Part shown: positions 1 to 64,000 of the stretch, in pieces | Layout of the letters: each line of letters begins with the position of its first letter | Position numbering within the stretch: position 1 is the stretch's first letter | Source: Brenneria rubrifaciens | Lineage (GTDB): Bacteria > Pseudomonadota > Gammaproteobacteria > Enterobacterales > Enterobacteriaceae | Length of the DNA: 64,000 nucleotides | NCBI RefSeq assembly: GCF_005484945.1 | Contig: NZ_CP034035.1 | Span: forward strand, 2,728,001-2,792,000 | Direction: 5' to 3' | Notes under the pieces: generated by a model | Told to the model about the DNA's origin: nothing | Seen by the model: only the letters and a program-made list of their open reading frames with translations | Database searches by the model: none | Program-made: the position numbers and the translations under genes

Positions 1-1
1 G

Positions 2-2938
2 ATTACCTCGGCGATTACCGCGCCCTTGGAACGTCAGTTCGGTCAGATGTCCGGGCTGAAACAGATGTTGACCCAGAGTTCAGGTGGGGCGTCGGTCATC
101 ACCCTGCAATTCCAGTTGGAACTGTCGCTGGATATCGCGGAGCAAGATGTTCAGGCCGCCATTAATGCGGCAACCAACCTGCTGCCCACCGACCTGCCCT
201 ATCCGCCAACCTACAGCAAGGTGAATCCGGCCGATCCGCCGATCATGACGCTGGCGGTCACCTCCAGCGCCATGCCGATGACGCAGGTGCAGGATATGGT
301 CGATAATCGCATCGCGCAGAAAATTTCGCAGGTGTCCGGCGTCGGTCTGGTTTCGCTGGCGGGCGGGCAACGTCCCGCCGTCCGGGTGAAACTGAACGCG
401 CCCGCGCTGGCGGCTTATGGGCTCACCAGCGAAACGATTCGCACCGCCATCGCCGCCGCCAACGTCAATTCCGCGAAAGGCAGTCTCGACGGCCCGACGC
501 GCTCCGTCACGCTGTCCGCCAACGATCAGATGAAATCCGTCGAGGACTATCGGCAACTTATCGTCGCCTGGCGTAACGATGCGCCGGTACGCCTGCGTGA
601 CGTCGCCATCATTGAGCAGGCTGCGGAAAACACCCATCTGGCTGCCTGGGCCAACCGCCAGCAGGCCATCATTATCAACATTCAGCGACAACCGGGCGCC
701 AACGTCATCACCACCGCCGACAGTATCCGCAACATGTTGCCGGGATTGATCGCCAGCCTGCCGAAATCGGTTGATGTCGTCACGCTGACCGATCGCACCA
801 CCAACATCCGGGCGTCAGTCAAAGACGTACAGTTCGAGCTGCTGCTGGCAATCGCGCTGGTCGTGATGGTGATTTATCTGTTTTTGCGTAACGCCGTCGC
901 CACGCTGATCCCAAGCATCGTGGTGCCGCTGTCGCTGATGGGCACCTTCGCCGCCCTCTATTTTCTCGGTTTTTCCATCAACAACCTGACGCTAATGGCG
1001 CTCACCATTGCCACCGGCTTTGTGGTGGATGATGCGATCGTGGTCATTGAAAACATCTCCCGCTACATCGAAAAAGGGGAAAAACCGCTCAATGCGGCGT
1101 TGAAAGGGGCCGGGGAAATCGGTTTTACCATCATCTCGCTGACATTTTCGCTGATAGCCGTGCTGATCCCGCTGCTGTTTATGGGTGACATTATTGGTCG
1201 TCTGTTCAGTGAATTCGCCATTACACTGGCCGTCGCCATTCTGATTTCAGCGTTTGTCTCGCTCACGCTCACCCCCATGATGTGCGCGCGTATGCTCAGC
1301 CCTCAGTCACCGCACAAGCAGAACCGTTTTACCCGCGCCAGCGAGCGATTCTTCACCCGGCTGGTGGAGGCTTACGGCCGTTATCTGCGTATCGTGCTGA
1401 ATCACCCGTGGCTGACGCTGGGCGTCGCGTTAGCCACCTTGCTGATGACCATCCTGCTCTACCTGTGGATACCCAAAGGATTTTTTCCGGTACAGGACAA
1501 CAGTATTATTCAGGGAACGGTGCAGGCGCCGCAGTCGGTCTCGTTTCGTAATATGGCCGACCGCCAGCAGCAGGTGACCTCGATCATCATGAAAGATCCG
1601 GCGGTGCAGAGCGTCTCCTCCTTCGTGGGCGTCGACGGCACCAATGCGACGCTCAACAGCGGCCGTCTACAGATCAACCTGCGACCGCTCAACGCGCGCA
1701 GCGAACGCATTCCCGACATCATTGCCCGGCTGCAACAGCAGACCGCCCAGATCCCCGGCATTCGGCTTTATTTGCAACCGGTTCAGGATCTGACCATCGA
1801 TACGCAGATCAGCCGCACGCAATATCAGTTTACGTTGCAGACCCTGTCGCTGGACGCGCTAAGCCTGTGGGTGCCCAAGCTTATGGCGGAACTGCAAAAA
1901 CTGCCGCAGTTGCAAGACGTCAGCAGCGACTGGCAGGATCGGGCGCCGGTCGCCTTTGTCAACGTCAACCGCGACAGCGCCAGCCGCCTGGGGATTACCA
2001 TGTCGCAGGTTGACAACGCCCTGTACAACGCTTTCGGTCAGCGCCTGATTTCCACGATTTATACCCAGGCCAGCCAGTATCGCGTGGTGCTGGAACACAA
2101 TACGGACAATAACGCCGCCACCAACCACAACGCACTGGACGCGCTGAACGACGTGCGGTTAATCAGCAGCGACGGCGCCGCCATTCCGCTCAGCAGTATC
2201 GCGACCATAGAGGCGCGTCAGGGCGCGCTGGCGATCAACCGCATCGATCAATTTCCCGCCAGCACGATCTCCTTTAACGTCAACCCCGACTACTCGCTGG
2301 GAGAGGCCGTGGACGCCATCACGCAGGCAGAGCAGTTAATGGATCTGCCCGCGGATATCACCACCCGTTTTCAGGGCAGTACGCTGGCGTTTCAGTCGGC
2401 GCTGGGCAGCACGGTCTGGTTGATCGCGGCGGCCGTGGTCGCCATGTATATTGTGCTTGGCGTGCTGTATGAAAGCTTCATCCACCCGGTGACCATTCTC
2501 TCAACCTTGCCCACCGCCGGGGTCGGCGCTTTGCTGGCGCTGATGGTGGCAGGCAGCGAACTGGATGTGATTGCCATTATCGGCATCATTTTATTGATCG
2601 GCATCGTGAAGAAGAACGCCATCATGATGATCGACTTCGCGCTGGCCGCCGAGCGGGAACAGGGGATGAAACCCTATGACGCCATCTATCAGGCTTGTCT
2701 GCTGCGTTTTCGACCGATCCTGATGACCACGCTGGCGGCCTTGCTCAGCGCCCTGCCGCTGATGCTGAGCACCGGCGTGGGCGCGGAGTTACGCCAGCCG
2801 CTAGGGATCTGTATGGTTGGCGGTCTGGTGATGAGCCAGATTCTGACCCTGTTCACCACGCCGGTGATTTATCTGCTGTTTGACAGCCTGTCGCAACATT
2901 TCCGCCGCGTGCCGCGTCAGGGGGAAGAAACCGAGTGA
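2..2938 (+). CDS. mdtB: Multidrug efflux RND transporter permease MdtB (5' end outside window)
   Basis: Inner-membrane proton-driven RND pump subunit. In E. coli MdtB and MdtC form a heterotrimer that works with the adaptor MdtA and TolC to export bile salts, novobiocin and similar compounds. The reading frame is open from base 2, and its first residues ([16 protein letters not shown]) correspond to roughly residue 60 of the family, so about 60 N-terminal residues including the first membrane helix are missing. The TM4 proton-relay motif [11 protein letters not shown] and the C-terminal membrane block ([15 protein letters not shown]) are intact. The stop overlaps the mdtC start by 4 nt (GTGA), indicating translational coupling. 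In E. coli the operon is activated by BaeR, whose gene lies downstream here. Confidence 0.95.
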
Positions 2939-5900
2939 AATTCCTGGCCCTGTTTATTCATCGGCCCGTTGCCACCACGCTGCTGACATTGGCGATCGCC
3001 ATTTGCGGCGTCATCGGATTTCGCCTGCTGCCGGTTTCCCCGCTGCCGCAGGTGGATTTTCCGGTTATCTCGGTCAGCGCTTCGCTGCCGGGCGCCTCGC
3101 CGGAAACCATGGCCTCCTCGGTCGCCACGCCCCTGGAGCGTTCGCTGGGCCGGATTGCCGGCATCAGCGAAATGACCTCCAGCAGTATGCTCGGCAGTAC
3201 CCGCATTATCCTGGTGTTCAACCTCGACAGGGATATCAACGGGGCCGCCCGTGATGTGCAGGCCGCGATCAATGCCGCTCAGAATCTGTTGCCGTCCGGC
3301 ATGGCGAGCCGCCCGACTTACCGGAAGGTGAACCCTTCCGATGCGCCCATTATGATCCTGACGCTGACCTCGGAAACCTACGATCAGGGACGGCTCTATG
3401 ATTTTGCCTCGACCCGGCTGGCGCAGAAAATTTCCCAGATGGAAGGCGTGGGCGATGTCTCGATTGGCGGCAGTTCGCTGCCCGCCGTACGTGTCGCGCT
3501 CAATCCGAGCGCGCTGTTTAATCAGGGTATTTCGCTGGATGACGTGCGGCAGGCCATCAGTCAGGCGAATGTGCGCCAGCCGCTGGGCAATATTGAAAAC
3601 CACCAGCAGAACTGGCAGATACAGACCAACGATGAATTGAAGACCGCTGATGCCTACAAGCCGCTGATCATCCACTACGGCAACGGGGCGGCGGTACGAC
3701 TGAGCGACGTGGCAACCGTTGAAGATTCAGTGCAGGACGTGCGTAACGCCGGGATGGTTAATGCCAAACCCGCCATTCTGGTGGTTATCCGCCGCACGTC
3801 CGACGCCAATATCATCAAGACCGTGGATACTATCCGCGCCGCCTTGCCTGAACTGCGCGCCAGCCTGCCGGCATCGATTCAACTTGATGTCGCACAGGAT
3901 CGCTCACCCACCATCCGCGCTTCGCTGGCCGAGGTGGAGCAAGCGCTGGTGATTGCTGTCGCGCTGGTCATTCTGGTGGTGTTCCTGTTTCTGCGCTCCG
4001 GCCGCGCCACGCTCATTCCCGCGATCGCGGTGCCGGTTTCCCTGATCGGGACTTTTGCCGCCATGTATTTGTGCGGGTTCAGTCTGAATAACCTGACGTT
4101 GATGGCGCTCACCATCGCCACCGGTTTTGTGGTGGATGACGCCATTGTGGTACTGGAAAATATTGCCCGCCACATTGAGGCGGGCATGAAGCCGCTGCAA
4201 GCCTCATTGCAAGGGGTCCGCGAAGTGGGCTTCACCGTACTGTCGATGAGTCTTTCGCTGGTCGCCGTTTTCATTCCGCTGTTGTTGATGGAGGGTCTGG
4301 AAGGCCGGCTATTCCGGGAGTTCGCCGTCACGCTGTCGGTGGCGATCATGATTTCCCTGCTGATTTCGCTCACGCTGACCCCGATGATGTGCGCCCGGTT
4401 GCTCCGCGCCGCGCCCAAACGCAGCCAACCGCGCCGCCGCGGTTTCAGCCGTGTCATCATGGCCGTGCAGCAGCAGTATGGGCGTTCGCTCAAGTGGGCG
4501 CTCAACCATGCCCGCTGGGTATTGGTGCTGCTATTGGGAACGGTGGCGCTGAATGTCTGGCTGTATATCAGCATTCCGAAGACCTTCTTCCCTGAGCAGG
4601 ATACCGGCAGGCTTATGGGGTTCATTCAGGCGGACCAAAGCATTTCCTTTCAGGCGATGAAGGGGAAACTCCAGGACTTTATGACTATCGTTCACAACGA
4701 TCCCGCCGTGGATAACGTGACCGGCTTTACCGGCGGATCGCGCACCAACAGCGGTTCGATGTTTATTTCCCTCAAGCCGCTATCCGAACGTCATGTCAGC
4801 GCCCAGCAGGTCATCAGCCGCCTGAGAAGCAAACTGTCGCAGGAACCGGGCGCCAACCTGTTTTTAATGTCGGTGCAGGATATCCGCACCGGCGGGCGCG
4901 AAGCGAACGCCGGCTACCAGTTCAGCCTGTTGTCTGACGATCTTGGCGATCTGCGCACCTGGGAGCCGAAAATCCGTGATGCCCTGAGCAAACTGCCCGA
5001 ACTGGCCGATGTGAACTCCGATCGGCAAAACAAAGGGTCGGAAATGGCGCTGACCTACAATCGCGATGCGATGGCGAAACTGGGGATCAGCGTCTCCAGC
5101 GTGAATGCATTATTGAACAACGCGTTCGGCCAGCGGCAGATCTCCACGATCTACCAGCCGCTCAACCAATATAAGGTGGTGATGGAGGCGGATTCCGCCT
5201 ATACGCAGGATGTGAGCACGCTGGATAACATGTTCGTCATCAACAATGACGGAAAACCGATCCCGCTCGCATACTTCGCTCGCTGGCAGCCGACGAATGC
5301 GCCGCTGTCCGTCAACCATGAAGGTCTGTCCGCGGCGTCGACGATCGCCTTTAACTTGCCGGAAGGGTCAACGCTCTCGGCGGCCACCGCCGCGATCGGG
5401 CGGGCGATGACTGCGCTGAGCGTACCCTCTACGGTACGTGGTCAATTCTCCGGTACGGCACAACTCTTCCAGCAGTCGCAATCCTCTCAGTTGATGCTGA
5501 TTCTCGCGGCGATCGTTACAGTCTATATTGTGCTCGGTATGCTGTACGAAAGTTATGTGCATCCGTTAACCATTCTTTCCACCCTGCCTTCCGCAGGCGT
5601 GGGCGCGTTGCTGGCGCTGGAGTGGTTTGGCGCGCCATTCAGTCTGATCGCGCTGATTGGGATTATGTTGCTGATAGGCATTGTTAAAAAGAACGCCATT
5701 ATGATGGTGGATTTTGCATTGGCGGCGCAGCGTGCCGGCGGACTTAGCGCCAAAGACGCCATTTTTCAGGCCAGCCTGCTGCGATTCCGCCCGATTGTGA
5801 TGACCACGCTGGCCGCGCTGTTCGGCGCCTTACCGTTGATGCTCGCCAGCGGCGACGGCGCCGAGCTGCGCCAGCCGTTGGGGATTACCATTGTCGGCGG

Positions 5901-6003
5901 GCTGGTGGTAAGCCAGCTACTCACGCTCTACACCACACCGGTGGTGTACTTGTTTTTCGACAAGCTCAGGGATTTTTCAATTCAGTCACCAGAGGAATCC
6001 TGA
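2935..6003 (+). CDS. mdtC: Multidrug efflux RND transporter permease MdtC
   Basis: Complete RND permease of 1022 aa, partner of MdtB in the MdtABC-TolC pump. It begins [20 protein letters not shown], the typical N-terminal helix of this family, from a GTG codon overlapping the mdtB stop, with a purine-rich GGGGGAAG stretch upstream as ribosome binding site. It carries the paired aspartates in TM4 ([15 protein letters not shown]) and the second-half motif [18 protein letters not shown]. The N- and C-terminal halves show the usual RND internal duplication. mdtD begins 3 nt after the stop. Assignment to MdtC rather than another RND protein rests on position between mdtB and mdtD and on the 1022 aa length. 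Confidence 0.95.
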
Positions 6004-6006
6004 AAA

Positions 6007-7410
6007 ATGGTCACTCAACCCGCCTCCGTTCGCTGGCAACTCTGGATCGTCGCCTTCGGCTTTTTTATGCAAGCGCTGGATACCACCATCGTGAACACCG
6101 CCTTGCCGTCGATGGCCGCCAGCCTGAATGAAAACCCGCTGCGTATGCACTCGGTGATCGTCTCCTATGTGCTGACCGTCGCCATCATGCTGCCGGCCAG
6201 CGGCTGGCTGGCCGACCGGATCGGGGTTAAAAATATCTTCTTCTCCGCTATCCTGCTCTTTACGCTGGGCTCGCTGCTGTGCGCCCGGGCGGGAACCCTG
6301 AACGAACTGCTGATCTCCCGCGTGATTCAAGGCGTCGGCGGGGCGATGATGGTGCCGGTGGGACGCCTGACCGTGATGAAGATTGTGCCGCGCGACCAGT
6401 ATATGGCCGCCATGACCTTCGTCACCCTCCCCGGTCAGATTGGTCCGTTGATGGGTCCGGCTCTCGGCGGCTTTCTGGTGGAATACGCCAGTTGGCACTG
6501 GATTTTCCTTATCAATCTGCCGGTGGGCATTGTCGGCGCGCTGGTCACTTGGTTCCTGATGCCGAACTACAGGATGCAAACCCAGCGTTTTGATATGCGC
6601 GGTTTCCTGTGGCTCGCGGCGGGAATGGCAACGCTGACGCTGGCGCTGGACGGGCACAACAGCCTCGGCATTCCGCCCATTGTTATCGTCGCGTTGATCG
6701 CGGTCGGCCTGATTTCCCTGCTGAGCTATTGGCTGCACGCCCGCAACAACAGCCGGGCGCTGTTCAGCCTGCGGCTGTTTAATACGCAGACCTTTTCCAT
6801 CGGCTTGACCGGCGGGCTGCTGGCCCGCATCGGCAGCGGCATGCTGCCGTTTACCACCCCGTTATTCCTGCAAGTCGGGATGGGGTTTTCACCGTTCAAT
6901 GCCGGGCTGATGATGATCCCCATGGTGCTGGGCAGCATGGGGATCAAACGCGTCGTGGTGCAGATTGTGAACCGGTTTGGCTATCGCCGCGTGCTGGTGG
7001 CGTCAACCTTGCTGCTGGCGCTGGTGACGTTGCTTTTTGCACTGGCGGCGTTAATGGCGTGGATGTGGCTGCTGCCTGTGGTGCTGTTCTTCCTCGGCAT
7101 TATGAATTCAATTCGCTTTTCATGCCTGAATACCCTGACGCTGAAAGATTTGCCCGATACCCTCGCCAGCGGCGGCAACAGCCTGCTCTCCATGACCATC
7201 CAGCTCTCATCCAGTTTGGGCGTCAGCGTGGCCGGGCTCCTGTTGGGGATGTTTTCACAGCAGCATACCAACATGGGCGCCTCAGAAACACACACCGTGT
7301 TCCTCTCTACCTACCTGAGCATGATGGTCATCATCGCGCTGCCGGCCTTGATTTTTAATCGCGTACCGCCGGATACCGTCAAACAATCGACACTTCCCCG
7401 CCGATCGTGA
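6007..7410 (+). CDS. mdtD: MFS transporter MdtD, DHA2 family
   Basis: 467-aa major facilitator protein with about 14 predicted membrane helices (DHA2 type). It shows the N-terminal motif [20 protein letters not shown], the motif-A-like loop [13 protein letters not shown] and the motif-C-like GPALGGFL. It follows mdtC by 3 nt, with an AGAGGA ribosome binding site in the last mdtC codons, and is followed 7 nt later by baeS, so it belongs to the mdtBCD-baeSR operon. In E. coli mdtD is not needed for MdtABC-mediated resistance, and a role in iron-citrate export has been proposed; the substrate here is unknown. Confidence 0.92.
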
Positions 7411-7417
7411 GGTTGCC

Positions 7418-8791
7418 ATGAAATTTGGAATTACCGCCAAACTCTTTTTTGCGATTTTCGCCACCTGCATGCTGGTCTTGATCACCATGCATTGGGGCGT
7501 GCGCATGAGCTTTGAGCGCGGATTCATCGACTACATCAAACACGGCAACGAACAACGGGTCGTTCAGCTACGCAACGCCCTGGCCGAGCAGTATCAGCAA
7601 CACGGCGACTGGTCGTTTCTGCGTAATAACGAACGTCTGGTGTTTAAAATACTGCATTCGATGGATCAAAATGCCGGCGACAACTCCAACCTCGGGATAC
7701 AGGGCTGGCGCGTTCGTCTCTGGGTGCTTGATGCTGCAAAAAACAAGCTGTTTGGCTCACAGGCGCCACTCCCCAGGGAAGGCGAGTGGCAAGCGATCAG
7801 GGTGCGGAATCAAACGGTCGGCTGGGTCGTCGCCGCCCCCAGCGAGCGGCTGACCCGCAACGCCGATATCAATTTTGACAGACAGCAGCAGCGAACCAGT
7901 TGGCTGATTGTGGCGCTGTCGACGCTGCTGGCTGTTATTGCCACCTGGTTAACCTCTCGCGGCCTGCTGGCGCCGGTGAAACGGCTGGTGAATGGCATGC
8001 ACCGTCTGGCTGCCGGCGATTTCAGCGCGCGCGTGAGCGCCACTACCCATGATGAGCTTGGCCGTCTGGCGCAGGATTTCAATCAGCTCGCCAGCGCATT
8101 GGAAAAAAATGAACAGTCCCGGCGGGATTTCATGGCCGATGTTTCCCACGAATTGCGAACGCCGCTGGCGGTGCTGCGCGGCGAACTCGAAGCGTTACAG
8201 GATGGCGTTCGTCTGCCTGACGCCGGTTCGCTGAGTTCGCTACAGGCCGAAGTCGCGACGTTAACCAAGCTGGTGGACGATCTTCATCAACTGTCGCTCT
8301 CCGATCTGGGGGCGCTGGCCTATCGCCGGCGCGCCGTGGATATTGTGCAACTGCTGTATATCGCCATTGCCGCGTTTAGCGAACGCTATCAGAAAAAACA
8401 CCTCGCGCTGACGATGGATTTGCCTGCGCGGGCAACGGTTTTCGGCGACCCTGACCGGTTGGGCCAGTTGTTCAATAATCTGCTTGAGAACAGTCTGCGC
8501 TATACCGATGAACACGGAAAGCTCGCCATACAGGTTGCGCTGCGTCAGACACAGTTGTTAATCATCTGGCAGGACAGCGCCCCCGGCGTCACCGATGAAC
8601 AGCTTACGCTGATTTTTGAACGGTTTTACCGGGCGGAAAGCTCGCGTAACCGCGCCAGCGGCGGCTCCGGGCTGGGGCTGGCCATCTGCAATAATATCGT
8701 TGAGGCGCATGGCGGACGACTGTATGCTGAACACGCCTCGTTGGGTGGCCTGATGATAACTGTCGAGCTGCCTTTGTATTCATCAGGATAA
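7418..8791 (+). CDS. baeS: Envelope-stress sensor histidine kinase BaeS
   Basis: 457-aa membrane sensor kinase. It has an N-terminal helix (about residues 7-28), a periplasmic sensor of about 130 residues, a second helix (about 162-182), a HAMP linker, and a HisKA domain with the phospho-acceptor histidine in the motif [16 protein letters not shown]. The HATPase domain has the N box ([11 protein letters not shown]), a G1-like DSAPGV and a G2 box ([19 protein letters not shown]). It responds to envelope stress and toxic compounds such as indole and flavonoids, and phosphorylates BaeR. It lies between mdtD and baeR, as in E. coli. The length is close to that of the E. coli protein and nothing looks broken. 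Confidence 0.93.
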
Positions 8792-8816
8792 TGCGCCACC
8801 ACAGAATCAAAAACAG

Positions 8817-9539
8817 ATGACAACTGAATCGGCTTTCACTAATCCTTTACCTGTATTGATCGTTGAAGACGAGCCTAAGTTGGGACAATTACTGGTCGAT
8901 TATCTTCAGGCTGCGGATTATCAAACCCATTGGATCACCAACGGCAATGACGTCGTTGACTGGGTGCGCGACACCCCGCCCGCGCTGATTCTGCTGGATC
9001 TGATGTTGCCGGGCTGCGACGGTCTGACCCTTTGCCGCACCATCCGTCAGTTCTCCAACGTACCGATCATTATGGTGACCGCCCGCAGCGAGGAGATCGA
9101 TCGCCTGCTCGGATTGGAAATCGGCGCGGATGACTACATTTGCAAACCGTTCAGCCCACGGGAAGTGGTGGTCAGAGTCAGAACGTTACTGCGCCGCTGC
9201 GGTTGGCAAACCCATCCTCGACAACCGATGGAAAAAACCGCGTTACAGATCGATAAAAGCGGATTTCAGGCCAGCTACCTCGGTCAGAATCTCGATCTGA
9301 CCCCGGCGGAATTCAGGCTGTTAAAAACCTTATCCACGGAACCGGGCAAGGTTTTTTCCCGTGAAGAACTGCTGGATAAACTCTATGACGACTACCGCGT
9401 CGTCACCGATCGCACGATTGACAGCCATATCAAAAACCTGCGCCGCAAACTGGAACTGCTTGATGAGCAAGCCTCGTTCATCCGCACCGTCTATGGTATG
9501 GGCTATCGCTGGGAAGCGGCGCCTTGCGAGCTGGTCTAA
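8817..9539 (+). CDS. baeR: Response regulator BaeR, OmpR family
   Basis: 240-aa two-component regulator. The receiver domain (about residues 12-125) has the acidic pair in VEDEP, phospho-acceptor Asp61 in [10 protein letters not shown] and the conserved Lys110 in [11 protein letters not shown] winged-helix OmpR/PhoB DNA-binding domain follows (about 140-235, ending [11 protein letters not shown]). It is the partner of BaeS, encoded 25 nt upstream, and in E. coli activates mdtABCD, acrD and spy. The operon's own BaeR-responsive promoter would lie upstream of mdtA, outside this window. Confidence 0.94.
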
Positions 9540-9671
9540 CCCATTGCCGACCGGGATTGGCCAGGAAAAATCAAACATCCGCACCTTAGCCACAGCCTGG
9601 TCACTCGCGTCCGGTCAAAAAATCTGTCCGACAGGGTTAAAAATTTAGCATTTTCTCTTGCTTCATGGCTG

Positions 9672-9689
9672 TTAGACTTTCAGGTCTAA
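9672..9689. promoter_or_regulatory. Palindromic operator-like site upstream of yqjG
   Basis: Perfect inverted repeat TTAGAC-N6-GTCTAA located 39-56 bp before the yqjG start. It overlaps a possible -10 element (TAAAAT, 9687-9692), so a bound protein would be positioned to repress. The arm sequence resembles the TAGACC-type sites of electrophile/quinone-sensing TetR regulators such as NemR, which would fit a quinone-reductase gene. That identification is inference. Confidence 0.5.
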
Positions 9690-9727
9690 AATAATGACTC
9701 ACGCACAGTAGATCGAGGGAGAGAACA

Positions 9728-10690
9728 ATGTCAGGTTTAGTAGACGGCAAATGGGTCAACGGCGATGTCGCGGCCGAAGAAATCAAAAACGGCGCCTTTC
9801 ATCGGCAGGAAACCCGATTTCGGCAAACCGAGATTGTCCCCGAATCCGGGCGTTACCAGCTTTTTGTCTCATATCTCTGCCCGTGGGCGTCGCGTACCTT
9901 GATTTTCCACAAGTTGAAAGGGCTGGAAAACATGATTTCGCTTTCCATAACGGAACCGCGCATCGGCGATAACGGCTGGGAATTCGCCGTCCCGCAGGAC
10001 GTGGGCGAGCAGGTTGCGCCGATCCGTTTTCTGCACCAGCTTTATACCGCCAGCGAACCGCATTACACGGGGAAAGTCTCGGTTCCCGTGTTGTGGGATC
10101 GTCAGGAAGGCCGAATTGTTAACAATGAATCCGCAGAAATCATCCGCATTTTGAACCACGCCTTTAACGATCTGAACGGTAACCGTCTGGATTTTTACCC
10201 CGCCGCTCTGCGTGACGAGATCGACTACTGGAACGAAAAGATTTATCACAATGTGAATAACGGCGTGTACAAAACTGGTTTTTCTAAGACGCAGGAGAGC
10301 TACGATCAATCAGTAACCACCCTGTTCAACGCCTTGGATGAACTCGAAAAACACCTGGCCGTCCGCCGCTATATTGCCGGTAATACGCTGACCGAAGCGG
10401 ACTGGCGCCTGTTCGTTACCCTGATTCGCTTTGATGTCGCCTACTACGGCGCCTTCAAATGTAATCTGCGCCATATCGAGGATTACCCCCACCTGTCCCA
10501 CTACCTGCGCGACCTTTATCAGTGGCCGGGGATAAAAGAAACCGTCAATCTCGATCACATCAAAGCGGGTTATTATGGCATTTTGTGGCTGAACCCTACC
10601 GGCATCGTTCCGAAAGGTCCGTTGCTTGATCTGCACCGTCTGCACAACCGGGATCGGCTTGGTGAGCCGGTCGTGGCGTTGGGTAAATAA
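9728..10690 (+). CDS. yqjG: Glutathionyl-hydroquinone reductase (YqjG/EcfG family, Xi-class GST)
   Basis: 320-aa Xi-class glutathione transferase that reductively removes glutathione from glutathionyl-hydroquinones in the cytoplasm. The active-site cysteine is Cys51 in SYLCPWASRTLIF. The substrate- and glutathione-binding parts of the thioredoxin-like domain (SVPVLWDRQEGRIVNNESAEI) and the helical C-terminal domain (LTEADWRLFVTLIRFD) are present. Length is close to E. coli YqjG (328 aa). A GAGGGAGAG ribosome binding site lies 6-8 nt before the ATG. It stands alone, divergent in theme from the neighbouring bae and trhP genes, and has its own palindromic operator candidate. Confidence 0.88.
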   Translation: MSGLVDGKWVNGDVAAEEIKNGAFHRQETRFRQTEIVPESGRYQLFVSYLCPWASRTLIFHKLKGLENMISLSITEPRIGDNGWEFAVPQDVGEQVAPIRFLHQLYTASEPHYTGKVSVPVLWDRQEGRIVNNESAEIIRILNHAFNDLNGNRLDFYPAALRDEIDYWNEKIYHNVNNGVYKTGFSKTQESYDQSVTTLFNALDELEKHLAVRRYIAGNTLTEADWRLFVTLIRFDVAYYGAFKCNLRHIEDYPHLSHYLRDLYQWPGIKETVNLDHIKAGYYGILWLNPTGIVPKGPLLDLHRLHNRDRLGEPVVALGK

Positions 10691-10816
10691 GATGACGCAA
10701 TAGACCCGCTTTTTGTGGGCCGTCTGCTGCATTTTTTGCTTATTAGCGCTAGAATCCCCGCCTTTACTGCTCCCGCCGGGAGCAGCCTGACTTGTGATCA
10801 GAATCGAGACACCGCC

Positions 10817-12178
10817 ATGTTCAAACCGGAATTACTTTCTCCGGCCGGTACGTTGAAAAATATGCGTTACGCCTTTGCCTATGGCGCCGATGCGATTTAT
10901 GCCGGTCAACCCCGTTACAGCCTGCGAGTCCGTAACAACGAATTCAACCATCAGACGCTGGCGCAAGCCATTAATGAAGCGCATGAGTTGGGTAAGAAAT
11001 TCTATGTTGTGGTTAACATTGCGCCGCACAACGCAAAGCTGAAAACCTTCCTGCGCGACCTGCAACCCGTGATCGACATGGAACCGGATGCGCTGATCAT
11101 GTCCGATCCGGGCCTGATTATGCTGGTACGGGAAAACTTCCCGCATATGCCGATTCACCTTTCCGTGCAGGCCAACGCGGTGAACTGGGCAACAGTGAAA
11201 TTCTGGCAGCAAATGGGGCTGAGCCGCGTGATTTTATCCCGCGAGCTGTCGCTGGAAGAGATTGAGGAAATCCGCCGCCAGGTGCCGGAAATGGAACTGG
11301 AGATCTTTGTCCACGGCGCCCTGTGCATGGCCTATTCCGGCCGTTGCCTGCTGTCCGGCTATATCAACAAGCGCGATCCCAATCAGGGCACCTGCACCAA
11401 CGCCTGTCGCTGGGAATATAACGTACAGGAAGGAAAAGAAGACGACGCGGGCAATATCGTCCACCAGCATGAACCTATCGCGGTGAAAAACGTTGAGCCC
11501 ACGCTGGGTATCGGCGCGCCTACCGACAAAGTGTTTATGCTGGAAGAGAACCAGCGCCCCGGCGAGTACATGAGCGCCTTTGAAGACGAGCACGGCACCT
11601 ACATTATGAACTCCCGCGATTTGCGTGCGATTCAGCATGTGGAGCGTCTGACGCAAATGCAGATTCATTCACTGAAGATTGAAGGCCGAACCAAATCCTT
11701 CTACTATTGCGCTCGCACCGCTCAGGTGTACCGTCGCGCCATTGATGACGCCGCCGCGGGAAAACCCTTCGATCCGACGCTGTTGCAAACGCTGGAGGGC
11801 CTGGCCCACCGGGGTTATACCGAAGGGTTCCTGCGCCGCCATGTACATGAGGATTATCAGAATTACGATTACGGCTATTCCGTCTCCGAACGCCAGCAGT
11901 TTGTGGGCGAATTTACCGGCATGCGCCGTGACGGTCTGGCGGAAGTGGCGGTAAAAAACAAATTCTCCTGCGGCGATAGCGTGGAAATGATGACGCCCGG
12001 CGGCAATATTCAGTTCACCCTTGAAGCCATGCAAAATGCCAAAGGCCAGACGACGGACGTCGCGCCGGGGAACGGGCATACTGTCTATTTGCCGGTTCCC
12101 GATGACATCGCGTTGGATTATGCGCTGCTGTTGCGTAATTTGCCCGGAACCACCACACGCAATCCAAACGCGAAATAG
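10817..12178 (+). CDS. trhP: tRNA hydroxylation protein TrhP (YegQ), U32 peptidase family
   Basis: 453-aa peptidase-U32-family protein. In E. coli TrhP (formerly YegQ) is needed for prephenate-dependent 5-hydroxyuridine formation at tRNA position 34. The ATG at 10817 is chosen because MFKPELLSPAGTLKNMRYAF is the conserved family start; the open frame extends about 34 codons further upstream without family similarity. The U32 signature is visible around EIFVHGALCMAYSGRCLLSGY, with the cysteine cluster continuing in GTCTNACRW. The cyaR sRNA gene lies immediately downstream, the same arrangement as in E. coli. Confidence 0.9.
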   Translation: MFKPELLSPAGTLKNMRYAFAYGADAIYAGQPRYSLRVRNNEFNHQTLAQAINEAHELGKKFYVVVNIAPHNAKLKTFLRDLQPVIDMEPDALIMSDPGLIMLVRENFPHMPIHLSVQANAVNWATVKFWQQMGLSRVILSRELSLEEIEEIRRQVPEMELEIFVHGALCMAYSGRCLLSGYINKRDPNQGTCTNACRWEYNVQEGKEDDAGNIVHQHEPIAVKNVEPTLGIGAPTDKVFMLEENQRPGEYMSAFEDEHGTYIMNSRDLRAIQHVERLTQMQIHSLKIEGRTKSFYYCARTAQVYRRAIDDAAAGKPFDPTLLQTLEGLAHRGYTEGFLRRHVHEDYQNYDYGYSVSERQQFVGEFTGMRRDGLAEVAVKNKFSCGDSVEMMTPGGNIQFTLEAMQNAKGQTTDVAPGNGHTVYLPVPDDIALDYALLLRNLPGTTTRNPNAK

Positions 12179-12329
12179 TGCGATATCGCCGCCGGATTAT
12201 CGTCGTTAATCTGGCGGCAGGCCAGCGGCCCTATCCCGCATCACCGCTGGGTCCGGCCAGCCACCCCCTCCGCAAAGCAAGGTGGAAGGTGACTAATATA
12301 GCCACAAAAAGCAGGGTATTAGACAAAAA

Positions 12330-12345
12330 TTAGAATCAGATCACA
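12330..12345 (+). promoter_or_regulatory. Probable class II CRP site for cyaR
   Basis: The 16-bp sequence TTAGAATCAGATCACA has one good CRP half-site (TCACA) and one degenerate half. Its centre is 41.5 bp upstream of the predicted cyaR +1 (G12379), the canonical class II CRP position. A -10 hexamer TAGTAT lies at 12367-12372. CyaR is CRP-activated in E. coli, so the geometry supports the call. Confidence 0.7.
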
Positions 12346-12378
12346 CCAATGGGTAAACCTTTTGGTTAGTATAAACCT

Positions 12379-12470
12379 GCTGAGAAAATCTAGAATGAAA
12401 AATAAGCGTAGTGACACTACTAGGAACCACCTCCTTAGCCAGCTCAATCTCCCTTGAGCTGGCTTTTTCT
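12379..12470 (+). ncRNA. cyaR: CyaR small regulatory RNA
   Basis: Hfq-dependent sRNA located just downstream of trhP (yegQ), as in E. coli. The conserved seed block AGGAACCACCTCCTTAGCC (12422-12440), which pairs with Shine-Dalgarno regions of targets such as ompX, is present essentially unchanged. It is followed by AATCTCCCTT inside a terminator hairpin (GCCAGCTCAA / TTGAGCTGGC) and a T-rich run. The 5' end is placed at G12379 from the -10 element and from the start of the E. coli RNA (GCTGAAAAA-like). In E. coli it is made under high cAMP-CRP and represses ompX, luxS, nadE and others. Confidence 0.9.
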
Positions 12471-12635
12471 TTCCCGCTCTCTTGTCGTTTGTCACCGCAA
12501 TATCATGGTCTTAAGTGTACACGGCGGTTCTCAATTCACCGATTCTTCTGATACCTATGGTGGTATTTCCTGACTATGATTATCAAGGTTTTAACCCGCC
12601 GTCTTTCATCTGAATGCCCTGATAGGGAGAGTGCT

Positions 12636-13535
12636 ATGGATAAACGCCCGATGACTTTGCTGATACTGAACGGAAAAAGCGCTGGTAATGAGGAACTTCG
12701 CGAGGCGATAGGGGCGCTTCGTCAGGAAGGCTATCATCTTGATGTGCGCGTAACCTGGGAATTTGGCGATGCGCAACGCTATGTCAACGAGGCGATTCAA
12801 CTGAAAGCCGACAACGTGATTGCCGCCGGTGGCGATGGCACCGTCAATGAAGTGGCAGCAGCGCTTGCCAAACTGTCTGAAAAGCATCGGCCTTGTCTGG
12901 GTATTGTTCCTTTGGGAACCGCCAATGATTTCGCGGCCAGTTGCCAAATCCCGGCTGAACCGCGCCACGCCCTGACGCTGGCCATCAAAGGCCGGCCGGC
13001 GGCGATAGATATGGCGAAAGTGAATGATGAACACTATTTCATCAACATGGCGACGGGCGGGTTCTCCACACGGATCACGGCAGAAACGCCAACCAGGATG
13101 AAATCGGCTTTAGGCGGCGCCTCTTATGTGCTTCATGCGCTGTTTCGTATGGATATGCTGCAATCCGAACGCTGCGAAATCCGCGGGCCGGATTTTAGCT
13201 GGTCTGGCGATACGCTGGTCATTGCCGTGGGGAATGGGCGTCAGGCGGGCGGGGGGCAGCAGCTTTGCCCGGAGGCGCTGATCAACGACGGATTTCTGGA
13301 GCTCAGCGTGCTTTCCGCGCAGGAACTGCTGCCCAATATGCTCCAGGCTTGGTTCACCGGCAGCGAAAACCAGAACATGATTTCCGCTACGTTGCCCTGG
13401 CTGGAAATCACCGCGCCAGACGAAATGACTTTCAATCTGGACGGTGAACCGATCAAAGCGAAACGTTTTCTTATCGAGGTACTGCCAGCCGCTATCCAGT
13501 GTCGCCTGCCGCCGCAGTGCGCGTTGCTGGGATAG
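12636..13535 (+). CDS. yegS: Lipid kinase YegS
   Basis: 299-aa diacylglycerol-kinase-catalytic-domain protein. E. coli YegS is also 299 aa and phosphorylates phosphatidylglycerol in vitro. The ATG at 12636 has an AGGGAGA site 5 nt upstream and gives the expected length; the open frame continues 20 codons upstream without family similarity. The nucleotide-binding signature [15 protein letters not shown] and the GTANDFA motif ([11 protein letters not shown]) are intact, as is the C-terminal [17 protein letters not shown] region. It is monocistronic between cyaR and the convergent psiE. Confidence 0.92.
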
Positions 13536-13546
13536 GGGCGCCATGA

Positions 13547-13963
13547 TTATTCGCGTTTCAGTTGGTTAGTGTTGGCCAGATAGAGTGTCACGACCAGCAG
13601 CAAAATCGCCGCCGCGTACACCAGCGTATCCAATGGGCTTTTGTGATCGACAATGATAAACCGGATAATCGCGGTGATGCCAATGTAGACAAAATAACGC
13701 AGTGGAAAATGATAGCCCGACTGAAAATACTTGACGATCAGCGCAATAAACTCAAAGTAGAGAAAATAGATCACAATCCCTTCTATCAACTGATAGGAGG
13801 ACTCTTTTTCGTTAGTCGTCGTCAACAAAACTTTTGCCAGATGCACCGTCTCCTTCACCAAAAAAATAACCAATATCGTCGCCAACACCAGCAACCCAAT
13901 ATTTAATATCGTCTGAAGCACATTAGCGGCCAGAGTACTGCGAGCCGAACCTGCCATATCCAT
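13547..13963 (-). CDS. psiE: Phosphate-starvation-inducible protein PsiE
   Basis: 138-aa inner-membrane protein with about four hydrophobic helices (near residues 16-40, 62-82, 88-106 and 111-132). It matches PsiE in length and in the segments [24 protein letters not shown] and [16 protein letters not shown], each of which is typical of the family. The biochemical function is unknown; in E. coli it is induced by phosphate starvation and controlled by PhoB and cAMP-CRP. It is transcribed toward yegS and ends 12 nt from the yegS stop. I did not find a clear Pho box upstream. Confidence 0.85.
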
Positions 13964-14177
13964 TCCCTCACGTCGTATTACTCACTTATCAAAAGCAAGT
14001 TGTTGTTATCATCTTGCTTATCTGGCCAGGCCATCCTTCCGAAATACCCACGAGAGGACGGCCCGATGGCACCCATAGATCGGCCAACCTGCTTGTACCG
14101 GGAAAAATTACCGAGCGCGGTTCGCAATGTCCACGCGTTTTATTCCTTAATTTAATTGAATTAGTGCCTACCCATCC

Positions 14178-14282
14178 TACTTCAAGTTGCATGCAAGCTG
14201 GCTTTCCTCGCTCACCCCGGTCGCTTTCTCATGTAAGCCCCTGGGGATTCGCTGTGTCGCCGCCCTCCTGCAACCCGAAGTA
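14178..14282. repeat. ~105-bp imperfect palindromic intergenic repeat
   Basis: Bounded by TACTTCAAGTTGCA (14178-14191) and its near-complement TGCAACCCGAAGTA (14269-14282, 12 of 14 matching), with a GC-rich core. I recognise this type as a dispersed non-coding repeat common between genes in Pectobacteriaceae and Serratia-like genomes. The remaining bases of the psiE-thiD gap (13964-14177) hold nothing I can identify apart from the psiE upstream region. Confidence 0.65.
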
Positions 14283-14313
14283 TTTTAGGTTTAGATACAT
14301 AACTGAATACCTT

Positions 14314-15117
14314 TCACCACCAACGATGAAAATGATGCACCGGCCCGATGCCCTGCCCAACCTCCAGCGAATCCGCCTGTTGCAACGCCTGTTGCAGATA
14401 CGCCTTGGCTTCGCGCACGGTTTCCGCCCAGGACGTGTGCCGAGGTCTCAGCGCGGCAAGGGCGGCAGAGAGCGTACACCCCGTACCATGCGTATGCCGG
14501 GTATTGATTCGCGGGGAAGCAAAACGCAAGGGGGATGCCTGCTGGCTGAACAGCCAGTCCGGGCTTTCCTCTTCACTCAGGTGCCCTCCCTTCATCAGTA
14601 CCGCCTGACACCCCATCGCCAGCAATGCCTCACCCTGTTCGCACATCGCCTGCTCGCTTGTGGCTGGCGGGCAATCGAGCAGCGCGGCCGCTTCCGGCAA
14701 GTTCGGCGTAATCAGCGAGACCACCGGTAACAGTAAACGCCGCAGCGACGCCACGGCGTCAGGCGAAAGCAGCGGATCGCCGCTTTTTGCCAGCATGACC
14801 GTATCCAGCACCACGCAAGGCAACCGGTAATGGCGCAGACGTTCGGCGACGGCTTCGATAATATCCGCCTGCGCCAGCATCCCGATCTTGGCGCTATCAA
14901 TACGGACATCACTCAGCACTGAATCCAGTTGTGCCGCGACAAAGTCAGGCTCAATCCGGTACACCGACTGGACGCCGCGCGTATTCTGCGCCACCAGCGC
15001 GGTAATCACCGTCGTGCCGTAAGCCCCCAACGCGGAAAATGTTTTTAAATCGGCCTGAATGCCCGCCCCGCCGCTGGGATCGGTACCGGCGATCGTTAAC
15101 GCGTTAATCCGCTTCAT
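14314..15117 (-). CDS. thiD: Bifunctional hydroxymethylpyrimidine/phosphomethylpyrimidine kinase ThiD
   Basis: 267-aa ribokinase-fold kinase that phosphorylates HMP and HMP-P in thiamine biosynthesis and salvage. The start MKRINALTIAGTDPSGGAG at 15117 is the standard ThiD N-terminus and is preceded by a GGGGGC stretch; the frame continues 16 codons upstream without similarity. The catalytic glycine-rich C-terminal motif NTRHTHGTGCTLSAALAAL and MKGGHL are visible. A TPP riboswitch precedes the gene by about 130 nt, so expression should fall when thiamine pyrophosphate is plentiful. No thiM gene lies between riboswitch and thiD. Confidence 0.93.
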   Translation of the reverse strand: MKRINALTIAGTDPSGGAGIQADLKTFSALGAYGTTVITALVAQNTRGVQSVYRIEPDFVAAQLDSVLSDVRIDSAKIGMLAQADIIEAVAERLRHYRLPCVVLDTVMLAKSGDPLLSPDAVASLRRLLLPVVSLITPNLPEAAALLDCPPATSEQAMCEQGEALLAMGCQAVLMKGGHLSEEESPDWLFSQQASPLRFASPRINTRHTHGTGCTLSAALAALRPRHTSWAETVREAKAYLQQALQQADSLEVGQGIGPVHHFHRWW

Positions 15118-15247
15118 GCCGCCCCCGGCGCGCAGGCAGCGCATGTAAGGAATCAGAGAGGCCACCCCACAGGCGGCGGGTAAAAGAGACAGGTCGAGTG
15201 TTCATTATTCTCCCAACCGGCGTTCAAGAAGGCGGTAACCGGCTGGC

Positions 15248-15338
15248 ATACCGTGACTTCCCTCCGCTGGCATTATCCAGTTCAGGTAATACGGGTATTT
15301 CTCAGCCCTGCGCCACCGCAAAGGCACCCCGAGTCATT
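15248..15338 (-). promoter_or_regulatory. TPP riboswitch (THI element) controlling thiD
   Basis: On the minus strand the conserved THI-box elements appear in order: ACTCGGGGTGCC, then GGCTGAGAAATACCCGT, then ACCTGAACTGGATAATGCC, then AGCGGAGGGAAGTCACGG. Together these form the two TPP-binding arms. It sits in the leader of thiD and would shut off expression when TPP is bound, probably by masking translation or by termination in the ~130 nt before the gene. Confidence 0.95.
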
Positions 15339-15348
15339 GACGAATAAT

Positions 15349-15687
15349 TGTAAAACCGATGTGGAACCGCGTTCAACGCGGCTCAACAGGCAAAAGGGTA
15401 TATAAGCGCATAAAGAACAGCAATAGCTATTCTTTCATTGCCGCTTTCATCTCCCCGTTTCCCTCATGGCGACAGAAGGTTATGTCCGCTTTTCCCCACG
15501 GGTTTGGCAATCCGTTAGGCGAATACTTATTTCCTACTCATCTTTTTCCGAGTTTCAGGGACATTGGCCGTATCTTGAGATCTATTGGCTATAGTTTATT
15601 GGCGGAGCGCGAGTCTTCGGCTCTGTCCATCACGTTGGCGAAACATGCCCTAATTCAGTGGATGGGACTTTTTAGTACCTTGTTTTC
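15349..15687. other. Non-coding stretch, no gene recognised
   Basis: About 340 bp between the thiD riboswitch promoter region and sad. Open frames here have no recognisable family features and no convincing ribosome binding sites. Promoters for the divergent thiD and sad transcripts are expected within it, but I could not place them confidently. Confidence 0.5.
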
Positions 15688-15699
15688 AGGAGGTTTGTA

Positions 15700-17091
15700 G
15701 TGGGATATGCAACAACCAACCCGTATACCGGCGAAACGATCAAAACGTTCCCTGACGCCACAGACGCGTTCGTCGCTGACGCCATCACGAAAGCCCATAA
15801 CGCCTTTCTTGACTGGAAAAATGCCGCCTTCTCGACACGCGGCGCGATATTGCAAAAAGCCGCCGATCTGTTGCGCCGGCATAAAGAAGAACTCGCACGC
15901 TTGCTGACGCTGGAAATGGGGAAACTGATTGGCGAAGCGCGCGCGGAAGTCGAACTGTCCGCACAAATCTTCGAGTACTATGTTCACCATGCAGAGCGCC
16001 TGCTGGCGCCTGAAACGCTTCCGGTCGCCAACCCGGAAGAAGCGACGGCGCAACTCGTTCATGAACCATTAGGCGTGCTGTTGGCCATTGAACCCTGGAA
16101 CTTCCCGTATTATCAGATCGCCCGCATTGTTGCGCCGCAGCTTTCCGCGGGTAACGCCATTCTCCTGAAACACGCCTCTAACGTACCGCAAAGCTCCGCC
16201 CGTTTCGAACAACTGATGAAAGACGCCGGCCTGCCGGACGGCGCATTCATCAATCTGTACGCCACGCGTCAACATATTGACTTGATTCTGAACGATCCCC
16301 GGATTCAGGGCGTAGCATTAACCGGCTCAGAAGACGCCGGGGCGCGGGTGGCTCAACAGGCGGCTAAAGTTCTGAAGAAATCGACGCTGGAATTAGGCGG
16401 CACCGATGCGTTTATCGTGCTGGCCGACGCCGATGTGAAGAAAGCGGCTAAATGGGCGGTGTTTGGCCGCCACTGGAACGGCGGCCAGGTGTGTGTGTCT
16501 TCCAAACGCATGATCATCGTTGACGCGGTATACGACGAATTTCTGGATCACTATGCCCAGGGTGTCGCGGCGCTGCGCACCGGCGATCCGTTTGATGAAA
16601 ACACCACGCTCGCCCCGCTCGCTTCACCTAAAGCGGTGGAAGAAGTGAAACAAAAAATCCAGTTGGCGGTTTCGCACGGCGCGAACGCGCTGGAGGTCGG
16701 GCCTGCGGTGCCGAAACAGGGCGCTTTCGTTCAGCCGACGATCCTGACGGACATAACGCCGGATAATCCCGCCTACTACCTGGAATTTTTCGGCCCGGTT
16801 TCCATGCTATTTCGCGCCAAAGATGAAGATGATGCGGTCAACATCGCCAATGACTCACCCTTTGGCCTCGGCGCTTCCATCTTCACGCGCGACACGGCAC
16901 ACGGTGCGGAAGTGGCGAAGCGAGTTTCCGCGGGCATGCTGTTCATCAACCACCCGACGCGAGTGAAAGCCGATCTGCCCTTCGGCGGCGTTCGGCGTTC
17001 GGGCTACGGACGAGAACTAACCGGACTGGGTATCAAAGAGTTTGTGAATCACAAATTGATTTCTATTGTCGATATCGATGCTGAATTTTAA
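15700..17091 (+). CDS. sad: NAD(P)-dependent succinate-semialdehyde dehydrogenase (Sad/YneI-like)
   Basis: 463-aa aldehyde dehydrogenase; E. coli Sad (YneI) is 462 aa. It oxidises succinate semialdehyde to succinate in the GABA shunt. The GTG start at 15700 has an AGGAGG site 7 nt upstream. Visible motifs are the general-base region STLELGGTDAFIVL, catalytic Cys265 in GGQVCVSSKRM, and the cofactor region VALTGSEDAGARVAQ. The C-terminal FGGVRRSGYGRELTGLGIKEF is typical. A flavin reductase gene follows 11 nt later, likely in the same transcript. Related aldehydes cannot be excluded as substrates. Confidence 0.85.
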   Translation: MGYATTNPYTGETIKTFPDATDAFVADAITKAHNAFLDWKNAAFSTRGAILQKAADLLRRHKEELARLLTLEMGKLIGEARAEVELSAQIFEYYVHHAERLLAPETLPVANPEEATAQLVHEPLGVLLAIEPWNFPYYQIARIVAPQLSAGNAILLKHASNVPQSSARFEQLMKDAGLPDGAFINLYATRQHIDLILNDPRIQGVALTGSEDAGARVAQQAAKVLKKSTLELGGTDAFIVLADADVKKAAKWAVFGRHWNGGQVCVSSKRMIIVDAVYDEFLDHYAQGVAALRTGDPFDENTTLAPLASPKAVEEVKQKIQLAVSHGANALEVGPAVPKQGAFVQPTILTDITPDNPAYYLEFFGPVSMLFRAKDEDDAVNIANDSPFGLGASIFTRDTAHGAEVAKRVSAGMLFINHPTRVKADLPFGGVRRSGYGRELTGLGIKEFVNHKLISIVDIDAEF

Positions 17092-17102
17092 GGGACAACG
17101 CG

Positions 17103-17648
17103 ATGAGTACGATTAAACTGTTAGGTATCGCAGGCAGCCTGCGCCAAACCTCTACCAACCGCGGGTTACTGCGCGCCGCCCAATCCGTTCTTCCGGCGGG
17201 CGTCTCGCTGGAAATCGCCGATCTGCGGGATGTGCCTTTTTATAACGCCGACCTTACCGACCTGCCCGAATCCGTACAGCGTATCGCCCGCCAGGCGCAG
17301 CACGCGGACGGTTTCGTTTTCGCCTGTACGGAATATAACTACTCCGTGGCCCCGGCGCTCAAAAACATTCTCGACTGGCTTTCGCGTCTTCCCGATACCG
17401 ACGTCATGACCGACAAGCCTGCCGCTTTGATGGGTGCCGGTGGCGGAATGGGCACCTCCCGCGCGCAATACCATCTGCGTCAAACCTGCGTTTTCCTGAA
17501 CATTCATCCGCTGAATAAGCCGGAAGTATTTTCAAATGCCTTTGCCGGTAGCTTTGATGAGCAAGGTAATCTGCAAGACGAGAAAATCGTGACGTTGATT
17601 ACCGGACAAATGAAGGCGCTCGCCGAGGTTATCGCCCGGAAGAAATAA
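17103..17648 (+). CDS. NADPH-dependent FMN reductase-family flavoprotein (ChrR/YieF-like)
   Basis: 181-aa flavodoxin-like fold reductase. The FMN-phosphate loop is GIAGSLRQTSTNRGLL near the N-terminus, and the second flavin contact is FACTEYNYSVAPALKNILDW. Proteins of this family reduce quinones, chromate, azo dyes or free FMN with NAD(P)H in the cytoplasm. It lies 11 nt downstream of the succinate-semialdehyde dehydrogenase and is probably co-transcribed. The physiological substrate cannot be read from sequence. A weak hairpin followed by T residues after the stop (about 17667-17710) may end the transcript. Confidence 0.82.
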   Translation: MSTIKLLGIAGSLRQTSTNRGLLRAAQSVLPAGVSLEIADLRDVPFYNADLTDLPESVQRIARQAQHADGFVFACTEYNYSVAPALKNILDWLSRLPDTDVMTDKPAALMGAGGGMGTSRAQYHLRQTCVFLNIHPLNKPEVFSNAFAGSFDEQGNLQDEKIVTLITGQMKALAEVIARKK

Positions 17649-17896
17649 CTCCGCCCCCACCACGCATGCCGTCTGTCTGCCCCATTCCGGCTGAAAGACG
17701 GTATTTTTCCTGCTGTCAGGTCATCTCAAATGCGGATCATCCTGCACGGATAACCCACGCCTGAACGTTCGCACCTTGCCGTCACGTTTTCCCCCTTGCA
17801 AGACCCGCTCGTCAAATTACCAGCCATGACATGGCGAGGAACAACAAAATACCTTGACTTCATCATCACAGCATGCTCTTTTTGAACCAATCTAGA

Positions 17897-17912
17897 ATTG
17901 GAACGAACCAAT
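17897..17912. promoter_or_regulatory. Palindromic operator candidate at the GntR-family gene
   Basis: Inverted repeat ATTGG-AACGAA-CCAAT just upstream of the regulator gene, with a similar half (GAACCAA) at 17884-17890. FadR-subfamily GntR proteins bind short palindromes of this style, so autoregulation is likely. The site overlaps the upstream ATG (17911), which favours the downstream ATG at 17938 as the true start. Confidence 0.5.
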
Positions 17913-17937
17913 GATTAAAACCTCAGAGAGAAACAAC

Positions 17938-18654
17938 ATGGAGAATTCAAATTATGCGCTGGAGCGGTTGCGGGAACTGCTGCGCGTGAGCGCCATCGAG
18001 CCGAATGGAAAACTCCCGACGGAGCGTGCGCTTTCGGAGATCTGGGGCGTAGGCAGGCGGGAAGTCCGCCGTGCGCTGGAGGTTGTCGAAGCGGAGGGTC
18101 TGATCTGGCGCAAGCAGGGAGCCGGCACATTTCTCGGGCAAAAACCGGACAGTTGGAGCGCTCATGCAGCCAATCTGGTGGAAGAAACCAATTTCATGGA
18201 GATCATGGAAGTGAGGCTTCGTATCGAGCCGCAACTGGCGCAACTGGCGGCACTGCGCGCCAAGCCGGGAGACATCGAACGCATGCGTGCGCTCAGGGAC
18301 AAGATCTACGAGCGTACCGACGCGGACTGGCGCGAGCTCTGGGATGGTTCGCTCCATCGTCTGATTGCGCAAAGCGCCGGCAACCAGCTCTTTCTTTCGC
18401 TGTTTGACGTCGTCAACCGCGTTCGACAAGACCCGGCATGGCAGGCCATGCGCGAACGCGCGCGCAGACAGAACGCGTCGCCCACGGCTTCGCATGCCCA
18501 ACATACCGAAATCATAGAAGCTATCGCCGCGCGCGACCCGGTAAGGGCGGGCGAGGCGATGCGTCAGCACCTGCTGACACTGGAGGAGCGATTAATACGT
18601 CAGACGTCCCTGGGTGACTTCGTGCCGTCATCAAGGGGAGACGTATCGCGCTGA
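17938..18654 (+). CDS. GntR-family transcriptional regulator, FadR/FCD subfamily
   Basis: About 238 aa. The N-terminal winged-helix (residues about 5-70) includes the GntR signature LPTERALSEIWGVGRREVRRALEVVEAEGLIWRKQGAGTFL, broken here only for description. The C-terminal helical FCD ligand domain (about 85-230) carries FCD-type histidines (SLHRLIAQSAGNQLF and QHTEIIEAIAARDP). The start at 17938 has a GAGAG site; an upstream in-frame ATG at 17911 lies inside the operator palindrome. It sits directly before the peptide ABC transporter and gamma-glutamyltransferase genes and is likely their local regulator, responding to an acidic small molecule. That role is inferred from context. Confidence 0.85.
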   Translation: MENSNYALERLRELLRVSAIEPNGKLPTERALSEIWGVGRREVRRALEVVEAEGLIWRKQGAGTFLGQKPDSWSAHAANLVEETNFMEIMEVRLRIEPQLAQLAALRAKPGDIERMRALRDKIYERTDADWRELWDGSLHRLIAQSAGNQLFLSLFDVVNRVRQDPAWQAMRERARRQNASPTASHAQHTEIIEAIAARDPVRAGEAMRQHLLTLEERLIRQTSLGDFVPSSRGDVSR

Positions 18655-18735
18655 TGTTCAGGCAGGCCCGGCCTGTCTGCAATTAAGCCAAGAGCCGGAA
18701 AATCGGCCAGCAACACCTGACCAGAGGAAAACAAC

Positions 18736-20247
18736 ATGAATAAACTGACTAAAATAACCGGGCTCTTGCTGGCCGGGATCATGACAATATCTCCTGCTCT
18801 TGCGGCGGAATTGCGCATTGGCCTACAGGACGACGCGGACGTATTGGACCCCGCGCAGTCCCGTACTTTCGTGGGCCGAATCGTTTACACCAGCCTGTGC
18901 GACAAGCTGGTTGATGTCGATAACACCCTTTCAATTATTCCCCAGCTTGCCACCAAATGGGAATGGGGCGCCGATGGCGGCACGCTGACCATGGACTTGC
19001 GCGAAGGCGTGGTATTCCATGACGGAACGCCTTTCAACGCCGAAGCCGCCGTCTATAATATCCAACGTTACCAGACCATGCCGGAATCGCGCCGCAAGAG
19101 CGAACTGGCCTCCATCGCCAGCGTTGAAGCGACAGGCGAACACCAGATCAAATTTACGCTCAAGCGCCCGGACGCCAGCCTTCTGGCCCAGTTGTCCGAC
19201 CGCGCCGGTATGATGATTTCGCCCAAAGCCGGCAAAGCAATGGGCGCCAACTTCGGCGCCAACCCGGTTTGTTCAGGCGCCTTCAAATTCGTTCAGCGCA
19301 TTCAGCAGGATCGTATCGTGCTGGAGAAGTTCGCCGACTACTGGAATGCCGACAATATTTTTATCGACAAGGTCACATTCCTTCCCATTCCAGATACCAC
19401 CGTTCGCCTTGCCAACCTGCAATCCGGTGAGCTCGATCTCATCGAGCGCATTTCCGCATCCGACACCGCCGCCGTCCAGCAAGACGCCAATCTGGTTTAC
19501 GGCAAAGTCATCGGACCGGGCTACATGGCGCTGTACGTCAACATCGGCAACGGTCCGAAAGCGGATAACCCCTTCGGCAAGGACAAGCGTCTGCGTCAGG
19601 CTTTCTCGCTCTCCATCGACCGTGAAGCCATCAATCAGGTGGTGTTCGAGGGAACGGCATTGGCGGGTAACCAGCCGTGGCCTTCAAGCAGTCCGTGGTA
19701 CAACAAGAACCTACCGCTCCCGGCACGGGACGTGAAAGAAGCCAGGGCATTAATGAAGGAAGCCGGTTTTGAAAAATACGATATCGAGCTTCAGCACGCC
19801 AACAACACTACGCAAACGCAGATGATGCAGGTTGTTCAGTCGATGGCTGCCGAAGCCGGCTTCAACGTCAAACTGAAGGCTACCGAGTTCGCCACCCTGC
19901 TTGCCGAGCAGACCGCGGGTAATTACGTGCTGTCGCGCTCCGACTGGTCCGGCCGCCCTGATCCAGACGGCAACATCCATCAGTTCGTCACCTGCAAGGG
20001 CGGCATCAACGACGCCAAATATTGCAACCCGGAAGTTGACAAGCTGCTGAACGAGGCTCGGGCATCGACAGACAATGCGGTGCGCAAAGCGAAATACGAT
20101 GCGGCGACCGCCATTCTGAATGACGATCTGCCGCTCATCTATCTCGGTCATCAGGCCTATCTGTATGCCTACGCCAAAACCATCTCCGGCTTCGCGCCGT
20201 CGGCTGACGGCATGATCCGTCTGACGGGCGTCAAGAACGGCGACTAA
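18736..20247 (+). CDS. Periplasmic peptide/nickel-type ABC transporter substrate-binding protein
   Basis: 503-aa SBP_bac_5 (cluster C) binding protein with a signal peptide (MNKLTKITGLLLAGIMTISP, cleavage after ALA near residue 24). Family landmarks are the N-terminal RIGLQDDADVLDPAQ, LREGVVFHDGTPFNAEAAVYNIQRY and the C-terminal DDLPLIYLGHQAYLYAYAKTISGF. It heads a transport cassette with two permeases and a fused ATPase, plus a gamma-glutamyltransferase-like enzyme. The ligand may therefore be a gamma-glutamyl peptide, glutathione or a similar compound; this is inference, as cluster C proteins bind many peptides. Confidence 0.88.
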   Translation: MNKLTKITGLLLAGIMTISPALAAELRIGLQDDADVLDPAQSRTFVGRIVYTSLCDKLVDVDNTLSIIPQLATKWEWGADGGTLTMDLREGVVFHDGTPFNAEAAVYNIQRYQTMPESRRKSELASIASVEATGEHQIKFTLKRPDASLLAQLSDRAGMMISPKAGKAMGANFGANPVCSGAFKFVQRIQQDRIVLEKFADYWNADNIFIDKVTFLPIPDTTVRLANLQSGELDLIERISASDTAAVQQDANLVYGKVIGPGYMALYVNIGNGPKADNPFGKDKRLRQAFSLSIDREAINQVVFEGTALAGNQPWPSSSPWYNKNLPLPARDVKEARALMKEAGFEKYDIELQHANNTTQTQMMQVVQSMAAEAGFNVKLKATEFATLLAEQTAGNYVLSRSDWSGRPDPDGNIHQFVTCKGGINDAKYCNPEVDKLLNEARASTDNAVRKAKYDAATAILNDDLPLIYLGHQAYLYAYAKTISGFAPSADGMIRLTGVKNGD

Positions 20248-20345
20248 GCCGGCTTTGTCAACGGCCTGGATGACGCCTGGGATGACGTAGTATTCCGCAT
20301 CCCGGGCTATCCGGGCGGCGCATGGTCTGTAAAGGAGTTGTACTG

Positions 20346-21293
20346 ATGCACATCTATATCGGCAAACGGCTGCTGGTAGCGATACCGACGCTGTTGATCA
20401 TATCCATTTTCGTCTTCTCACTGCAAAATCTCCTGCCGGGCGATCCGATACTCGCGATGGCCGGAGAAGAACGCGATCCGGCGGTGATCGAATTATTACG
20501 CGAGAAGTACCGGATGAACGATCCCATCGTTTATCAATATTTCTATTGGCTCGGCGCCGTTCTCCAGGGGGATTTCGGCGTTTCGCTGCGCACCAATCAG
20601 CCGGTATTGGAACTGATTGGCGAAAAACTGCCGGTCACCCTCCAGCTTGCGGTAATGTCGATGTTCTTCGCGCTGATTATCGGCGTGCCGATCGGTATTC
20701 TGGCGGCGGTAAAGCAAAACACGACGCTTGATTATCTCGCCAATGTCGTGGCCCTTTCCGGCCTGTCCATTCCTAATTTCTGGCTCGGCATCATGTTGAT
20801 CCTGCTGATTTCCGTGCAACTGGGGTGGTTGCCCGCATCGGGTTACGAATCGTTGTTCGTCGATCCGCTGCGCTCGCTGCAAACCACCCTTATGCCCGCC
20901 TTTGTGCTCGGCACGTCGCTGGCGGCGACGCTGATGCGGCATACCCGTTCGGCCATGCTCTCCGTCATGAAGTCGGATTATATCCGCACCGCGCGCGCCA
21001 AAGGGCTCTCCAACCGCGATGTGGTGCTCAGCCACGCCTTCCGCAATGCGCTTTCACCCGTCATCACGCTGACGGCGCTGCTGTTTGGCGAGTTGCTTGC
21101 CGGTGCGGTATTGACCGAGCAAATCTTCACCATTCCCGGTTTCGGCAAACTGATCGTCGATGCGGTGTTCAACCGCGACTATGCGGTGGTTCAGGGCGTA
21201 GTGCTCTGCACCGCGGTGGGGTTCATTGTCATGAATCTGCTGGCCGATGTGCTGGCCGTGTTGCTCAACCCGCGTATGAGGAGCGCCCTATGA
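20346..21293 (+). CDS. ABC transporter permease, DppB/GsiC type
   Basis: 315-aa inner-membrane permease with six predicted helices. It begins MHIYIGKRLLVAIPTLLIIS, the usual DppB-type start, preceded by AAGGAG at 20331-20336; a longer open frame upstream is unlikely. The EAA cytoplasmic loop that contacts the ATPase is visible as SDYIRTARAKGLSNRDVVLSHAFRNALSPVI. Its stop overlaps the next permease start by 4 nt (ATGA), indicating coupled translation of the two halves of the membrane channel. Confidence 0.9.
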   Translation: MHIYIGKRLLVAIPTLLIISIFVFSLQNLLPGDPILAMAGEERDPAVIELLREKYRMNDPIVYQYFYWLGAVLQGDFGVSLRTNQPVLELIGEKLPVTLQLAVMSMFFALIIGVPIGILAAVKQNTTLDYLANVVALSGLSIPNFWLGIMLILLISVQLGWLPASGYESLFVDPLRSLQTTLMPAFVLGTSLAATLMRHTRSAMLSVMKSDYIRTARAKGLSNRDVVLSHAFRNALSPVITLTALLFGELLAGAVLTEQIFTIPGFGKLIVDAVFNRDYAVVQGVVLCTAVGFIVMNLLADVLAVLLNPRMRSAL

Positions 21294-22162
21294 GTGTTTC
21301 CGACCCATCGTTGTCCGCTGCCCGGCCCGTGCGGGAGTACCGCGCCTGGAAAAAGATGAAACGCAATCGCAGCGCAATTGCCGGATTGATCATCATCGTC
21401 TTTTTCACCCTGCTGGCGGTTTTTGCGCCTTTCCTGCCGCTGGCCGATCCTTACGCCACCAGTTGGAGCGCGCTCCGCAAGGCGCCCTCCGCCGCCCATT
21501 GGCTCGGCACCGACGATATCGGCCGCGATGTGCTCTCCCGCATGGTATGGGGCGCTCAGGCGTCGCTGATGGCCGGCGTGATCTCTGTCGCCATCGCCGT
21601 GCTGATCGGCGTCCCGTTCGGCCTGGTTTCCGGTTACTTCGGCGGGTGGATCGATCAGGTTATCTCCCGCGTCACCGAAGCGTTTCTTGCCATGCCTTTC
21701 CTTATCATGGCAATTGCGCTGGCCGCCTTTCTGGGGCCAAGCCTGACCAACGCCATGCTCGCCATCGGCCTCTCCGCCGTGCCGATCTTCGTACGCCTGA
21801 CGCGTTCGCAGGTGCTGGCGGTAAAAACCGAGGACTATATCGAAGGGGCGCGATCCATCGGCCTGGGCCACGGCGATATCCTGCTGCGTTATATTCTGCC
21901 GAATATTCTGCCGCCGATCATCGTTCAGGCGACGCTGACGGTGGCAACCGCCATTATTGCCGAAGCCAGCCTGTCTTTCCTCGGCCTCGGTCAGCAAGCG
22001 CCCGCCGCCAGTTGGGGCTCGATGCTCAACGTGGCCAAAAACTTTCTGACGCAGGCGCCCTGGATGGCCATGTGGCCGGGCGCGGCCATTTTCCTGGTGG
22101 TCATCGGCTTCAATCTGCTTGGCGATGGTCTGCGCGATGCGCTCGATCCGCGCGAAAACTAA
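21290..22162 (+). CDS. ABC transporter permease, DppC/GsiD type
   Basis: 290-aa permease with the DppC-type N-terminal segment (KMKRNRSAIAGLIIIVFF), the WLGTDDIGRDVLSRMVWGAQ motif and the EAA loop (VKTEDYIEGARSIGLGHGDILLRYILPNILPPI). The ATG at 21290 overlaps the upstream permease stop and has a GAGGAG site 6-7 nt ahead. It pairs with the upstream DppB-type permease to form the transmembrane channel. The gamma-glutamyltransferase-like gene starts 20 nt downstream. Confidence 0.9.
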   Translation: MSVSDPSLSAARPVREYRAWKKMKRNRSAIAGLIIIVFFTLLAVFAPFLPLADPYATSWSALRKAPSAAHWLGTDDIGRDVLSRMVWGAQASLMAGVISVAIAVLIGVPFGLVSGYFGGWIDQVISRVTEAFLAMPFLIMAIALAAFLGPSLTNAMLAIGLSAVPIFVRLTRSQVLAVKTEDYIEGARSIGLGHGDILLRYILPNILPPIIVQATLTVATAIIAEASLSFLGLGQQAPAASWGSMLNVAKNFLTQAPWMAMWPGAAIFLVVIGFNLLGDGLRDALDPREN

Positions 22163-22182
22163 AAATACTGAAGGATATGGCA

Positions 22183-23967
22183 ATGAACGCTTTCACTACA
22201 CGTCCCGAAATCCTCGGCACCTTCGGCGTCGTGACCTCCACCCACTGGATCGCCTCCGCTGTCGGCATGAGCATGCTGGAAAGAGGCGGCAACGCCTTTG
22301 ACGCCGCCGTCGCAACCGGTTTTGTTCTACACGTGGTCGAACCCCATCTGAACGGTCCCGGCGGGGATATGCCGGCGCTCATCTATTCCAGCAAAAAAAA
22401 CCAGGTAGAAGTCATCTGCGCGCAAGGCACGGCGCCGGCAGGCGCCACGATTGAGCATTACACCGCCGAAGGTCTTGATCTGATCCCCGGCGACGGCCTG
22501 CTCGCCACCGTTATTCCCGGCGCCTTTGACGGCTGGATGCTGATGCTGCGCGACTACGGCACCATGACGGTGCGCGATGTCCTGGAACCGGCCATCCATT
22601 ATCTGGAAAACGGTCACCCGCTGCTGCCGCGCGTCGCCGCGACCATCAACGATCTGGGCGAATTTTTCCGCCAGGAATGGCCGACCTCCTACGACACCTG
22701 GCTACCGGGCGGCGTAGCGCCACAGGCGCTGTCGAATTTCAAGAATCCGGTGCTGGCGGCCACCTGGCGGCGGATCGTCAGCGAGGCCGAAGCCAGGCCG
22801 GGCCGCGAGGCGGGCATTGAGGCGGCACGGGATGCCTTCTACCGCGGCTTTGTGGCCGAAGCGATCGGCGACTTTCTAAAAACCGCCGACGTGATGGACG
22901 CCAGCGGCGAACGCCACAAGGGGGTGCTGACCGCCGGGGATCTGGCCGACTGGAGCGCGACCGTCGAAGAACCGGTGACTTATGACTATCACGGCTGGAC
23001 CATCGCCAAAACCGGCCCGTGGGGACAAGGACCGGTTCTGCTGCAATCGCTGGCGTTGCTGAAGGATATCGACATCGGCGCGATGGGGCCGGTGAGCGAG
23101 ACGTTCGTCCATACCGTGGTGGAGGCGATGAAACTGGCCTATGCCGACCGGGAGGTCTATTACGGCGATCCCGCATTCGCGCAGGTGCCGATGCAGACAC
23201 TGCTTTCCGATAGCTACAACCAACAACGCCGCAGGCTGATCACCGACATGGCGTCGATGGATTTGCGTCCCGGCCGTTTACCCGGCTTTGAAGCGCAACA
23301 CGATCTGACCATGCAGATGCTCGCCTCAATGCGCGACACCGGCGCCGTCTACGAACCCACCATGTCGCACCTCACAGAGAAACGCGGCGACACGGTACAC
23401 ATCGATGTGATCGATCGCGAGGGCAACTTCGTCTCGGTCACGCCGTCGGGCGGCTGGCTACAATCGTCGCCCACCATTCCGGGGCTTGGCTTCTGCCTCA
23501 ATTCCCGCGCCCAGATGTTCTGGCTGAAACCCGGCCTGCCCACCTCGCTGGCGCCCGGCAAACGCCCGCGCACCACGCTCACGCCTTCGCTCGGCCTTTA
23601 TGAAGGCAAGCCGGCACTGGCGTTCGGCACCCCCGGCGGCGATCAGCAGGATCAGTGGCAACTCTCATTCTTCCTGCGCTACGCGCATTTTGGCGTCAAT
23701 CTGCAACAGGCGATCGACCTGCCGCTCTTCCATACCTCGCACTTCCCCGGCTCGTTCTATCCGCGCACCCGTCAGCCGGGCAATGTGATGATCGAAAGCA
23801 GTTTTGGTGAAACCACCCTTGCGGCGCTGAAAGCCCGGGGCCATGAAATTTCCGTCGCCGATCCCTGGACGATCGGACGTTTGACGGCCGCCCGCCGCGA
23901 CGCCGATGGCCTGTTGCGCGCGGCCGCCACCCCCCGCCTGATGCAAGCGTACGCGATCGGCAGGTGA
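22183..23967 (+). CDS. Gamma-glutamyltransferase-family hydrolase
   Basis: 594-aa Ntn-hydrolase of the GGT family. It is made as a proenzyme that self-cleaves before the nucleophile threonine, here predicted Thr404 in the motif RGDTVHIDVID. Other landmarks are the N-terminal ASAVGMSMLERGGNAFDAAVA and substrate loop GPGGDMPALIYS. The start at 22183 has AAGGA 7 nt upstream; the nearby ATG at 22177 is too close to that site. No signal peptide is visible, unlike periplasmic GGT, so the enzyme is probably cytoplasmic. Placement between permeases and ATPase suggests it hydrolyses the imported gamma-glutamyl compound. Cephalosporin-acylase-like relatives are an alternative. Confidence 0.82.
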   Translation: MNAFTTRPEILGTFGVVTSTHWIASAVGMSMLERGGNAFDAAVATGFVLHVVEPHLNGPGGDMPALIYSSKKNQVEVICAQGTAPAGATIEHYTAEGLDLIPGDGLLATVIPGAFDGWMLMLRDYGTMTVRDVLEPAIHYLENGHPLLPRVAATINDLGEFFRQEWPTSYDTWLPGGVAPQALSNFKNPVLAATWRRIVSEAEARPGREAGIEAARDAFYRGFVAEAIGDFLKTADVMDASGERHKGVLTAGDLADWSATVEEPVTYDYHGWTIAKTGPWGQGPVLLQSLALLKDIDIGAMGPVSETFVHTVVEAMKLAYADREVYYGDPAFAQVPMQTLLSDSYNQQRRRLITDMASMDLRPGRLPGFEAQHDLTMQMLASMRDTGAVYEPTMSHLTEKRGDTVHIDVIDREGNFVSVTPSGGWLQSSPTIPGLGFCLNSRAQMFWLKPGLPTSLAPGKRPRTTLTPSLGLYEGKPALAFGTPGGDQQDQWQLSFFLRYAHFGVNLQQAIDLPLFHTSHFPGSFYPRTRQPGNVMIESSFGETTLAALKARGHEISVADPWTIGRLTAARRDADGLLRAAATPRLMQAYAIGR

Positions 23968-24084
23968 TGAACATGAGCGCGATTATCGCGCCAGACACAA
24001 TGAAACGGGCGATTCAGCCGGCGAACGGCGAGGCATCCTCGTTCGGTTCGCCGAATACCGCAGTCTGATAACGGGAAAAGAACC

Positions 24085-25920
24085 ATGACCATAAACGAGA
24101 TAACGCCGCAACCCGAAACCGTACTTTCGGTGCAAAATCTCACCACCTCCTTTCTGGTGGACGGACAATGGAAACGTGTTGTTCGTGATATTTCCTTCGA
24201 AGTGAAAGCTGGAGAAACCGTTGCCGTGGTCGGCGAGAGCGGCTCCGGCAAAAGCGTGACCTCGCTTTCGGTGATGCGCCTGCTCGATCCCCGATCAAGC
24301 CGGATTGAAGGAAAAATCATGCTTAACGACCGGGATATTCTCTCCCTGCCGGAAAAGGCGATGCGGAGCGTGCGCGGCAATGATGTCGCGATGATCTTTC
24401 AGGAGCCGATGACCTCCCTCAACCCGGTCTTTACCATCGGCAGGCAAATTTCAGAGGTGTTGATACGTCATCAAGACATGGACAAGGCGGAAGCGCGGGC
24501 GGAAACCCTCCGTCTGCTGGAAAAGGTTCGCATTCCTAACGCCAGCGGCCGTTTCGACGAATATCCCCACCAGTTTTCCGGCGGTATGCGCCAGCGTGTG
24601 ATGATCGCCATGGCGCTGGCGTCACGGCCCAGACTACTGATTGCCGATGAGCCGACAACCGCGCTGGATGTCACCATTCAGGGTCAGATCCTGGATCTCA
24701 TCAAACAGTTGCAGGAAGAAGAAGGGATGGCCGTGCTGTTCATCACTCACGACATGGGCGTGGTGGCGGAAATCGCCGACCGCACCATTGTCATGTTTCG
24801 CGGCGATCAGGTGGAAACCGGGGAAACCGCCGATGTTTTCCATCATGGAAAACATCCCTATACGCGGGCTTTGCTGGCGGCCGTGCCGAAGCTGGGATCG
24901 ATGGAGGGACAGGACTGGCCGCTGCGCTTCCCGCGCGTCGACATGGCCAGCGGAGAAATTTTCGCGGCCCAAGACGTGCCGGACACGGTCAAAGGCGGCA
25001 AGACCCCGGTGTTATCAGTGAAGAATCTGGTGACGCGATTCGATATTCGCTCCGGCCTGCTTGGACGCGCCAGCGGTGCGGTACACGCGGTGGAGAACGT
25101 CTCGTTCGATCTGTTTCAGGGGGAAACCCTGTCGCTGGTGGGCGAATCCGGCTGCGGTAAATCGACTACCGGTCGTTCGATCACCCGCCTGATCGAACCC
25201 CGCAGCGGCGAAATCACGCTTGACGGGTACGATGTCCTGAACCTCGATCTTATCGGACTGCGCACCATGCGGCGCAGCGTACAAATGATCTTTCAGGATC
25301 CGTTCTCAAGTCTCAACCCGCGCATGACCGTGGGCGCCGCCGTCGCCGAACCGATGATCAAACATCGGCTGGCGTCCTCCCATGGCGAAGCGCGACGCAA
25401 GGTTGCCGAATTGCTGGAACGGGTCGGCTTATCGCCGGCCATGATGAATCGCTATCCGCATGAGTTTTCCGGCGGTCAACGCCAGCGCGTGGCGATCGCC
25501 CGGGCACTGGCGCTGAATCCCAAGATTATCATTGCCGATGAGAGCGTTTCCGCGCTTGATGTATCGATCAAAGCGCAGGTTTGCAACCTGTTGCTGGATC
25601 TCCAGCAACAGTTCAATATCGCGTTCCTGTTCATTTCCCATGATATGGCGGTGGTGGAGCGCGTCAGCCACCGGGTAGCGGTAATGTGCCTGGGCGAAAT
25701 CGTCGAGATCGGCCCGCGCGCCGCCATTTTCGCCAATCCGCAGCATCCTTATACCAAAAAGCTGATTGCCGCGGTGCCGGTGCCGGACCCCGCGCGCCGG
25801 GGGCTGCGCCGCAATGCGCCGATAGAGGAGTTGAAAAGCCCGGTCCGCCCTCTCGGCTATGTTCATCCGCAACGTACTTTTATCGAGGTATCACCAGGAC
25901 ACAGGGTGTTGCAGCCGTGA
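24085..25920 (+). CDS. Dipeptide/glutathione-type ABC transporter, fused double ATPase (GsiA-like)
   Basis: 611-aa protein with two complete ABC ATPase domains in one chain. Domain 1 has Walker [10 protein letters not shown], signature FSGGMRQRV and Walker [13 protein letters not shown]; domain 2 has [18 protein letters not shown] and [12 protein letters not shown]. Each is followed by the oligopeptide-family C-terminal segment ([15 protein letters not shown] in the second). The GsiA-like fusion powers import through the two permeases encoded upstream. A 117-bp gap separates it from the GGT-like gene, but it is probably in the same operon. Confidence 0.9.
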
Positions 25921-26107
25921 TCCACCGCCCGTCACGAACAGCTGTCTGGCAGACTGTCGCCAGATCGGGACGCGGGGAAACACTGCCACCCCGGGTGTAA
26001 CGTGAAAGTAGAGTCATATTTGCCGTCTGTCACTGGCCGCATCCCCGCGTGGGACGGGAATGCGGATACCGGCATTTTCGCCGCCCACGGATAGGGAGAT
26101 GCCAGAC

Positions 26108-26887
26108 TCAGCTTTCGTCCTCTTTCACGTTGCCATACCCCAGCCGGCCGATAAAAGGCAAACGCAGCGCCGGAGGATTTAAATCTACGCCCAGACTGGC
26201 GCCCAACACATTGACCTCGACCCCTTCTTCCACACCCACGGTAAAACCCAGTACGCCCAGTAGCGAGACTTGCAACCCCTTGCCAGAAGGGGGTAAGCCG
26301 ATCGGACGCGTTAACGATCGATAATCCTTGCCGATGGCGTTAGCGGGCAGATCCAGCCTCAGTTTCGGTACTTCCCTGCCGATATGGGCGATGAAAGTAT
26401 TACTGTTTGGGCCCGGCCAGGCACGATACGTGTGCGGCCAGGGGTAGCTTTTGATCGCGGCCTCAATCTGCGGGATCATGGCTTCAGCCTCGGCGCCGCG
26501 ATGATCCGCCAACAGAACCGGCCGGGCGCCAAACCAAAATCCATCTGGCAGTTCACGGTTAAGGCGAACAACATTATTCCTGTCGCCGCCCCAACGGGTA
26601 ACCTCGTATCGGCGATATCGGGTTTCCCCTGCCGGTTTGAAAATGATCCAGGGATGGACGGCCACCCGTCCTCGCCAGCCATAAGCCTGGGCAGCATACA
26701 CCTGAACGATCGCAGTCTGGCTAAATTGCACCGGGTCCGGCGCAATCCCGGCTGAATCGCGCCGGGTCCCCCACCAACTCTGGCCGGTGAATCCCTCGCC
26801 GCTACGCGCTGCCTGCGCCAGACTCTGCCCCAATGACAACAGCAACACACACATAAAACCCAGCGCCAACGCTTTGAGGTAGTTCAT
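26108..26887 (-). CDS. DUF3750 domain protein with signal peptide
   Basis: 259 aa with an N-terminal hydrophobic signal segment (MNYLKALALGFMCVLLLSLG, probable cleavage after AQA). It is recognisable as the DUF3750 family by IVQVYAAQAYGWRGRVAVHPW, YRRYEVTRWGG and the WPGPNSNTFIAHIGREVPKL stretch. The function is unknown; a periplasmic location is predicted. It is transcribed toward the ABC transporter operon and is flanked by 190 bp and 330 bp of non-coding DNA in which I identify nothing else. Confidence 0.8.
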   Translation of the reverse strand: MNYLKALALGFMCVLLLSLGQSLAQAARSGEGFTGQSWWGTRRDSAGIAPDPVQFSQTAIVQVYAAQAYGWRGRVAVHPWIIFKPAGETRYRRYEVTRWGGDRNNVVRLNRELPDGFWFGARPVLLADHRGAEAEAMIPQIEAAIKSYPWPHTYRAWPGPNSNTFIAHIGREVPKLRLDLPANAIGKDYRSLTRPIGLPPSGKGLQVSLLGVLGFTVGVEEGVEVNVLGASLGVDLNPPALRLPFIGRLGYGNVKEDES

Positions 26888-27217
26888 CGATTCGTTTTAC
26901 TCCTGAACACGCAACGGAAGCCTTATTGATATCTATCCTGCCGCTTGGTGACCTCTTACGCAAGCAGATCGCCATAACCTCGTCTGCTATAAAAAAGGGA
27001 TGGCATATTCGTTCTTCAAGCCCAGCTACCGTTGCCTTTCCGCGCCCTCTTTTCAGTGAAAAGGCCATCAAGAATTAACCGGTTAAGAAAGCGTAACGCG
27101 ATAACGCCGTGCTGAAATGTCCAAAGTTTGGCAGGCTGAAGAACGGAGGCTTGCAACTGGAGTGATCCGGGGTATATTTAGGAGCAATTTTCCGTCAATC
27201 AATAAAGAAGGATTTTT

Positions 27218-27790
27218 ATGACTAAGGGCAATAGTAAATTATCTAACTTTTTTCAATATGTTACTAAACAACATGTTTTATGTTTGGCTCTCTTTCCTTT
27301 TTGGGCGTTGAACGCCCAAGCTGGCGAACATGAAAAAATAGCGCAGTTGATTGATCAGCGATTGGCGTATATGAAAGATGTCGCGGGGTATAAAGCTGAA
27401 AATCATTTACCCATAGAGGATTTGCCCCAGGAACGCAAAGTGATTGAAAAATCATTGACCGAGGCCGAGTCTTTTGGCCTGGAGGGAGAGTCCGTTAAGA
27501 ACTTTATGAACGCGCAAATAAATGTCGCCAAAGCCATTCAATATCGTTATCGCGCTGACTGGCTATCCGCGCCGGAGAAAAATTGGAAACCGCAGGATTT
27601 GGCGAACATCCGACAAAAGATCAGCGCGCTGGGTGGCGACACATTCCGGGAGATCGCAAAGGAACTCAAAAGCAATCGCGGCGCCAAGATCGATTACTGT
27701 TCATCTATCCGTGCGATACAACGGCATAATCTCAAAACATCCGATAAAGAAGCGCTTTGTTTGGCGTTAAATCAGGTCAAATTGAAGTAG
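27218..27790 (+). CDS. Secreted/periplasmic chorismate mutase (AroQ-gamma type)
   Basis: 190 aa. An N-terminal membrane-spanning signal region (about residues 20-37, ending NAQAG) precedes an all-alpha AroQ domain. It has the family pattern of an early arginine (QLIDQRLAYMKDVAGYKAENHLP) with catalytic basic residues, and the later FMNAQINVAKAIQYRYRADW helix. Exported AroQ-gamma enzymes convert chorismate to prephenate outside the cytoplasm and occur in enterobacteria and in plant or animal pathogens. The gene is AT-richer than its neighbours, has AAGGA upstream, and is followed by a strong terminator. Confidence 0.82.
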   Translation: MTKGNSKLSNFFQYVTKQHVLCLALFPFWALNAQAGEHEKIAQLIDQRLAYMKDVAGYKAENHLPIEDLPQERKVIEKSLTEAESFGLEGESVKNFMNAQINVAKAIQYRYRADWLSAPEKNWKPQDLANIRQKISALGGDTFREIAKELKSNRGAKIDYCSSIRAIQRHNLKTSDKEALCLALNQVKLK

Positions 27791-27810
27791 CGCCGACAAC
27801 GATACAAAAC

Positions 27811-27854
27811 AAAAACCGCCAGTAAACCCTATGATTTTACTGGCGGTTTTTTTT
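27811..27854 (+). terminator. Rho-independent terminator after the chorismate mutase gene
   Basis: Long hairpin with arms AACCGCCAGTAAA and TTTTACTGGCGGTT around an 8-nt loop, followed by a run of eight T. The foreign GC-rich segment starts immediately after it. A closely similar hairpin occurs at 34852-34888 on the far side of that segment. Confidence 0.85.
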
Positions 27855-27902
27855 GTTCGCTCGCCTCCCCTGTTCCCGGCTGGCCGTGATGTGCGCGGCG
27901 CC

Positions 27903-28071
27903 TGTCAGCCCAGCGCATTGCCGATCAGACTGCCCAGCGGCACGCCGATCACCATCGCGAGAGTCAGCCCGCCGAGGCGCGCTGGGCACGTTTCTGCTTG
28001 CGGCGCGCGAGCGGGTCATGGGCGGCATGACGATGCGGTTGGGCAGTTCCACAGTAATGGGTGAACAGCAT
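27903..28071 (-). pseudogene. Relics of an Old Yellow Enzyme gene and an MFS gene
   Basis: On the minus strand, ATG at 28071 begins MLFT and, after a one-base deletion, continues ITVELPNRIVMPPMTRSRA, the classic N-terminus of NemA-like Old Yellow Enzyme flavin oxidoreductases. After about 30 codons the similarity ends. A second fragment, LTLAMVIGVPLGSLIGNALG then a stop (ending about 27903), is typical of an MFS transporter helix. Both are short leftovers at the left edge of the imported block and are not functional. Confidence 0.65.
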
Positions 28072-28074
28072 GGC

Positions 28075-29406
28075 TCAACGTTCCTGTGAGGTGGCGGCGG
28101 CCGGCGTTGCGCCGGAAGCCGGCGAAGTGTCGAAGCCGGGCAGCAGAGCGTCAAGATCGACGGCATCGGCCATCGCCCGGTTGCCTTCGTCGCCGGGATG
28201 CAGCCGATCGCCCGAGTCGAAGCGCGCGGCCATGCGCGCCGGGTGCGCGGGATCGCGCAAGACTGCATCGAAGTCGATGACGGCATCGAACACGCCACTG
28301 TTGCGGATCCAATCGTTCACCTGCCGGCGCAGGGCGTCCTTGTCGGGATGGTAGTAGTCCTCCAATGGCGTACCGGGAAGCGCCCCCTCGAACGGCGCGA
28401 GCGTCGTGCCGATAACGCGAAGCCCCCGGCTGCGAGCCTGCGCGATCAACTGGCTGTAGCCCGCTGTCAGAGCGCCCAACGTCGGGCGCGGCGTATCGCG
28501 CGCGAAGGCGGTGCCTGGCCAGGCGATGTCGTTAATACCGAGCATCACGATGACGCTGCACACGCCTGGCTGCGCCAGCACGTCGCGCTCCAGCCGCGCC
28601 AGCGCGTTGACGCCCATGCCATCGGACAGAAGCCGCGCGCCGGAGATGCCGGTATTGACGACGGCCACGCCATGCGGTGCCAGACGCGCGGCAAGGAAGT
28701 CCGGCCAACGGCTGTTCTGGTCCAGGCTGGCCGTAGCGCCGTCGGTGATGGAGTCGCCAATGACCACGACGGCATGTGCCGCTCGTGCAGTCTCGACCTG
28801 AATCCCCGCCAGCAGCGGACGGGCCGTAGTGCTCTGCTGGACTCGATCCGTCATCCGCAGAGTGGATGCGCCGGTCTGATCCCCGGCAACGATCCAGCCC
28901 GTCTGGCGGCCATCCCAGTGGAACGTCGTGATCGGCGTGGTCTGCGGCAGATGCAGGCTGACGACCACCTGCGCCAGCGCAGGAACCGACAAGGCCACGG
29001 GGTCGCTGACCAGCGATGCCCCAGGGAGAATCGTCGCCGCCTGCTGCCCGCCGAACGTCACCAGGCGCAGGCTGTCAGCGGCAACAGCGCCGTCTTCGGT
29101 TGGCCGTGCGATGCTGGCCTTGCCCACGACGACTGGCTCGCGACCGTAGGTGTTGGACAACACGATGCGCAGGCGTTGTCCACCCAGGCTGACGCGCGTC
29201 ACCTGGCGCACGGTCTGGTCATGCAGTACCGCCGGGACATTGCTGGGAAACAGAAAGTCTGAATCCCAGGTGGGTTGCGGGCTTGCCTGCCAAGTCGCCA
29301 CCCAAGCTGGCGCGACAGCCATCGCAGGCGTGGCGGAGATAGCTCCGCCTGCCGCAACCGCCAAGGTCAGCATGGCCGAAGCAGAAGCCCTGGAAAGTGA
29401 TTTCAT
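28075..29406 (-). CDS. Secreted SGNH/GDSL-family hydrolase
   Basis: 443 aa with a clear signal peptide (cleavage after AMA near residue 31). An N-terminal beta-rich region of about 150 residues (LRIVLSNTYGREPVVVGKA) precedes an SGNH hydrolase domain. Block I is VVIGDSITDGATA, block III GINDIAWPG, and block V DRLHPGDEGNRAMADAV, giving the Ser-Asp-His triad. Likely substrates are esters such as acetylated carbohydrates. It is GC-rich, unlike the enterobacterial part of the window, and divergent from the adjacent LysR gene, which probably controls it. Confidence 0.85.
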   Translation of the reverse strand: MKSLSRASASAMLTLAVAAGGAISATPAMAVAPAWVATWQASPQPTWDSDFLFPSNVPAVLHDQTVRQVTRVSLGGQRLRIVLSNTYGREPVVVGKASIARPTEDGAVAADSLRLVTFGGQQAATILPGASLVSDPVALSVPALAQVVVSLHLPQTTPITTFHWDGRQTGWIVAGDQTGASTLRMTDRVQQSTTARPLLAGIQVETARAAHAVVVIGDSITDGATASLDQNSRWPDFLAARLAPHGVAVVNTGISGARLLSDGMGVNALARLERDVLAQPGVCSVIVMLGINDIAWPGTAFARDTPRPTLGALTAGYSQLIAQARSRGLRVIGTTLAPFEGALPGTPLEDYYHPDKDALRRQVNDWIRNSGVFDAVIDFDAVLRDPAHPARMAARFDSGDRLHPGDEGNRAMADAVDLDALLPGFDTSPASGATPAAATSQER

Positions 29407-29528
29407 GGGTTTTCCCTTTTAGTGAACTCAAAGCCTATTGATGGAAAAATCATAAACTCAAAGACCGAATTGGAATAGACTGGCCGAATGAACATCATTT
29501 GTGAATTGAGATCACCTAAGAGGCACAC

Positions 29529-30464
29529 ATGGCCCGAGTGGAAGCCAACCGATCCGGCGAGCTGGAAGTGTTCGTGCGCGTCATCGAGCTGGGCGGTTTC
29601 TCCGCCGCCGCCCGCGCCTGTGGCATGACGCCATCGGCTGTCAGCAAGCTGGTCGCCCGTTTGGAACAGCGCCTGGGCACGCGGCTGGTGAACCGCTCCA
29701 CCCGGCAACTCCAACTGACGCCCGAAGGCTGCGCGTTCTATGAACGCGGCGTGCGCATCCTGGCCGATCTGGAAGAAGCCGAGCGCTGCGCCAGCGCGCA
29801 CACCGCGCCGCGCGGCCGGCTGCGGGTCAATGCCAACGTGCCTTTCGGGCATCACTTCCTGCTGCCGCTGGCCCCCGAGTTCCTGGCGCGCCATCCCGAT
29901 GTGACACTGGACATCGTGCTGAGCGATGAAGTGATCGACATCCTGGAGCAGCGCACCGACGTCGCCGTGCGTGCTGGCCCGCTGAAAAGCTCGAACCTGG
30001 TGGCGCGCAAGCTGGGCGCCACGCGCATGGTGATCGTCGGTGCGCCCGGTTATCTGACCCGTCACGGCACGCCGACCACGCCGGACGAGTTGCTGACCCA
30101 CAACCGCCTGGGCGCGAACTACGTGCGGGCGCAGCCCGGCTGGCCGCTGCGACAAGACGACGAGGACATCGTGATGCCCGTGACCGGCAACGCGCAGGCC
30201 AGCGATGGCGAGGCGCTGCGTCGGCTGGCCCTGGCCGGCCTGGGGTTGGCGCGCCTGGCCGGCCTGGGGTTGGCGCGCCTGGCCGCGTTTCAGGTGCGCG
30301 AGGACATCATCGCCGGTCGATTGCTGCCGGTACTCGAAGACTGCAATCCCGGCGACGTCGAGGAAGTACATGCCGTGTACGTCGGCCAGGGCGGCTATCT
30401 GCCGCTGCGCGTGCGTGCCTTCCTGGACTTTCTGGTCGAGAAGGTTGATATCGGTGCGCATTGA
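29529..30464 (+). CDS. LysR-family transcriptional regulator
   Basis: 311-aa LysR protein: N-terminal helix-turn-helix (residues about 10-70, with GFSAAARACGMTPSAVSKLV and RLVNRSTRQLQLTPEG) and an effector-binding domain. It is divergent from the SGNH hydrolase gene 123 bp away and likely regulates it. Close in style to the LysR gene at 45574. Its C-terminal domain contains an in-frame 24-bp tandem duplication (30231-30278) giving AGLGLARL twice where the 45574 protein has it once. Whether the protein tolerates the eight extra residues is not clear. Confidence 0.85.
   Translation: MARVEANRSGELEVFVRVIELGGFSAAARACGMTPSAVSKLVARLEQRLGTRLVNRSTRQLQLTPEGCAFYERGVRILADLEEAERCASAHTAPRGRLRVNANVPFGHHFLLPLAPEFLARHPDVTLDIVLSDEVIDILEQRTDVAVRAGPLKSSNLVARKLGATRMVIVGAPGYLTRHGTPTTPDELLTHNRLGANYVRAQPGWPLRQDDEDIVMPVTGNAQASDGEALRRLALAGLGLARLAGLGLARLAAFQVREDIIAGRLLPVLEDCNPGDVEEVHAVYVGQGGYLPLRVRAFLDFLVEKVDIGAH
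30231..30278 (+). repeat. 24-bp in-frame tandem duplication inside a LysR gene
   Basis: Two exact copies of a 24-bp GC-rich unit (30231-30254 and 30255-30278), plus the first 6 bp of a third. It adds eight residues to a conserved segment of the LysR effector domain. Replication slippage is the probable cause. Confidence 0.9.
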
Positions 30465-30499
30465 TCGCATTCGGCGACATCGCACGTCCTGCAAGGCAG

Positions 30500-30709
30500 A
30501 AAAGACATTCGCGGTAGATGATCGAAGAACAGCTTGCCCGCGCGAGTCAGGCGCGTGGTGCGGGCGAACAGCACCACGCCCAATTCTTCTTCCAGTTCCC
30601 TGATGGCGTGCGACAGCGGCGACTGTTCAATATGCCGCTTCTCCGCTGCACGGGCGAAGTGCGGTTCTTCGGCGACGGACAGGAATCAGCGCAGAAGGCG
30701 GAATCCCAT
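30500..30709 (-). pseudogene. LysR regulator fragment (N-terminal domain, in-frame stop)
   Basis: Minus-strand frame from ATG 30709 reads MGFRLLR, then a TGA, then FLSVAEEPHFARAAEKRHIE and PLSHAIRELEEELGVVLFAR, a normal LysR helix-turn-helix domain, before similarity stops near 30500. The TGA sits where the family has Trp or Tyr. The effector domain is absent, so this is a dead fragment between the intact LysR gene and the MFS gene. Confidence 0.75.
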
Positions 30710-30731
30710 GTGCCTTTCCTCCGACGCTGGT

Positions 30732-31904
30732 TCAGTCGCCTGCTTGCCGCGTGGCCCAGGTGCCGCCGACAAGCGCAGTGACCGTCAGCACCAGCGCGAA
30801 CAGTGTGGCCCCCGTCGCCAGTCCCACCGCATCCATCAGATAACCCGTCGCTACCGGCAGCAAGCCAGCCGGGATGTAGCCACCGATGTTGAGGACTGCA
30901 TTGGCTTGCGCGCGATGGCTGTCCGGGACATGCAGGCCGATCAGCGTCAAGCCGCCCAGTTGACCTAGACCCTGACCGGCGCCAGCGAGCAGTGCGGACG
31001 CGACCAGCGCCGGTATCAGCGAGGCATGGATCGCCAGCGCCAACCCAACCATCGACAGCACCGTCGCCGCAATGCTGGCGGCGAAGATGCGCGGTATCGG
31101 CCACTGGCGCACCGCGAACTGCACGCCGCTAGCGGTCAGAAACATCGCACATGCCATTCCGCCGGCCAGCAATGGACTGCGCACGTCGAGCAGATGCGAC
31201 AGCAGCGAAGGCCCCAGCGCCAATACGAAAGACGTGGCGGTGATGCCGGGGCCGAAGGTGGCAATGCCGCAGGCGACCTGCCGACGGTTGGCCTGCGGCA
31301 CCGTGGGCAGGCGCAGCCGTGCGGGGCCGGATAAGATCGGACGGCGCAGCGGCAGCCACCACACGATGCCCAGCGCGCTGAGCAGTACCAGTGCATTGAT
31401 GCCGAAGATTGGAAGCACCGGCTGCGTCAGGCTTTGTGCAAGCCCCCCGGCCAGCAGAGGCCCAAGCCCGGCACCCAGCACCATCGCCACCGAAGCCAGG
31501 AGCGCCGCCCGTCGCTTGTGTTCGTCACCACCCATATCGACCACCGCAGCCATGCCCGCCGATACGATCACGCCTACGGCGATACCGGCCAGGAACCGGC
31601 CGATCGCCAGCATCATGACCGAGCTGGCCGAAGCGAACAGCAGACACGCAACCAGGGCCGCCAATAGCCCTGAGATGAGGACGAGCTTGCGTCCGTAGCG
31701 ATCAGAAAGCTGGCCGGCGACCAGCAGCGTCCCCAGCAATCCTGCGATGTACAGCGCGAAGATGACCGTCAGCATGCCCGATGAAAACCCAAGCTGTTGC
31801 TGCCAATGTACATACAGCGGCGTGGGCGAGTTGGACAGCATAAAAACGGCTGTCACCACCCAGGCGGCGGCCCAGAGGCCGGTTGGCGCAGGCGCGGCTT
31901 TCAT
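30732..31904 (-). CDS. MFS transporter, 12 helices (DHA1-like)
   Basis: 390-aa major facilitator with about 12 helices. It begins MKAAPAPTGLWAAAWVVTAVF and has the motif-A loop GQLSDRYGRKLVLISGL between helices 2 and 3. Its start overlaps the stop of the flavodoxin-like reductase by 4 nt (ATGA), so the two are translated together. Substrate unknown; pairing with a quinone reductase in a GC-rich imported block suggests export of, or resistance to, a small redox-active or antibiotic-like compound. That link is inference. Confidence 0.85.
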   Translation of the reverse strand: MKAAPAPTGLWAAAWVVTAVFMLSNSPTPLYVHWQQQLGFSSGMLTVIFALYIAGLLGTLLVAGQLSDRYGRKLVLISGLLAALVACLLFASASSVMMLAIGRFLAGIAVGVIVSAGMAAVVDMGGDEHKRRAALLASVAMVLGAGLGPLLAGGLAQSLTQPVLPIFGINALVLLSALGIVWWLPLRRPILSGPARLRLPTVPQANRRQVACGIATFGPGITATSFVLALGPSLLSHLLDVRSPLLAGGMACAMFLTASGVQFAVRQWPIPRIFAASIAATVLSMVGLALAIHASLIPALVASALLAGAGQGLGQLGGLTLIGLHVPDSHRAQANAVLNIGGYIPAGLLPVATGYLMDAVGLATGATLFALVLTVTALVGGTWATRQAGD

Positions 31905-32440
31905 TGGGAAGCCCTCTCACCTTGTCGCACATAAGCGCGATACGCCAAGGCATTGGCGGCCAGTTGCCGGTCGTCAATATCGCCCACGCCATTGAGAAAG
32001 AAACCCGGCAGATAACGCATCCCTACGCGCAGAGCAGTGACCTCGAACGGGCTTGTCAATTCCTTCATCGTCCGCCCGTAGCGCCCGTGCTTTCGGTAGT
32101 CCTCTGGCTTCGACCAGGTGGACACCGCGATGACCAGTTGCTTGCCCTTGAGTGCATCCGTACCGGGGCCGTAGGCCCAGCCGTGTTCGAGGACGACATC
32201 CAGCCACTTCTTCAACAGCGGCGGGCAGTTGTACCAGTGGAAAGAGAACTGCAATACGATGCGCTCATGCGATGACAGCCGTTGCTGTTCGGCCTGCACG
32301 TCGATCACCTCGTCGGGATAGCGACCGTACAGTTCATGCACGGCGATGGCCGGCGCCTGCCGCAAGGCGGCAATCCACGCGGCATTGATACGCGACTGCG
32401 AGAGGTCGGGGTGGGCGACGATAACCAAAGGGTTGGACAC
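31901..32440 (-). CDS. NAD(P)H-dependent quinone oxidoreductase, flavodoxin-2 fold
   Basis: 179-aa member of the NQO1/KefF/MdaB/YwrO group. The N-terminal VIVAHPDLSQSRIN phosphate loop, LQFSFHWYNCPPLLKKWLDVVL flavin region and HGWAYGPGTDALKGK segment are all typical. It is expected to carry out two-electron reduction of quinones with FMN or FAD in the cytoplasm. It is first in a two-gene operon with the MFS pump and is transcribed divergently from the YdjM-like gene. The shared upstream region carries two copies of a 20-bp operator-like motif. Confidence 0.85.
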   Translation of the reverse strand: MSNPLVIVAHPDLSQSRINAAWIAALRQAPAIAVHELYGRYPDEVIDVQAEQQRLSSHERIVLQFSFHWYNCPPLLKKWLDVVLEHGWAYGPGTDALKGKQLVIAVSTWSKPEDYRKHGRYGRTMKELTSPFEVTALRVGMRYLPGFFLNGVGDIDDRQLAANALAYRAYVRQGERASQ

Positions 32441-32449
32441 AATGGACTC

Positions 32450-32498
32450 GTATACGAATTTTATCGTACTATACTATAGTTCGATAAAACTCGTATAG
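32450..32498. promoter_or_regulatory. Two inverted copies of a 20-bp operator-like motif in a divergent promoter
   Basis: Copy A (32450-32469, minus orientation: GTACGATAAAATTCGTATAC) and copy B (32479-32498, plus: GTTCGATAAAACTCGTATAG) match at 17 of 20 positions. They lie between the quinone reductase and YdjM-like genes. A third copy precedes the ArsR-like gene at 33524-33543, so that regulator probably controls all three transcripts. Confidence 0.65.
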
Positions 32499-32518
32499 CA
32501 AAAAGGCTCGGCACTGAC

Positions 32519-33532
32519 ATGGATTCACTGACCCAGATCGCTCTTGGAAGCACCGTCGCGGCGCTCGCCGTACCTGCCACCCATCGACGGGCGGCACTAC
32601 TGGCCGGCGCGTTGTTGGGAACGCTGCCGGACCTCGATACCCTGCCGCTGATGCTGATCGACAATCCGGTCACGCGCATGACCTGGCACCGCGCGCCCAC
32701 CCACTCGCTGCTGGTGCTGCCGTTCGTGGGATGGTTGATCTGGGCCATGCTGCGATGGCGCTGGCTTCCCGTGAAGCAAGCGCCGCAACGCTGGATGTGG
32801 GCGATCCAACTGGCTTTGTTGACACATCCTCTGCTGGACAGCTTCACCGCTTACGGTACGCAGTTGTTATGGCCGTTGCCCGTTGGTCCGATGTCACTGT
32901 CGAGCATGTTCATCGTCGATCCCGGCTATACCGTGCCACTGCTCCTTGGCGTGCTGCATACCGCTTGGGTCGGCGCGCGGCGAGCTGGCGCCCCCTGCCT
33001 GCTGGTCGGCCTGCTGTTGAGTTCGGGCTACCTTGGGTGGTCGCTACTCGCAAAGGTCATGGTCGAACGGGACGCCGTTGCAGCCTTGTCCATTACAGGT
33101 CAGCAACATGCACCGCGATTCTCAATACCGATGCCGCTCACGACCCTGGTGTGGCGCGTCGTGGTGATGACGCCCGATGGTTATCTGGTCGGTGAACGGT
33201 CGCTATTGACTGACCGTGAACCGATGCAGTTTCGCGCCCATGCCTCCGACACCGAAGCATTGGCCGCAGTGCGGAACTTGCCGGCGGTCGAGCGTCTGAC
33301 AGGGTTCAATGGTGGCTATATGCGTGCCAGGGTGGATGATGATCGTCGTCTCGTGCTGTCAGACCTTCGAATGGGTGACGAGCCGGGCTACCTTTTCAAC
33401 TTCGTGGTCGCCGAGCGCACTGGGGATCAGTGGGGCGAAGTCTCGCCGCCGCAGCAGTTGCCCTCCGACATGGATCTCCGAACTACCCTCTCAGAACTCT
33501 GGACACGAGTGTGGGATAAATCTGTTCGATAA
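32519..33532 (+). CDS. YdjM-like inner-membrane metal-dependent hydrolase
   Basis: 337 aa, several N-terminal membrane helices, then a soluble C-terminal region of about 140 residues. The family's metal-ligand pattern is visible: TLPDLDTLP, WHRAPTHSLLVLP and LLTHPLLDSFTAYGTQ (His/Asp clusters). E. coli YdjM, a LexA-regulated relative, covers only the membrane part; longer versions like this one occur in pseudomonads and xanthomonads. The catalytic activity of the family is not well defined. It starts 20 nt after operator copy B and is followed by the ArsR-like gene. Confidence 0.8.
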   Translation: MDSLTQIALGSTVAALAVPATHRRAALLAGALLGTLPDLDTLPLMLIDNPVTRMTWHRAPTHSLLVLPFVGWLIWAMLRWRWLPVKQAPQRWMWAIQLALLTHPLLDSFTAYGTQLLWPLPVGPMSLSSMFIVDPGYTVPLLLGVLHTAWVGARRAGAPCLLVGLLLSSGYLGWSLLAKVMVERDAVAALSITGQQHAPRFSIPMPLTTLVWRVVVMTPDGYLVGERSLLTDREPMQFRAHASDTEALAAVRNLPAVERLTGFNGGYMRARVDDDRRLVLSDLRMGDEPGYLFNFVVAERTGDQWGEVSPPQQLPSDMDLRTTLSELWTRVWDKSVR

Positions 33533-33553
33533 TTCTCGTACAGTCGCTATAAT
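33524..33553 (+). promoter_or_regulatory. Operator copy C and -10 element giving a probable leaderless transcript
   Basis: Motif GTTCGATAATTCTCGTACAG (33524-33543) matches copy B at 17 of 20 positions. A perfect TATAAT follows at 33548-33553, and the ATG of the regulator lies only 6 nt beyond it. Transcription would therefore start at or next to the initiation codon, with no room for a ribosome binding site. Confidence 0.65.
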
Positions 33554-33559
33554 CCCCCC

Positions 33560-33949
33560 ATGAGCACTGTCAGAAAAACCGAATCGGTTGCAGTTGGCGG
33601 CGAACCCGCCGATCTGCCCGACCCGTTGCCGGAACCGGATATCGCAGACCTGCGCCTTGAAACCATCCTGGGCGCGCTGGCCGATCCCCTGCGCCTGACC
33701 ATCGTGCGCAAGCTGATGCTGGAAGCGCAGGCATACGATCATCCATGCGGCTGGTTCGGGTTCGACCGCCCCAAATCGTCGCTGACTCACCACTTCAAGG
33801 CGCTGCGCGAAGCGGGCGTAATCCGCCAGCGGCAGTATGGGCTGGAGCGGCGTAGCCGGCTGCGCAGCGAAGACCTTGAAGCGCGCTTTCCGGGACTGCT
33901 TGCACTGGTTGCCAGTTGGCAGCCGCCACCCGGCAAGAAACAACGGTAG
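33560..33949 (+). CDS. ArsR-like winged-helix transcriptional regulator
   Basis: 129 aa. The winged-helix core (about residues 30-105) reads ILGALADPLRLTIVRKLMLE, then SSLTHHFKALREAGVIRQRQYGLERRSRLR, which fits the ArsR family or a close relative. No conserved metal-binding cysteine box is evident; a single Cys occurs in HPCGWFGFDRPK. It overlaps an operator motif repeated at the divergent quinone reductase/YdjM promoter, and so is probably an autoregulated repressor of that small regulon. An in-family effector such as a reactive electrophile is possible but not shown. Confidence 0.82.
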   Translation: MSTVRKTESVAVGGEPADLPDPLPEPDIADLRLETILGALADPLRLTIVRKLMLEAQAYDHPCGWFGFDRPKSSLTHHFKALREAGVIRQRQYGLERRSRLRSEDLEARFPGLLALVASWQPPPGKKQR

Positions 33950-33973
33950 CGATCTCCTTTGCGCAACAGGCTG

Positions 33974-34190
33974 CTAACCAAGAGAAAGTCCATGCCGCCG
34001 CCCAATCTCCCACGACACCCCGCCGCCGCGTACCGTGGCGGCAAGTTACTGACCTCCCCGCTGCGCATCGAACTGACGATCACGCTCGGGCAGCTCGTCG
34101 GCCAAGCCCTTGGCAGCCACGCGACCGATGATGGTACGGCCCTCCTCGCCCGGCTCTAACACCGCCAGTTCGCGCGTCTGCCCGCTTCAC
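33974..34190 (-). pseudogene. Relic of an ICE relaxase (DUF3363/RlxS family, C-terminal parts)
   Basis: Two minus-strand fragments match the intact relaxase at 52818. TRELAVLEPGEEGRTIIGRV and VAAKGLADEL (about 34180-34095) correspond to its PRELMVFQPDKGDFLVGRVAGKGLADEL. VSWEIGRRHGLSLG followed by TAG (ending 33974) corresponds to its C-terminal VSWDIGRRQDLHL. The piece between has been deleted and frames are shifted. The GC-rich codons suggest it belonged to the same imported ICE as the 28-34 kb cargo and not to the element at 52-59 kb. Confidence 0.75.
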
Positions 34191-34238
34191 GCCCTGAGGC
34201 ATTCGACAAGCTTTCTATAGCTTCAGTAAGAGCGAATT

Positions 34239-34457
34239 TCAGTCGGCAACCATCTGTATAAGAAGACGATTTTCGTTCTCAAGGTCTTTCACCTTTTTGA
34301 TATAAGGAGCCTCCATACCGTCGTACTTTGCTTCCCAGTTGTAAGACGAAGCCTCAGATATTCCCGCTTCGCGGCAGACATCTTTAGCTGTGCGTCCGGT
34401 TTCGACTAACTTCAGAACGGCGATGATCTGGCGCTCGGTGAATCAGGCTTTACGCAT
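34239..34457 (-). pseudogene. IS3-family transposase orfA relic with in-frame stop
   Basis: From ATG 34457: MRKA, TGA stop, then FTERQIIAVLKLVETGRTAK and DVCREAGISEASSYNWEAKY with a leucine-zipper-like tail (ENENRLLIQMVAD) ending at 34239. This is the helix-turn-helix orfA of an IS3-family element. The stop at codon 5 and the absence of any orfB make it a dead fragment. Confidence 0.8.
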
Positions 34458-34542
34458 GGTGATCTCCTCAGGAACCTAGTTAGCATGACGGAAAACCTCT
34501 AAAAATGGATGGTTCGATGAAGTGGGATACTTACACTAAGGC

Positions 34543-34713
34543 TTTTTCAATCCAGTCCGAGTATACCCAGCTTCATGCAGATGCGTAGATGCCATGCGGC
34601 GCATATCGTGGATGGTAATGTCCCCTAACGGCAAACCCTGCTTCTGCGCCAGTTCGATACCTTGTAGATTTGTCTTTGGGCTTTAACGCCTTAAGCTTAG
34701 TTTCCGCCAACAT
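34543..34713 (-). pseudogene. Collapsed tyrosine integrase (N-terminus joined to C-terminus)
   Basis: ATG at 34713 starts MLAETKLKALKPKDKSTRY, the DUF4102-type N-terminal start of P4-like phage/island integrases. After a frameshift the same strand reads LPLGDITIHDMRRMASTHLH and EAGYTRTGLKKP, the region around the catalytic HxxR box (HDMRR) near the C-terminus. About 300 central codons are missing. It points to a former integrase gene next to an attachment-like sequence at 34923. Confidence 0.75.
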
Positions 34714-34730
34714 ACCCCTACCTATTCTGT

Positions 34731-34810
34731 TTTTTACCGTAAACACCCACGGTAAAAACACGTATAGATCATGGAGGGAAAGTTTTTACCGTTATTTTTC
34801 ACGGTAAAAA
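34731..34810. promoter_or_regulatory. Two identical-arm palindromes upstream of the integrase relic
   Basis: TTTTTACCGT-N8-ACGGTAAAAA occurs twice, at 34731-34758 and 34783-34810, with identical 10-bp arms and 8-bp spacers, exactly 52 bp (about five helical turns) apart. Lying just upstream of the former integrase gene, they may be its operators or integrase/excisionase arm-type binding sites. Confidence 0.6.
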
Positions 34811-34851
34811 TGGCTGAAACAGGATGGAAGTCGATAGCCGTCAGAAAACAA

Positions 34852-34888
34852 AAATCGCCAGTAAATCACTTGATTTTTCTGGCGATTT
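34852..34888. terminator. Hairpin similar to the 27.8-kb terminator
   Basis: AAATCGCCAG and CTGGCGATTT arms around an AT-rich loop. The whole 48-bp stretch from 34844 resembles that at 27805 at roughly four of five positions. There is no long T run, so termination is possible but less certain than for the 27.8-kb hairpin. Confidence 0.5.
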
Positions 34889-34922
34889 CAGACGTTAGGG
34901 GAACTTAGTGGATGCTAAAAAC

Positions 34923-34937
34923 TTATTCCCACTCGAT
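34923..34937 (-). other. guaA-3'-end-like attachment sequence
   Basis: The minus strand reads ATCGAGTGGGAATAA, encoding Ile-Glu-Trp-Glu-stop, the conserved last codons of GMP synthase (GuaA ends ...TIEWE). The upstream codons do not continue as guaA, so only the tip is present. Genomic islands whose integrase recombines at the 3' end of guaA leave such copies, and an integrase relic lies 210 bp away. Confidence 0.55.
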
Positions 34938-35325
34938 AATCAACAGACTTCTAAAACCCGCTTGGGTAAAGGTTTGGTAGTGATTGACTTAAGGTCGATA
35001 CCGTCGCTTTTACCGTCAACGGCACACATCTTTGGCTGACGCGGGAGATGGGCCGTTTGCGAGGCGTTGACTTTTCGGGTTTATTGTCAATCAGATTTCA
35101 TTATAGCGAACTAACTGAATTTTTAAGCCAAGAACGGTTTAATCATAAAGTCGTGATAGGCTCAGCGGTTTAGTTCACTTCGCCAAGCTGTGAGACATCA
35201 TTCACTTGGACTCGAGCTATATACTGACATAACGAAAGCTGTGGCAGACGCCAGCATGACAAGGTTTATACTTCCATACGTTTAGGTTTTGCAGATGTGG
35301 AATCCGCTGATGCACTGATCATCCA
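34938..35325. other. Non-coding gap, no gene recognised
   Basis: About 390 bp between the attachment-like sequence and the last CBASS gene. A plus-strand open stretch (about 34999-35173, STVAFTVNGTHLWLTREMGR...) faintly recalls phage antirepressor N-termini but is too short and lacks a start. Nothing else was identified. Confidence 0.4.
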
Positions 35326-35790
35326 CTATCGTTCGACCTTTATTATAGAAAGTATCCGGGCACCTTCGGGAAGGTAGGTATGGGCGGTTGAAACCAGCTC
35401 ACCTTCAACTCCAAGCTTAGCTATCAACAATACCACGAAGTTCGCGCCAACAGCTTCGTCCTGAACAATTTGCAGCATCGACAGGTCATCCGTCCTGCTT
35501 GGGTAAGGTGAAAATGACGGGTGAGAATGCCATTCTCCAATATAGTTGAATCGCTCATAGTCGTAGCCCGATTCCCGAAAAAATGAACGAAGGTTTCCAA
35601 TGGCATCCCCTATTCTTCGCACAAAGGACGATAATCCACCACGACGATGCACAGTCATCTCCCGGACGGCGAAGATGTTCGGTCCAACATGCTCGCCCAT
35701 CAAAATCCCGCCGACTTCGCGCCGGCCAGCCTTCCGGAGGGTCGCCGTCAGCAACCGATGCTGCTCACGAGGAAGGATCAGTGTTATCAC
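35326..35790 (-). CDS. cap3: CBASS 1: Cap3, JAB/JAMM isopeptidase
   Basis: 154-aa JAMM metallopeptidase. Catalytic Glu25 lies in REVGGILMGE, and the zinc ligands His88, His90 and Asp101 are in the HxHx7SxxD motif GEWHSHPSFSPYPSRTDDL. In type II CBASS, Cap3 removes the CD-NTase from Cap2-made conjugates and tunes signalling. The start is set at GTG 35790, 6 nt after AAGGAG; the in-frame ATG at 35796 abuts that site with no spacing. It overlaps the Cap2 gene by 26 nt and is the last gene of the operon. Confidence 0.9.
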   Translation of the reverse strand: MITLILPREQHRLLTATLRKAGRREVGGILMGEHVGPNIFAVREMTVHRRGGLSSFVRRIGDAIGNLRSFFRESGYDYERFNYIGEWHSHPSFSPYPSRTDDLSMLQIVQDEAVGANFVVLLIAKLGVEGELVSTAHTYLPEGARILSIIKVER

Positions 35791-37531
35791 TAACATCTCC
35801 TTCGTACATATTCAGCAACGCCTTTACAACTGTAACCTTGTCTTCATCGCTCACCGCGTTTTCGTCGCGCCCCCAGCCCTGACCCTGCACGTCGATCGGA
35901 CGTGTATCGAACGGTTCTTCAAAGATCCACTCTCTACACATGCCTAACAGATACACCGAATGCGGAAACTCACTTGGTGATCTGGACAATGCTGTATCGA
36001 TCGCCAAGCGGGTCAACGCGGTAGCAACGAAACCTACATCGCTGTCATATGCGACAAGCGGTTGTTCCTCATTCCCATCGTAGCTCGCCACGTTCTTGAA
36101 GGGGGATTCGGGAAGAGTCGACAAATGGGCGTAATAGGCATCACGAACAGCCAATGGGTTCGGATCGTGCCTCGGACGCGCCCGCGCGATCATTCCGCCG
36201 TAACCACCGGCGAATATCTCCCCCCAGCACAGCGGTATCCCATTTCGCTTCGCAAGCGCAGCTAACAACAGGAAAACCTCCGGATTAGCGGTGGCGTCAA
36301 TCAACAGGTCACAGTTTGACAGATCCTTTAGTGCGGCCTCGGTCTTCACTGCCGATTCCTGACCCGCGAGACGAATGGTATTCACATCCACCTGCACACC
36401 CGCCGCAACCAGCTCCAACGCGTGACTTACGGCCCACGCCTTATGCGCGCCCACATGGGCCCAAGACAACTCATGACGTACTATGTTGCCGGGCGCAAGG
36501 TAGTCGTCGTCCACCAATAGGAACCGCCGAACGCCGGATCGAGCCAATGAAACCGCGACTTTGCTGCCTACGGATCCGAGTCCGACAATGCCGACGCGGA
36601 TTTTACTCAATTTCTGTGACTCCTTCGACAGTCTAGAGCCAAAACGCGAGGGCCATACAACCCTATGTTCCAGCAACTCTGGCTGCTCCCCGGAGTTGAT
36701 CAAAAACACCCGCAGCGATCCCCACTCCTTACCCAGCAGTATGATCGTCCTAGCTATATACCTTCCTGCCTCCTGAACCAGAACATCGTCGGTGGCGAAC
36801 CCGGCTTTAATCAACACCTGGACCAATGCCTCAACAGATTCAACTGGTTGCATTTGATCGAAATCATCGCTTCGAAAGACCCATCCCTCACCGGGCAGTG
36901 AGAACAGACTAAAGGGCTTACTGATACCTTCCGGAATATCGGCCACGTTTTGCAACACATCCTGTGCGTCGGCGACTTTCGCTGCGAACATGACGGCAGC
37001 GCCACCATTGTACACGGTCACCGATGTCAATCGGGTTTGGGATGGAAGCGGAAGCATTAACCACGTGGAGAGTACTTCGATGGTGGCAACGAAACGCCGG
37101 AATATCCAGCGTAGGCCCTGTCCCTCAGTCAGGCTATGCGCAGACGGTACTGCATGAGGCAGTTCAGGATGCTGTTCTGTACTTAGCAACTCGTACGCGC
37201 TACGTACCATATCAGCACCTGTCACGTCGGGATGCCAATTATCTGCCCGCCATTGCAGGCAAAGCGAACCGCCCTCGCCATATTGGTGGTTAGACCATCG
37301 CTCAGACTTATCTCGCGGGCGGATGTACGGTGGAGAGTCCGGAAATACGTCCGGATACGTCATTATCCCCGCAAAGACACGACCATGAATGGTCATATCG
37401 ATATCGACCACGATCGCTCCATCTTCTGATATACGCCAGGCCAGACTCAGCCAACCAACCTTGATTTCGAGATGTTCGAGTTCCTCCTTCTCTCGCAGGA
37501 AGCGAGCGGGATCCTCCATGGCCCACTTCAT
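35765..37531 (-). CDS. cap2: CBASS 1: Cap2, fused E2-E1 ubiquitin-like transfer enzyme
   Basis: 588 aa. An N-terminal E2-like domain has the predicted catalytic Cys91 (GEGGSLCLQWRADNWHPD). A linker follows, then an E1/ThiF adenylation domain with nucleotide loop GIVGLGSVGSKV (residues 314-325), the VDDDYLAPGNIVRHEL segment and candidate catalytic Cys435 (IPLCWGEIFAGGYGGM). In type II CBASS it attaches the C-terminus of the CD-NTase to target molecules, priming nucleotide signalling. It begins one base inside the CD-NTase stop (TAATG junction) and overlaps cap3, so all four genes are tightly coupled. Confidence 0.9.
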   Translation of the reverse strand: MKWAMEDPARFLREKEELEHLEIKVGWLSLAWRISEDGAIVVDIDMTIHGRVFAGIMTYPDVFPDSPPYIRPRDKSERWSNHQYGEGGSLCLQWRADNWHPDVTGADMVRSAYELLSTEQHPELPHAVPSAHSLTEGQGLRWIFRRFVATIEVLSTWLMLPLPSQTRLTSVTVYNGGAAVMFAAKVADAQDVLQNVADIPEGISKPFSLFSLPGEGWVFRSDDFDQMQPVESVEALVQVLIKAGFATDDVLVQEAGRYIARTIILLGKEWGSLRVFLINSGEQPELLEHRVVWPSRFGSRLSKESQKLSKIRVGIVGLGSVGSKVAVSLARSGVRRFLLVDDDYLAPGNIVRHELSWAHVGAHKAWAVSHALELVAAGVQVDVNTIRLAGQESAVKTEAALKDLSNCDLLIDATANPEVFLLLAALAKRNGIPLCWGEIFAGGYGGMIARARPRHDPNPLAVRDAYYAHLSTLPESPFKNVASYDGNEEQPLVAYDSDVGFVATALTRLAIDTALSRSPSEFPHSVYLLGMCREWIFEEPFDTRPIDVQGQGWGRDENAVSDEDKVTVVKALLNMYEGDVSDNTDPSS

Positions 37532-38595
37532 TAGGCGAACCCCGAAGACTTGTTAGGTTGTACTGGATGACTGGGGAAGGTGAGGCTAGCGGTGACAGCT
37601 GCCGCAGGCCGCAGCAGCGATCTGGACGTGATATCACCTTTATCGGCCTGGATGCTGAAATAATCTGTATTAAATACTTCATCCCAAGCATCACTAGCTT
37701 TCTTACGTGTGCTGTCGTACTCGTCGAGAACCTTCAGTACCTCCAGCGCATCGCTCAGACATTCTCGGAAAAAGATCACGCACTCATCTCCGTCCTCCGC
37801 AAGGTTCTTGTCCGCATACACGGGATGATCAATACGTTGGCTGAAGTCCAACTGCGATTTGATCGCCTGCCAGGTATCGTGCAGAGCGTCATCGTCCCGG
37901 CCAGGACGTGCAACGAATTGGTCCACAACCAGTTTCGAAATGCAGATGCCACTGGCAGTTTTCTTTTTCCAGACAGCACGGCTGCGGGCCATCTTCTTGG
38001 TCAGTTTGGTAACCCGGCGCAACTGACTAGTATCGGATTGCCCCATCTTGAGTTCGGAGCCAACGGCGTCGTTGAACCAACGAGTCACCTTACGTGCATC
38101 CGATTTGACCCAGTCATCGTCGCTGGCCAGTTCGTACTCGACAATCTCATTGCCCCATATGTCTTTCGCCCGAATCGTACGATAGACGGGAATGTCAATG
38201 TGATACCCATCGGGATACGGCTGACGCACACAATTTGTTTTTACAACAGCATTGTAGGCTAATCGTTCGTCCTTCAATGCGTTACAAACCCTCCTGCGGG
38301 CATCATGCGCATCAAGGTAGTAGCCATCTGTGTCTTTCAGGTCTTCCTTATCAAAATACACGCCGTCATCAATGTCGTAGTCGCACGCATCATCCTGGAC
38401 CATGGTACGCATCGCATAGGAACCCTGCGAGCTGAACTCCTTCGGCAAGAGATGACCAGCCTTAGTCAACCCATTCTTGAGCCGCGTTCGACCGTTGTCG
38501 CGGCGGCTACGCATCTCCGCCTGCTCTCCGTTCGAGAGGTTCACCTCGTCCGCGTGATACCCTTTCATCTCTTTATTAAAGTCAATACTAGTCAT
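37531..38595 (-). CDS. CBASS 1: CD-NTase, DncV-like cyclic oligonucleotide synthase
   Basis: 354-aa cGAS/DncV-like nucleotidyltransferase. The core motif is [10 protein letters not shown] followed by [10 protein letters not shown], with metal-binding Asp74 and Asp76 and the distal acidic residue further on. The layout resembles DncV, which makes 3',3'-cGAMP. Pairing with a CapV phospholipase also fits that product, but the nucleotide is inferred. The chain ends with a flexible tail NKSSGFA, the kind of small-residue C-terminus that Cap2 conjugates. It overlaps the CapV stop by 8 nt and is coupled to Cap2 by TAATG. Confidence 0.9.
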
Positions 38596-39697
38596 ACTTA
38601 TCCTCAGATTGATGGCGACTGAGGTCGGAAGCGTTCGCCAGCGCAGTGCGAAACTCGCTCATCTGATCGATTGATTCAGCCGTAGCCCAGGCGAAATCGA
38701 CATCGGAGATGGCTTGCCGAGCAAGCGCATTTAGAACCTTAGGACGTGCGTCATCCATGTTTTCCAAATAATTGTGGAGTTCGCCAGACGGACATTGCGC
38801 TGGCAGCCGGTAGGCGAAACTGCCGTGTCCCCGCAGTTCCGCAATTTTTCGCGCGAGGTAGTCGTACGCAACTGCCTGTGCATTCATGCTCGCTGCAATG
38901 GCCTTGATACCGCCGCCCCATCCCCACACACCACGGTGCAGCTTGCGAGCACTTTTGAGCTCTTCGCCACCCTGAACGGGAAGCGTACCGAGCATATACA
39001 AATGAATCGGACGATCGTTATCCCCCCTTCGCTGAAGAATCTCGTGGGCTTCTATCATACCCACCGCCCCCGGATTATTTGCCCAAAGCCCACCGTCCAC
39101 GTAGTCAACCGTGGCGCCCCCGTCTCCGGGTTCAATCAGACGTGCGATTGACCTCAGAATGGGAGCTGCACTAGTCGCCATGCAGGCATCCACTAATAGC
39201 CGATCATTGTCGCGCCCGTTGAGACGGTCCATATGCGGGGTCTTGAACACAGTGGAGGAATGGCGGTTCAAGTCTACGGTGGTGATAGCTAGACCGATTC
39301 CACGGCGCACGTAGACTTGCCCCATTGTTTCGGCACCAAAGGCATCAACAAGCACAGCTCGCAAGGCTTGGTTACCCGAGGCAAGGCCGGAGAACATACC
39401 ACGGACGTATTTCCCCAGTTTGGGGACTGCACGCAGCCATTGCCGCGGAAAAATCTCCCGTCCATGAATTTGATACAGAGCCAGAACCTTACCGAGCGGG
39501 ATTCCCGCAGCCAAGGCACATGCAACTATCCCGCCTGTACTGGTTCCTACCAGCAGATCAAACGCTCTGCCCGGATCGATTTCCCCGGCACCGGAGACAC
39601 GCAGCCGCTGTATGAACGTATTAAGGTACGTCGCCTGATAAACGCCACGCATCCCACCTCCATCTAGGCACAAAACACGGAACGGCTCCACAGACAC
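38588..39697 (-). CDS. capV: CBASS 1: CapV patatin-like phospholipase effector
   Basis: 369-aa patatin-family phospholipase. It has the oxyanion motif [10 protein letters not shown] (residues 11-20), the nucleophile elbow GTSTG with Ser53, and the catalytic Asp201 in [10 protein letters not shown]. When the CD-NTase makes its cyclic dinucleotide on phage infection, CapV degrades the inner membrane and the cell dies before phage release. The start is a GTG at 39697 with GAGG about 9 nt upstream in an AT-rich leader. It is the first gene of the operon, an uncommon but known effector-first layout. Confidence 0.92.
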
Positions 39698-39712
39698 TAT
39701 ATATAGACCTCA

Positions 39713-39736
39713 ATATTTAGACATAGCACTAAATAT
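39713..39736. promoter_or_regulatory. Palindrome in the CBASS 1 promoter region
   Basis: ATATTTA-N10-TAAATAT in a strongly AT-rich region just before the capV start. It could be an operator, although no CapH/CapP or WYL-type regulator is encoded nearby, or may simply reflect AT-rich composition. The rest of 39737-39913 holds nothing recognisable. Confidence 0.35.
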
Positions 39737-39913
39737 AGTATCATAAGATAAAATTTCAAGGGGATACCACTACATAGATTTTATGCCATAGGCCAAGTAG
39801 TTAACCAACATTGCTTGTCCTACACGTAAATTGCACTTTACGGGAAAGTGAAGGTAGGTTTCACATGTGCAATGCTAGACTGCGTTCCCAGTGGTGGCAT
39901 GTGTGTAGATTTA

Positions 39914-40800
39914 TCAAACGCCTCCACGTTGATAGAACAACTGCTGATAAGGCCTCAGCACCAAATCCCGATTCACAATAATCCGCACAGGCAGTCCCGG
40001 CCGTTCGGTCAGCATTGGCTGGATATCAAGATTATGCCGTGTGACTTCCTGCCCCACCCGATTCACCGTATCCTGTAAGCTATCACGCCCAGCGATGGTG
40101 TTGCAGTCGCCATCCTGGCGGTTCTCCGGTGCAGCCAGTTCGGCGCCAACGCCTAGCGTTGTGTGATTATCGCCGCACCGGCGATAACCAGATCCCAATG
40201 CCAGTCGGCGTCATCCTCCAGTCTGGTGTAATAGCCGGCTGGTTCGGTTTAGACCAAATGTCCAGTATTAACGACGAAGTATCAGGCAAAATGATACGGT
40301 TCAACACCACTTGAGCCCTACTTTGCCCATAGCTTATCTGACTGTTGTACATACTCAAGGTGCGCGAGCACTGTGGGATAATAGATAACGGCAGCTGGCT
40401 GTCCATGTCGTAGACCGGTTCGGTCACCGTGGCGATTACATCGCCTGGAAGATCAGATTTGATGCGCGTCACCAGCGATCACCGTTCCAACCATCACCTA
40501 TAGCGAGATAGGCTGATGAATATCCCTTGAGTTACTGGTTGTCGTAAGGCTTCCTTTCTGGAATGCCTCTTTCTGATCCTGCTGGTTCTGAGTAGTAGTT
40601 GGATCAGTGGCCTACGGTATTGTTGAGGCGGTCCTGCCGCCAGTGGGTCAGAGAGGATATTTGGCGAAGACGAAGCCGCTGGATGGCGTTGTTTACGCGT
40701 TAACCGTCGCCCGAGGATTGCTGCTGCGAAAAATACCGACGATACGGAGCATCTTCCGCTTCTTTCTGCCACGCCAGCTATTTAACATCAACGGCATACT
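39914..40800 (-). pseudogene. trbI: Decayed trbI (VirB10-type conjugation protein)
   Basis: Minus-strand segments in different frames match TrbI/VirB10 from the ICE-type Trb system. IKSDLPGDVIATVTEPVYDMD, SQISYGQSRAQVVLNRIILPDTSS (about 40470-40250) is followed after a frameshift by VGAELAAPENRQDGD, NIQPMLTERPGLPVRIIVNRDLVLRPYQ and a stop at 39914. Upstream remnants (NQQDQKEAFQKGSL) extend to about 40800. TrbI spans inner and outer membranes in the type IV secretion channel. Multiple frameshifts and stops make this non-functional; it is the only T4SS gene recognisable in the window. Sequence quotations here are joined from separate short matches. Confidence 0.8.
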
Positions 40801-41068
40801 GTCCGGCAGGTGAAGCGCTGGATACCCGTCCAGATTAAAACATTGACGGTCCCGGCACGGGTGCCATGTCGGTGGCCGGTTTCACAGGTGAGTGCGTAGG
40901 ATCAAGAATCCGTAACTCTATCGAGATTTCAGTCTGGAGTGTCAGCTCACCTATCGGAGGGGCAACTCCATATTCATATTTTTCCATGCAAAGGTTACAA
41001 TATGAGATAACTAATTATTTTCGCTGTCAATTCTTTGCAGCAATATTACAAAAAACATAGGGATTAGC

Positions 41069-41968
41069 ATGGCTTCGTCTGAGATTGCACGCATTAAAGA
41101 ACGGGGGAAATCGCAAAAGAGAATAAACGAAATTTACGCTGATTCGATGAACTCGTATCTAATACACTATTCGTGTGAATCATTTTACTCAGCCCCTGGT
41201 CAACCCCCTGTCGGCCACTCAACTCGGGTGACGTGTATTGCAATCAGAAATCTGAAGTCAGCGCAGACCAAGACTTGGTCCATTCAGAAATCAGCAGAAC
41301 TGCTTAACCAACTTGTGACTTTGACGTCACTTGCAGCAGGTAGGCAGACGACTTTTACCCCAGCACAGACGTCTGCAATCCTCGATCCGCTTGAGCGAGA
41401 TATGTTGGATGGATACTTTCAATTTTTAGCCACCCATTCTGACAGCACTTTTATTCACTGGAACATGCGCGATGATAATTACGGCTTTTCAGCCTTGGAA
41501 CATCGCTATCGCGTTCTTGGGGGTACTCCAACTATTTTACCTGATAATCGCAAATTAGACTTAGCACGAGAGTTAGTAACTCTATATGGACGCCAATATG
41601 CCCCTCATACATCCCCCAAAGGCCGCAAAGGGCGTCTGATGAGCATCATCGAATTGAACAAAATCGCTGATGTTGACGCTCTTCAGGGAGCGGAGGAAGC
41701 TGATGCGTTTGTCAACGGTGATTTTATCAAACTTCATCAATCTACTCTCCGCAAAGTCGACGTCCTTGCGAATGTATTTGACCGGACACATCAAAAAAGC
41801 CTAGTCACCAAGGCAAGCTTTATGGACAAGTACGGTATACATCCTGTAGCACTGCTGGAACTGGTAAAGAATAGTCCAATCACTACTGCGTTTACTGTAA
41901 TTGCAGCGATCGGCGTAGCAATGATTAATTACGAACGCATATTCACCTTTGTAAGGGGATTGTTTTAA
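41069..41968 (+). CDS. Protein of unknown function with C-terminal membrane helix
   Basis: 299 aa, family not recognised. The N-terminal part is soluble (MASSEIARIKERGKSQKRIN..., charged), with a middle region containing FIHWNMRDDNYGFSALEHRY that recalls acidic nuclease-like pockets only loosely. The end is a single hydrophobic helix (SPITTAFTVIAAIGVAMINYER) with a short tail, so it is probably tail-anchored in the membrane. The ATG has GGGATTAG upstream, a weak ribosome binding site. It is a single, AT-richer gene between the trbI relic and the radical SAM fragment. A soluble domain on a membrane anchor close to a CBASS operon is compatible with a defence role, but nothing in the sequence proves this. 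Confidence 0.6.
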   Translation: MASSEIARIKERGKSQKRINEIYADSMNSYLIHYSCESFYSAPGQPPVGHSTRVTCIAIRNLKSAQTKTWSIQKSAELLNQLVTLTSLAAGRQTTFTPAQTSAILDPLERDMLDGYFQFLATHSDSTFIHWNMRDDNYGFSALEHRYRVLGGTPTILPDNRKLDLARELVTLYGRQYAPHTSPKGRKGRLMSIIELNKIADVDALQGAEEADAFVNGDFIKLHQSTLRKVDVLANVFDRTHQKSLVTKASFMDKYGIHPVALLELVKNSPITTAFTVIAAIGVAMINYERIFTFVRGLF

Positions 41969-42602
41969 CTAACCCAAAAGTCCTCTTCCGGCATATCATT
42001 TCTGCACTCAAATTGAGTCTTCGACGGCAACTTATAGCCCCAAGAAAGATCGGGAATTGGGAAAGATCAACCACAAACCCTGAATAGGTCGTTTTAAAAG
42101 ACGGTCACTTCTGATCACGACATCTGGTGGCAATCCACCCACATTGAGAAATCATTCGGGTATATCAACATGTCCCATTACAACGAGCAGAGCTTCTGCT
42201 CACCAGCGACTTCTGTCGACTATTCATCACTCTGACTAACGCTCCGTTAATTAATAACCATAATTTTAGGTAATATATTAATTGGCAACATGAGACACTA
42301 TGGGTGGTTAATGGGAATTCTATCGACTGCTCCCAATGAATATATAATTAATACTATTTGCGAGGAAAGAGAAGATTATAGATTGCATGAGTAATTTAGG
42401 CCCTGACAAAACGTTGACTAAGTTAGTAGGATACACTGCGGCTTTTTCGCTGCGAACATTAGATTGAAAACAATTTTTAGGCTGGCGAGCACTTCTATAT
42501 ATGTATATATAAATTTCCTTGTATCCTACCTTCGGACGGCATGAAACCATTTAGCAGCATTTTTCCATGTTCCCTCCAACTCTATTTTAAGAGCAACACA
42601 AC
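41969..42602. other. Non-coding gap, possible degraded mobile DNA
   Basis: About 630 bp with no supported gene. The first 270 bp (41990-42260) contain short frames of transposase-like flavour that I cannot assign. The rest is AT-rich. Confidence 0.4.
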
Positions 42603-43295
42603 TCATCGATTTCCACAAACAACAAGATGTTCAAATAACGGGCAACCATTCATACATGTCGACTTATGTCTGCATCCGCCACATCGATCCGAGCTAAAAT
42701 AACTGCGAAACGACTGCATATTTGGAGATTTTGTCCAAATATCCAAAAGTGACGTATTATCGTTCAATTGATCTCCGTCAACCAAACCACTCTGAAATGA
42801 GCAGGGATACACTTTGAGATCTTCTGAAACATACATAGAGAATCTACCCGCGTCGCATGCATCCACCATTACCGTATTGGCATTCGTTCTTGCGAATACA
42901 CCACTGACGCAACAAGCGTCAAACCCAACTTTCAATTTTCTACGAGGAGAAGTTGCCAACTCGAAAAATTCATCCAGTCTCGAACTGTTTCGCAACATTT
43001 TCGTTTCAAAAACCTTTCGACCGGATGGTTTATAATTCAGAAAAATGATGGCATTAATGCCAGAAAGAAATTCGGGAGGTTCGCTGAGCCATCCTATCGC
43101 AATGTCAATGCTGTCAGCATCTAAGATAAAATGCACGTTGACTTTGATATTTTTTACAACCAATCTTGCTATAGTTTCAGCAGTCTCATCATATGGTGGA
43201 TATGCAGAAACAGCTACCGCGCCACAATACTGCCGCGTAGCCTCCAGTATTTCATTACTCAACCCACGACCATTAGTAGTGAAGTTCGGAACGAT
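42603..43295 (-). pseudogene. Radical SAM/SPASM protein, 5' part removed at IS junction
   Basis: The C-terminal 219+ residues of a radical SAM enzyme. The fragment enters from the IS end with FTTNGRGLSNEILEATRQYC (TNG is a radical SAM barrel motif) and ends in a SPASM auxiliary-cluster domain with many cysteines (FDACCVSG, DACDAGRF, YPCSFQSG, DRCGGCRHKSTCMNGCPLFE). The CxxxCxxC radical-SAM cluster and first strands are missing because the IS3 element begins at 43296. SPASM enzymes modify peptides or act as anaerobic maturases; the original substrate is unknown. An internal ATG at 43262 could give a short product without catalytic cluster. Confidence 0.75.
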
Positions 43296-43324
43296 TGACC
43301 TGCCCCCAGTGTTAGATACAACGA

Positions 43325-44158
43325 TCAGTTAGTAATATCGGTTTGTTTACCTTCTAATTTTCCATTTCTCCAGCCTGCTGCAAATTCAGACGGTGTCTGG
43401 TAGTTCAGCGAGGAATGAGGTCTGCACTCGTTATAGTCCTGCCGCCAGTCATTGATAATTTTCCGGGCATGAAGAATATCGCTGAACCAGTGCTCATTCA
43501 GGCACTCATCCCGAAAGCGACCGTTAAAGCTCTCAATAAATCCGTTCTGAGTTGGCTTACCTGGCTGGATTAATCGCAACTCAACACCATGCTCAAAGGC
43601 CCATTGATCGAGAGCGCGGCAGGTAAACTCCGGGCCCTGATCGGTTCTTATCGTCGCAGGGTAGCCACGAAACAGCGCAATGCTGTCCAGAATGCGTGTC
43701 ACTTGCACGCCTGTAATCCCGAATGCTGTGGTGATCGTCAGGCACTCCTTCGTGAAATCATCCACACAGGTAAGGCACTTAATCCGGCGACCGCTGCAGA
43801 GTGCATCCATGACAAAATCCATTGACCAGGTCAGGTTCGGTGCATCCGGGCGCAGGAGCGGAAGCCGCTCAGTCGCCAGCCCTTTACGACGCCGTCTGCG
43901 TTTTACGCTCAGGCCATTAAGGTGATAGATGCGGTAAACCCGCTTGTGATTAACGCAAAGACCTTCACGCCGCAGAAGCTGCCATATACGCCGGTAACCA
44001 AAGCGGCGGCGTTCAAATGCAATCTCAGTGATGCGCAGGGATAGCTGCGCGTCAGCAGCCGGACGCTGGGCCGAATAACGGCAGGTTGACAGGGACAGGC
44101 CTGCCAGCCTGCAGGCACGACGTTGCGACAGACCCGTTGTCTCACACATGACTTCCAC
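43325..44158 (-). CDS. IS3-family transposase OrfB (DDE integrase core)
   Basis: 277 aa counted from the internal ATG; functionally it is expressed as an OrfAB frameshift fusion. The rve-type catalytic triad is visible as [11 protein letters not shown] (Asp), [12 protein letters not shown] (Asp) and [21 protein letters not shown] (Glu), with D-D-35-E spacing. No internal stops, so the IS could still be active. Confidence 0.92.
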
Positions 44159-44181
44159 GGCTTCCCGCTTCTGGTCTGTCG

Positions 44182-44445
44182 TCAGAACTTTCGGCCCAGA
44201 GCCACCTGAAGCGCCTCCTTATCCAGCATGGCTTCAGCGAGTAGCTTCTTGAGACGGGCGTTCTCCTCTTCAAGGGACTTGAGTCGCTTTACTTCGGGGA
44301 CTTCCATGCCGCCAAACTTCTTGCGCCATGTGTAAAAGGTGGCGTCTGAAATAGCATGCTTGCGGCAGAGTTCCCGGGCAGAAACCCCGGCTTCGGCCTC
44401 GCGGAGGATACTGATGATCTGTTCGTCGGAAAAACGCTTCTTCAT
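44182..44445 (-). CDS. IS3-family transposase OrfA
   Basis: 87-aa helix-turn-helix protein of the IS, starting [20 protein letters not shown], with a leucine-zipper tail ([20 protein letters not shown]). It binds the IS ends. The frame ends in ALGRKF-stop, where a programmed -1 frameshift would join it to OrfB (frame running [20 protein letters not shown]) to make the active OrfAB transposase. Confidence 0.92.
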
Positions 44446-44513
44446 GGTGACGTCCTCATGTGACTTATGAAGACATTACTAACATCGGTGTGTATTAATC
44501 AACGGGGAGCAGG

Positions 44514-45470
44514 TCAATACAAATGCAGCCCCGGTACATTGGCAAAGCAAAGCCCCCCCAGGAACGCTAAGGTAATAAGCGTGCCTACTTGGGAATAGGC
44601 GGTAAAACTAAATATCAGCAGCCCCAAAGCCTGTAGCGTGAAAAACACGACGAGTACGGGTATCGGTTTAAGGTTGGCGATACGCCCGCCGATAACGTTC
44701 CCCGCTATCACCGATAGCCCGTAGAGAAACAAGATCTTACCGATACTGCTCGACTGGAATCCACTTATCTGTTCCAGCAATGGCGCTAAGTAGGTGAACG
44801 CAACGAACGTTCCGCCATAACCGAACAGATTCATGGAAAACGCGATTAACAGCCGTCCGCTGCTCAATACCTTGGCCTGGTCTCGCAAACTTCCGGGACG
44901 GTCAACGTTAATCGTACGCGGCAACAACAAGGCGATGCCGATGAATGAAATCAACCCCAGGCCGGCGACCATCCAGAAAGTTGTCCGCCACCCCCATTGT
45001 TGACCCACAAGGGTACCAATAGGCGCCCCCGTGGCGATGGCGATAGTCAACCCGGAGAACACCATGGCAATAGCTGAAGCTCGGCGGTCATGAGAAACTA
45101 AACTCGCAGAGATAGTGGCGCCGATGGCAAAAAAAACGCCATGTGAGAATGCAGTAACCACTCTGGCCCCAAGCAGAGCACCATAATTGACGCTGGTCGC
45201 CGCGACCATATTACCGATAGTGAACAATGCCATTAGCGACAGCAGTAACGTCTTGCGCGGCACCCGCCCCGTCAACGCAGTCAAAACAGGCGCGCCAACG
45301 GTAGCTCCCAGGGCATATAGACTTACTACGAGGCCTGCGACAGGAATATCAATGCCCATATCAAGCGCAATATTGGGCAAAATGCCCACCGCAACGAATT
45401 CCGTGGTTCCGATGCCATAAGCGCTGAGCATCAACGCCCACAATGCTGGATTATGCGAACGAACTTGCAC
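44514..45470 (-). pseudogene. MFS transporter truncated at its C-terminus by the IS
   Basis: About 318 residues of a DHA1-type MFS protein (AraJ/YdhP-like; MQVRSHNPALWALMLSAYGI, GTTEFVAVGILP, GAPVLTALTGRVPRKTLLLS). The start is placed at GTG 45470, 6 nt after GGAG; a TTG slightly upstream is the alternative. Full proteins have about 390 residues, so the last two or three helices are lost. The final codons read GLHLY and the stop TGA is supplied by the first bases of the IS. It is probably non-functional. It diverges from the LysR gene, which would have controlled it. Confidence 0.8.
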
Positions 45471-45522
45471 GTTTATCTCCAAGCAGAAAAGTGTAGCGGT
45501 AACTTTAGAAGACTTCGTGCTT

Positions 45523-45538
45523 TTGAACTATAATTCAA
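45523..45538. promoter_or_regulatory. LysR-type palindrome between MFS and LysR genes
   Basis: TTGAA-N6-TTCAA palindrome in the 100-bp divergent promoter, fitting the T-N11-A LysR box pattern. Likely the recognition site of the adjacent LysR protein. Confidence 0.55.
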
Positions 45539-45573
45539 CGGTCAATGGACCTTGGAAATAAATTCACGAATCC

Positions 45574-46482
45574 ATGCACCAGTACAACCGTTCTAATCAC
45601 TTTACTGAAATGGCAACATTCGTTCAGGTTGTGGAGTCAGAGAGCATTTCTGCCGCTGCACGGAAACTGGACATGACGCCTTCTGCGGTAAGCAAACTTC
45701 TTCACCGGCTTGAGACCAGGCTGGGAATTCGTCTGATCAATCGCACCACACGCAAGCGTCAGCTCACTCCGGAAGGCTCCCTATTCTATGAGCGCTGCTT
45801 GCGCATACTGGACGATATCTCTTCGGCGGAGATGGAAGCGACGCGAGGCGCAACGCCACGTGGTCGTGTCCGCGTCAATTCGCACGTCGCGTTCGGCAAA
45901 CACTATCTGATGCCACAGATCCCGGAATTCCTTAAACGGTATCCGGAAATAACGCTGGATATCGTTCTTTGTGATCAAGTAGTTGATCTATTAGACGATC
46001 GCACTGATGTCGCCATCCGAACCGGTCCGTTAACCGATTCGCGTCTGGTGATGCGCAGTCTAGGGAGTAGCCGAATGGTGGTCGTCGCTGCCCCCGCCTA
46101 TCTTGAACGTGAAGGCATCCCGAAGACACCGGCAGAACTGGTGAGGCATCACCGACTCGGCTTCGGTTTCACCCGCCATATCAAAGTGTGGCCATTCAAT
46201 GGGCTTGATGAACCACACCTGCTTCCGCCATCCGGAAACTTATTGTTAGGTGACGGCGAAACCATGCGTAACGCCGCAATCGCCGGCCTTGGCCTGGCCC
46301 GACTAGCGCATTTTCATGTTAAAAAGGACATAGAGGCCGGACGACTCGTACCACTGCTGGAGAACTATAATCCTGGCGATCAAGAAGAAATACATGCGGT
46401 CTTTATCGGACCGGGCAAGCAGCTCCCGACCCGTGTACGCGTATTCCTCGACTTTATCGCAGAACGATGCCATGTGCGCTGA
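45574..46482 (+). CDS. LysR-family transcriptional regulator
   Basis: 302 aa. N-terminal helix-turn-helix (SISAAARKLDMTPSAVSKLL, RLINRTTRKRQLTPEGSLFY), effector domain from about residue 95. It closely parallels the LysR protein at 29529 but lacks that protein's internal duplication. Divergent from the truncated MFS gene and convergent with the SDR gene, 53 bp away. Its native target was probably the MFS pump. I could not see whether it also regulates the leftward operon. Confidence 0.87.
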   Translation: MHQYNRSNHFTEMATFVQVVESESISAAARKLDMTPSAVSKLLHRLETRLGIRLINRTTRKRQLTPEGSLFYERCLRILDDISSAEMEATRGATPRGRVRVNSHVAFGKHYLMPQIPEFLKRYPEITLDIVLCDQVVDLLDDRTDVAIRTGPLTDSRLVMRSLGSSRMVVVAAPAYLEREGIPKTPAELVRHHRLGFGFTRHIKVWPFNGLDEPHLLPPSGNLLLGDGETMRNAAIAGLGLARLAHFHVKKDIEAGRLVPLLENYNPGDQEEIHAVFIGPGKQLPTRVRVFLDFIAERCHVR

Positions 46483-46535
46483 AGCAGCCATAAAATATCA
46501 ACACCAGGCTCCAGCTAGTTCAGGACATCATTGGC

Positions 46536-47321
46536 CTACACCACCGTCCTCAGTACCCCGCCATCCACCCTCAACGCAGCGCCAGTGATTGCCGATGCTT
46601 GTATAGACGCCAGGAACACGGCGAGACTCGCAACTTCATCCGTTGTCGCAAGTCGTCCTAATAGCGATGAAGGCCGGTGTTCTCTGACAAATAACGCCCC
46701 CGCCTCTTCAGCATTAGACGCAACATCGCCCATCAGATCGGATACGAACGCCGCAACCCCTTCACTCAGCGTTGGTCCTGGCAATATGCTATTTACTGTT
46801 ACGCCACTGTTAGCAGCCGCTTCCGCAAAACCTCGAGCAACGGCAAGCTGAGCGGTTTTACTCACACCGTAGTGCACCATTTCCGGAGGAATTTGCAAGG
46901 CAGATTCACTTGAAACAAACACGACTCGCCCCCAGCCGGTATGCATCATATTCGGTAGGTAGTGCCGAGTTAAACGAATGCCACTCATGACGTTGATTTC
47001 CATGATTTCGGTCCATTCGCTGTCTTCGATTTCCAGTAACGGGCGAGGACGGAATATACCCGCGTTGTTGACAAGAATGTCGATCTCAGGAAGATGGCTG
47101 ATCAGGGTCTGGCATCCCGTCGCTGTACCGACATCCGCAGCGATGCCTGTAACCTTTGGCGTGCCGCCTAGCCGTTCCACTGCCTCATCCACCCGTGTTG
47201 CCGAGCGGCCATTAATCACCACATCAGCTCCAGCGGCCAATAACCCTGATGCAATCGCATAACCAATACCGCTGGATGAACCAGTGACTAACGCTCGCTT
47301 TCCGAAAAGGTTGATATTCAT
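46536..47321 (-). CDS. Short-chain dehydrogenase/reductase (classical SDR)
   Basis: 261-aa NAD(P)-dependent oxidoreductase. Rossmann glycine motif GSSSGIGYAIASGL, the NNAG motif (ILVNNAGIF), catalytic Ser in VFVSSESA and Tyr-x3-Lys in HYGVSKTAQ, and C-terminal substrate-loop region. FabG-like size. It is last in the leftward gene run, 16 nt after the FG-GAP gene stop, with GGAGTG upstream of its ATG, so it is probably co-transcribed. Substrate unknown. Confidence 0.87.
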   Translation of the reverse strand: MNINLFGKRALVTGSSSGIGYAIASGLLAAGADVVINGRSATRVDEAVERLGGTPKVTGIAADVGTATGCQTLISHLPEIDILVNNAGIFRPRPLLEIEDSEWTEIMEINVMSGIRLTRHYLPNMMHTGWGRVVFVSSESALQIPPEMVHYGVSKTAQLAVARGFAEAAANSGVTVNSILPGPTLSEGVAAFVSDLMGDVASNAEEAGALFVREHRPSSLLGRLATTDEVASLAVFLASIQASAITGAALRVDGGVLRTVV

Positions 47322-47337
47322 AGCTGTTCACTCCAAA

Positions 47338-48633
47338 TTAGTCAGAACCAGATTTAGACGAAGAAGAAATTCCTGTGCTTTCATTGTAGTAAACGACTAC
47401 TTTAGGATTGGCGGCTTCATAATAATGTGGCACTGAATAACCAATTGTCGCGAAATCGATTACCCCTCGTTGCTTGAAATCGCCCAAAGCAATTCTAGCT
47501 ACCGACTCGTCGCCAACGCGCCATTTGAGGAAAACGCCATTCTCTGCATCGACGGCTTTGTAATACATGACGCCTTGCCAGGGCGCCGGGCCACGTAACC
47601 CTACTAAAAACTCTTCGTCACCATCACCGTCAAAATCAGCGCAAACGACACAATGCCCTGGACTTTCGCCTTCTTCGTCAGGATCGCTGAACACATCCAA
47701 CACATAACGTTTCCATTGTGCTGAACCGGGGTCTTCGCCACGCTTTTTGCAGTAAACGACCACCGTATTACCGTGAAATGGCTCTAAAGCAGCGACATAA
47801 GCAAATGCGTCATTTCCGAGGCGGCCTACATCTGCATCGCCGCTACCTTTAAAGTGCGTATTCTCAACCTGACCAAGTTCTCCGACGCCAATCAAATGCC
47901 GAGCCCAACGCTGGTTTCGTTCGTCATAGTAAAGCCAGCTTACGCCTTCATCGGACGAAACGATTAACGAGTCAAGGGAAGAGCCCGGTATTAAATTCAG
48001 TTTTTTTTCTACTCCGTGGACAAAGCGGAACGAATAGGCATTAACGATGCTCATCGGCCAATTATCAACCTGTAAGACATCATCTGGCTTAGTGAACAAC
48101 GCAACATTGATTACGCCGTGCATTGCCGTAGGAGATACAATAGGGAAGGCAATGACCTCCAGTTTATCTTCCCTTGTAAAATGACCTATTCTTAATCGAT
48201 GCGTCGCAGGCACATGGCCAATATAGTGACGTTTCCATCGAGTTCCCTCTTCGACGTTTGGCCCCGGATTTTCCAACCAATCAATTTTCCCGCCATCAGT
48301 TGACGGATCGTGAAAGGTACCACCGGCGCCATATAGGTCGTAGCAAACAATCACATCTTGTCGTCCTACGCCCTTTACATCAGCATTATCCATGCCCACC
48401 GGCATAGGTATGCCATCAGCCAGCAGATGACGCTTCCACTGAATGGCATCGCCTATCGGCATATTTTCATACCACTAAATCTCTCCAATACCTGGTCCAT
48501 AACCGACCAAATCGTGGCGCCCCCGCCCTGCTACATCGAGAGCCTGAACCCAGTAACCATCGCGCAGCCGTTCGGCCACAACCTGTTTAGTAAACTTTGG
48601 CGGGAACCCCGCCTGTGACGTGAATTTCGCCAT
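47338..48633 (-). pseudogene. FG-GAP/VCBS-repeat protein interrupted by an amber codon
   Basis: The full frame runs from ATG 48633 (GGAGAT upstream; MAKFTSQAGFPPKFTKQVVA) to 47338, 431 codons, with a single in-frame TAG at 48475-48477 (GPGIGEI-stop-WYENMPIG). Downstream the repeats continue intact (VGMDNADVKGVGRQDVIVCY, CADFDGDGDEEFLVGLRG), the calcium-loop style of beta-propeller FG-GAP repeats. Family sequences have an aromatic residue at the interrupted spot, so one base change would explain it. Internal initiation at 48462 would still give 374 residues. No signal peptide is seen. Function unknown. Confidence 0.7.
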
Positions 48634-48673
48634 GGCTGTAGATCTCCGAATATACTTACCTCATTTACCTAGA

Positions 48674-49318
48674 TCAGACTGAAACAGCGATACCTTCAGT
48701 CAGTAGCGTTTTTTGTACAGACTGACGGGCCAGACAACTTTCGGTCACCCTCCGCCAATTCGGTTGCTCCTCCACAGGCAAACCAATCACCTGAAACCAC
48801 CTGTAATAGACGAGCAGAAATGCATCCACCAAAGTAAAATTGGAACCTGTCGCATATTTCCCATCATGTGCAATTCTTCGCTCGATATATGAGGCCAGCT
48901 CTTTCATGTGCTTTCGAGCATATTTACGCAAGCGCTGTTGGGTTTGCTCATCATCAGCCAAGTGCTCAGGACGAAAATAAGCGCCAATAGTACGGTGAGC
49001 ACTGGTTGCTAACCATGCAAGCCACTCCATCGCCCTGGCTTCATCCCAAGTACCGGATTTCGGTAGCAGCGTGTTATTTTTTTCTCGCCAAACAAGATGA
49101 AGCATTATCGCTAACGATTCAGTTAATGTCGATCCATCAATTATCAACACCGGGACCAATCCAGCAGGGTTTATCTTTATAAAATCGGGGGTCTTATAGT
49201 TTTTTAGACGATTATCGGCCACTTCCACGCGAACAGGTTCAAAACGAAGGTTTAATTCATTTAAGATAATATGTGGTGCTAAGGATATTGTTCCTGGAGC
49301 ATAATAAAAACGCAACAT
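48674..49318 (-). CDS. Glutathione S-transferase family protein
   Basis: 214 aa. Thioredoxin-like N-terminal domain (MLRFYYAPGTISLAPHIILN, INPAGLVPVLIIDGSTLTES with the cis-Pro and the Ser-rich glutathione site) and an all-helical C-terminal domain from about residue 90. The Tyr/Ser near residue 10-12 (APGTIS) places it with beta-like bacterial GSTs. AAGGAGG precedes the ATG. It lies between the cupin-like gene and the FG-GAP gene in one leftward run, so conjugation or isomerisation in a common pathway is possible; that is inference. Confidence 0.85.
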   Translation of the reverse strand: MLRFYYAPGTISLAPHIILNELNLRFEPVRVEVADNRLKNYKTPDFIKINPAGLVPVLIIDGSTLTESLAIMLHLVWREKNNTLLPKSGTWDEARAMEWLAWLATSAHRTIGAYFRPEHLADDEQTQQRLRKYARKHMKELASYIERRIAHDGKYATGSNFTLVDAFLLVYYRWFQVIGLPVEEQPNWRRVTESCLARQSVQKTLLTEGIAVSV

Positions 49319-49371
49319 ACCATCCTCCTTTTAATGGAGTTATTAACTATAATTCTCTATTCAAATAACAC

Positions 49372-50094
49372 TTAAATTGCAGGATGATATTCAACCGCCA
49401 TCCAAACACAATCTGTCTCAGCAAAATACTGGTGCCAGGGGTAAATATATTTACCTTTTTCACCAGCAACACAAAATGGCTGAGCAGTGGAAAAACCAGG
49501 ATGCATGCCAATTGATTCAAATAACGAGTCATAAGAATTATTATGAAACTTTTGCATATATCCGATGCCTGAAACTTGAGTGTGAATCTCAATGAAATCA
49601 TGTTCATTATGAATAAAACAATTTGTTCCTGCCGGCGCAAACCATAAATTCAACTTAAGTAAAAACCTATCTCTGGAACCAAATAAATTTATTAGATGAA
49701 CTGGAGTGTGGTTGCCTACAGGAAAAGATAACTCTCCCACCTCATCTTGGGATGACTTCCATAACTCCAGAGATTGAGACAACTCATCTGGAAATAAATC
49801 ATAACGCTGCCATCCTGGTTCAAAACATATGTCACGAACATTCGATATTTCAATTTTTCTTAAAACAATTACTGGGTAGGGGCTTGAAATATGGACATGT
49901 CGCAATATGCTAGAAGATAATGGTGGTATTCCATACCCAGGGTCTTCATCGACCCGAATATATTCATTCGCCGGATTAACAACGATAGTGTCATTTTCCA
50001 CATAAAAATTTTCAGGTGAGAATATAACGCTAGCGTCCAGCAATTTTCCAGAAAAACAAAGGGGTCGTTGTGTATCGGATACAGGCTTGATCAT
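49372..50094 (-). CDS. Unknown protein with cupin-like C-terminal half
   Basis: 240 aa, not confidently assigned. The start ATG 50094 overlaps the epimerase stop (ATGA), and the GGAGG of that gene's last codons is its ribosome binding site, so the two are translationally coupled. The C-terminal half has histidine-rich beta-strand text (FIHNEHDFIEIHTQVSGIGY and YPWHQYFAETDCVWMAVEYH) typical of cupin metal sites. It is clearly AT-richer than the surrounding ICE core. A sugar- or metabolite-binding cupin or dioxygenase-like enzyme acting after the epimerase is plausible but unproven. Confidence 0.65.
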   Translation of the reverse strand: MIKPVSDTQRPLCFSGKLLDASVIFSPENFYVENDTIVVNPANEYIRVDEDPGYGIPPLSSSILRHVHISSPYPVIVLRKIEISNVRDICFEPGWQRYDLFPDELSQSLELWKSSQDEVGELSFPVGNHTPVHLINLFGSRDRFLLKLNLWFAPAGTNCFIHNEHDFIEIHTQVSGIGYMQKFHNNSYDSLFESIGMHPGFSTAQPFCVAGEKGKYIYPWHQYFAETDCVWMAVEYHPAI

Positions 50095-51302
50095 TTCACG
50101 CCTCCACAATATTTACTTATTATCGGTTTTTCCAGATGCTGAGTATCAATGCGGCTATTTTCCTTATACCAAGGCCCTTCCACCAAACGCTGATCTTTCA
50201 TCAGAAATGATGTAATAGCTTCAAGAGTCCTCGTTGTCGCATTACCATCCCCATATGGGCTAATCGGCACTGCCATACGAAGATAACGCTTTTCATCCCG
50301 CAGAAGTGCGATAGCTTCTGAGACAATGCCTTCACGGGCACGTCCTACAAGTTTGGCCGTCCCAAGATTGACGGCTTCGGGACGCTCAGTGACCTCACGC
50401 AATACCAAAGTGGGTTTACCGAGGGTGGGACCTTCCTCTTCCGCCCCGCTACTATCGGAAATAATCAGATAACTTCGCTGCATTAGTTTGCAGAATGCCA
50501 GGTACGGCAAGGGTTCAACCAGCGATACGTTTGGATTTTTTTGTAGGCGGGCCTGAATCTTTTCCCGTACGACGGGGTTTTTGTGTAAAGGGACGACGAC
50601 GCGTACATCTTGTTCCAATGAAATTTCAGATAAAGCTTCTGCAATTTCAGAAAGATGTTCCCAAGATTCACGTCGATGCGCAGATGCAAGAATGACTCGT
50701 CTATTGTCGCTATCGAGATCCATTAAATCAGGATCACCATAATCCACAGCATGCTGCACGCCCCAGCGCAACGCATCAACCACGGTATTCCCTGTTATGA
50801 CTATTTTCGAGGGGTCCACACCTTCATGTAATAAATTTCGGTAATTGCCACCGGTAGGAGCAAGATGCAAGGCGCTGATTTGAGCAACCAGCCGGCGATT
50901 GGCTTCCTCCGGGAATGGTGACTTGATATTTCCGCTCCGAAGACCGGCCTCAATATGAATAACGGGAATATGGTTTTGGAAAGCATAAAGTGACCCAGCC
51001 AACGTTGTTGCTGTATCACCATGAACGACAATTGCAGAAATTGAATGAGAAGCCAATGCCGAGGGGAGGCCTTGTAATATTCGATAAGTGACTTCCGTTA
51101 AACTTTGCCGGGGCTGCATAACGGCCAAATCGATATCCGCTTTTATCCCAAAAACAGCTAATGTCGTATCGAGCATTTCCCGGTGCTGCCCGGTGGAAAC
51201 CACTAGCGGCCTGAGATATTCACTACTCGCCATTGCATTAATCACCGGAGCGCATTTAATAGCCTCTGGGCGAGTGCCTATAACAAATGCAACAGTATGC
51301 AT
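50091..51302 (-). CDS. UDP-N-acetylglucosamine 2-epimerase (non-hydrolysing, WecB-like)
   Basis: 403 aa; the family is usually near 375, so this has a short C-terminal extension. GT-B fold with N-terminal VIGTRPEAIKCAPVINAM, the HGDTATTLAGSLYAF and HIEAGLRSGNIKSPFPEEANR motifs and the C-terminal SDSSGAEEEGPTLGKPTLVLREVTERPEA signature (quoted in part). It interconverts UDP-GlcNAc and UDP-ManNAc in the cytoplasm. No other polysaccharide genes lie nearby, so it may feed a small-molecule pathway and not surface antigen synthesis. AAGGAAAT precedes the ATG. It leads the coupled pair with the cupin-like gene. Confidence 0.9.
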   Translation of the reverse strand: MHTVAFVIGTRPEAIKCAPVINAMASSEYLRPLVVSTGQHREMLDTTLAVFGIKADIDLAVMQPRQSLTEVTYRILQGLPSALASHSISAIVVHGDTATTLAGSLYAFQNHIPVIHIEAGLRSGNIKSPFPEEANRRLVAQISALHLAPTGGNYRNLLHEGVDPSKIVITGNTVVDALRWGVQHAVDYGDPDLMDLDSDNRRVILASAHRRESWEHLSEIAEALSEISLEQDVRVVVPLHKNPVVREKIQARLQKNPNVSLVEPLPYLAFCKLMQRSYLIISDSSGAEEEGPTLGKPTLVLREVTERPEAVNLGTAKLVGRAREGIVSEAIALLRDEKRYLRMAVPISPYGDGNATTRTLEAITSFLMKDQRLVEGPWYKENSRIDTQHLEKPIISKYCGGVK

Positions 51303-51527
51303 GCCTTATTTCCTTCTATGATTCGCTTCTGTATATAAACTCAATTTAATCGAAATTATATAAAAGAAACGGTATTAATCGTGTTCTTGATTTATGAGCA
51401 TTCGCATGAACAACTCATTCCACAGAAATAAGACTCACAAAAACCAATTAAAACAGAATAGAAAAAAATAATAACCAGTGTGGAATGAGTATTCATTTAA
51501 ACACACACCCAATTTTTATTAACCAAA

Positions 51528-51833
51528 TTAATCACCTTTAATTGGAGAGAAATACTGAACAACCATCTCTTTCGCCAGCACTTCATCTTTCACTTTTTGA
51601 AAATCAGTAAAATGCTGAGCCGCAATATGAGCGTCCAAATCTTCTTTTGATTCCCAGTTTTCATAAAACATCCATGTTGCGGGATCATCGTTAGAACGAT
51701 GCAGATCATAATTAATACATCCCTTTTCCACTCGAGTGGGAGGGATCATATTACGCAGTCGACGGCCAAGTTCTTCTTCCTGACCAGGCTTTGCGGTCAA
51801 TTGAGCGACAACGGTAAGGACTTTACTAGTCAT
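51528..51833 (-). CDS. Antibiotic biosynthesis monooxygenase (ABM) domain protein, YgiN-like
   Basis: 101-aa single ABM ferredoxin-like barrel (LTVVAQLTAKPGQEEELGRRL, CINYDLHRSNDDPATWMFYE and HIAAQHFTDFQK). Small ABM proteins act as quinol monooxygenases or heme/polyketide-oxidising enzymes, usually as dimers. AGGAAGGAG precedes the ATG at good spacing. It is transcribed leftward, 225 bp upstream of the epimerase, and is the first gene of the run or a separate unit. The gap 51303-51527 is AT-rich and holds nothing I recognise. Confidence 0.85.
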   Translation of the reverse strand: MTSKVLTVVAQLTAKPGQEEELGRRLRNMIPPTRVEKGCINYDLHRSNDDPATWMFYENWESKEDLDAHIAAQHFTDFQKVKDEVLAKEMVVQYFSPIKGD

Positions 51834-52066
51834 AATATATCTCCTTCCTATTTAACAGGATCGAATATATATAGATATCCTCTCAACACCTTTGCCCCCC
51901 CTCGTCATACTTAATTGGGGAGAATGCTAACAAGGTAATATCAGCATATTTTCCAACTCTTCCCCCGTAAACATTACGTAGGTAAAAACACCTTTGAAAA
52001 TAATTCAAATATAATTTTTACATATGGAAATAATTATTTTTAATAATACTTTCATGCCAAATATTA

Positions 52067-52121
52067 AGTTAAATTTAACTCTTAAGAGTTAAATTTAATC
52101 CTTTTTGAGTTAAACTTAACT
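52067..52121. promoter_or_regulatory. Three tandem 14-bp palindromic operator-like sites
   Basis: AGTTAAATTTAACT (52067-52080, perfect palindrome), AGTTAAATTTAATC (52087-52100) and AGTTAAACTTAACT (52108-52121), spaced 20 and 21 bp, about two helical turns, on one face of the DNA. The first two also form a 30-bp perfect palindrome (52069-52098). A fourth copy (AGTTAAATATAACG, 52378-52391) lies just upstream of the XRE gene. Confidence 0.65.
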
Positions 52122-52427
52122 TAAAAAATTAGATATCAGCGTTCCCCTCATAACAACATGGGCCCAACTGAACGCTGAAAATAGAGTGAATTAATTTTAA
52201 CTGATGGCCGTTTTCAGCCCATCACATCGCCTCTTGCCCTAGTATTGCAAAAGCCAAGCGGCGATTTTTTATGCTTGGAAGCAGTTGTATTGAGCTCAAA
52301 CCACCAGTAAATCTCGTTACGCTCCGTAGACAGTCAGGTTCCTAAAAAAAGCAATGCGTAGATGAAATTAGAAAATGAGTTAAATATAACGTGGTTTTAA
52401 TTATGCTTTAGCCCGACTCTTCTGCCT

Positions 52428-52724
52428 ATGCAGAAGCGAACTGTTCAACGCGGCCGACCAGCCGGCACAACCACCTTTGACGCCGAACTGGCCCATGCTT
52501 TCGGCGCGGCTGTCCGTAAACTGCGTATAGAACGTGGAATAGCACAAGAATCACTGGCTAACCTGGCCGGGATTGAGCGTTCCCACTTAGGTAAAGTAGA
52601 GCGTGGCGAACATATGCCAACTTTGGTAAACATCTTTAAAATTGCGCGTGCGCTTAAGTGCAGTACCGCCGTGCTCATGGCTGAGACAGAAAACCAGATT
52701 CCAGGGACTCAAAAAGACGTTTAG
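52428..52724 (+). CDS. XRE-family transcriptional regulator
   Basis: 98 aa. Canonical Cro/CI helix-turn-helix (residues about 26-82): VRKLRIERGIAQESLANLAG, IERSHLGKVERGEHMPTLVN. Such short regulators are common near ICE transfer genes and usually repress them. An AGTTAAA-type palindrome lies 37 bp upstream of the start and a three-copy array about 300 bp further upstream, suggesting autoregulation and control of leftward genes. It is convergent with the relaxase gene, whose stop is 93 bp away. Confidence 0.85.
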   Translation: MQKRTVQRGRPAGTTTFDAELAHAFGAAVRKLRIERGIAQESLANLAGIERSHLGKVERGEHMPTLVNIFKIARALKCSTAVLMAETENQIPGTQKDV

Positions 52725-52817
52725 GCCACGATCAGATCCGCGGATAACATACTAAAATTCAGGCGTTTATTCCGAGCCCACTTTCGTATAGTCAAACACA
52801 TAACGAATTCATAACAG

Positions 52818-54773
52818 CTATAAATGTAAGTCTTGCCGCCGGCCAATATCCCACGAAACACGATTACCACGCACCATCACCGAAACTTCATTTCCCAACC
52901 GCTTTTCAACCACCGGTTTCCATGGAACAAGACTGAATCCCTTGCCATCCTCCAGCATCGCATAACGTCCGCTAGCAAGTTTGATACTACGCCGGTAAAT
53001 GCCGCTAATTCTTTTACCATCAGTGACATGACGATGTTCCAAGCCAGTTTCAGCTGCGATATCCAGAGCAGCTTTCACAAGTTCTCGATCACGTAATGTC
53101 TCCAATAGGTTGCGAGCCAGATAGACTCGCTGTCCGCGCTTCTCGGCCAGCCCTTGTTCGATCAGAAAATTGGCGCGCTGCCGCAGAGCGTCTTTCACTT
53201 CGCCTCCAAATCCCATATCGCCCAGCCCTCTGCCGCCGCCAATTAACTGCTGGTCCAGCCAGGTTGCGCCGATTACGCGGATCTGACGCTCAATGGGCAA
53301 GTGCGACTTCAGTTCCACCACAGCACCACCGCCCAGACGCTGGACGTCATACTGGCGACCGCGTTCGGGCAGATCGCCCGGCACACGCCAGACGCCTTCG
53401 GCCATGCGCTCCACAATACCGGCCCGGCGCAGGGCTTCCAGTCGACGGACATAGGATGCCACTAACTCTTGCGGATCGCGGTCGGGCACATTTTGCTGCC
53501 TGGCAACGGCCAGATGATGGTCGGCACGGTACAAACCGCCAGCGGCCAGCGCGACAATGTTTTGATCAGAGGGGCGCAGATATGCCGCAGGCTTTACCTC
53601 CACCACCGAGCCGGTCTGATATTGCTCCAGCTCCGCCCGCGGCGGCAACGTCACATAATGCGCTCTACCGTCAAGTCCATCGACGACCAGATAACCCTTG
53701 TCGTACAGTTCGTCAGCCAACCCTTTTCCTGCCACACGGCCAACGAGGAAGTCCCCCTTATCGGGCTGGAATACCATCAGTTCACGCGGCTTGCCGTTCA
53801 TAGTGCGTTGCATAGTCCGGATGATATCGCCGCGCTCGCCCATTGCGCGTAGCGTCGTTTCTGCGTCGGCATGTATTTGCCAGATACCGGACTGGTGTTC
53901 GGATGCCAATCCCATGCGAGTTAAACGTTGCAGACGACCAATCAGCATCTGTCGTTGGCTTTGCAAACGCGGCGCGGCAAAACGTTCGATGTATATCCGC
54001 CCATCATCGGCCCTTTCACGCATCAAGATACGATCCAGAGTGGTCCAGCGCTCTTGCTCCACCTCACGTAGCCGCGTTAGTTGAATCTCCAGCTCAGTTC
54101 GCGGCCCCAACCATTCAGTTGCTAATGCCGACGCTCGCATTCGCATACCTTCAGCGATGTAATCGCGAGAGATGATCAAATCCTTACCGTTATCATCCTT
54201 GCCGCGCAACACGATATGAGTATGCGGATTGTCGGTGTTCCAGTGATCGACTGCCACCCACTCCAGGCCGGTCCCCAGATCGGCCTCCATACGCGCCATC
54301 AATTGTCGGGTATAGGAACGCAAATCATCGATTTGCTCCGCATCTTCTGGTGAGACGATAAAACGAAACTGGTGTCGATCCTCCCGTCCGCGTTTGTCAA
54401 ACTCTTTCAAATCGGCTTCGTCGGTAATCGGACCGTAGGCTTTCCCCGGCTCGCCGTGACGGCCGACCCCCTCACGCTCGATATAGCGCAGATGGGTTGA
54501 CGTTGAACGCGCACCGGCTTTTCTTAGGTTAACCAGCCGAGTTTTGATAGTGACGCGGCGATCGTTCGGTGTGCGAAAATCACTGGCAAAGCTCGCAGCA
54601 ACATGGCCGCGGCCAAGACGAGAACCAGGCCGTAGCCCTGCTTTGGCTGCTTTCGCACCGGCTTTATTAGTCTGCCGTATCACTCGGTTGATAAAAGGAT
54701 CGCCTCGCTGTCGGTTTTTTCCCATACGAGGACGAAAACGATCGTCGTCATTTTGATTCATGGCCTTCACCAT
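52818..54773 (-). CDS. rlxS: ICE relaxase, VirD2/RlxS type (DUF3363)
   Basis: 651 aa. The N-terminal relaxase domain has the predicted nicking tyrosine Tyr97 (STHLRYIEREGVG) and the metal-binding histidine motif around residues 177-186 (VDHWNTDNPHTHIVLRG). A long DUF3363 region follows, including PRELMVFQPDKGDFLVGRVA and GKGLADELYDKGYLVVDG. It nicks oriT and pilots the DNA strand in conjugation of trb-type ICEs. Full length with no frame damage. It is encoded next to traF; the oriT candidate lies in the 190-bp gap upstream. A relic of a related relaxase lies at 33974-34190. Confidence 0.9.
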   Translation of the reverse strand: MVKAMNQNDDDRFRPRMGKNRQRGDPFINRVIRQTNKAGAKAAKAGLRPGSRLGRGHVAASFASDFRTPNDRRVTIKTRLVNLRKAGARSTSTHLRYIEREGVGRHGEPGKAYGPITDEADLKEFDKRGREDRHQFRFIVSPEDAEQIDDLRSYTRQLMARMEADLGTGLEWVAVDHWNTDNPHTHIVLRGKDDNGKDLIISRDYIAEGMRMRASALATEWLGPRTELEIQLTRLREVEQERWTTLDRILMRERADDGRIYIERFAAPRLQSQRQMLIGRLQRLTRMGLASEHQSGIWQIHADAETTLRAMGERGDIIRTMQRTMNGKPRELMVFQPDKGDFLVGRVAGKGLADELYDKGYLVVDGLDGRAHYVTLPPRAELEQYQTGSVVEVKPAAYLRPSDQNIVALAAGGLYRADHHLAVARQQNVPDRDPQELVASYVRRLEALRRAGIVERMAEGVWRVPGDLPERGRQYDVQRLGGGAVVELKSHLPIERQIRVIGATWLDQQLIGGGRGLGDMGFGGEVKDALRQRANFLIEQGLAEKRGQRVYLARNLLETLRDRELVKAALDIAAETGLEHRHVTDGKRISGIYRRSIKLASGRYAMLEDGKGFSLVPWKPVVEKRLGNEVSVMVRGNRVSWDIGRRQDLHL

Positions 54774-54779
54774 CTAATA

Positions 54780-54960
54780 AAAGTCCGAGACAGCACATCT
54801 TCAGCTCAATGCTGACAAGACAGATACCGCTATCGCGGCACGCAGTTTCTTTCTGGCGCGTGCCGCGTTCCCCCATGTGCAGACCAGCCCTCTTGCGCGC
54901 CGAGGTGCCGCAAGCTTTTATCTTGCCTTGCTGTTCGTCTGACTTAGGACAACCGTACCG
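54780..54960. other. Candidate oriT upstream of the relaxase gene
   Basis: Intergenic region between relaxase and traF. It contains the perfect inverted repeat CGCGGCACGC (54834-54843) / GCGTGCCGCG (54858-54867) with a 14-nt loop, and a nic-like sequence TATCTTGCC (54919-54927), similar to the RP4-type consensus YATCCTGY. Relaxase-adjacent inverted repeats plus nic are the hallmark of MOB-P oriTs. The position is characteristic; function is inferred. Confidence 0.5.
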
Positions 54961-54964
54961 AACG

Positions 54965-55534
54965 TCAATCACCGATAAACATTTCAGGTACGAGTGGTCG
55001 TGCGATGCCCTTCAAACTTGAAGTGCGGACCGGTCCGAAATAGCGACTATCGAACGATGCGGAACTGGCGGTACTTAGCAGAAAAAGCTCACCGGATTTG
55101 AGCTGTCGGCATCCCGGCCAAGGGGATAGCGACTGGCCATGACTATCAGTAAGCAGTACGACAGCTACAGGTCTGCTATCGACACGTACTTCTCCATTCA
55201 CGATGCATACATGTTGCGGCGCAACCGCGCCCACGCGTTTAAGTAACGGAATATGCGCTGGCAGATAACCGCGTTGTGCAGCAAGAATCCAAGCGTCTGC
55301 TGGCAAATGGGTTAACACAATGCTGCCCGCGGACAATGGCTGCTGCATTGAACCAATCGGCTCTATGCGATACCAGCCAACCGCCACGCTATCTGTTGGG
55401 TTGTAAACCACACGCGGTATCGGCGTGTTGAAGGAAGCCCAAGCCAGTGCAGCAATACCGCAAGCGGAAAGACCAATAACCAGCAGGCGCAGACAAGCAT
55501 AAGATGTTGTACCGAATAGAAAGAAAACGTTCAT
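54965..55534 (-). CDS. traF: TraF-type S26-family signal peptidase of conjugation
   Basis: 189 aa from ATG 55534, which has AGGAG 8-9 nt upstream; the open frame continues further upstream without similarity. A single N-terminal membrane helix (LLVIGLSACGIAALAWASF) precedes an S26 peptidase domain with VGWYRIEP, GSIVLTHLP, LLKRVGAVAPQHVCIVNGEV and the C-terminal FDSRYFGPV box. In RP4 and related ICEs TraF processes and cyclises pilin (TrbC). It is adjacent to the relaxase gene, as usual for these elements. A catalytic Lys (LLKRV) is present; the Ser is probably that following the membrane helix. Confidence 0.85.
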   Translation of the reverse strand: MNVFFLFGTTSYACLRLLVIGLSACGIAALAWASFNTPIPRVVYNPTDSVAVGWYRIEPIGSMQQPLSAGSIVLTHLPADAWILAAQRGYLPAHIPLLKRVGAVAPQHVCIVNGEVRVDSRPVAVVLLTDSHGQSLSPWPGCRQLKSGELFLLSTASSASFDSRYFGPVRTSSLKGIARPLVPEMFIGD

Positions 55535-55739
55535 GCACAGTCTCCTGGTACTATCAGTTCCAACAACAAACACGGTTGTTCCACCAGCATCACGCGGAGT
55601 GTAACGGCTTGATAGGCGCGCCAAGCATAAGGGGAATATCGATAGTACACCGAGCCAAATTCGGCTTGGCGCCTGAATACCACAGCTAGCCATCTGATAA
55701 ACAAAAGCTGGTGGGCACCTATGGTTTTCACGTGCCGTT

Positions 55740-55937
55740 TGCTGGTTATCCACGGAAAATACGCTATTTCACAATAAGTTAGATCTTTAATGTTAGATCT
55801 GTTAGAGAACACCGGAACCCGCGCCATCACTGGGCTATATGCCGTTCGGCACGCTTGATAGCACGATAGTGTTACCTCCGATAGCACGAAGCCTGCCACG
55901 TCTGATAGCACGATGGATTTCACAGTTTTTTCCACAG
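55740..55937. other. Candidate replication origin (iterons plus DnaA boxes)
   Basis: Three exact direct repeats GATAGCACGA at 55857-55866, 55880-55889 and 55904-55913 (periods 23 and 24 bp) sit between repA and traF. A DnaA box TTTTCCACA is at 55928-55936 and a near-match TTATCCACG at 55746-55754. Between them is an AT-rich stretch with repeated TTAGATCT (about 55779-55800), a possible unwinding site. The combination next to an RPA-type repA is the layout of an iteron origin. Confidence 0.6.
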
Positions 55938-56783
55938 TTATCCCCGTGCCGTTGACAACACCGGTTTGAAGATAAGTAGCTCGGTTCCGCCTGATATACG
56001 TTCGATGGTCAGGACATAACCCGGTAGTGACTGCCGGGCGACCAGCGCGCGCAGATCGTAGGCAAAATCGGAAGGCCGAGCTGTACTGCCGGATTTGCGG
56101 TATAAGTGCCGAAAATCGAATCGCCATCCCCCGACTTGCCTGCCAGCGTGTTTGCGTACCAGACGATACAACCAACGTTCGATGCCCCCGCTCAGTCGGA
56201 AATACGCAGGATCGATTGTTAACACCAGAGTTGAATCGAGCACGCCAGCATAGAACCAATCCGGCAGGATCAACTCGATCCCTTGTGGCGCCCCCCGCGC
56301 GTCGGCTCGTTCCCGCCATTCGTTGATCCAGGAGAAACGATGCAAGCGCCGCCCTACTGGCGCACGAATAGATGTCGCTACCGAGGTCGATTGCAAACGA
56401 TCCAAGGAGGCTTTCAAACGTTGATAGTCGCGCAGCGATGTGCCGCGCCCAATAAATTTCAGGATTTCGTAAGGCGTCGCATGCATTAGACGCGAAGTCG
56501 AAATACCTGCGTCTCTGGCTTCGACGACCTGACTGGCCGCCCAAATCAAAATGTCGGCATCCCAAATGGTGGCAATGCCATGTTCGGCAGTGCCTTCTAC
56601 ACGAATGGTGATACCGCCTGCACAATAATCGATCGGCGCTGTACGCCGTGATTTTGCCAGCGAAAAAAACGGATAGGCCATTAAGTCCTGCGCATCGCGC
56701 GGTGCCATATCGCCCGGTAGTGCCCGAAAAAGATCGAGCGGTTCGTGTGCTTGCTGAGCGGAAGATTGCTGTGGTCTGAGCAT
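55938..56783 (-). CDS. repA: Replication initiator protein A (RPA family)
   Basis: 281 aa with RPA-family text: DLMAYPFFSLAKSRRTAPID, ITIRVEGTAEHGIATIWDAD, ILIWAASQVVEARDAGIS, PYEILKFIGRGTSLRDYQRL. Members initiate replication of plasmids and of the transient circular form of ICEs. The AlpA-like gene ends 26 bp upstream on the same strand. Iterons and a DnaA box lie directly after its stop. No ParA gene follows, unlike many related elements, so partition functions are missing here or outside the window. Confidence 0.85.
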   Translation of the reverse strand: MLRPQQSSAQQAHEPLDLFRALPGDMAPRDAQDLMAYPFFSLAKSRRTAPIDYCAGGITIRVEGTAEHGIATIWDADILIWAASQVVEARDAGISTSRLMHATPYEILKFIGRGTSLRDYQRLKASLDRLQSTSVATSIRAPVGRRLHRFSWINEWRERADARGAPQGIELILPDWFYAGVLDSTLVLTIDPAYFRLSGGIERWLYRLVRKHAGRQVGGWRFDFRHLYRKSGSTARPSDFAYDLRALVARQSLPGYVLTIERISGGTELLIFKPVLSTARG

Positions 56784-56809
56784 GGCGATTGTTACCGGGC
56801 CGCCATCGT

Positions 56810-57097
56810 TCAGCGTACACGGCTATCAGCCGAATGGTGCTCGGCATATTCAGGATCAGACGTTGTCTCGAAGCTGTGCTGATTTGCCCAAATGTCGAGA
56901 TCGGATACCGCATACATGACGCGTCGGCCAAATTTACGAAATCGAGGCCCACCACCAATAACGCGCTGTTTTTCGAGCGTTCGGGGTGATAGCCGCAAAT
57001 ATTCGGCGGCTTCGTCATTCGTCAGATAACGTGGTGGTTGCGATGTCGCCTGAGATTGTGGGATAGCGGCATCAGGTCGTATAGGTGCGGGTCGCAT
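56810..57097 (-). CDS. AlpA-like helix-turn-helix DNA-binding protein
   Basis: 95 aa from ATG 57097, which has GGAGG 8 nt upstream. MerR-like/HTH_17 excisionase-type domain: YLTNDEAAEYLRLSPRTLEK and RFRKFGRRVMYAVSDLDIWA. In ICEs such proteins act as recombination directionality factors or as activators of int/xis. It sits between the DUF2285 gene and repA, the usual position in this ICE class. There is no intact integrase in the window for it to partner. Confidence 0.85.
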   Translation of the reverse strand: MRPAPIRPDAAIPQSQATSQPPRYLTNDEAAEYLRLSPRTLEKQRVIGGGPRFRKFGRRVMYAVSDLDIWANQHSFETTSDPEYAEHHSADSRVR

Positions 57098-57180
57098 GGT
57101 ATAAGCCTCCATCAATTAATAGCATCGGCCACACCAGCGCGGCCAGACAAAGGCAGTTTCAAGCAAGCGATGTCAGTTGT

Positions 57181-57978
57181 TCAGGGTCGTTTTTCCACTA
57201 AGGCAAAACGGCCCTTCGCTGGGGAACCTTGCTGTGCCAGGCGACGATAGCCTTCTCGACTCATGCATTTGCCACGGCGCACCAATCGTCTTGTTCTGGA
57301 GCGCAGACCGCTATCGGCATACCAACCCTCACGCACTGCATCCATGCCAAACAACACCTCAGCCACCTCCCGTAAAGAGGCACCCGCCAGAGTGGCATCA
57401 AGCGCTTGAAGAGTATGTAATTCCAGCAAAGCGGTTGGCGATGGACGAGTACACGCTTTTGCCACAGGAGTCACCATTGCCGAAGCGATACACTTATCCA
57501 ATTCGGCTGCCATAGTCCGGTTACGGGAATAAGGTGCGACACCAGCACTGAACGCATATAGATAAGCCATACCATCAGCCAGATCCGACATTAGTGCTAA
57601 TCGCAGGCAACAGCTCGGCCAGTAGGACTGCAACATCAACCGCTTTCCATCGTGTAGCAATTGTTTGCGCCCAGGTATGTGCCAGAACTTGAAAGAAATA
57701 GCGTTCAGTGGAGGATCTGCATCCGGGTATAGCTGCACTGCGGCGTTATAGTCTGATAACCAGGCAGGATGAGCATCGCGCGCATCTAACGCTGGATTTT
57801 CCAGTTGATGTAATCCCCAGCGTCTTGCTGTATCCGGTTGCCGCTGATGGCACAACCAGGCTCGCCGGTAATCAGGGTTACGGCGTAGATATTCCCAAGC
57901 TAATGCGGAACCATCAAGATGGAGGATATAAAGATAGCCGGCGGTTGGGTTCCCATAGCCAGAAGTTGGTTTTTCCAT
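57181..57978 (-). CDS. DUF2285-domain ICE protein
   Basis: 265 aa from ATG 57978 (GGGAGGA upstream). N-terminal half WEYLRRNPDYRRAWLCHQRQ is the common transcriptional-regulator-like segment, and the C-terminal half LLELHTLQALDATLAGASLR, VAEVLFGMDAVREGWYADSGLRSRTRRLVRRGK (in part) is the DUF2285 helix-turn-helix region. In Mesorhizobium ICEs relatives are activators of excision and transfer. It is encoded before the AlpA-like gene on the same strand. Confidence 0.85.
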   Translation of the reverse strand: MEKPTSGYGNPTAGYLYILHLDGSALAWEYLRRNPDYRRAWLCHQRQPDTARRWGLHQLENPALDARDAHPAWLSDYNAAVQLYPDADPPLNAISFKFWHIPGRKQLLHDGKRLMLQSYWPSCCLRLALMSDLADGMAYLYAFSAGVAPYSRNRTMAAELDKCIASAMVTPVAKACTRPSPTALLELHTLQALDATLAGASLREVAEVLFGMDAVREGWYADSGLRSRTRRLVRRGKCMSREGYRRLAQQGSPAKGRFALVEKRP

Positions 57979-58333
57979 GACAGTCCTCCCGTCAAAAACA
58001 GGGATCGTCGCCACGGGCAATGAATAATCATCGATGAAATAGTCACTACGCCATATAGAAAGCATGCCGCACTGATTCGATAACCAGCGCCGTAAAATTG
58101 TCCGCTCGCGACAGATGCACAACTAACAAATAACCCTCAGTTCCAAGAGGTTGGCACCACCCTCCGCGGAAATCATGACTAAATAGATCAGATTTTAAAT
58201 CTTGGGTACCAGAATCCAGATTAAGATCGATATCATATTGAATTAGATCGAAATTATCGCAATCAACCTATCTGACCACTGATTATGTTATATAACTACC
58301 CCGCCGCAATGGACGGGATAGCTATATATGGCG

Positions 58334-58645
58334 TCAGGCCGTCGATTTGCTACGCGACCAAATCAGGTTGTATGCACCGTTTTCTTCCTCGATCAGGCGG
58401 GCATAAATTATTGACGGGAAGGAGGGATCGTCGAGGATTACTGAAAGGTAAGACCGTTTCGTCTGGCTGATTTTCTTCCAGGCCGCACCGATATCGTAGC
58501 CACCGGTACTCTGGATGCGGTAATCGGGAGCATGCTCGCTACTGCTGTCGATGGGAATAAATTTGGCCTTAACATTAAGCGTCAGAGTATGAATGGTGCC
58601 AGTGAAGCCATTGCTTTGTGCAGTGAAGGTGCCGATGTTAGCCAT
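58334..58645 (-). CDS. DUF736-family protein
   Basis: 103 aa: MANIGTFTAQSNGFTGTIHT, FIPIDSSSEHAPDYRIQ and a beta-rich C-terminus (RSYLSVILDDPSFPSIIYAR), matching DUF736, a very common accessory gene of proteobacterial ICEs and some plasmids. AAGGAGC is 6-7 nt upstream of the ATG. The function is unknown. It heads the ICE replication gene run on the minus strand. Confidence 0.88.
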   Translation of the reverse strand: MANIGTFTAQSNGFTGTIHTLTLNVKAKFIPIDSSSEHAPDYRIQSTGGYDIGAAWKKISQTKRSYLSVILDDPSFPSIIYARLIEEENGAYNLIWSRSKSTA

Positions 58646-58753
58646 GATATTGCTCCTTTCGGGTTACAAGGTCGCGCCCATCGCGTCCTTGTTGTGAACC
58701 GTTCGGCAGGGTCCGGTCTGGCTGCACCGCTTACGGCCGTAACGCAATGAAGG

Positions 58754-58824
58754 ACCGGGAAACACAAAGAATTTGTTGGCGAGGAATCCGCTTAACGGAG
58801 GGGAAATTGTTTGTGTTTCCCGGT
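58754..58824. repeat. Perfect 15-bp inverted repeat, 41-bp spacer
   Basis: ACCGGGAAACACAAA (58754-58768) and TTTGTGTTTCCCGGT (58810-58824). Outer imperfect arms (AAGGACCGG near 58750 and CCGGTCCTT near 58842) extend the structure. It lies in the 5' region before the DUF736 gene and may be a regulatory hairpin or a protein-binding site. Confidence 0.75.
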
Positions 58825-58862
58825 TGCAGCCATCAAGGCCGGTCCTTGCCAGCATTCACAAC

Positions 58863-59228
58863 CAGCTTAAGGCGCGTATGGGCAGACTAGTCCGAAAGAA
58901 GCGGTGGCAATCTCGGCTTCCAGCACAGTGGCTTCGACGATTTGCACCTAATGCAGCGAGGACAAACTTCCTCACAACAAGCAAGAATGCCTCCTTCCTC
59001 CAACAGTGATCCTAAGGCATGAAGCGCACTGACAGGTCGAGCGACATGCCGGAGGTATATCCTTTTCGTACTCAAAAACCATAAGCCGACAGTATTCAAA
59101 CGGCGAGACATTAGGCAACTTGATGCAGCAAATCGAGGAGTGCGACAACGCGTCAGCTAATGAAGATACTCAGTAAAGCAAAAAAATAAGCCGTCCCACA
59201 GTGAGCAGGACGGCGTAAAGGATCATTA
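58863..59228. other. Non-coding gap, no gene recognised
   Basis: About 366 bp between the inverted repeat and the zinc-ribbon gene. A minus-strand frame (58887-59111) has several Cys residues (CCEEVCPRCIRC) but its start and ribosome binding site are poor, so it is not called. Confidence 0.4.
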
Positions 59229-59627
59229 TTATGATTGATCTACTATCGACTTCATCATTTGAAGCCGTTCAATCACGCCCGGCTCAACAAAAACGCAAGC
59301 CTGATTGGTCGTAATCGATACATTGAACATGTCGGTAAACACATCACGTTTCAGATGAGCAAGGCGCCCCGTCCGGTAAGCTTGCTCAGGTTTTAGAGGT
59401 CCCGTTTTTGATGGCGACCCACTGCGTTGCGGATCGCATTCTACCAAAGCGATATAACCCTCATCGAACAGGCGCTGATGTTCAGAGCATAAGCCCCAAG
59501 CCGTTGTCGTGTAGCGATCCATACTTGCCCGCAGGCGCTTATCGAGCAAGATGTTGCCGGTATCAAAATTGGTGCCACATACAAGGCAGACATGCTGTTC
59601 CAGCGAAACGTGCGATTTCTCGTTCAT
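59229..59627 (-). CDS. Small zinc-ribbon-like ICE accessory protein
   Basis: 132 aa with a CxxC pair near the N-terminus (HVCLVCGTNFDTGNILLDKR), a helical centre (DRYTTTAWGLCSEHQRLFDEG) with a further Cys/His pair that could complete a zinc site, and a beta-rich C-terminus. GGAGAT precedes the ATG. I recognise this type from ICE/plasmid accessory regions but not its function. It is the last ICE gene before the second CBASS operon. Confidence 0.7.
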   Translation of the reverse strand: MNEKSHVSLEQHVCLVCGTNFDTGNILLDKRLRASMDRYTTTAWGLCSEHQRLFDEGYIALVECDPQRSGSPSKTGPLKPEQAYRTGRLAHLKRDVFTDMFNVSITTNQACVFVEPGVIERLQMMKSIVDQS

Positions 59628-59964
59628 GGTCTTATCTCCGGTTGCTCAGGCGAAATTGCCCGGCACCGTCGCCAGCACGGCGCAGCGCAGTCCGTCACAG
59701 GGTCGCAGACGGCCGTGGCCGCAAGCGCAAAGCGCGCAGCCCTTGACGGCGAGAACGACGTGGTAAGATTCGGTGATACAGCAAGAGGCCCCATCTCCTA
59801 CAGGAGCTACTGCTACTGACAGGCAAGAGTAGCGCGCAGGTACATAATAGTAGGTGATCTTAGTTTTCGAAGCAGGACAGATGGGACTCAGAATGAGTTC
59901 CGGTGCATAACTTACAAGCCCGACAGCAGATTGCTTGGACTATCTTAAACATTCACACATTTGA
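59628..59964. other. Non-coding gap between ICE core and CBASS 2
   Basis: About 337 bp. The first half is GC-rich like the ICE core and the second half AT-rich like the CBASS operon, so the junction of the two blocks lies here. I saw no gene, tRNA or clear terminator. Confidence 0.45.
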
Positions 59965-60441
59965 CTATTTCACTGGAATCATTACTAATCCCGGCCCTGA
60001 ACCTGGAACCAGATTCACATACAAATTTTTGCGTCCAACAATCACAGCGAGCATTGGGCGCTTATCCTGTCGTTTCAATGATAGATGATTCCATTCAGAA
60101 CGGTCCAGACCAGACGGGTTAGGATAGTCTTCCGGGTGCGTGTGCCATTCACCTAAGTACCGAACAGTACCTTGACTGGCCATCCAATGAGCTAACGCAA
60201 TAGCATCATGACCAAAAGGCAATCGCTCAAAAAAATAACGGGATCGTTTATCCCATACAGTTGGAATCGTGGTTGCAGTAATAAGCATATTATTGCCATG
60301 TATAGTACCGAGCAAAATACCCCCAGCCTCGCTTTCAAAATCTTCGGACTGAATGTATTGCCGAAATGTCTCAAGTACATCATCTGAGAAATTTAAGAGT
60401 ACTCGTCGATCTTCGGTCGCCCATGAACTCATGAACTGCAT
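59965..60441 (-). CDS. cap3: CBASS 2: Cap3, JAB/JAMM isopeptidase
   Basis: 158-aa JAMM metallopeptidase with Glu38 (SEAGGILLGT), His100, His102 and Asp113 in GEWHTHPEDYPNPSGLDRSEW, again HxHx7SxxD. It cleaves CD-NTase conjugates made by Cap2. It overlaps the cap2 stop by 13 nt and ends the operon. Overall similarity to the CBASS 1 Cap3 is confined to the catalytic motifs; the flanking text differs. Confidence 0.9.
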   Translation of the reverse strand: MQFMSSWATEDRRVLLNFSDDVLETFRQYIQSEDFESEAGGILLGTIHGNNMLITATTIPTVWDKRSRYFFERLPFGHDAIALAHWMASQGTVRYLGEWHTHPEDYPNPSGLDRSEWNHLSLKRQDKRPMLAVIVGRKNLYVNLVPGSGPGLVMIPVK

Positions 60442-62069
60442 GCTTGGCAGTCCGTATCACTGGGAGGGTCACAGTCAGGTGTTGCTAGCTGGTAGTTCGC
60501 GTCGATCAGCCTTGTTCGTAGCGACGGAGAGTAAATGCCATTTACCCAGTCAAGTGCCATTTCCGCCCCCAAGCTTGCAGCATGTACAGAAACCGAGGCT
60601 GGAAATGGTACATACAGCCCTTCGCACCCATGCCCCGCCAACAAAACGGGGAGAGGACCTACGACAGTACGCAGTTTCCCATTTTTGTTACTATGCCACA
60701 GACACCGATAGCAAGCACCCGAACGATTTGTTTTTAGCAACGCCCTAACAGCAGTACCAGGTCCCTCTATCCAAACTGAAAGCATAGATGTACTCGATAG
60801 GTAATTCCCGCAAAGCCAATGTCCAAGGGACTCTTCACCAGAAGCATCGATTAACAGGTCCAACGGTCCCAGTTGGGCTTGCCTGGCATCAACAGGCAAC
60901 GCGCGAACATTACTGCCAGGAGAGAGTCTTTTTAACTCATTTGCCATCGCAATGGCTTTGTTAGAAAACAAATCGGGAAACCCAAGTCGGTGACGCCCAA
61001 TATTCTGCGGATAGAGGCAATCAAAATCCACTAAAGTGAGCTTCCCTCCTGAAGTTCCTGCCCCAGCCTTAACAAGCATTTCTGAAAGATACCCTCCGAT
61101 CGTGCCACAGCCAACAATCGCAATATTCTTTCCAGCAAACGTTTGTAATTTCGGTATATTTCTCTCAGAAAGGTATCTATCATCAATCCTGACAACAGAC
61201 ACTGGCATTACTTCCAATCCATAAGTAAGGTCTCTTCGATCACCTAATTTAATTCTCTTCCCGTGGCTATGGCTTTCTTGGCGTTTATAGAAAACTACAA
61301 ATCCGTATGTCATCAATGGAGATTCAACCAGAATCAAGACGCCATTAGCCTTTTTGATATTACCTTCTTGAACGCGCTGGTGAATTTTTCTACGACACCT
61401 CGAATCAAGCACTCCCTGCCATGTCAGAATATCCTGAACAGTTCGAGGCGGCCAATCGGTAGTTAATGGACGAGGCCGTACATTAGTGCGCACGCGGTAG
61501 GTTAATACTGTTTTATCAGTGACTTGATGATGAAGAAACTTAAGCTTATTTGTCGTTCGCTCTTTATTGTCGGTAATGAACCAGAAAGAGCTATCACCGC
61601 ATTTTGTAACGATGCATTGTTGCTGGCCAAGATCTTTACCTTGTAGATCAACCAAGCAGAAAGGTCCATGCCAGTAGGCATAGAATTCCTCTTCAAGATC
61701 CTCGACCATCTCTCCTTTCATGATTTGACCGAACACATATGCCGCACGATCTAGGCAGGCAAGCGACTGCCCGACGGGATCGAAGATGTCCAAAACTACC
61801 GTCCCCTTAGCGATATAACAAAGCCATCCATCTGCACCGAGGTGGGGAACCACCAGAGGTAGTTTCGGCGGTAGTTCCAAGATCCGGACACGAGGTAAAT
61901 CGAAAAAACTTGGGTCAAGTTGGATTTCGCATAGATAGCCGTGCGTCACCTGAGGTGGCATTAATGGCCCACACAATCTGAACCAGCCGTCATGCGATTT
62001 TCCCATGAAATCAAAACCTTTTTCTTTAAAGGCCTCGATAACCTCAGTGACTATGGTAACGTCGCTCAT
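60429..62069 (-). CDS. cap2: CBASS 2: Cap2, fused E2-E1 transfer enzyme
   Basis: 546 aa. The N-terminal E2-like domain has a candidate catalytic Cys84 ([14 protein letters not shown]). The C-terminal ThiF/E1 domain has the nucleotide loop [15 protein letters not shown] (317-330), the segment [20 protein letters not shown] and a cysteine pair Cys453/Cys456 ([12 protein letters not shown]) near the expected E1 catalytic site. Its start overlaps the CD-NTase stop by 4 nt (ATGA). It is about 40 residues shorter than the CBASS 1 Cap2 and diverged across its length. Confidence 0.88.
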
Positions 62070-63208
62070 CCTGCTTTCGTTCTCCCCACAAGCTCGCTAG
62101 GCCCAGCCGCTGCAGGTGCGGCTGCAATAGAGGCAGCCACCGAAACTATTTTCACACGGTCTGGTTCATTCGGAAAGCGCGGCCCAAACTCACTACACAT
62201 CCAAATGCATGCTTGGGAGCAACTGCCCGCATCAATGGCGCCACGAAGAACCTTTTCGAAACCTTCGAAGGCTTTGACAGCTTCCTTAACACCATCTTTT
62301 CCAAGGCGATTTGTTAAAGACTCAGTTTCGTCGATAGGATTATTAACACCAGCAGCAAGACTTGCCGGCAATGCAGCCACTACATCCAATAAGGCAAGAT
62401 CATCACGCCGGTCACGCTTTTCGAAAAGTGGAGCAGCTGCTGCCATCAGCAAAATGGAAGAAGGGCCGCCACTAGACCATTTCCAATCGCGAAACGCCTT
62501 GAGATAGCGGACCACGCGGCGAAACTGTTCCCCTTTAGCGTCGACCTCCCCAAGGAACCATTCTTTGACCGGCCTTGGATCTGATTTCATCCAATCGCAC
62601 TCACGGTGAGCAAGGAGAACCTTGTCGCTTGGCAATGCAGTCCATACATCTCGCTCTGCTTTTCTTACCGCTTCGTCTAGCGTTGCATAGCCATAGCTCT
62701 CCATTGAAGCTTTTGCAAGAGTAACGAACTCCTTATCTGGGATAGCATACAGTGGGATATCAATGTGGGCATACGACGCAATAACAATACGTATGCATGT
62801 AGCTTTGTCCGTGACGAGCTTCCAGTTGTTATCCTCAACTAAAGGTCTTAATGCTTCTTCCGCAGCAGCGAAGAACACAGCGGCAGCTACGCTAGGACGT
62901 TTGGTCTGCGATACAAAGCTCAATGGTAAGTAACAACCATCATCTACGTCAGCTTGCTGAGGTCGTTTTGCTGGTGAGTTAAGCGTTTTATATGCCCAAG
63001 AACCTTGAGTGAAAAAACGCGGCTGTGGAACATCTTCGGTATATCCTTCCGCCCTAAGAACTCTTGGAATACCTGTTTTCAGGCAATTTCTGACTTCAGT
63101 CCTAACATCAGCAATTGAGGCGCGCTGTTCGGGACTCAAATCAAGCGCATCATGCATGCAGGATTCGTTGTTGACAGTAGTGAAGAAAAGTGGACTTAAG
63201 TTCAGCAT
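62066..63208 (-). CDS. CBASS 2: CD-NTase
   Basis: 380-aa cGAS/DncV-like nucleotidyltransferase. The core motif [12 protein letters not shown] is followed by [13 protein letters not shown], with metal-binding Asp87 and Asp89. The spacing from GSW to DxD is longer than in CBASS 1, and an N-terminal helix precedes it. The product is unknown; with a patatin effector a cyclic dinucleotide such as cGAMP or a related molecule is likely. It ends GRTKAG, another small-residue tail for Cap2 attachment. It overlaps the CapV stop by 7 nt. Confidence 0.88.
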
Positions 63209-63999
63209 TTATCCTCCAAAGTGTTCTTGTTTGGGCCGTGAAAGAACATAGGGGCAACGGCCTGATGCGCACGAAACGGTTGAAAAAGAGGGTCGCCAAG
63301 CGCGCGTTGCGCAGCATGAACACCACGATCTTTGAGCGTATTGGTTGCACCAATAGACACTCGATCCAAGGCCTTGACATCGCGACTTTGGTCAGGAGTG
63401 GCCTTGTCGTCAATCTGATAGTAATTTTCTCCCAATGATTGCCGCAGCATATAGTCAACAGATGATTCTTGTGCGGAGATCACCAGATCGAATAGCCCTC
63501 CTCGCCATCGACCAAAACCTCGATCGAGATTTGCGCCGCCACGAACGGTTGCCCCGATAGTCATTGTGCCAATAGCTAAGACCCGAACCAGCGATCTTTG
63601 ATTGGGTGCCAGAAACGTTTTAACCTCATGGAAGCCAAATAAGCCAGGAGCATTACCAACCAAACCGCCATCGGCAAAAACGCCTCGATCATTGCGCGAT
63701 AGAGGGAAATACACTGGGGCAGCAGCAGTAGCCAGCGCGACATCAACAATATTCATGCGATGATCTAGTTCAAAAGTTGGGTGATGTGGCGTCTTAAAAA
63801 ACTGACCGCGACCTGTCGTGTAGTTAACCGCCGGTATAAGGACTCGATGCTTCAAATCGCCGATAGTTGTGTCCTGGAATCGCTCGGTCAGAACTTCCCT
63901 CAGCCCCTTTGAGTTATGCTTGGCAGACAACCAGAATCCCAGCAACCGTCTGGGAAGACTGCGACATCCAAAAATGCGACTACCTTCGTTTTCGAACAA
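63202..63999 (-). CDS. capV: CBASS 2: CapV patatin-like phospholipase (N-terminus beyond window)
   Basis: The C-terminal 265 residues of a patatin-family effector. The catalytic-dyad aspartate motif appears as [13 protein letters not shown], and the segments [18 protein letters not shown] and LSVDYML-like helix text fit CapV. The GGGxRG and GxSxG nucleophile boxes are off the window edge. It would be the first gene, as in CBASS 1, and is coupled to the CD-NTase by a 7-nt overlap. It is expected to hydrolyse membrane phospholipids when activated. Confidence 0.88.
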
Positions 64000-64000
64000 T

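Follow-up and report, generated by a model that had tools for sequence, protein, structure and literature searches.

Two divergent type II CBASS operons with CapV lipases in one guaA insertion of Brenneria rubrifaciens

The window analysed here, a 64,000-nucleotide stretch of the Brenneria rubrifaciens genome, holds two complete type II CBASS operons with 20.3 kb between them, and both are located inside an insertion of about 34 kb at the 3' end of guaA. An integrase and the remains of a conjugative element are found in it as well. The gene content, the intact motifs, the divergence of the operons, the insertion in guaA, a CapH-CapP pair at operon 2 only and two types of Cap2 are all seen in the sequence. 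Taken as a whole, the explanation that we consider probable is that two independently acquired operons are the cargo of one decayed conjugative element in guaA, with cGAMP as the probable signal in both and a CapH-CapP gate on operon 2 alone.

Results

In both operons the gene order is CapV, CD-NTase, Cap2, Cap3, every gene overlaps its neighbour, and all the genes are on the minus strand. Operon 1 consists of a CapV lipase (38588..39697, 369 aa) with GTSTG and DGG (Pfam Patatin 1.5e-22, PADLOC 5.3e-91), a CD-NTase (37531..38595, 354 aa) with D74/D76/D134 and the C-terminus GFA (Pfam PF21654 4.9e-19, PADLOC 1.4e-137), a Cap2 of the type here called T1 (35765..37531, 588 aa; PADLOC PDLC00855 4.2e-193 and alignment), and a Cap3 isopeptidase of the JAB family (35326..35796, 156 aa) in which the HxH-S-D motif is present (Pfam PF14464 6.7e-11, PADLOC JAB 8.7e-57). 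Operon 2 begins with a DUF2188 ORF and encodes a CapV lipase (63202..64000, continuing past the window to an ATG at the extrapolated position 64203; 333 aa; NCBIfam NF041079), a CD-NTase of the DncV type (62066..63208, 380 aa) with D87/D89/D150 and the C-terminus KAG (NCBIfam cGAS model NF041078), a canonical Cap2 (60429..62069, 546 aa; PADLOC PDLC00853 2.6e-218 and alignment) and a Cap3 with HxH-S-D (59965..60441, 158 aa; Pfam PF14464 2.6e-11, PADLOC 2.5e-57).

The catalytic aspartates of the CD-NTase are intact in both operons. PF21654 is the fitting model and is above its cut-off for both cyclases, and the SMODS model PF18144 gave no match when searched against this genome. According to the available text of PMC11153139, the cyclase must end in Ala or Gly for conjugation, and both C-termini agree with this rule. 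Each operon encodes an E2-E1 fusion Cap2 and a JAB Cap3 (Pfam, PADLOC), and the effector in each is a CapV patatin lipase with Ser-Asp motifs. The family matches to all eight proteins thus confirmed the first-pass annotation, which had described two type II CBASS operons with the same CapV class, the same order and overlapping genes. In the part of the second CapV outside the window, the reading frame and start are intact, so that a broken CapV2 is ruled out. Each operon is an already known kind of CBASS.

The corresponding proteins of the two operons are only 25-31% identical, no DNA similarity was found between operon 1 and operon 2, and the cyclase of each has a counterpart elsewhere at 80-82% identity. 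Each operon is nearer to operons of other bacteria than to its partner in the window, and the cyclases and the CapVs of the two sit in well separated groups. The identical gene order and effector class could be taken as a sign that a single operon was recently duplicated, but the low protein identity, the absent DNA match and the closer relatives in other bacteria make this hardly credible, and it was rejected. The earlier statements that corresponding proteins share little and that no recent duplication had occurred were therefore upheld, and these comparisons support separate acquisition of the two operons.

The left boundary of the insertion is at 34923..34937 (no strand assigned). It is formed by a duplicate of the 3' end of guaA, whose minus-strand codons, read by eye, give IEWE-stop. 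The boundary copies of the guaA end are imperfect, with several bases differing between the two. The flank at 34659-34937 matches the sequence abutting guaA in another genome of the genus (G006), and the integrase matches PF00589 at 2.1e-21. Next to operon 1 is a broken TrbI conjugation gene (39914..40472, minus strand), of which two pieces match PF03743 (2e-9 and 6.8e-16). A mobile-element backbone at 52818..58645 on the minus strand includes a DUF3363 relaxase, an S26 peptidase, HTH_17, an RPA initiator, a RovC-type regulator and DUF736 (Pfam). No complete mating-pair apparatus was found, the broken TrbI, the relaxase and the S26 peptidase being the only conjugation genes recognised among the proteins scanned, a set that took in some but not all short ORFs. 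The flank comparison, the integrase and the broken trbI bear out the previous description of a single island, because one guaA-bounded insertion holds both operons, and we infer a single element, as opposed to several separate insertions. A composite island is possible, with an IS3-type transposase and metabolic genes at 43-52 kb. A tRNA as the insertion site was rejected, as no tRNA was found in the window or in L001, one of the loci compared. Remnants of another integrase are present outside the left boundary.

The two operons are closer together than two random places would be expected to be (P 0.012), and this closeness is explained by the shared insertion site. Two such operons occurred in 1 of 394 genomes of the same order, compared with 1.09 expected by chance, so that an excess of co-occurrence is not supported; the window was chosen for having two operons, and its single case thus has no weight in this count. 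Because the frequency matches chance, two operons in one genome need not imply selection for stacking. It is possible, although we think it rather less likely than not, that guaA is simply a busy site at which each operon arrived by chance, that one of them is perhaps unexpressed or redundant, and that stacking brings no benefit. In addition to the chance-level count, this is favoured by other CBASS at guaA in two genomes (G413 and G691), by a defence island at guaA in Stenotrophomonas maltophilia in the available part of PMC11680222, and by the integrase remnants beyond the left boundary. However, the reading frames and motifs of both operons are intact, in an element whose trbI is broken, which suggests, short of proof, that both were kept. 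Broader phage coverage from two operons is plausible.

The first-pass annotation considered different phage sensors or signal molecules probable for the two operons; for the signal molecules this was not borne out. The nearest solved relative of the operon 2 cyclase is DncV (structures, 1e-39). That of the operon 1 cyclase, placed by nearest solved relatives rather than on a reference clade tree, is BfCdnB (7LJO). Both of these relatives are described in the available text of PMC10442399 as making mainly 3'3'-cGAMP. CapV1 matches cGAMP-activated CapV structures at 4e-31 and the cUMP-AMP-activated one at 4e-8, and for both CapV1 and CapV2 the match to one and the same group of solved CapVs is much stronger than that to the cUMP-AMP-activated CapV. 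Because the nearest solved relatives of both cyclase and CapV pairs make or sense cGAMP, a shared signal appears likelier than different ones, and 3'3'-cGAMP is probably the product of both cyclases. Operon 2 is well supported in this respect, with 399 bits for the cGAMP synthase model NF041078 (cut-off 150) and 286 bits for the in-window part of CapV2 in the cGAMP-activated lipase model NF041079 (cut-off 200). Operon 1 is less so, with 112.2 and 190 bits against the same cut-offs. These lower scores, and the separate groups of the cyclases and of the CapVs, would be expected if operon 1 used another cyclic nucleotide and its CapV ignored cGAMP, so that one anti-cGAMP phage protein could not silence both systems. 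We regard such insulation as unlikely, at perhaps one chance among several, given the product of BfCdnB and the structural matches of CapV1. At the lid-3 residue, which bears on donor specificity, the alignment register is ambiguous, and the residue carries no weight in this comparison.

A divergent CapH-CapP pair, comprising an HTH repressor gene and an M78 peptidase gene (PADLOC capH 4.3e-19, capP 1.1e-71; M78 PF06114 2e-14), adjoins operon 2 and is absent at operon 1. A perfect 10-bp inverted repeat lies between capH and operon 2; it was not found elsewhere in the 126 loci compared, and within the window no second copy was found at up to 3 mismatches. CapH and CapP are DNA-damage-responsive regulators in the available text of PMC13373217. 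Judged by these families, operon 2 would be under CapH-CapP control and operon 1 outside it.

The Cap2 proteins are of two types. By the cysteines of the canonical E. coli and E. cloacae type, the operon 2 protein is canonical (E2 Cys84, E1 Cys482, CxxC at 453/456 and 541/544) and the operon 1 protein is not. In the T1 subfamily, to which the latter belongs, the alignment shows the E2 cysteine in 16/16 sequences (Cys91 in operon 1). The canonical catalytic cysteine of E1 and the four cysteines of the zinc site (two CxxC pairs) are each found in 0/16, except that one of two alignments put a cysteine of the T1 row L011 in a zinc-site column. It would be too strong to say that operon 1 Cap2 has no E1 cysteine whatsoever, as Cys407, which lies in its adenylation half and may have a function, is shared by 14 of the 16 T1 sequences. 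In the non-T1 group the canonical E1 cysteine is found in 19/21, or 20/21 in another alignment, the difference coming from a one-column shift of L097; neither alignment has it in L083. These counts exclude 11 of 37 loci that had no Cap2-like ORF at E 1e-4, as well as L118, whose genome is that of L010, and from 129 plasmid records they take in 8 and a further 2 from Klebsiella. The T1 sequences compared come from Gamma- and Alphaproteobacteria and one cyanobacterium.

Discussion

We propose that both complete operons are the cargo of a single, decayed conjugative element that entered guaA. Upon infection, each CD-NTase would synthesise its cyclic nucleotide, in both cases probably 3'3'-cGAMP, and thereby switch on its CapV; the membrane would then be degraded and the infected cell killed. 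Cap2 would link the C-terminal end of the cyclase to a target, and Cap3 would undo the linkage. From the families concerned, CapH is expected to hold operon 2 down until single-stranded DNA activates CapP and leads to release, and operon 1 would lack this control. With cGAMP as the probable signal of both operons, a single cyclase might switch on the two lipases, and cross-talk between the operons is plausible.

That one genome carries two CBASS is in itself ordinary. What is new here is the CapH-CapP pair with its inverted repeat at operon 2 only, the Cap2 subfamily of operon 1, and the greater likelihood of a shared signal. An apparently damage-gated CBASS is paired with an ungated one. The cytoplasm is common to both, and so is the type of killing enzyme, which makes this genome a natural case in which insulation or cross-activation can be addressed directly. 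The Cap2 of operon 1 raises the question of whether bacterial ubiquitin-like conjugation can in some cases proceed without an E1 thioester step. A speculative proposal, which we hold with little confidence, is that T1 is a wide subfamily in which conjugation of the cyclase bypasses the canonical E1 thioester: the C-terminus would be adenylated by the E1 half and then passed directly to the E2 cysteine. Beside a canonical Cap2, this would combine a shared signal and effector type with two conjugation chemistries and possibly opposite effects on the cyclases, with one CBASS damage-gated. If true, the opposite effects would be restraint, as proposed for B. cereus, and priming, as in E. coli.

Comparison with known systems

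Operon 2 has the same four genes as the type II CBASS with DncV (clade A01) and CapV in Vibrio cholerae and E. coli, and resembles it in its match to DncV structures, its score in the cGAMP synthase model and its canonical Cap2 cysteines, but differs by the initial DUF2188 ORF and the facing CapH-CapP pair. Operon 1 departs from that system in its cyclase group and Cap2 type. Its best models are those of a CBASS on Klebsiella plasmids (PADLOC PDLC00783 cyclase, PDLC00855 Cap2, PDLC00758 CapV), which has the same four genes and, in the best records, a cyclase identity of 72-73%; unlike these, operon 1 is chromosomal, located at guaA and accompanied by a second CapV operon. In the type II CBASS of B. 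cereus WPySW2, Cap2 joins the cyclase to PspA (PMC11153139). Compared by its description in the available text rather than by its sequence, that Cap2, with E2 Cys91 and a functionally needed cysteine at +312, fits the operon 1 type, in which Cys407 is at +316, and may belong to T1; the effector of that system is Nuc-SAVED, whereas that of operon 1 is CapV. The divergent HTH and M78 peptidase genes liken operon 2, but not operon 1, to the CapH-CapP systems described in the available part of PMC13373217. The guaA-flanked island of S. maltophilia likewise carries defence cargo at guaA in another host, and the portion of PMC11680222 available does not report two CapV-type CBASS together, as they are found here in B. 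rubrifaciens.

Results

Both operons lie on the minus strand of a genome that is a single contig of 4.03 Mb, operon 1 at 39697-35326 of the window and operon 2 from 64203 (extrapolated past the right end of the window) to 59965. Each has four genes in the order CapV (patatin-like lipase), CD-NTase, Cap2 (E2-E1 fusion) and Cap3 (JAB isopeptidase), and each gene overlaps the next one. The first-pass annotation had described two operons of this layout, which was confirmed by Pfam, PADLOC and NCBIfam. These concurred on the class of each of the eight proteins, and by sequence both operons are members of type II CBASS. The part of the second CapV beyond the window was checked for loss-of-function mutations in L001, the adjoining stretch of the same genome, and the protein was intact at 333 aa.

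The counterparts in the two operons shared 25-31% protein identity, no DNA similarity was found between the operons, and they fell into well separated groups both in a CD-NTase tree (30 rows) and in a CapV tree (19 rows). For each operon, relatives much closer than its partner in the window exist in other bacteria. The operon 1 cyclase was 82% identical to that of Pseudoxanthomonas daejeonensis and to that of a Lysobacterales MAG, and the operon 2 cyclase was 80% identical to one in a genome of the same order (G058). The earlier statements that the corresponding proteins are little alike and that the pair is not a recent duplication therefore hold. On plasmids, the best relatives of the operon 1 cyclase reached 72-73% identity, and Klebsiella accounted for 93 of the 181 matching plasmid records. 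Among 5426 complete E. coli genomes, one matched the operon 1 DNA (86% coverage at 75% identity), with an IS element between Cap3 and Cap2, and none had a near match to the operon 2 DNA.

A DncV-like cyclase gene was present in 29 of the 394 genomes of the order, including the source genome, which was the only one with two. If 30 genes were scattered at random, 1.09 genomes with two would be expected; the pair is uncommon, yet within chance. The closeness of the two operons is explained by a common insertion site. On a plasmid of Phaeobacter sp. G2 (L122, 2742-9677), a type II CBASS with a Cap2 of the operon 1 group (T1, described below) is directly followed by a second such set, a nucleotidyltransferase-SAVED pair.

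This site is the 3' end of guaA. The gene order adjoining the window, guaA-guaB-xseA-der, points to Enterobacterales. In G006, a genome of the same genus, the match to window 34659-34937 directly abuts the guaA 3' end; in the source genome 34 kb separate this flank from guaA, and the departure point, read by eye, still spells the last guaA codons (IEWE-stop). In G003, also of this genus, the match to 7982-27798 is followed by 2.8 kb and then guaA, so the region of 27.8-69.1 kb is wholly variable. A peptide-transporter block at 17640-26130, unmatched within the otherwise colinear G003 stretch (L098), is probably accessory too.

An integrase (67527-68804, extrapolated) lies on the guaA side of the insertion. 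The stretch from there to operon 1 encodes a DUF3363 relaxase, an S26 peptidase, an RPA initiator, regulators and DUF736; the TrbI gene that adjoins operon 1 is broken. We interpret the island as a single conjugative element, now decayed, in which operon 1 occupies the far end and operon 2 lies close to the integrase. It may instead be a composite of several insertions, given the IS3-type transposase and metabolic genes at 43-52 kb; this mixed cargo (42603-51833) consists of a SPASM fragment, the transposase, MFS and SDR genes, an AUDH beta-propeller protein and a UDP-GlcNAc 2-epimerase. Just outside the left boundary, at 34600-34780, pieces resembling the two ends of a further tyrosine integrase, its middle absent, were seen by eye, which suggests a tandem element at guaA. 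A 299-aa ORF without Pfam or PADLOC match (41069-41968, plus strand) adjoins the TrbI remnant. The best match of an XRE-type HTH gene adjoining the relaxase (52428-52724) was to control proteins of restriction-modification systems (1.3e-14), and its resemblance to capH was weak (5.6e-10).

Divergent from operon 2 are capH (HTH repressor, PADLOC 4.3e-19) and capP (M78 peptidase, 1.1e-71). The space between capH and operon 2 contains an inverted repeat of two perfectly matching 10-bp arms, 4 bp apart. This candidate CapH operator occurred in two of the 126 loci examined, both from this genome, and had no copy in the window even when as many as 3 mismatches were allowed. The first ORF of operon 2 encodes DUF2188 (L001 6211-6456, minus strand); by eye, such an ORF also precedes capV in the loci L075 and L076 and is absent there in L077 and L014. 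In a Paraburkholderia relative of operon 2, a WYL regulator takes the divergent position held here by capH-capP. Upstream of operon 1, nothing was found except the TrbI remnant and one ORF without Pfam or PADLOC match, and none of the five relatives of operon 1 examined (L010, L011, L012, L013, L095) had a CapH-, CapP- or CapW-like ORF at E 1e-4 in the flanking sequence available.

An alignment of 37 Cap2 proteins was divided, with support of 100/100, into a group of 16 that includes the operon 1 protein (T1) and a group of 21 made up of the operon 2 protein and others (T2). All 16 and all 21 had the E2 cysteine. The four cysteines of two CxxC pairs were found in 21/21 T2 and 0/16 T1, and the canonical E1 catalytic cysteine in 19/21 T2 (20/21 in another alignment) and 0/16 T1. 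The adenylation core is kept in T1, where G317xGSxGSK, D341, D343, N349, R352 and K364 were invariant, and Cys407 occurred in 14 of the 16 (G in L106, S in L126). T1 genes neighbour CapV or genes of the SAVED type, and their hosts are Gammaproteobacteria, Alphaproteobacteria and one cyanobacterium. PDLC00855 was the best PADLOC match of all four T1 proteins scanned (operon 1, L119, L124, L126), so the family itself is already catalogued; among 369 genomes of the class, 3 had a hit to this model at E 1e-30. In the locus L083 (G245, 6937-11328), the order is unusual (CD-NTase, Cap3, Cap2, CapV), and its Cap2 keeps the zinc-site cysteines and has no E1 cysteine.

Discussion

The observation in the first-pass annotation stood, and its interpretation was supported in part. 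It had proposed that the two operons probably use different signal molecules; judged from their nearest solved relatives, a shared signal is likelier. Operon 2 passes the curated NCBIfam cut-offs for a cGAMP synthase and a cGAMP-activated lipase; operon 1 is under both (112.2 vs 150 and 190 vs 200 bits). The nearest solved relative of the operon 1 cyclase is BfCdnB, whose main product is reported to be 3'3'-cGAMP, like that of DncV (PMC10442399), and both CapVs have their best match in the same solved CapV group. If the signal is shared, the operons could activate each other, and both would be exposed to the same phage counter-measures, as 3'3'-cGAMP is the reported target of Acb1 and Acb2 (PMC10419184).

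For the Cap2 of E. coli, the E1 active site was taken to be C493/C496, with C513 predicted to be catalytic, and E1 or E2 mutants lost defence against T4, T6 and lambda (PMC10097602). A cysteine-free E1 in T1 is disfavoured, because Cys407 is conserved and the E1 mutation C403R in B. cereus Cap2 abolishes immunity (PMC11153139). The spacing from the E2 cysteine is 312 to the mutated residue in B. cereus, 300-319 to Cys407 in T1 (n=14) and 384-448 to the catalytic position in T2 (n=21); some cysteine at 306-310 occurs in 3 of the 21 T2. The B. cereus value fits T1 Cys407 and not the T2 position, and by this spacing the Cap2 of B. cereus may also belong to T1. In text searches of open-licence PMC papers, none of the passages viewed described an absence of the E1 and zinc cysteines, which is a weak negative.

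Single-stranded DNA reportedly activates CapP, which cleaves the repressor CapH (PMC13373217). This putative one-sided control and the Cap2 subfamily of operon 1 are worth following.

guaA also adjoins CBASS in other families. G413 (L078, 2458-10134) has guaA, an integrase of the same kind as that of the island, CapV, CD-NTase, Cap2 and Cap3, and G691 (L117, 2389-8861) has guaA, CD-NTase, Cap2, Cap3 and a SAVED-2TM effector. A defence island flanked by guaA is reported in Stenotrophomonas maltophilia (PMC11680222), and a genomic-island hotspot in which several CBASS subtypes are dominant in Pseudomonas (PMC12629846). The pairing of the two operons combines known kinds in a new way.
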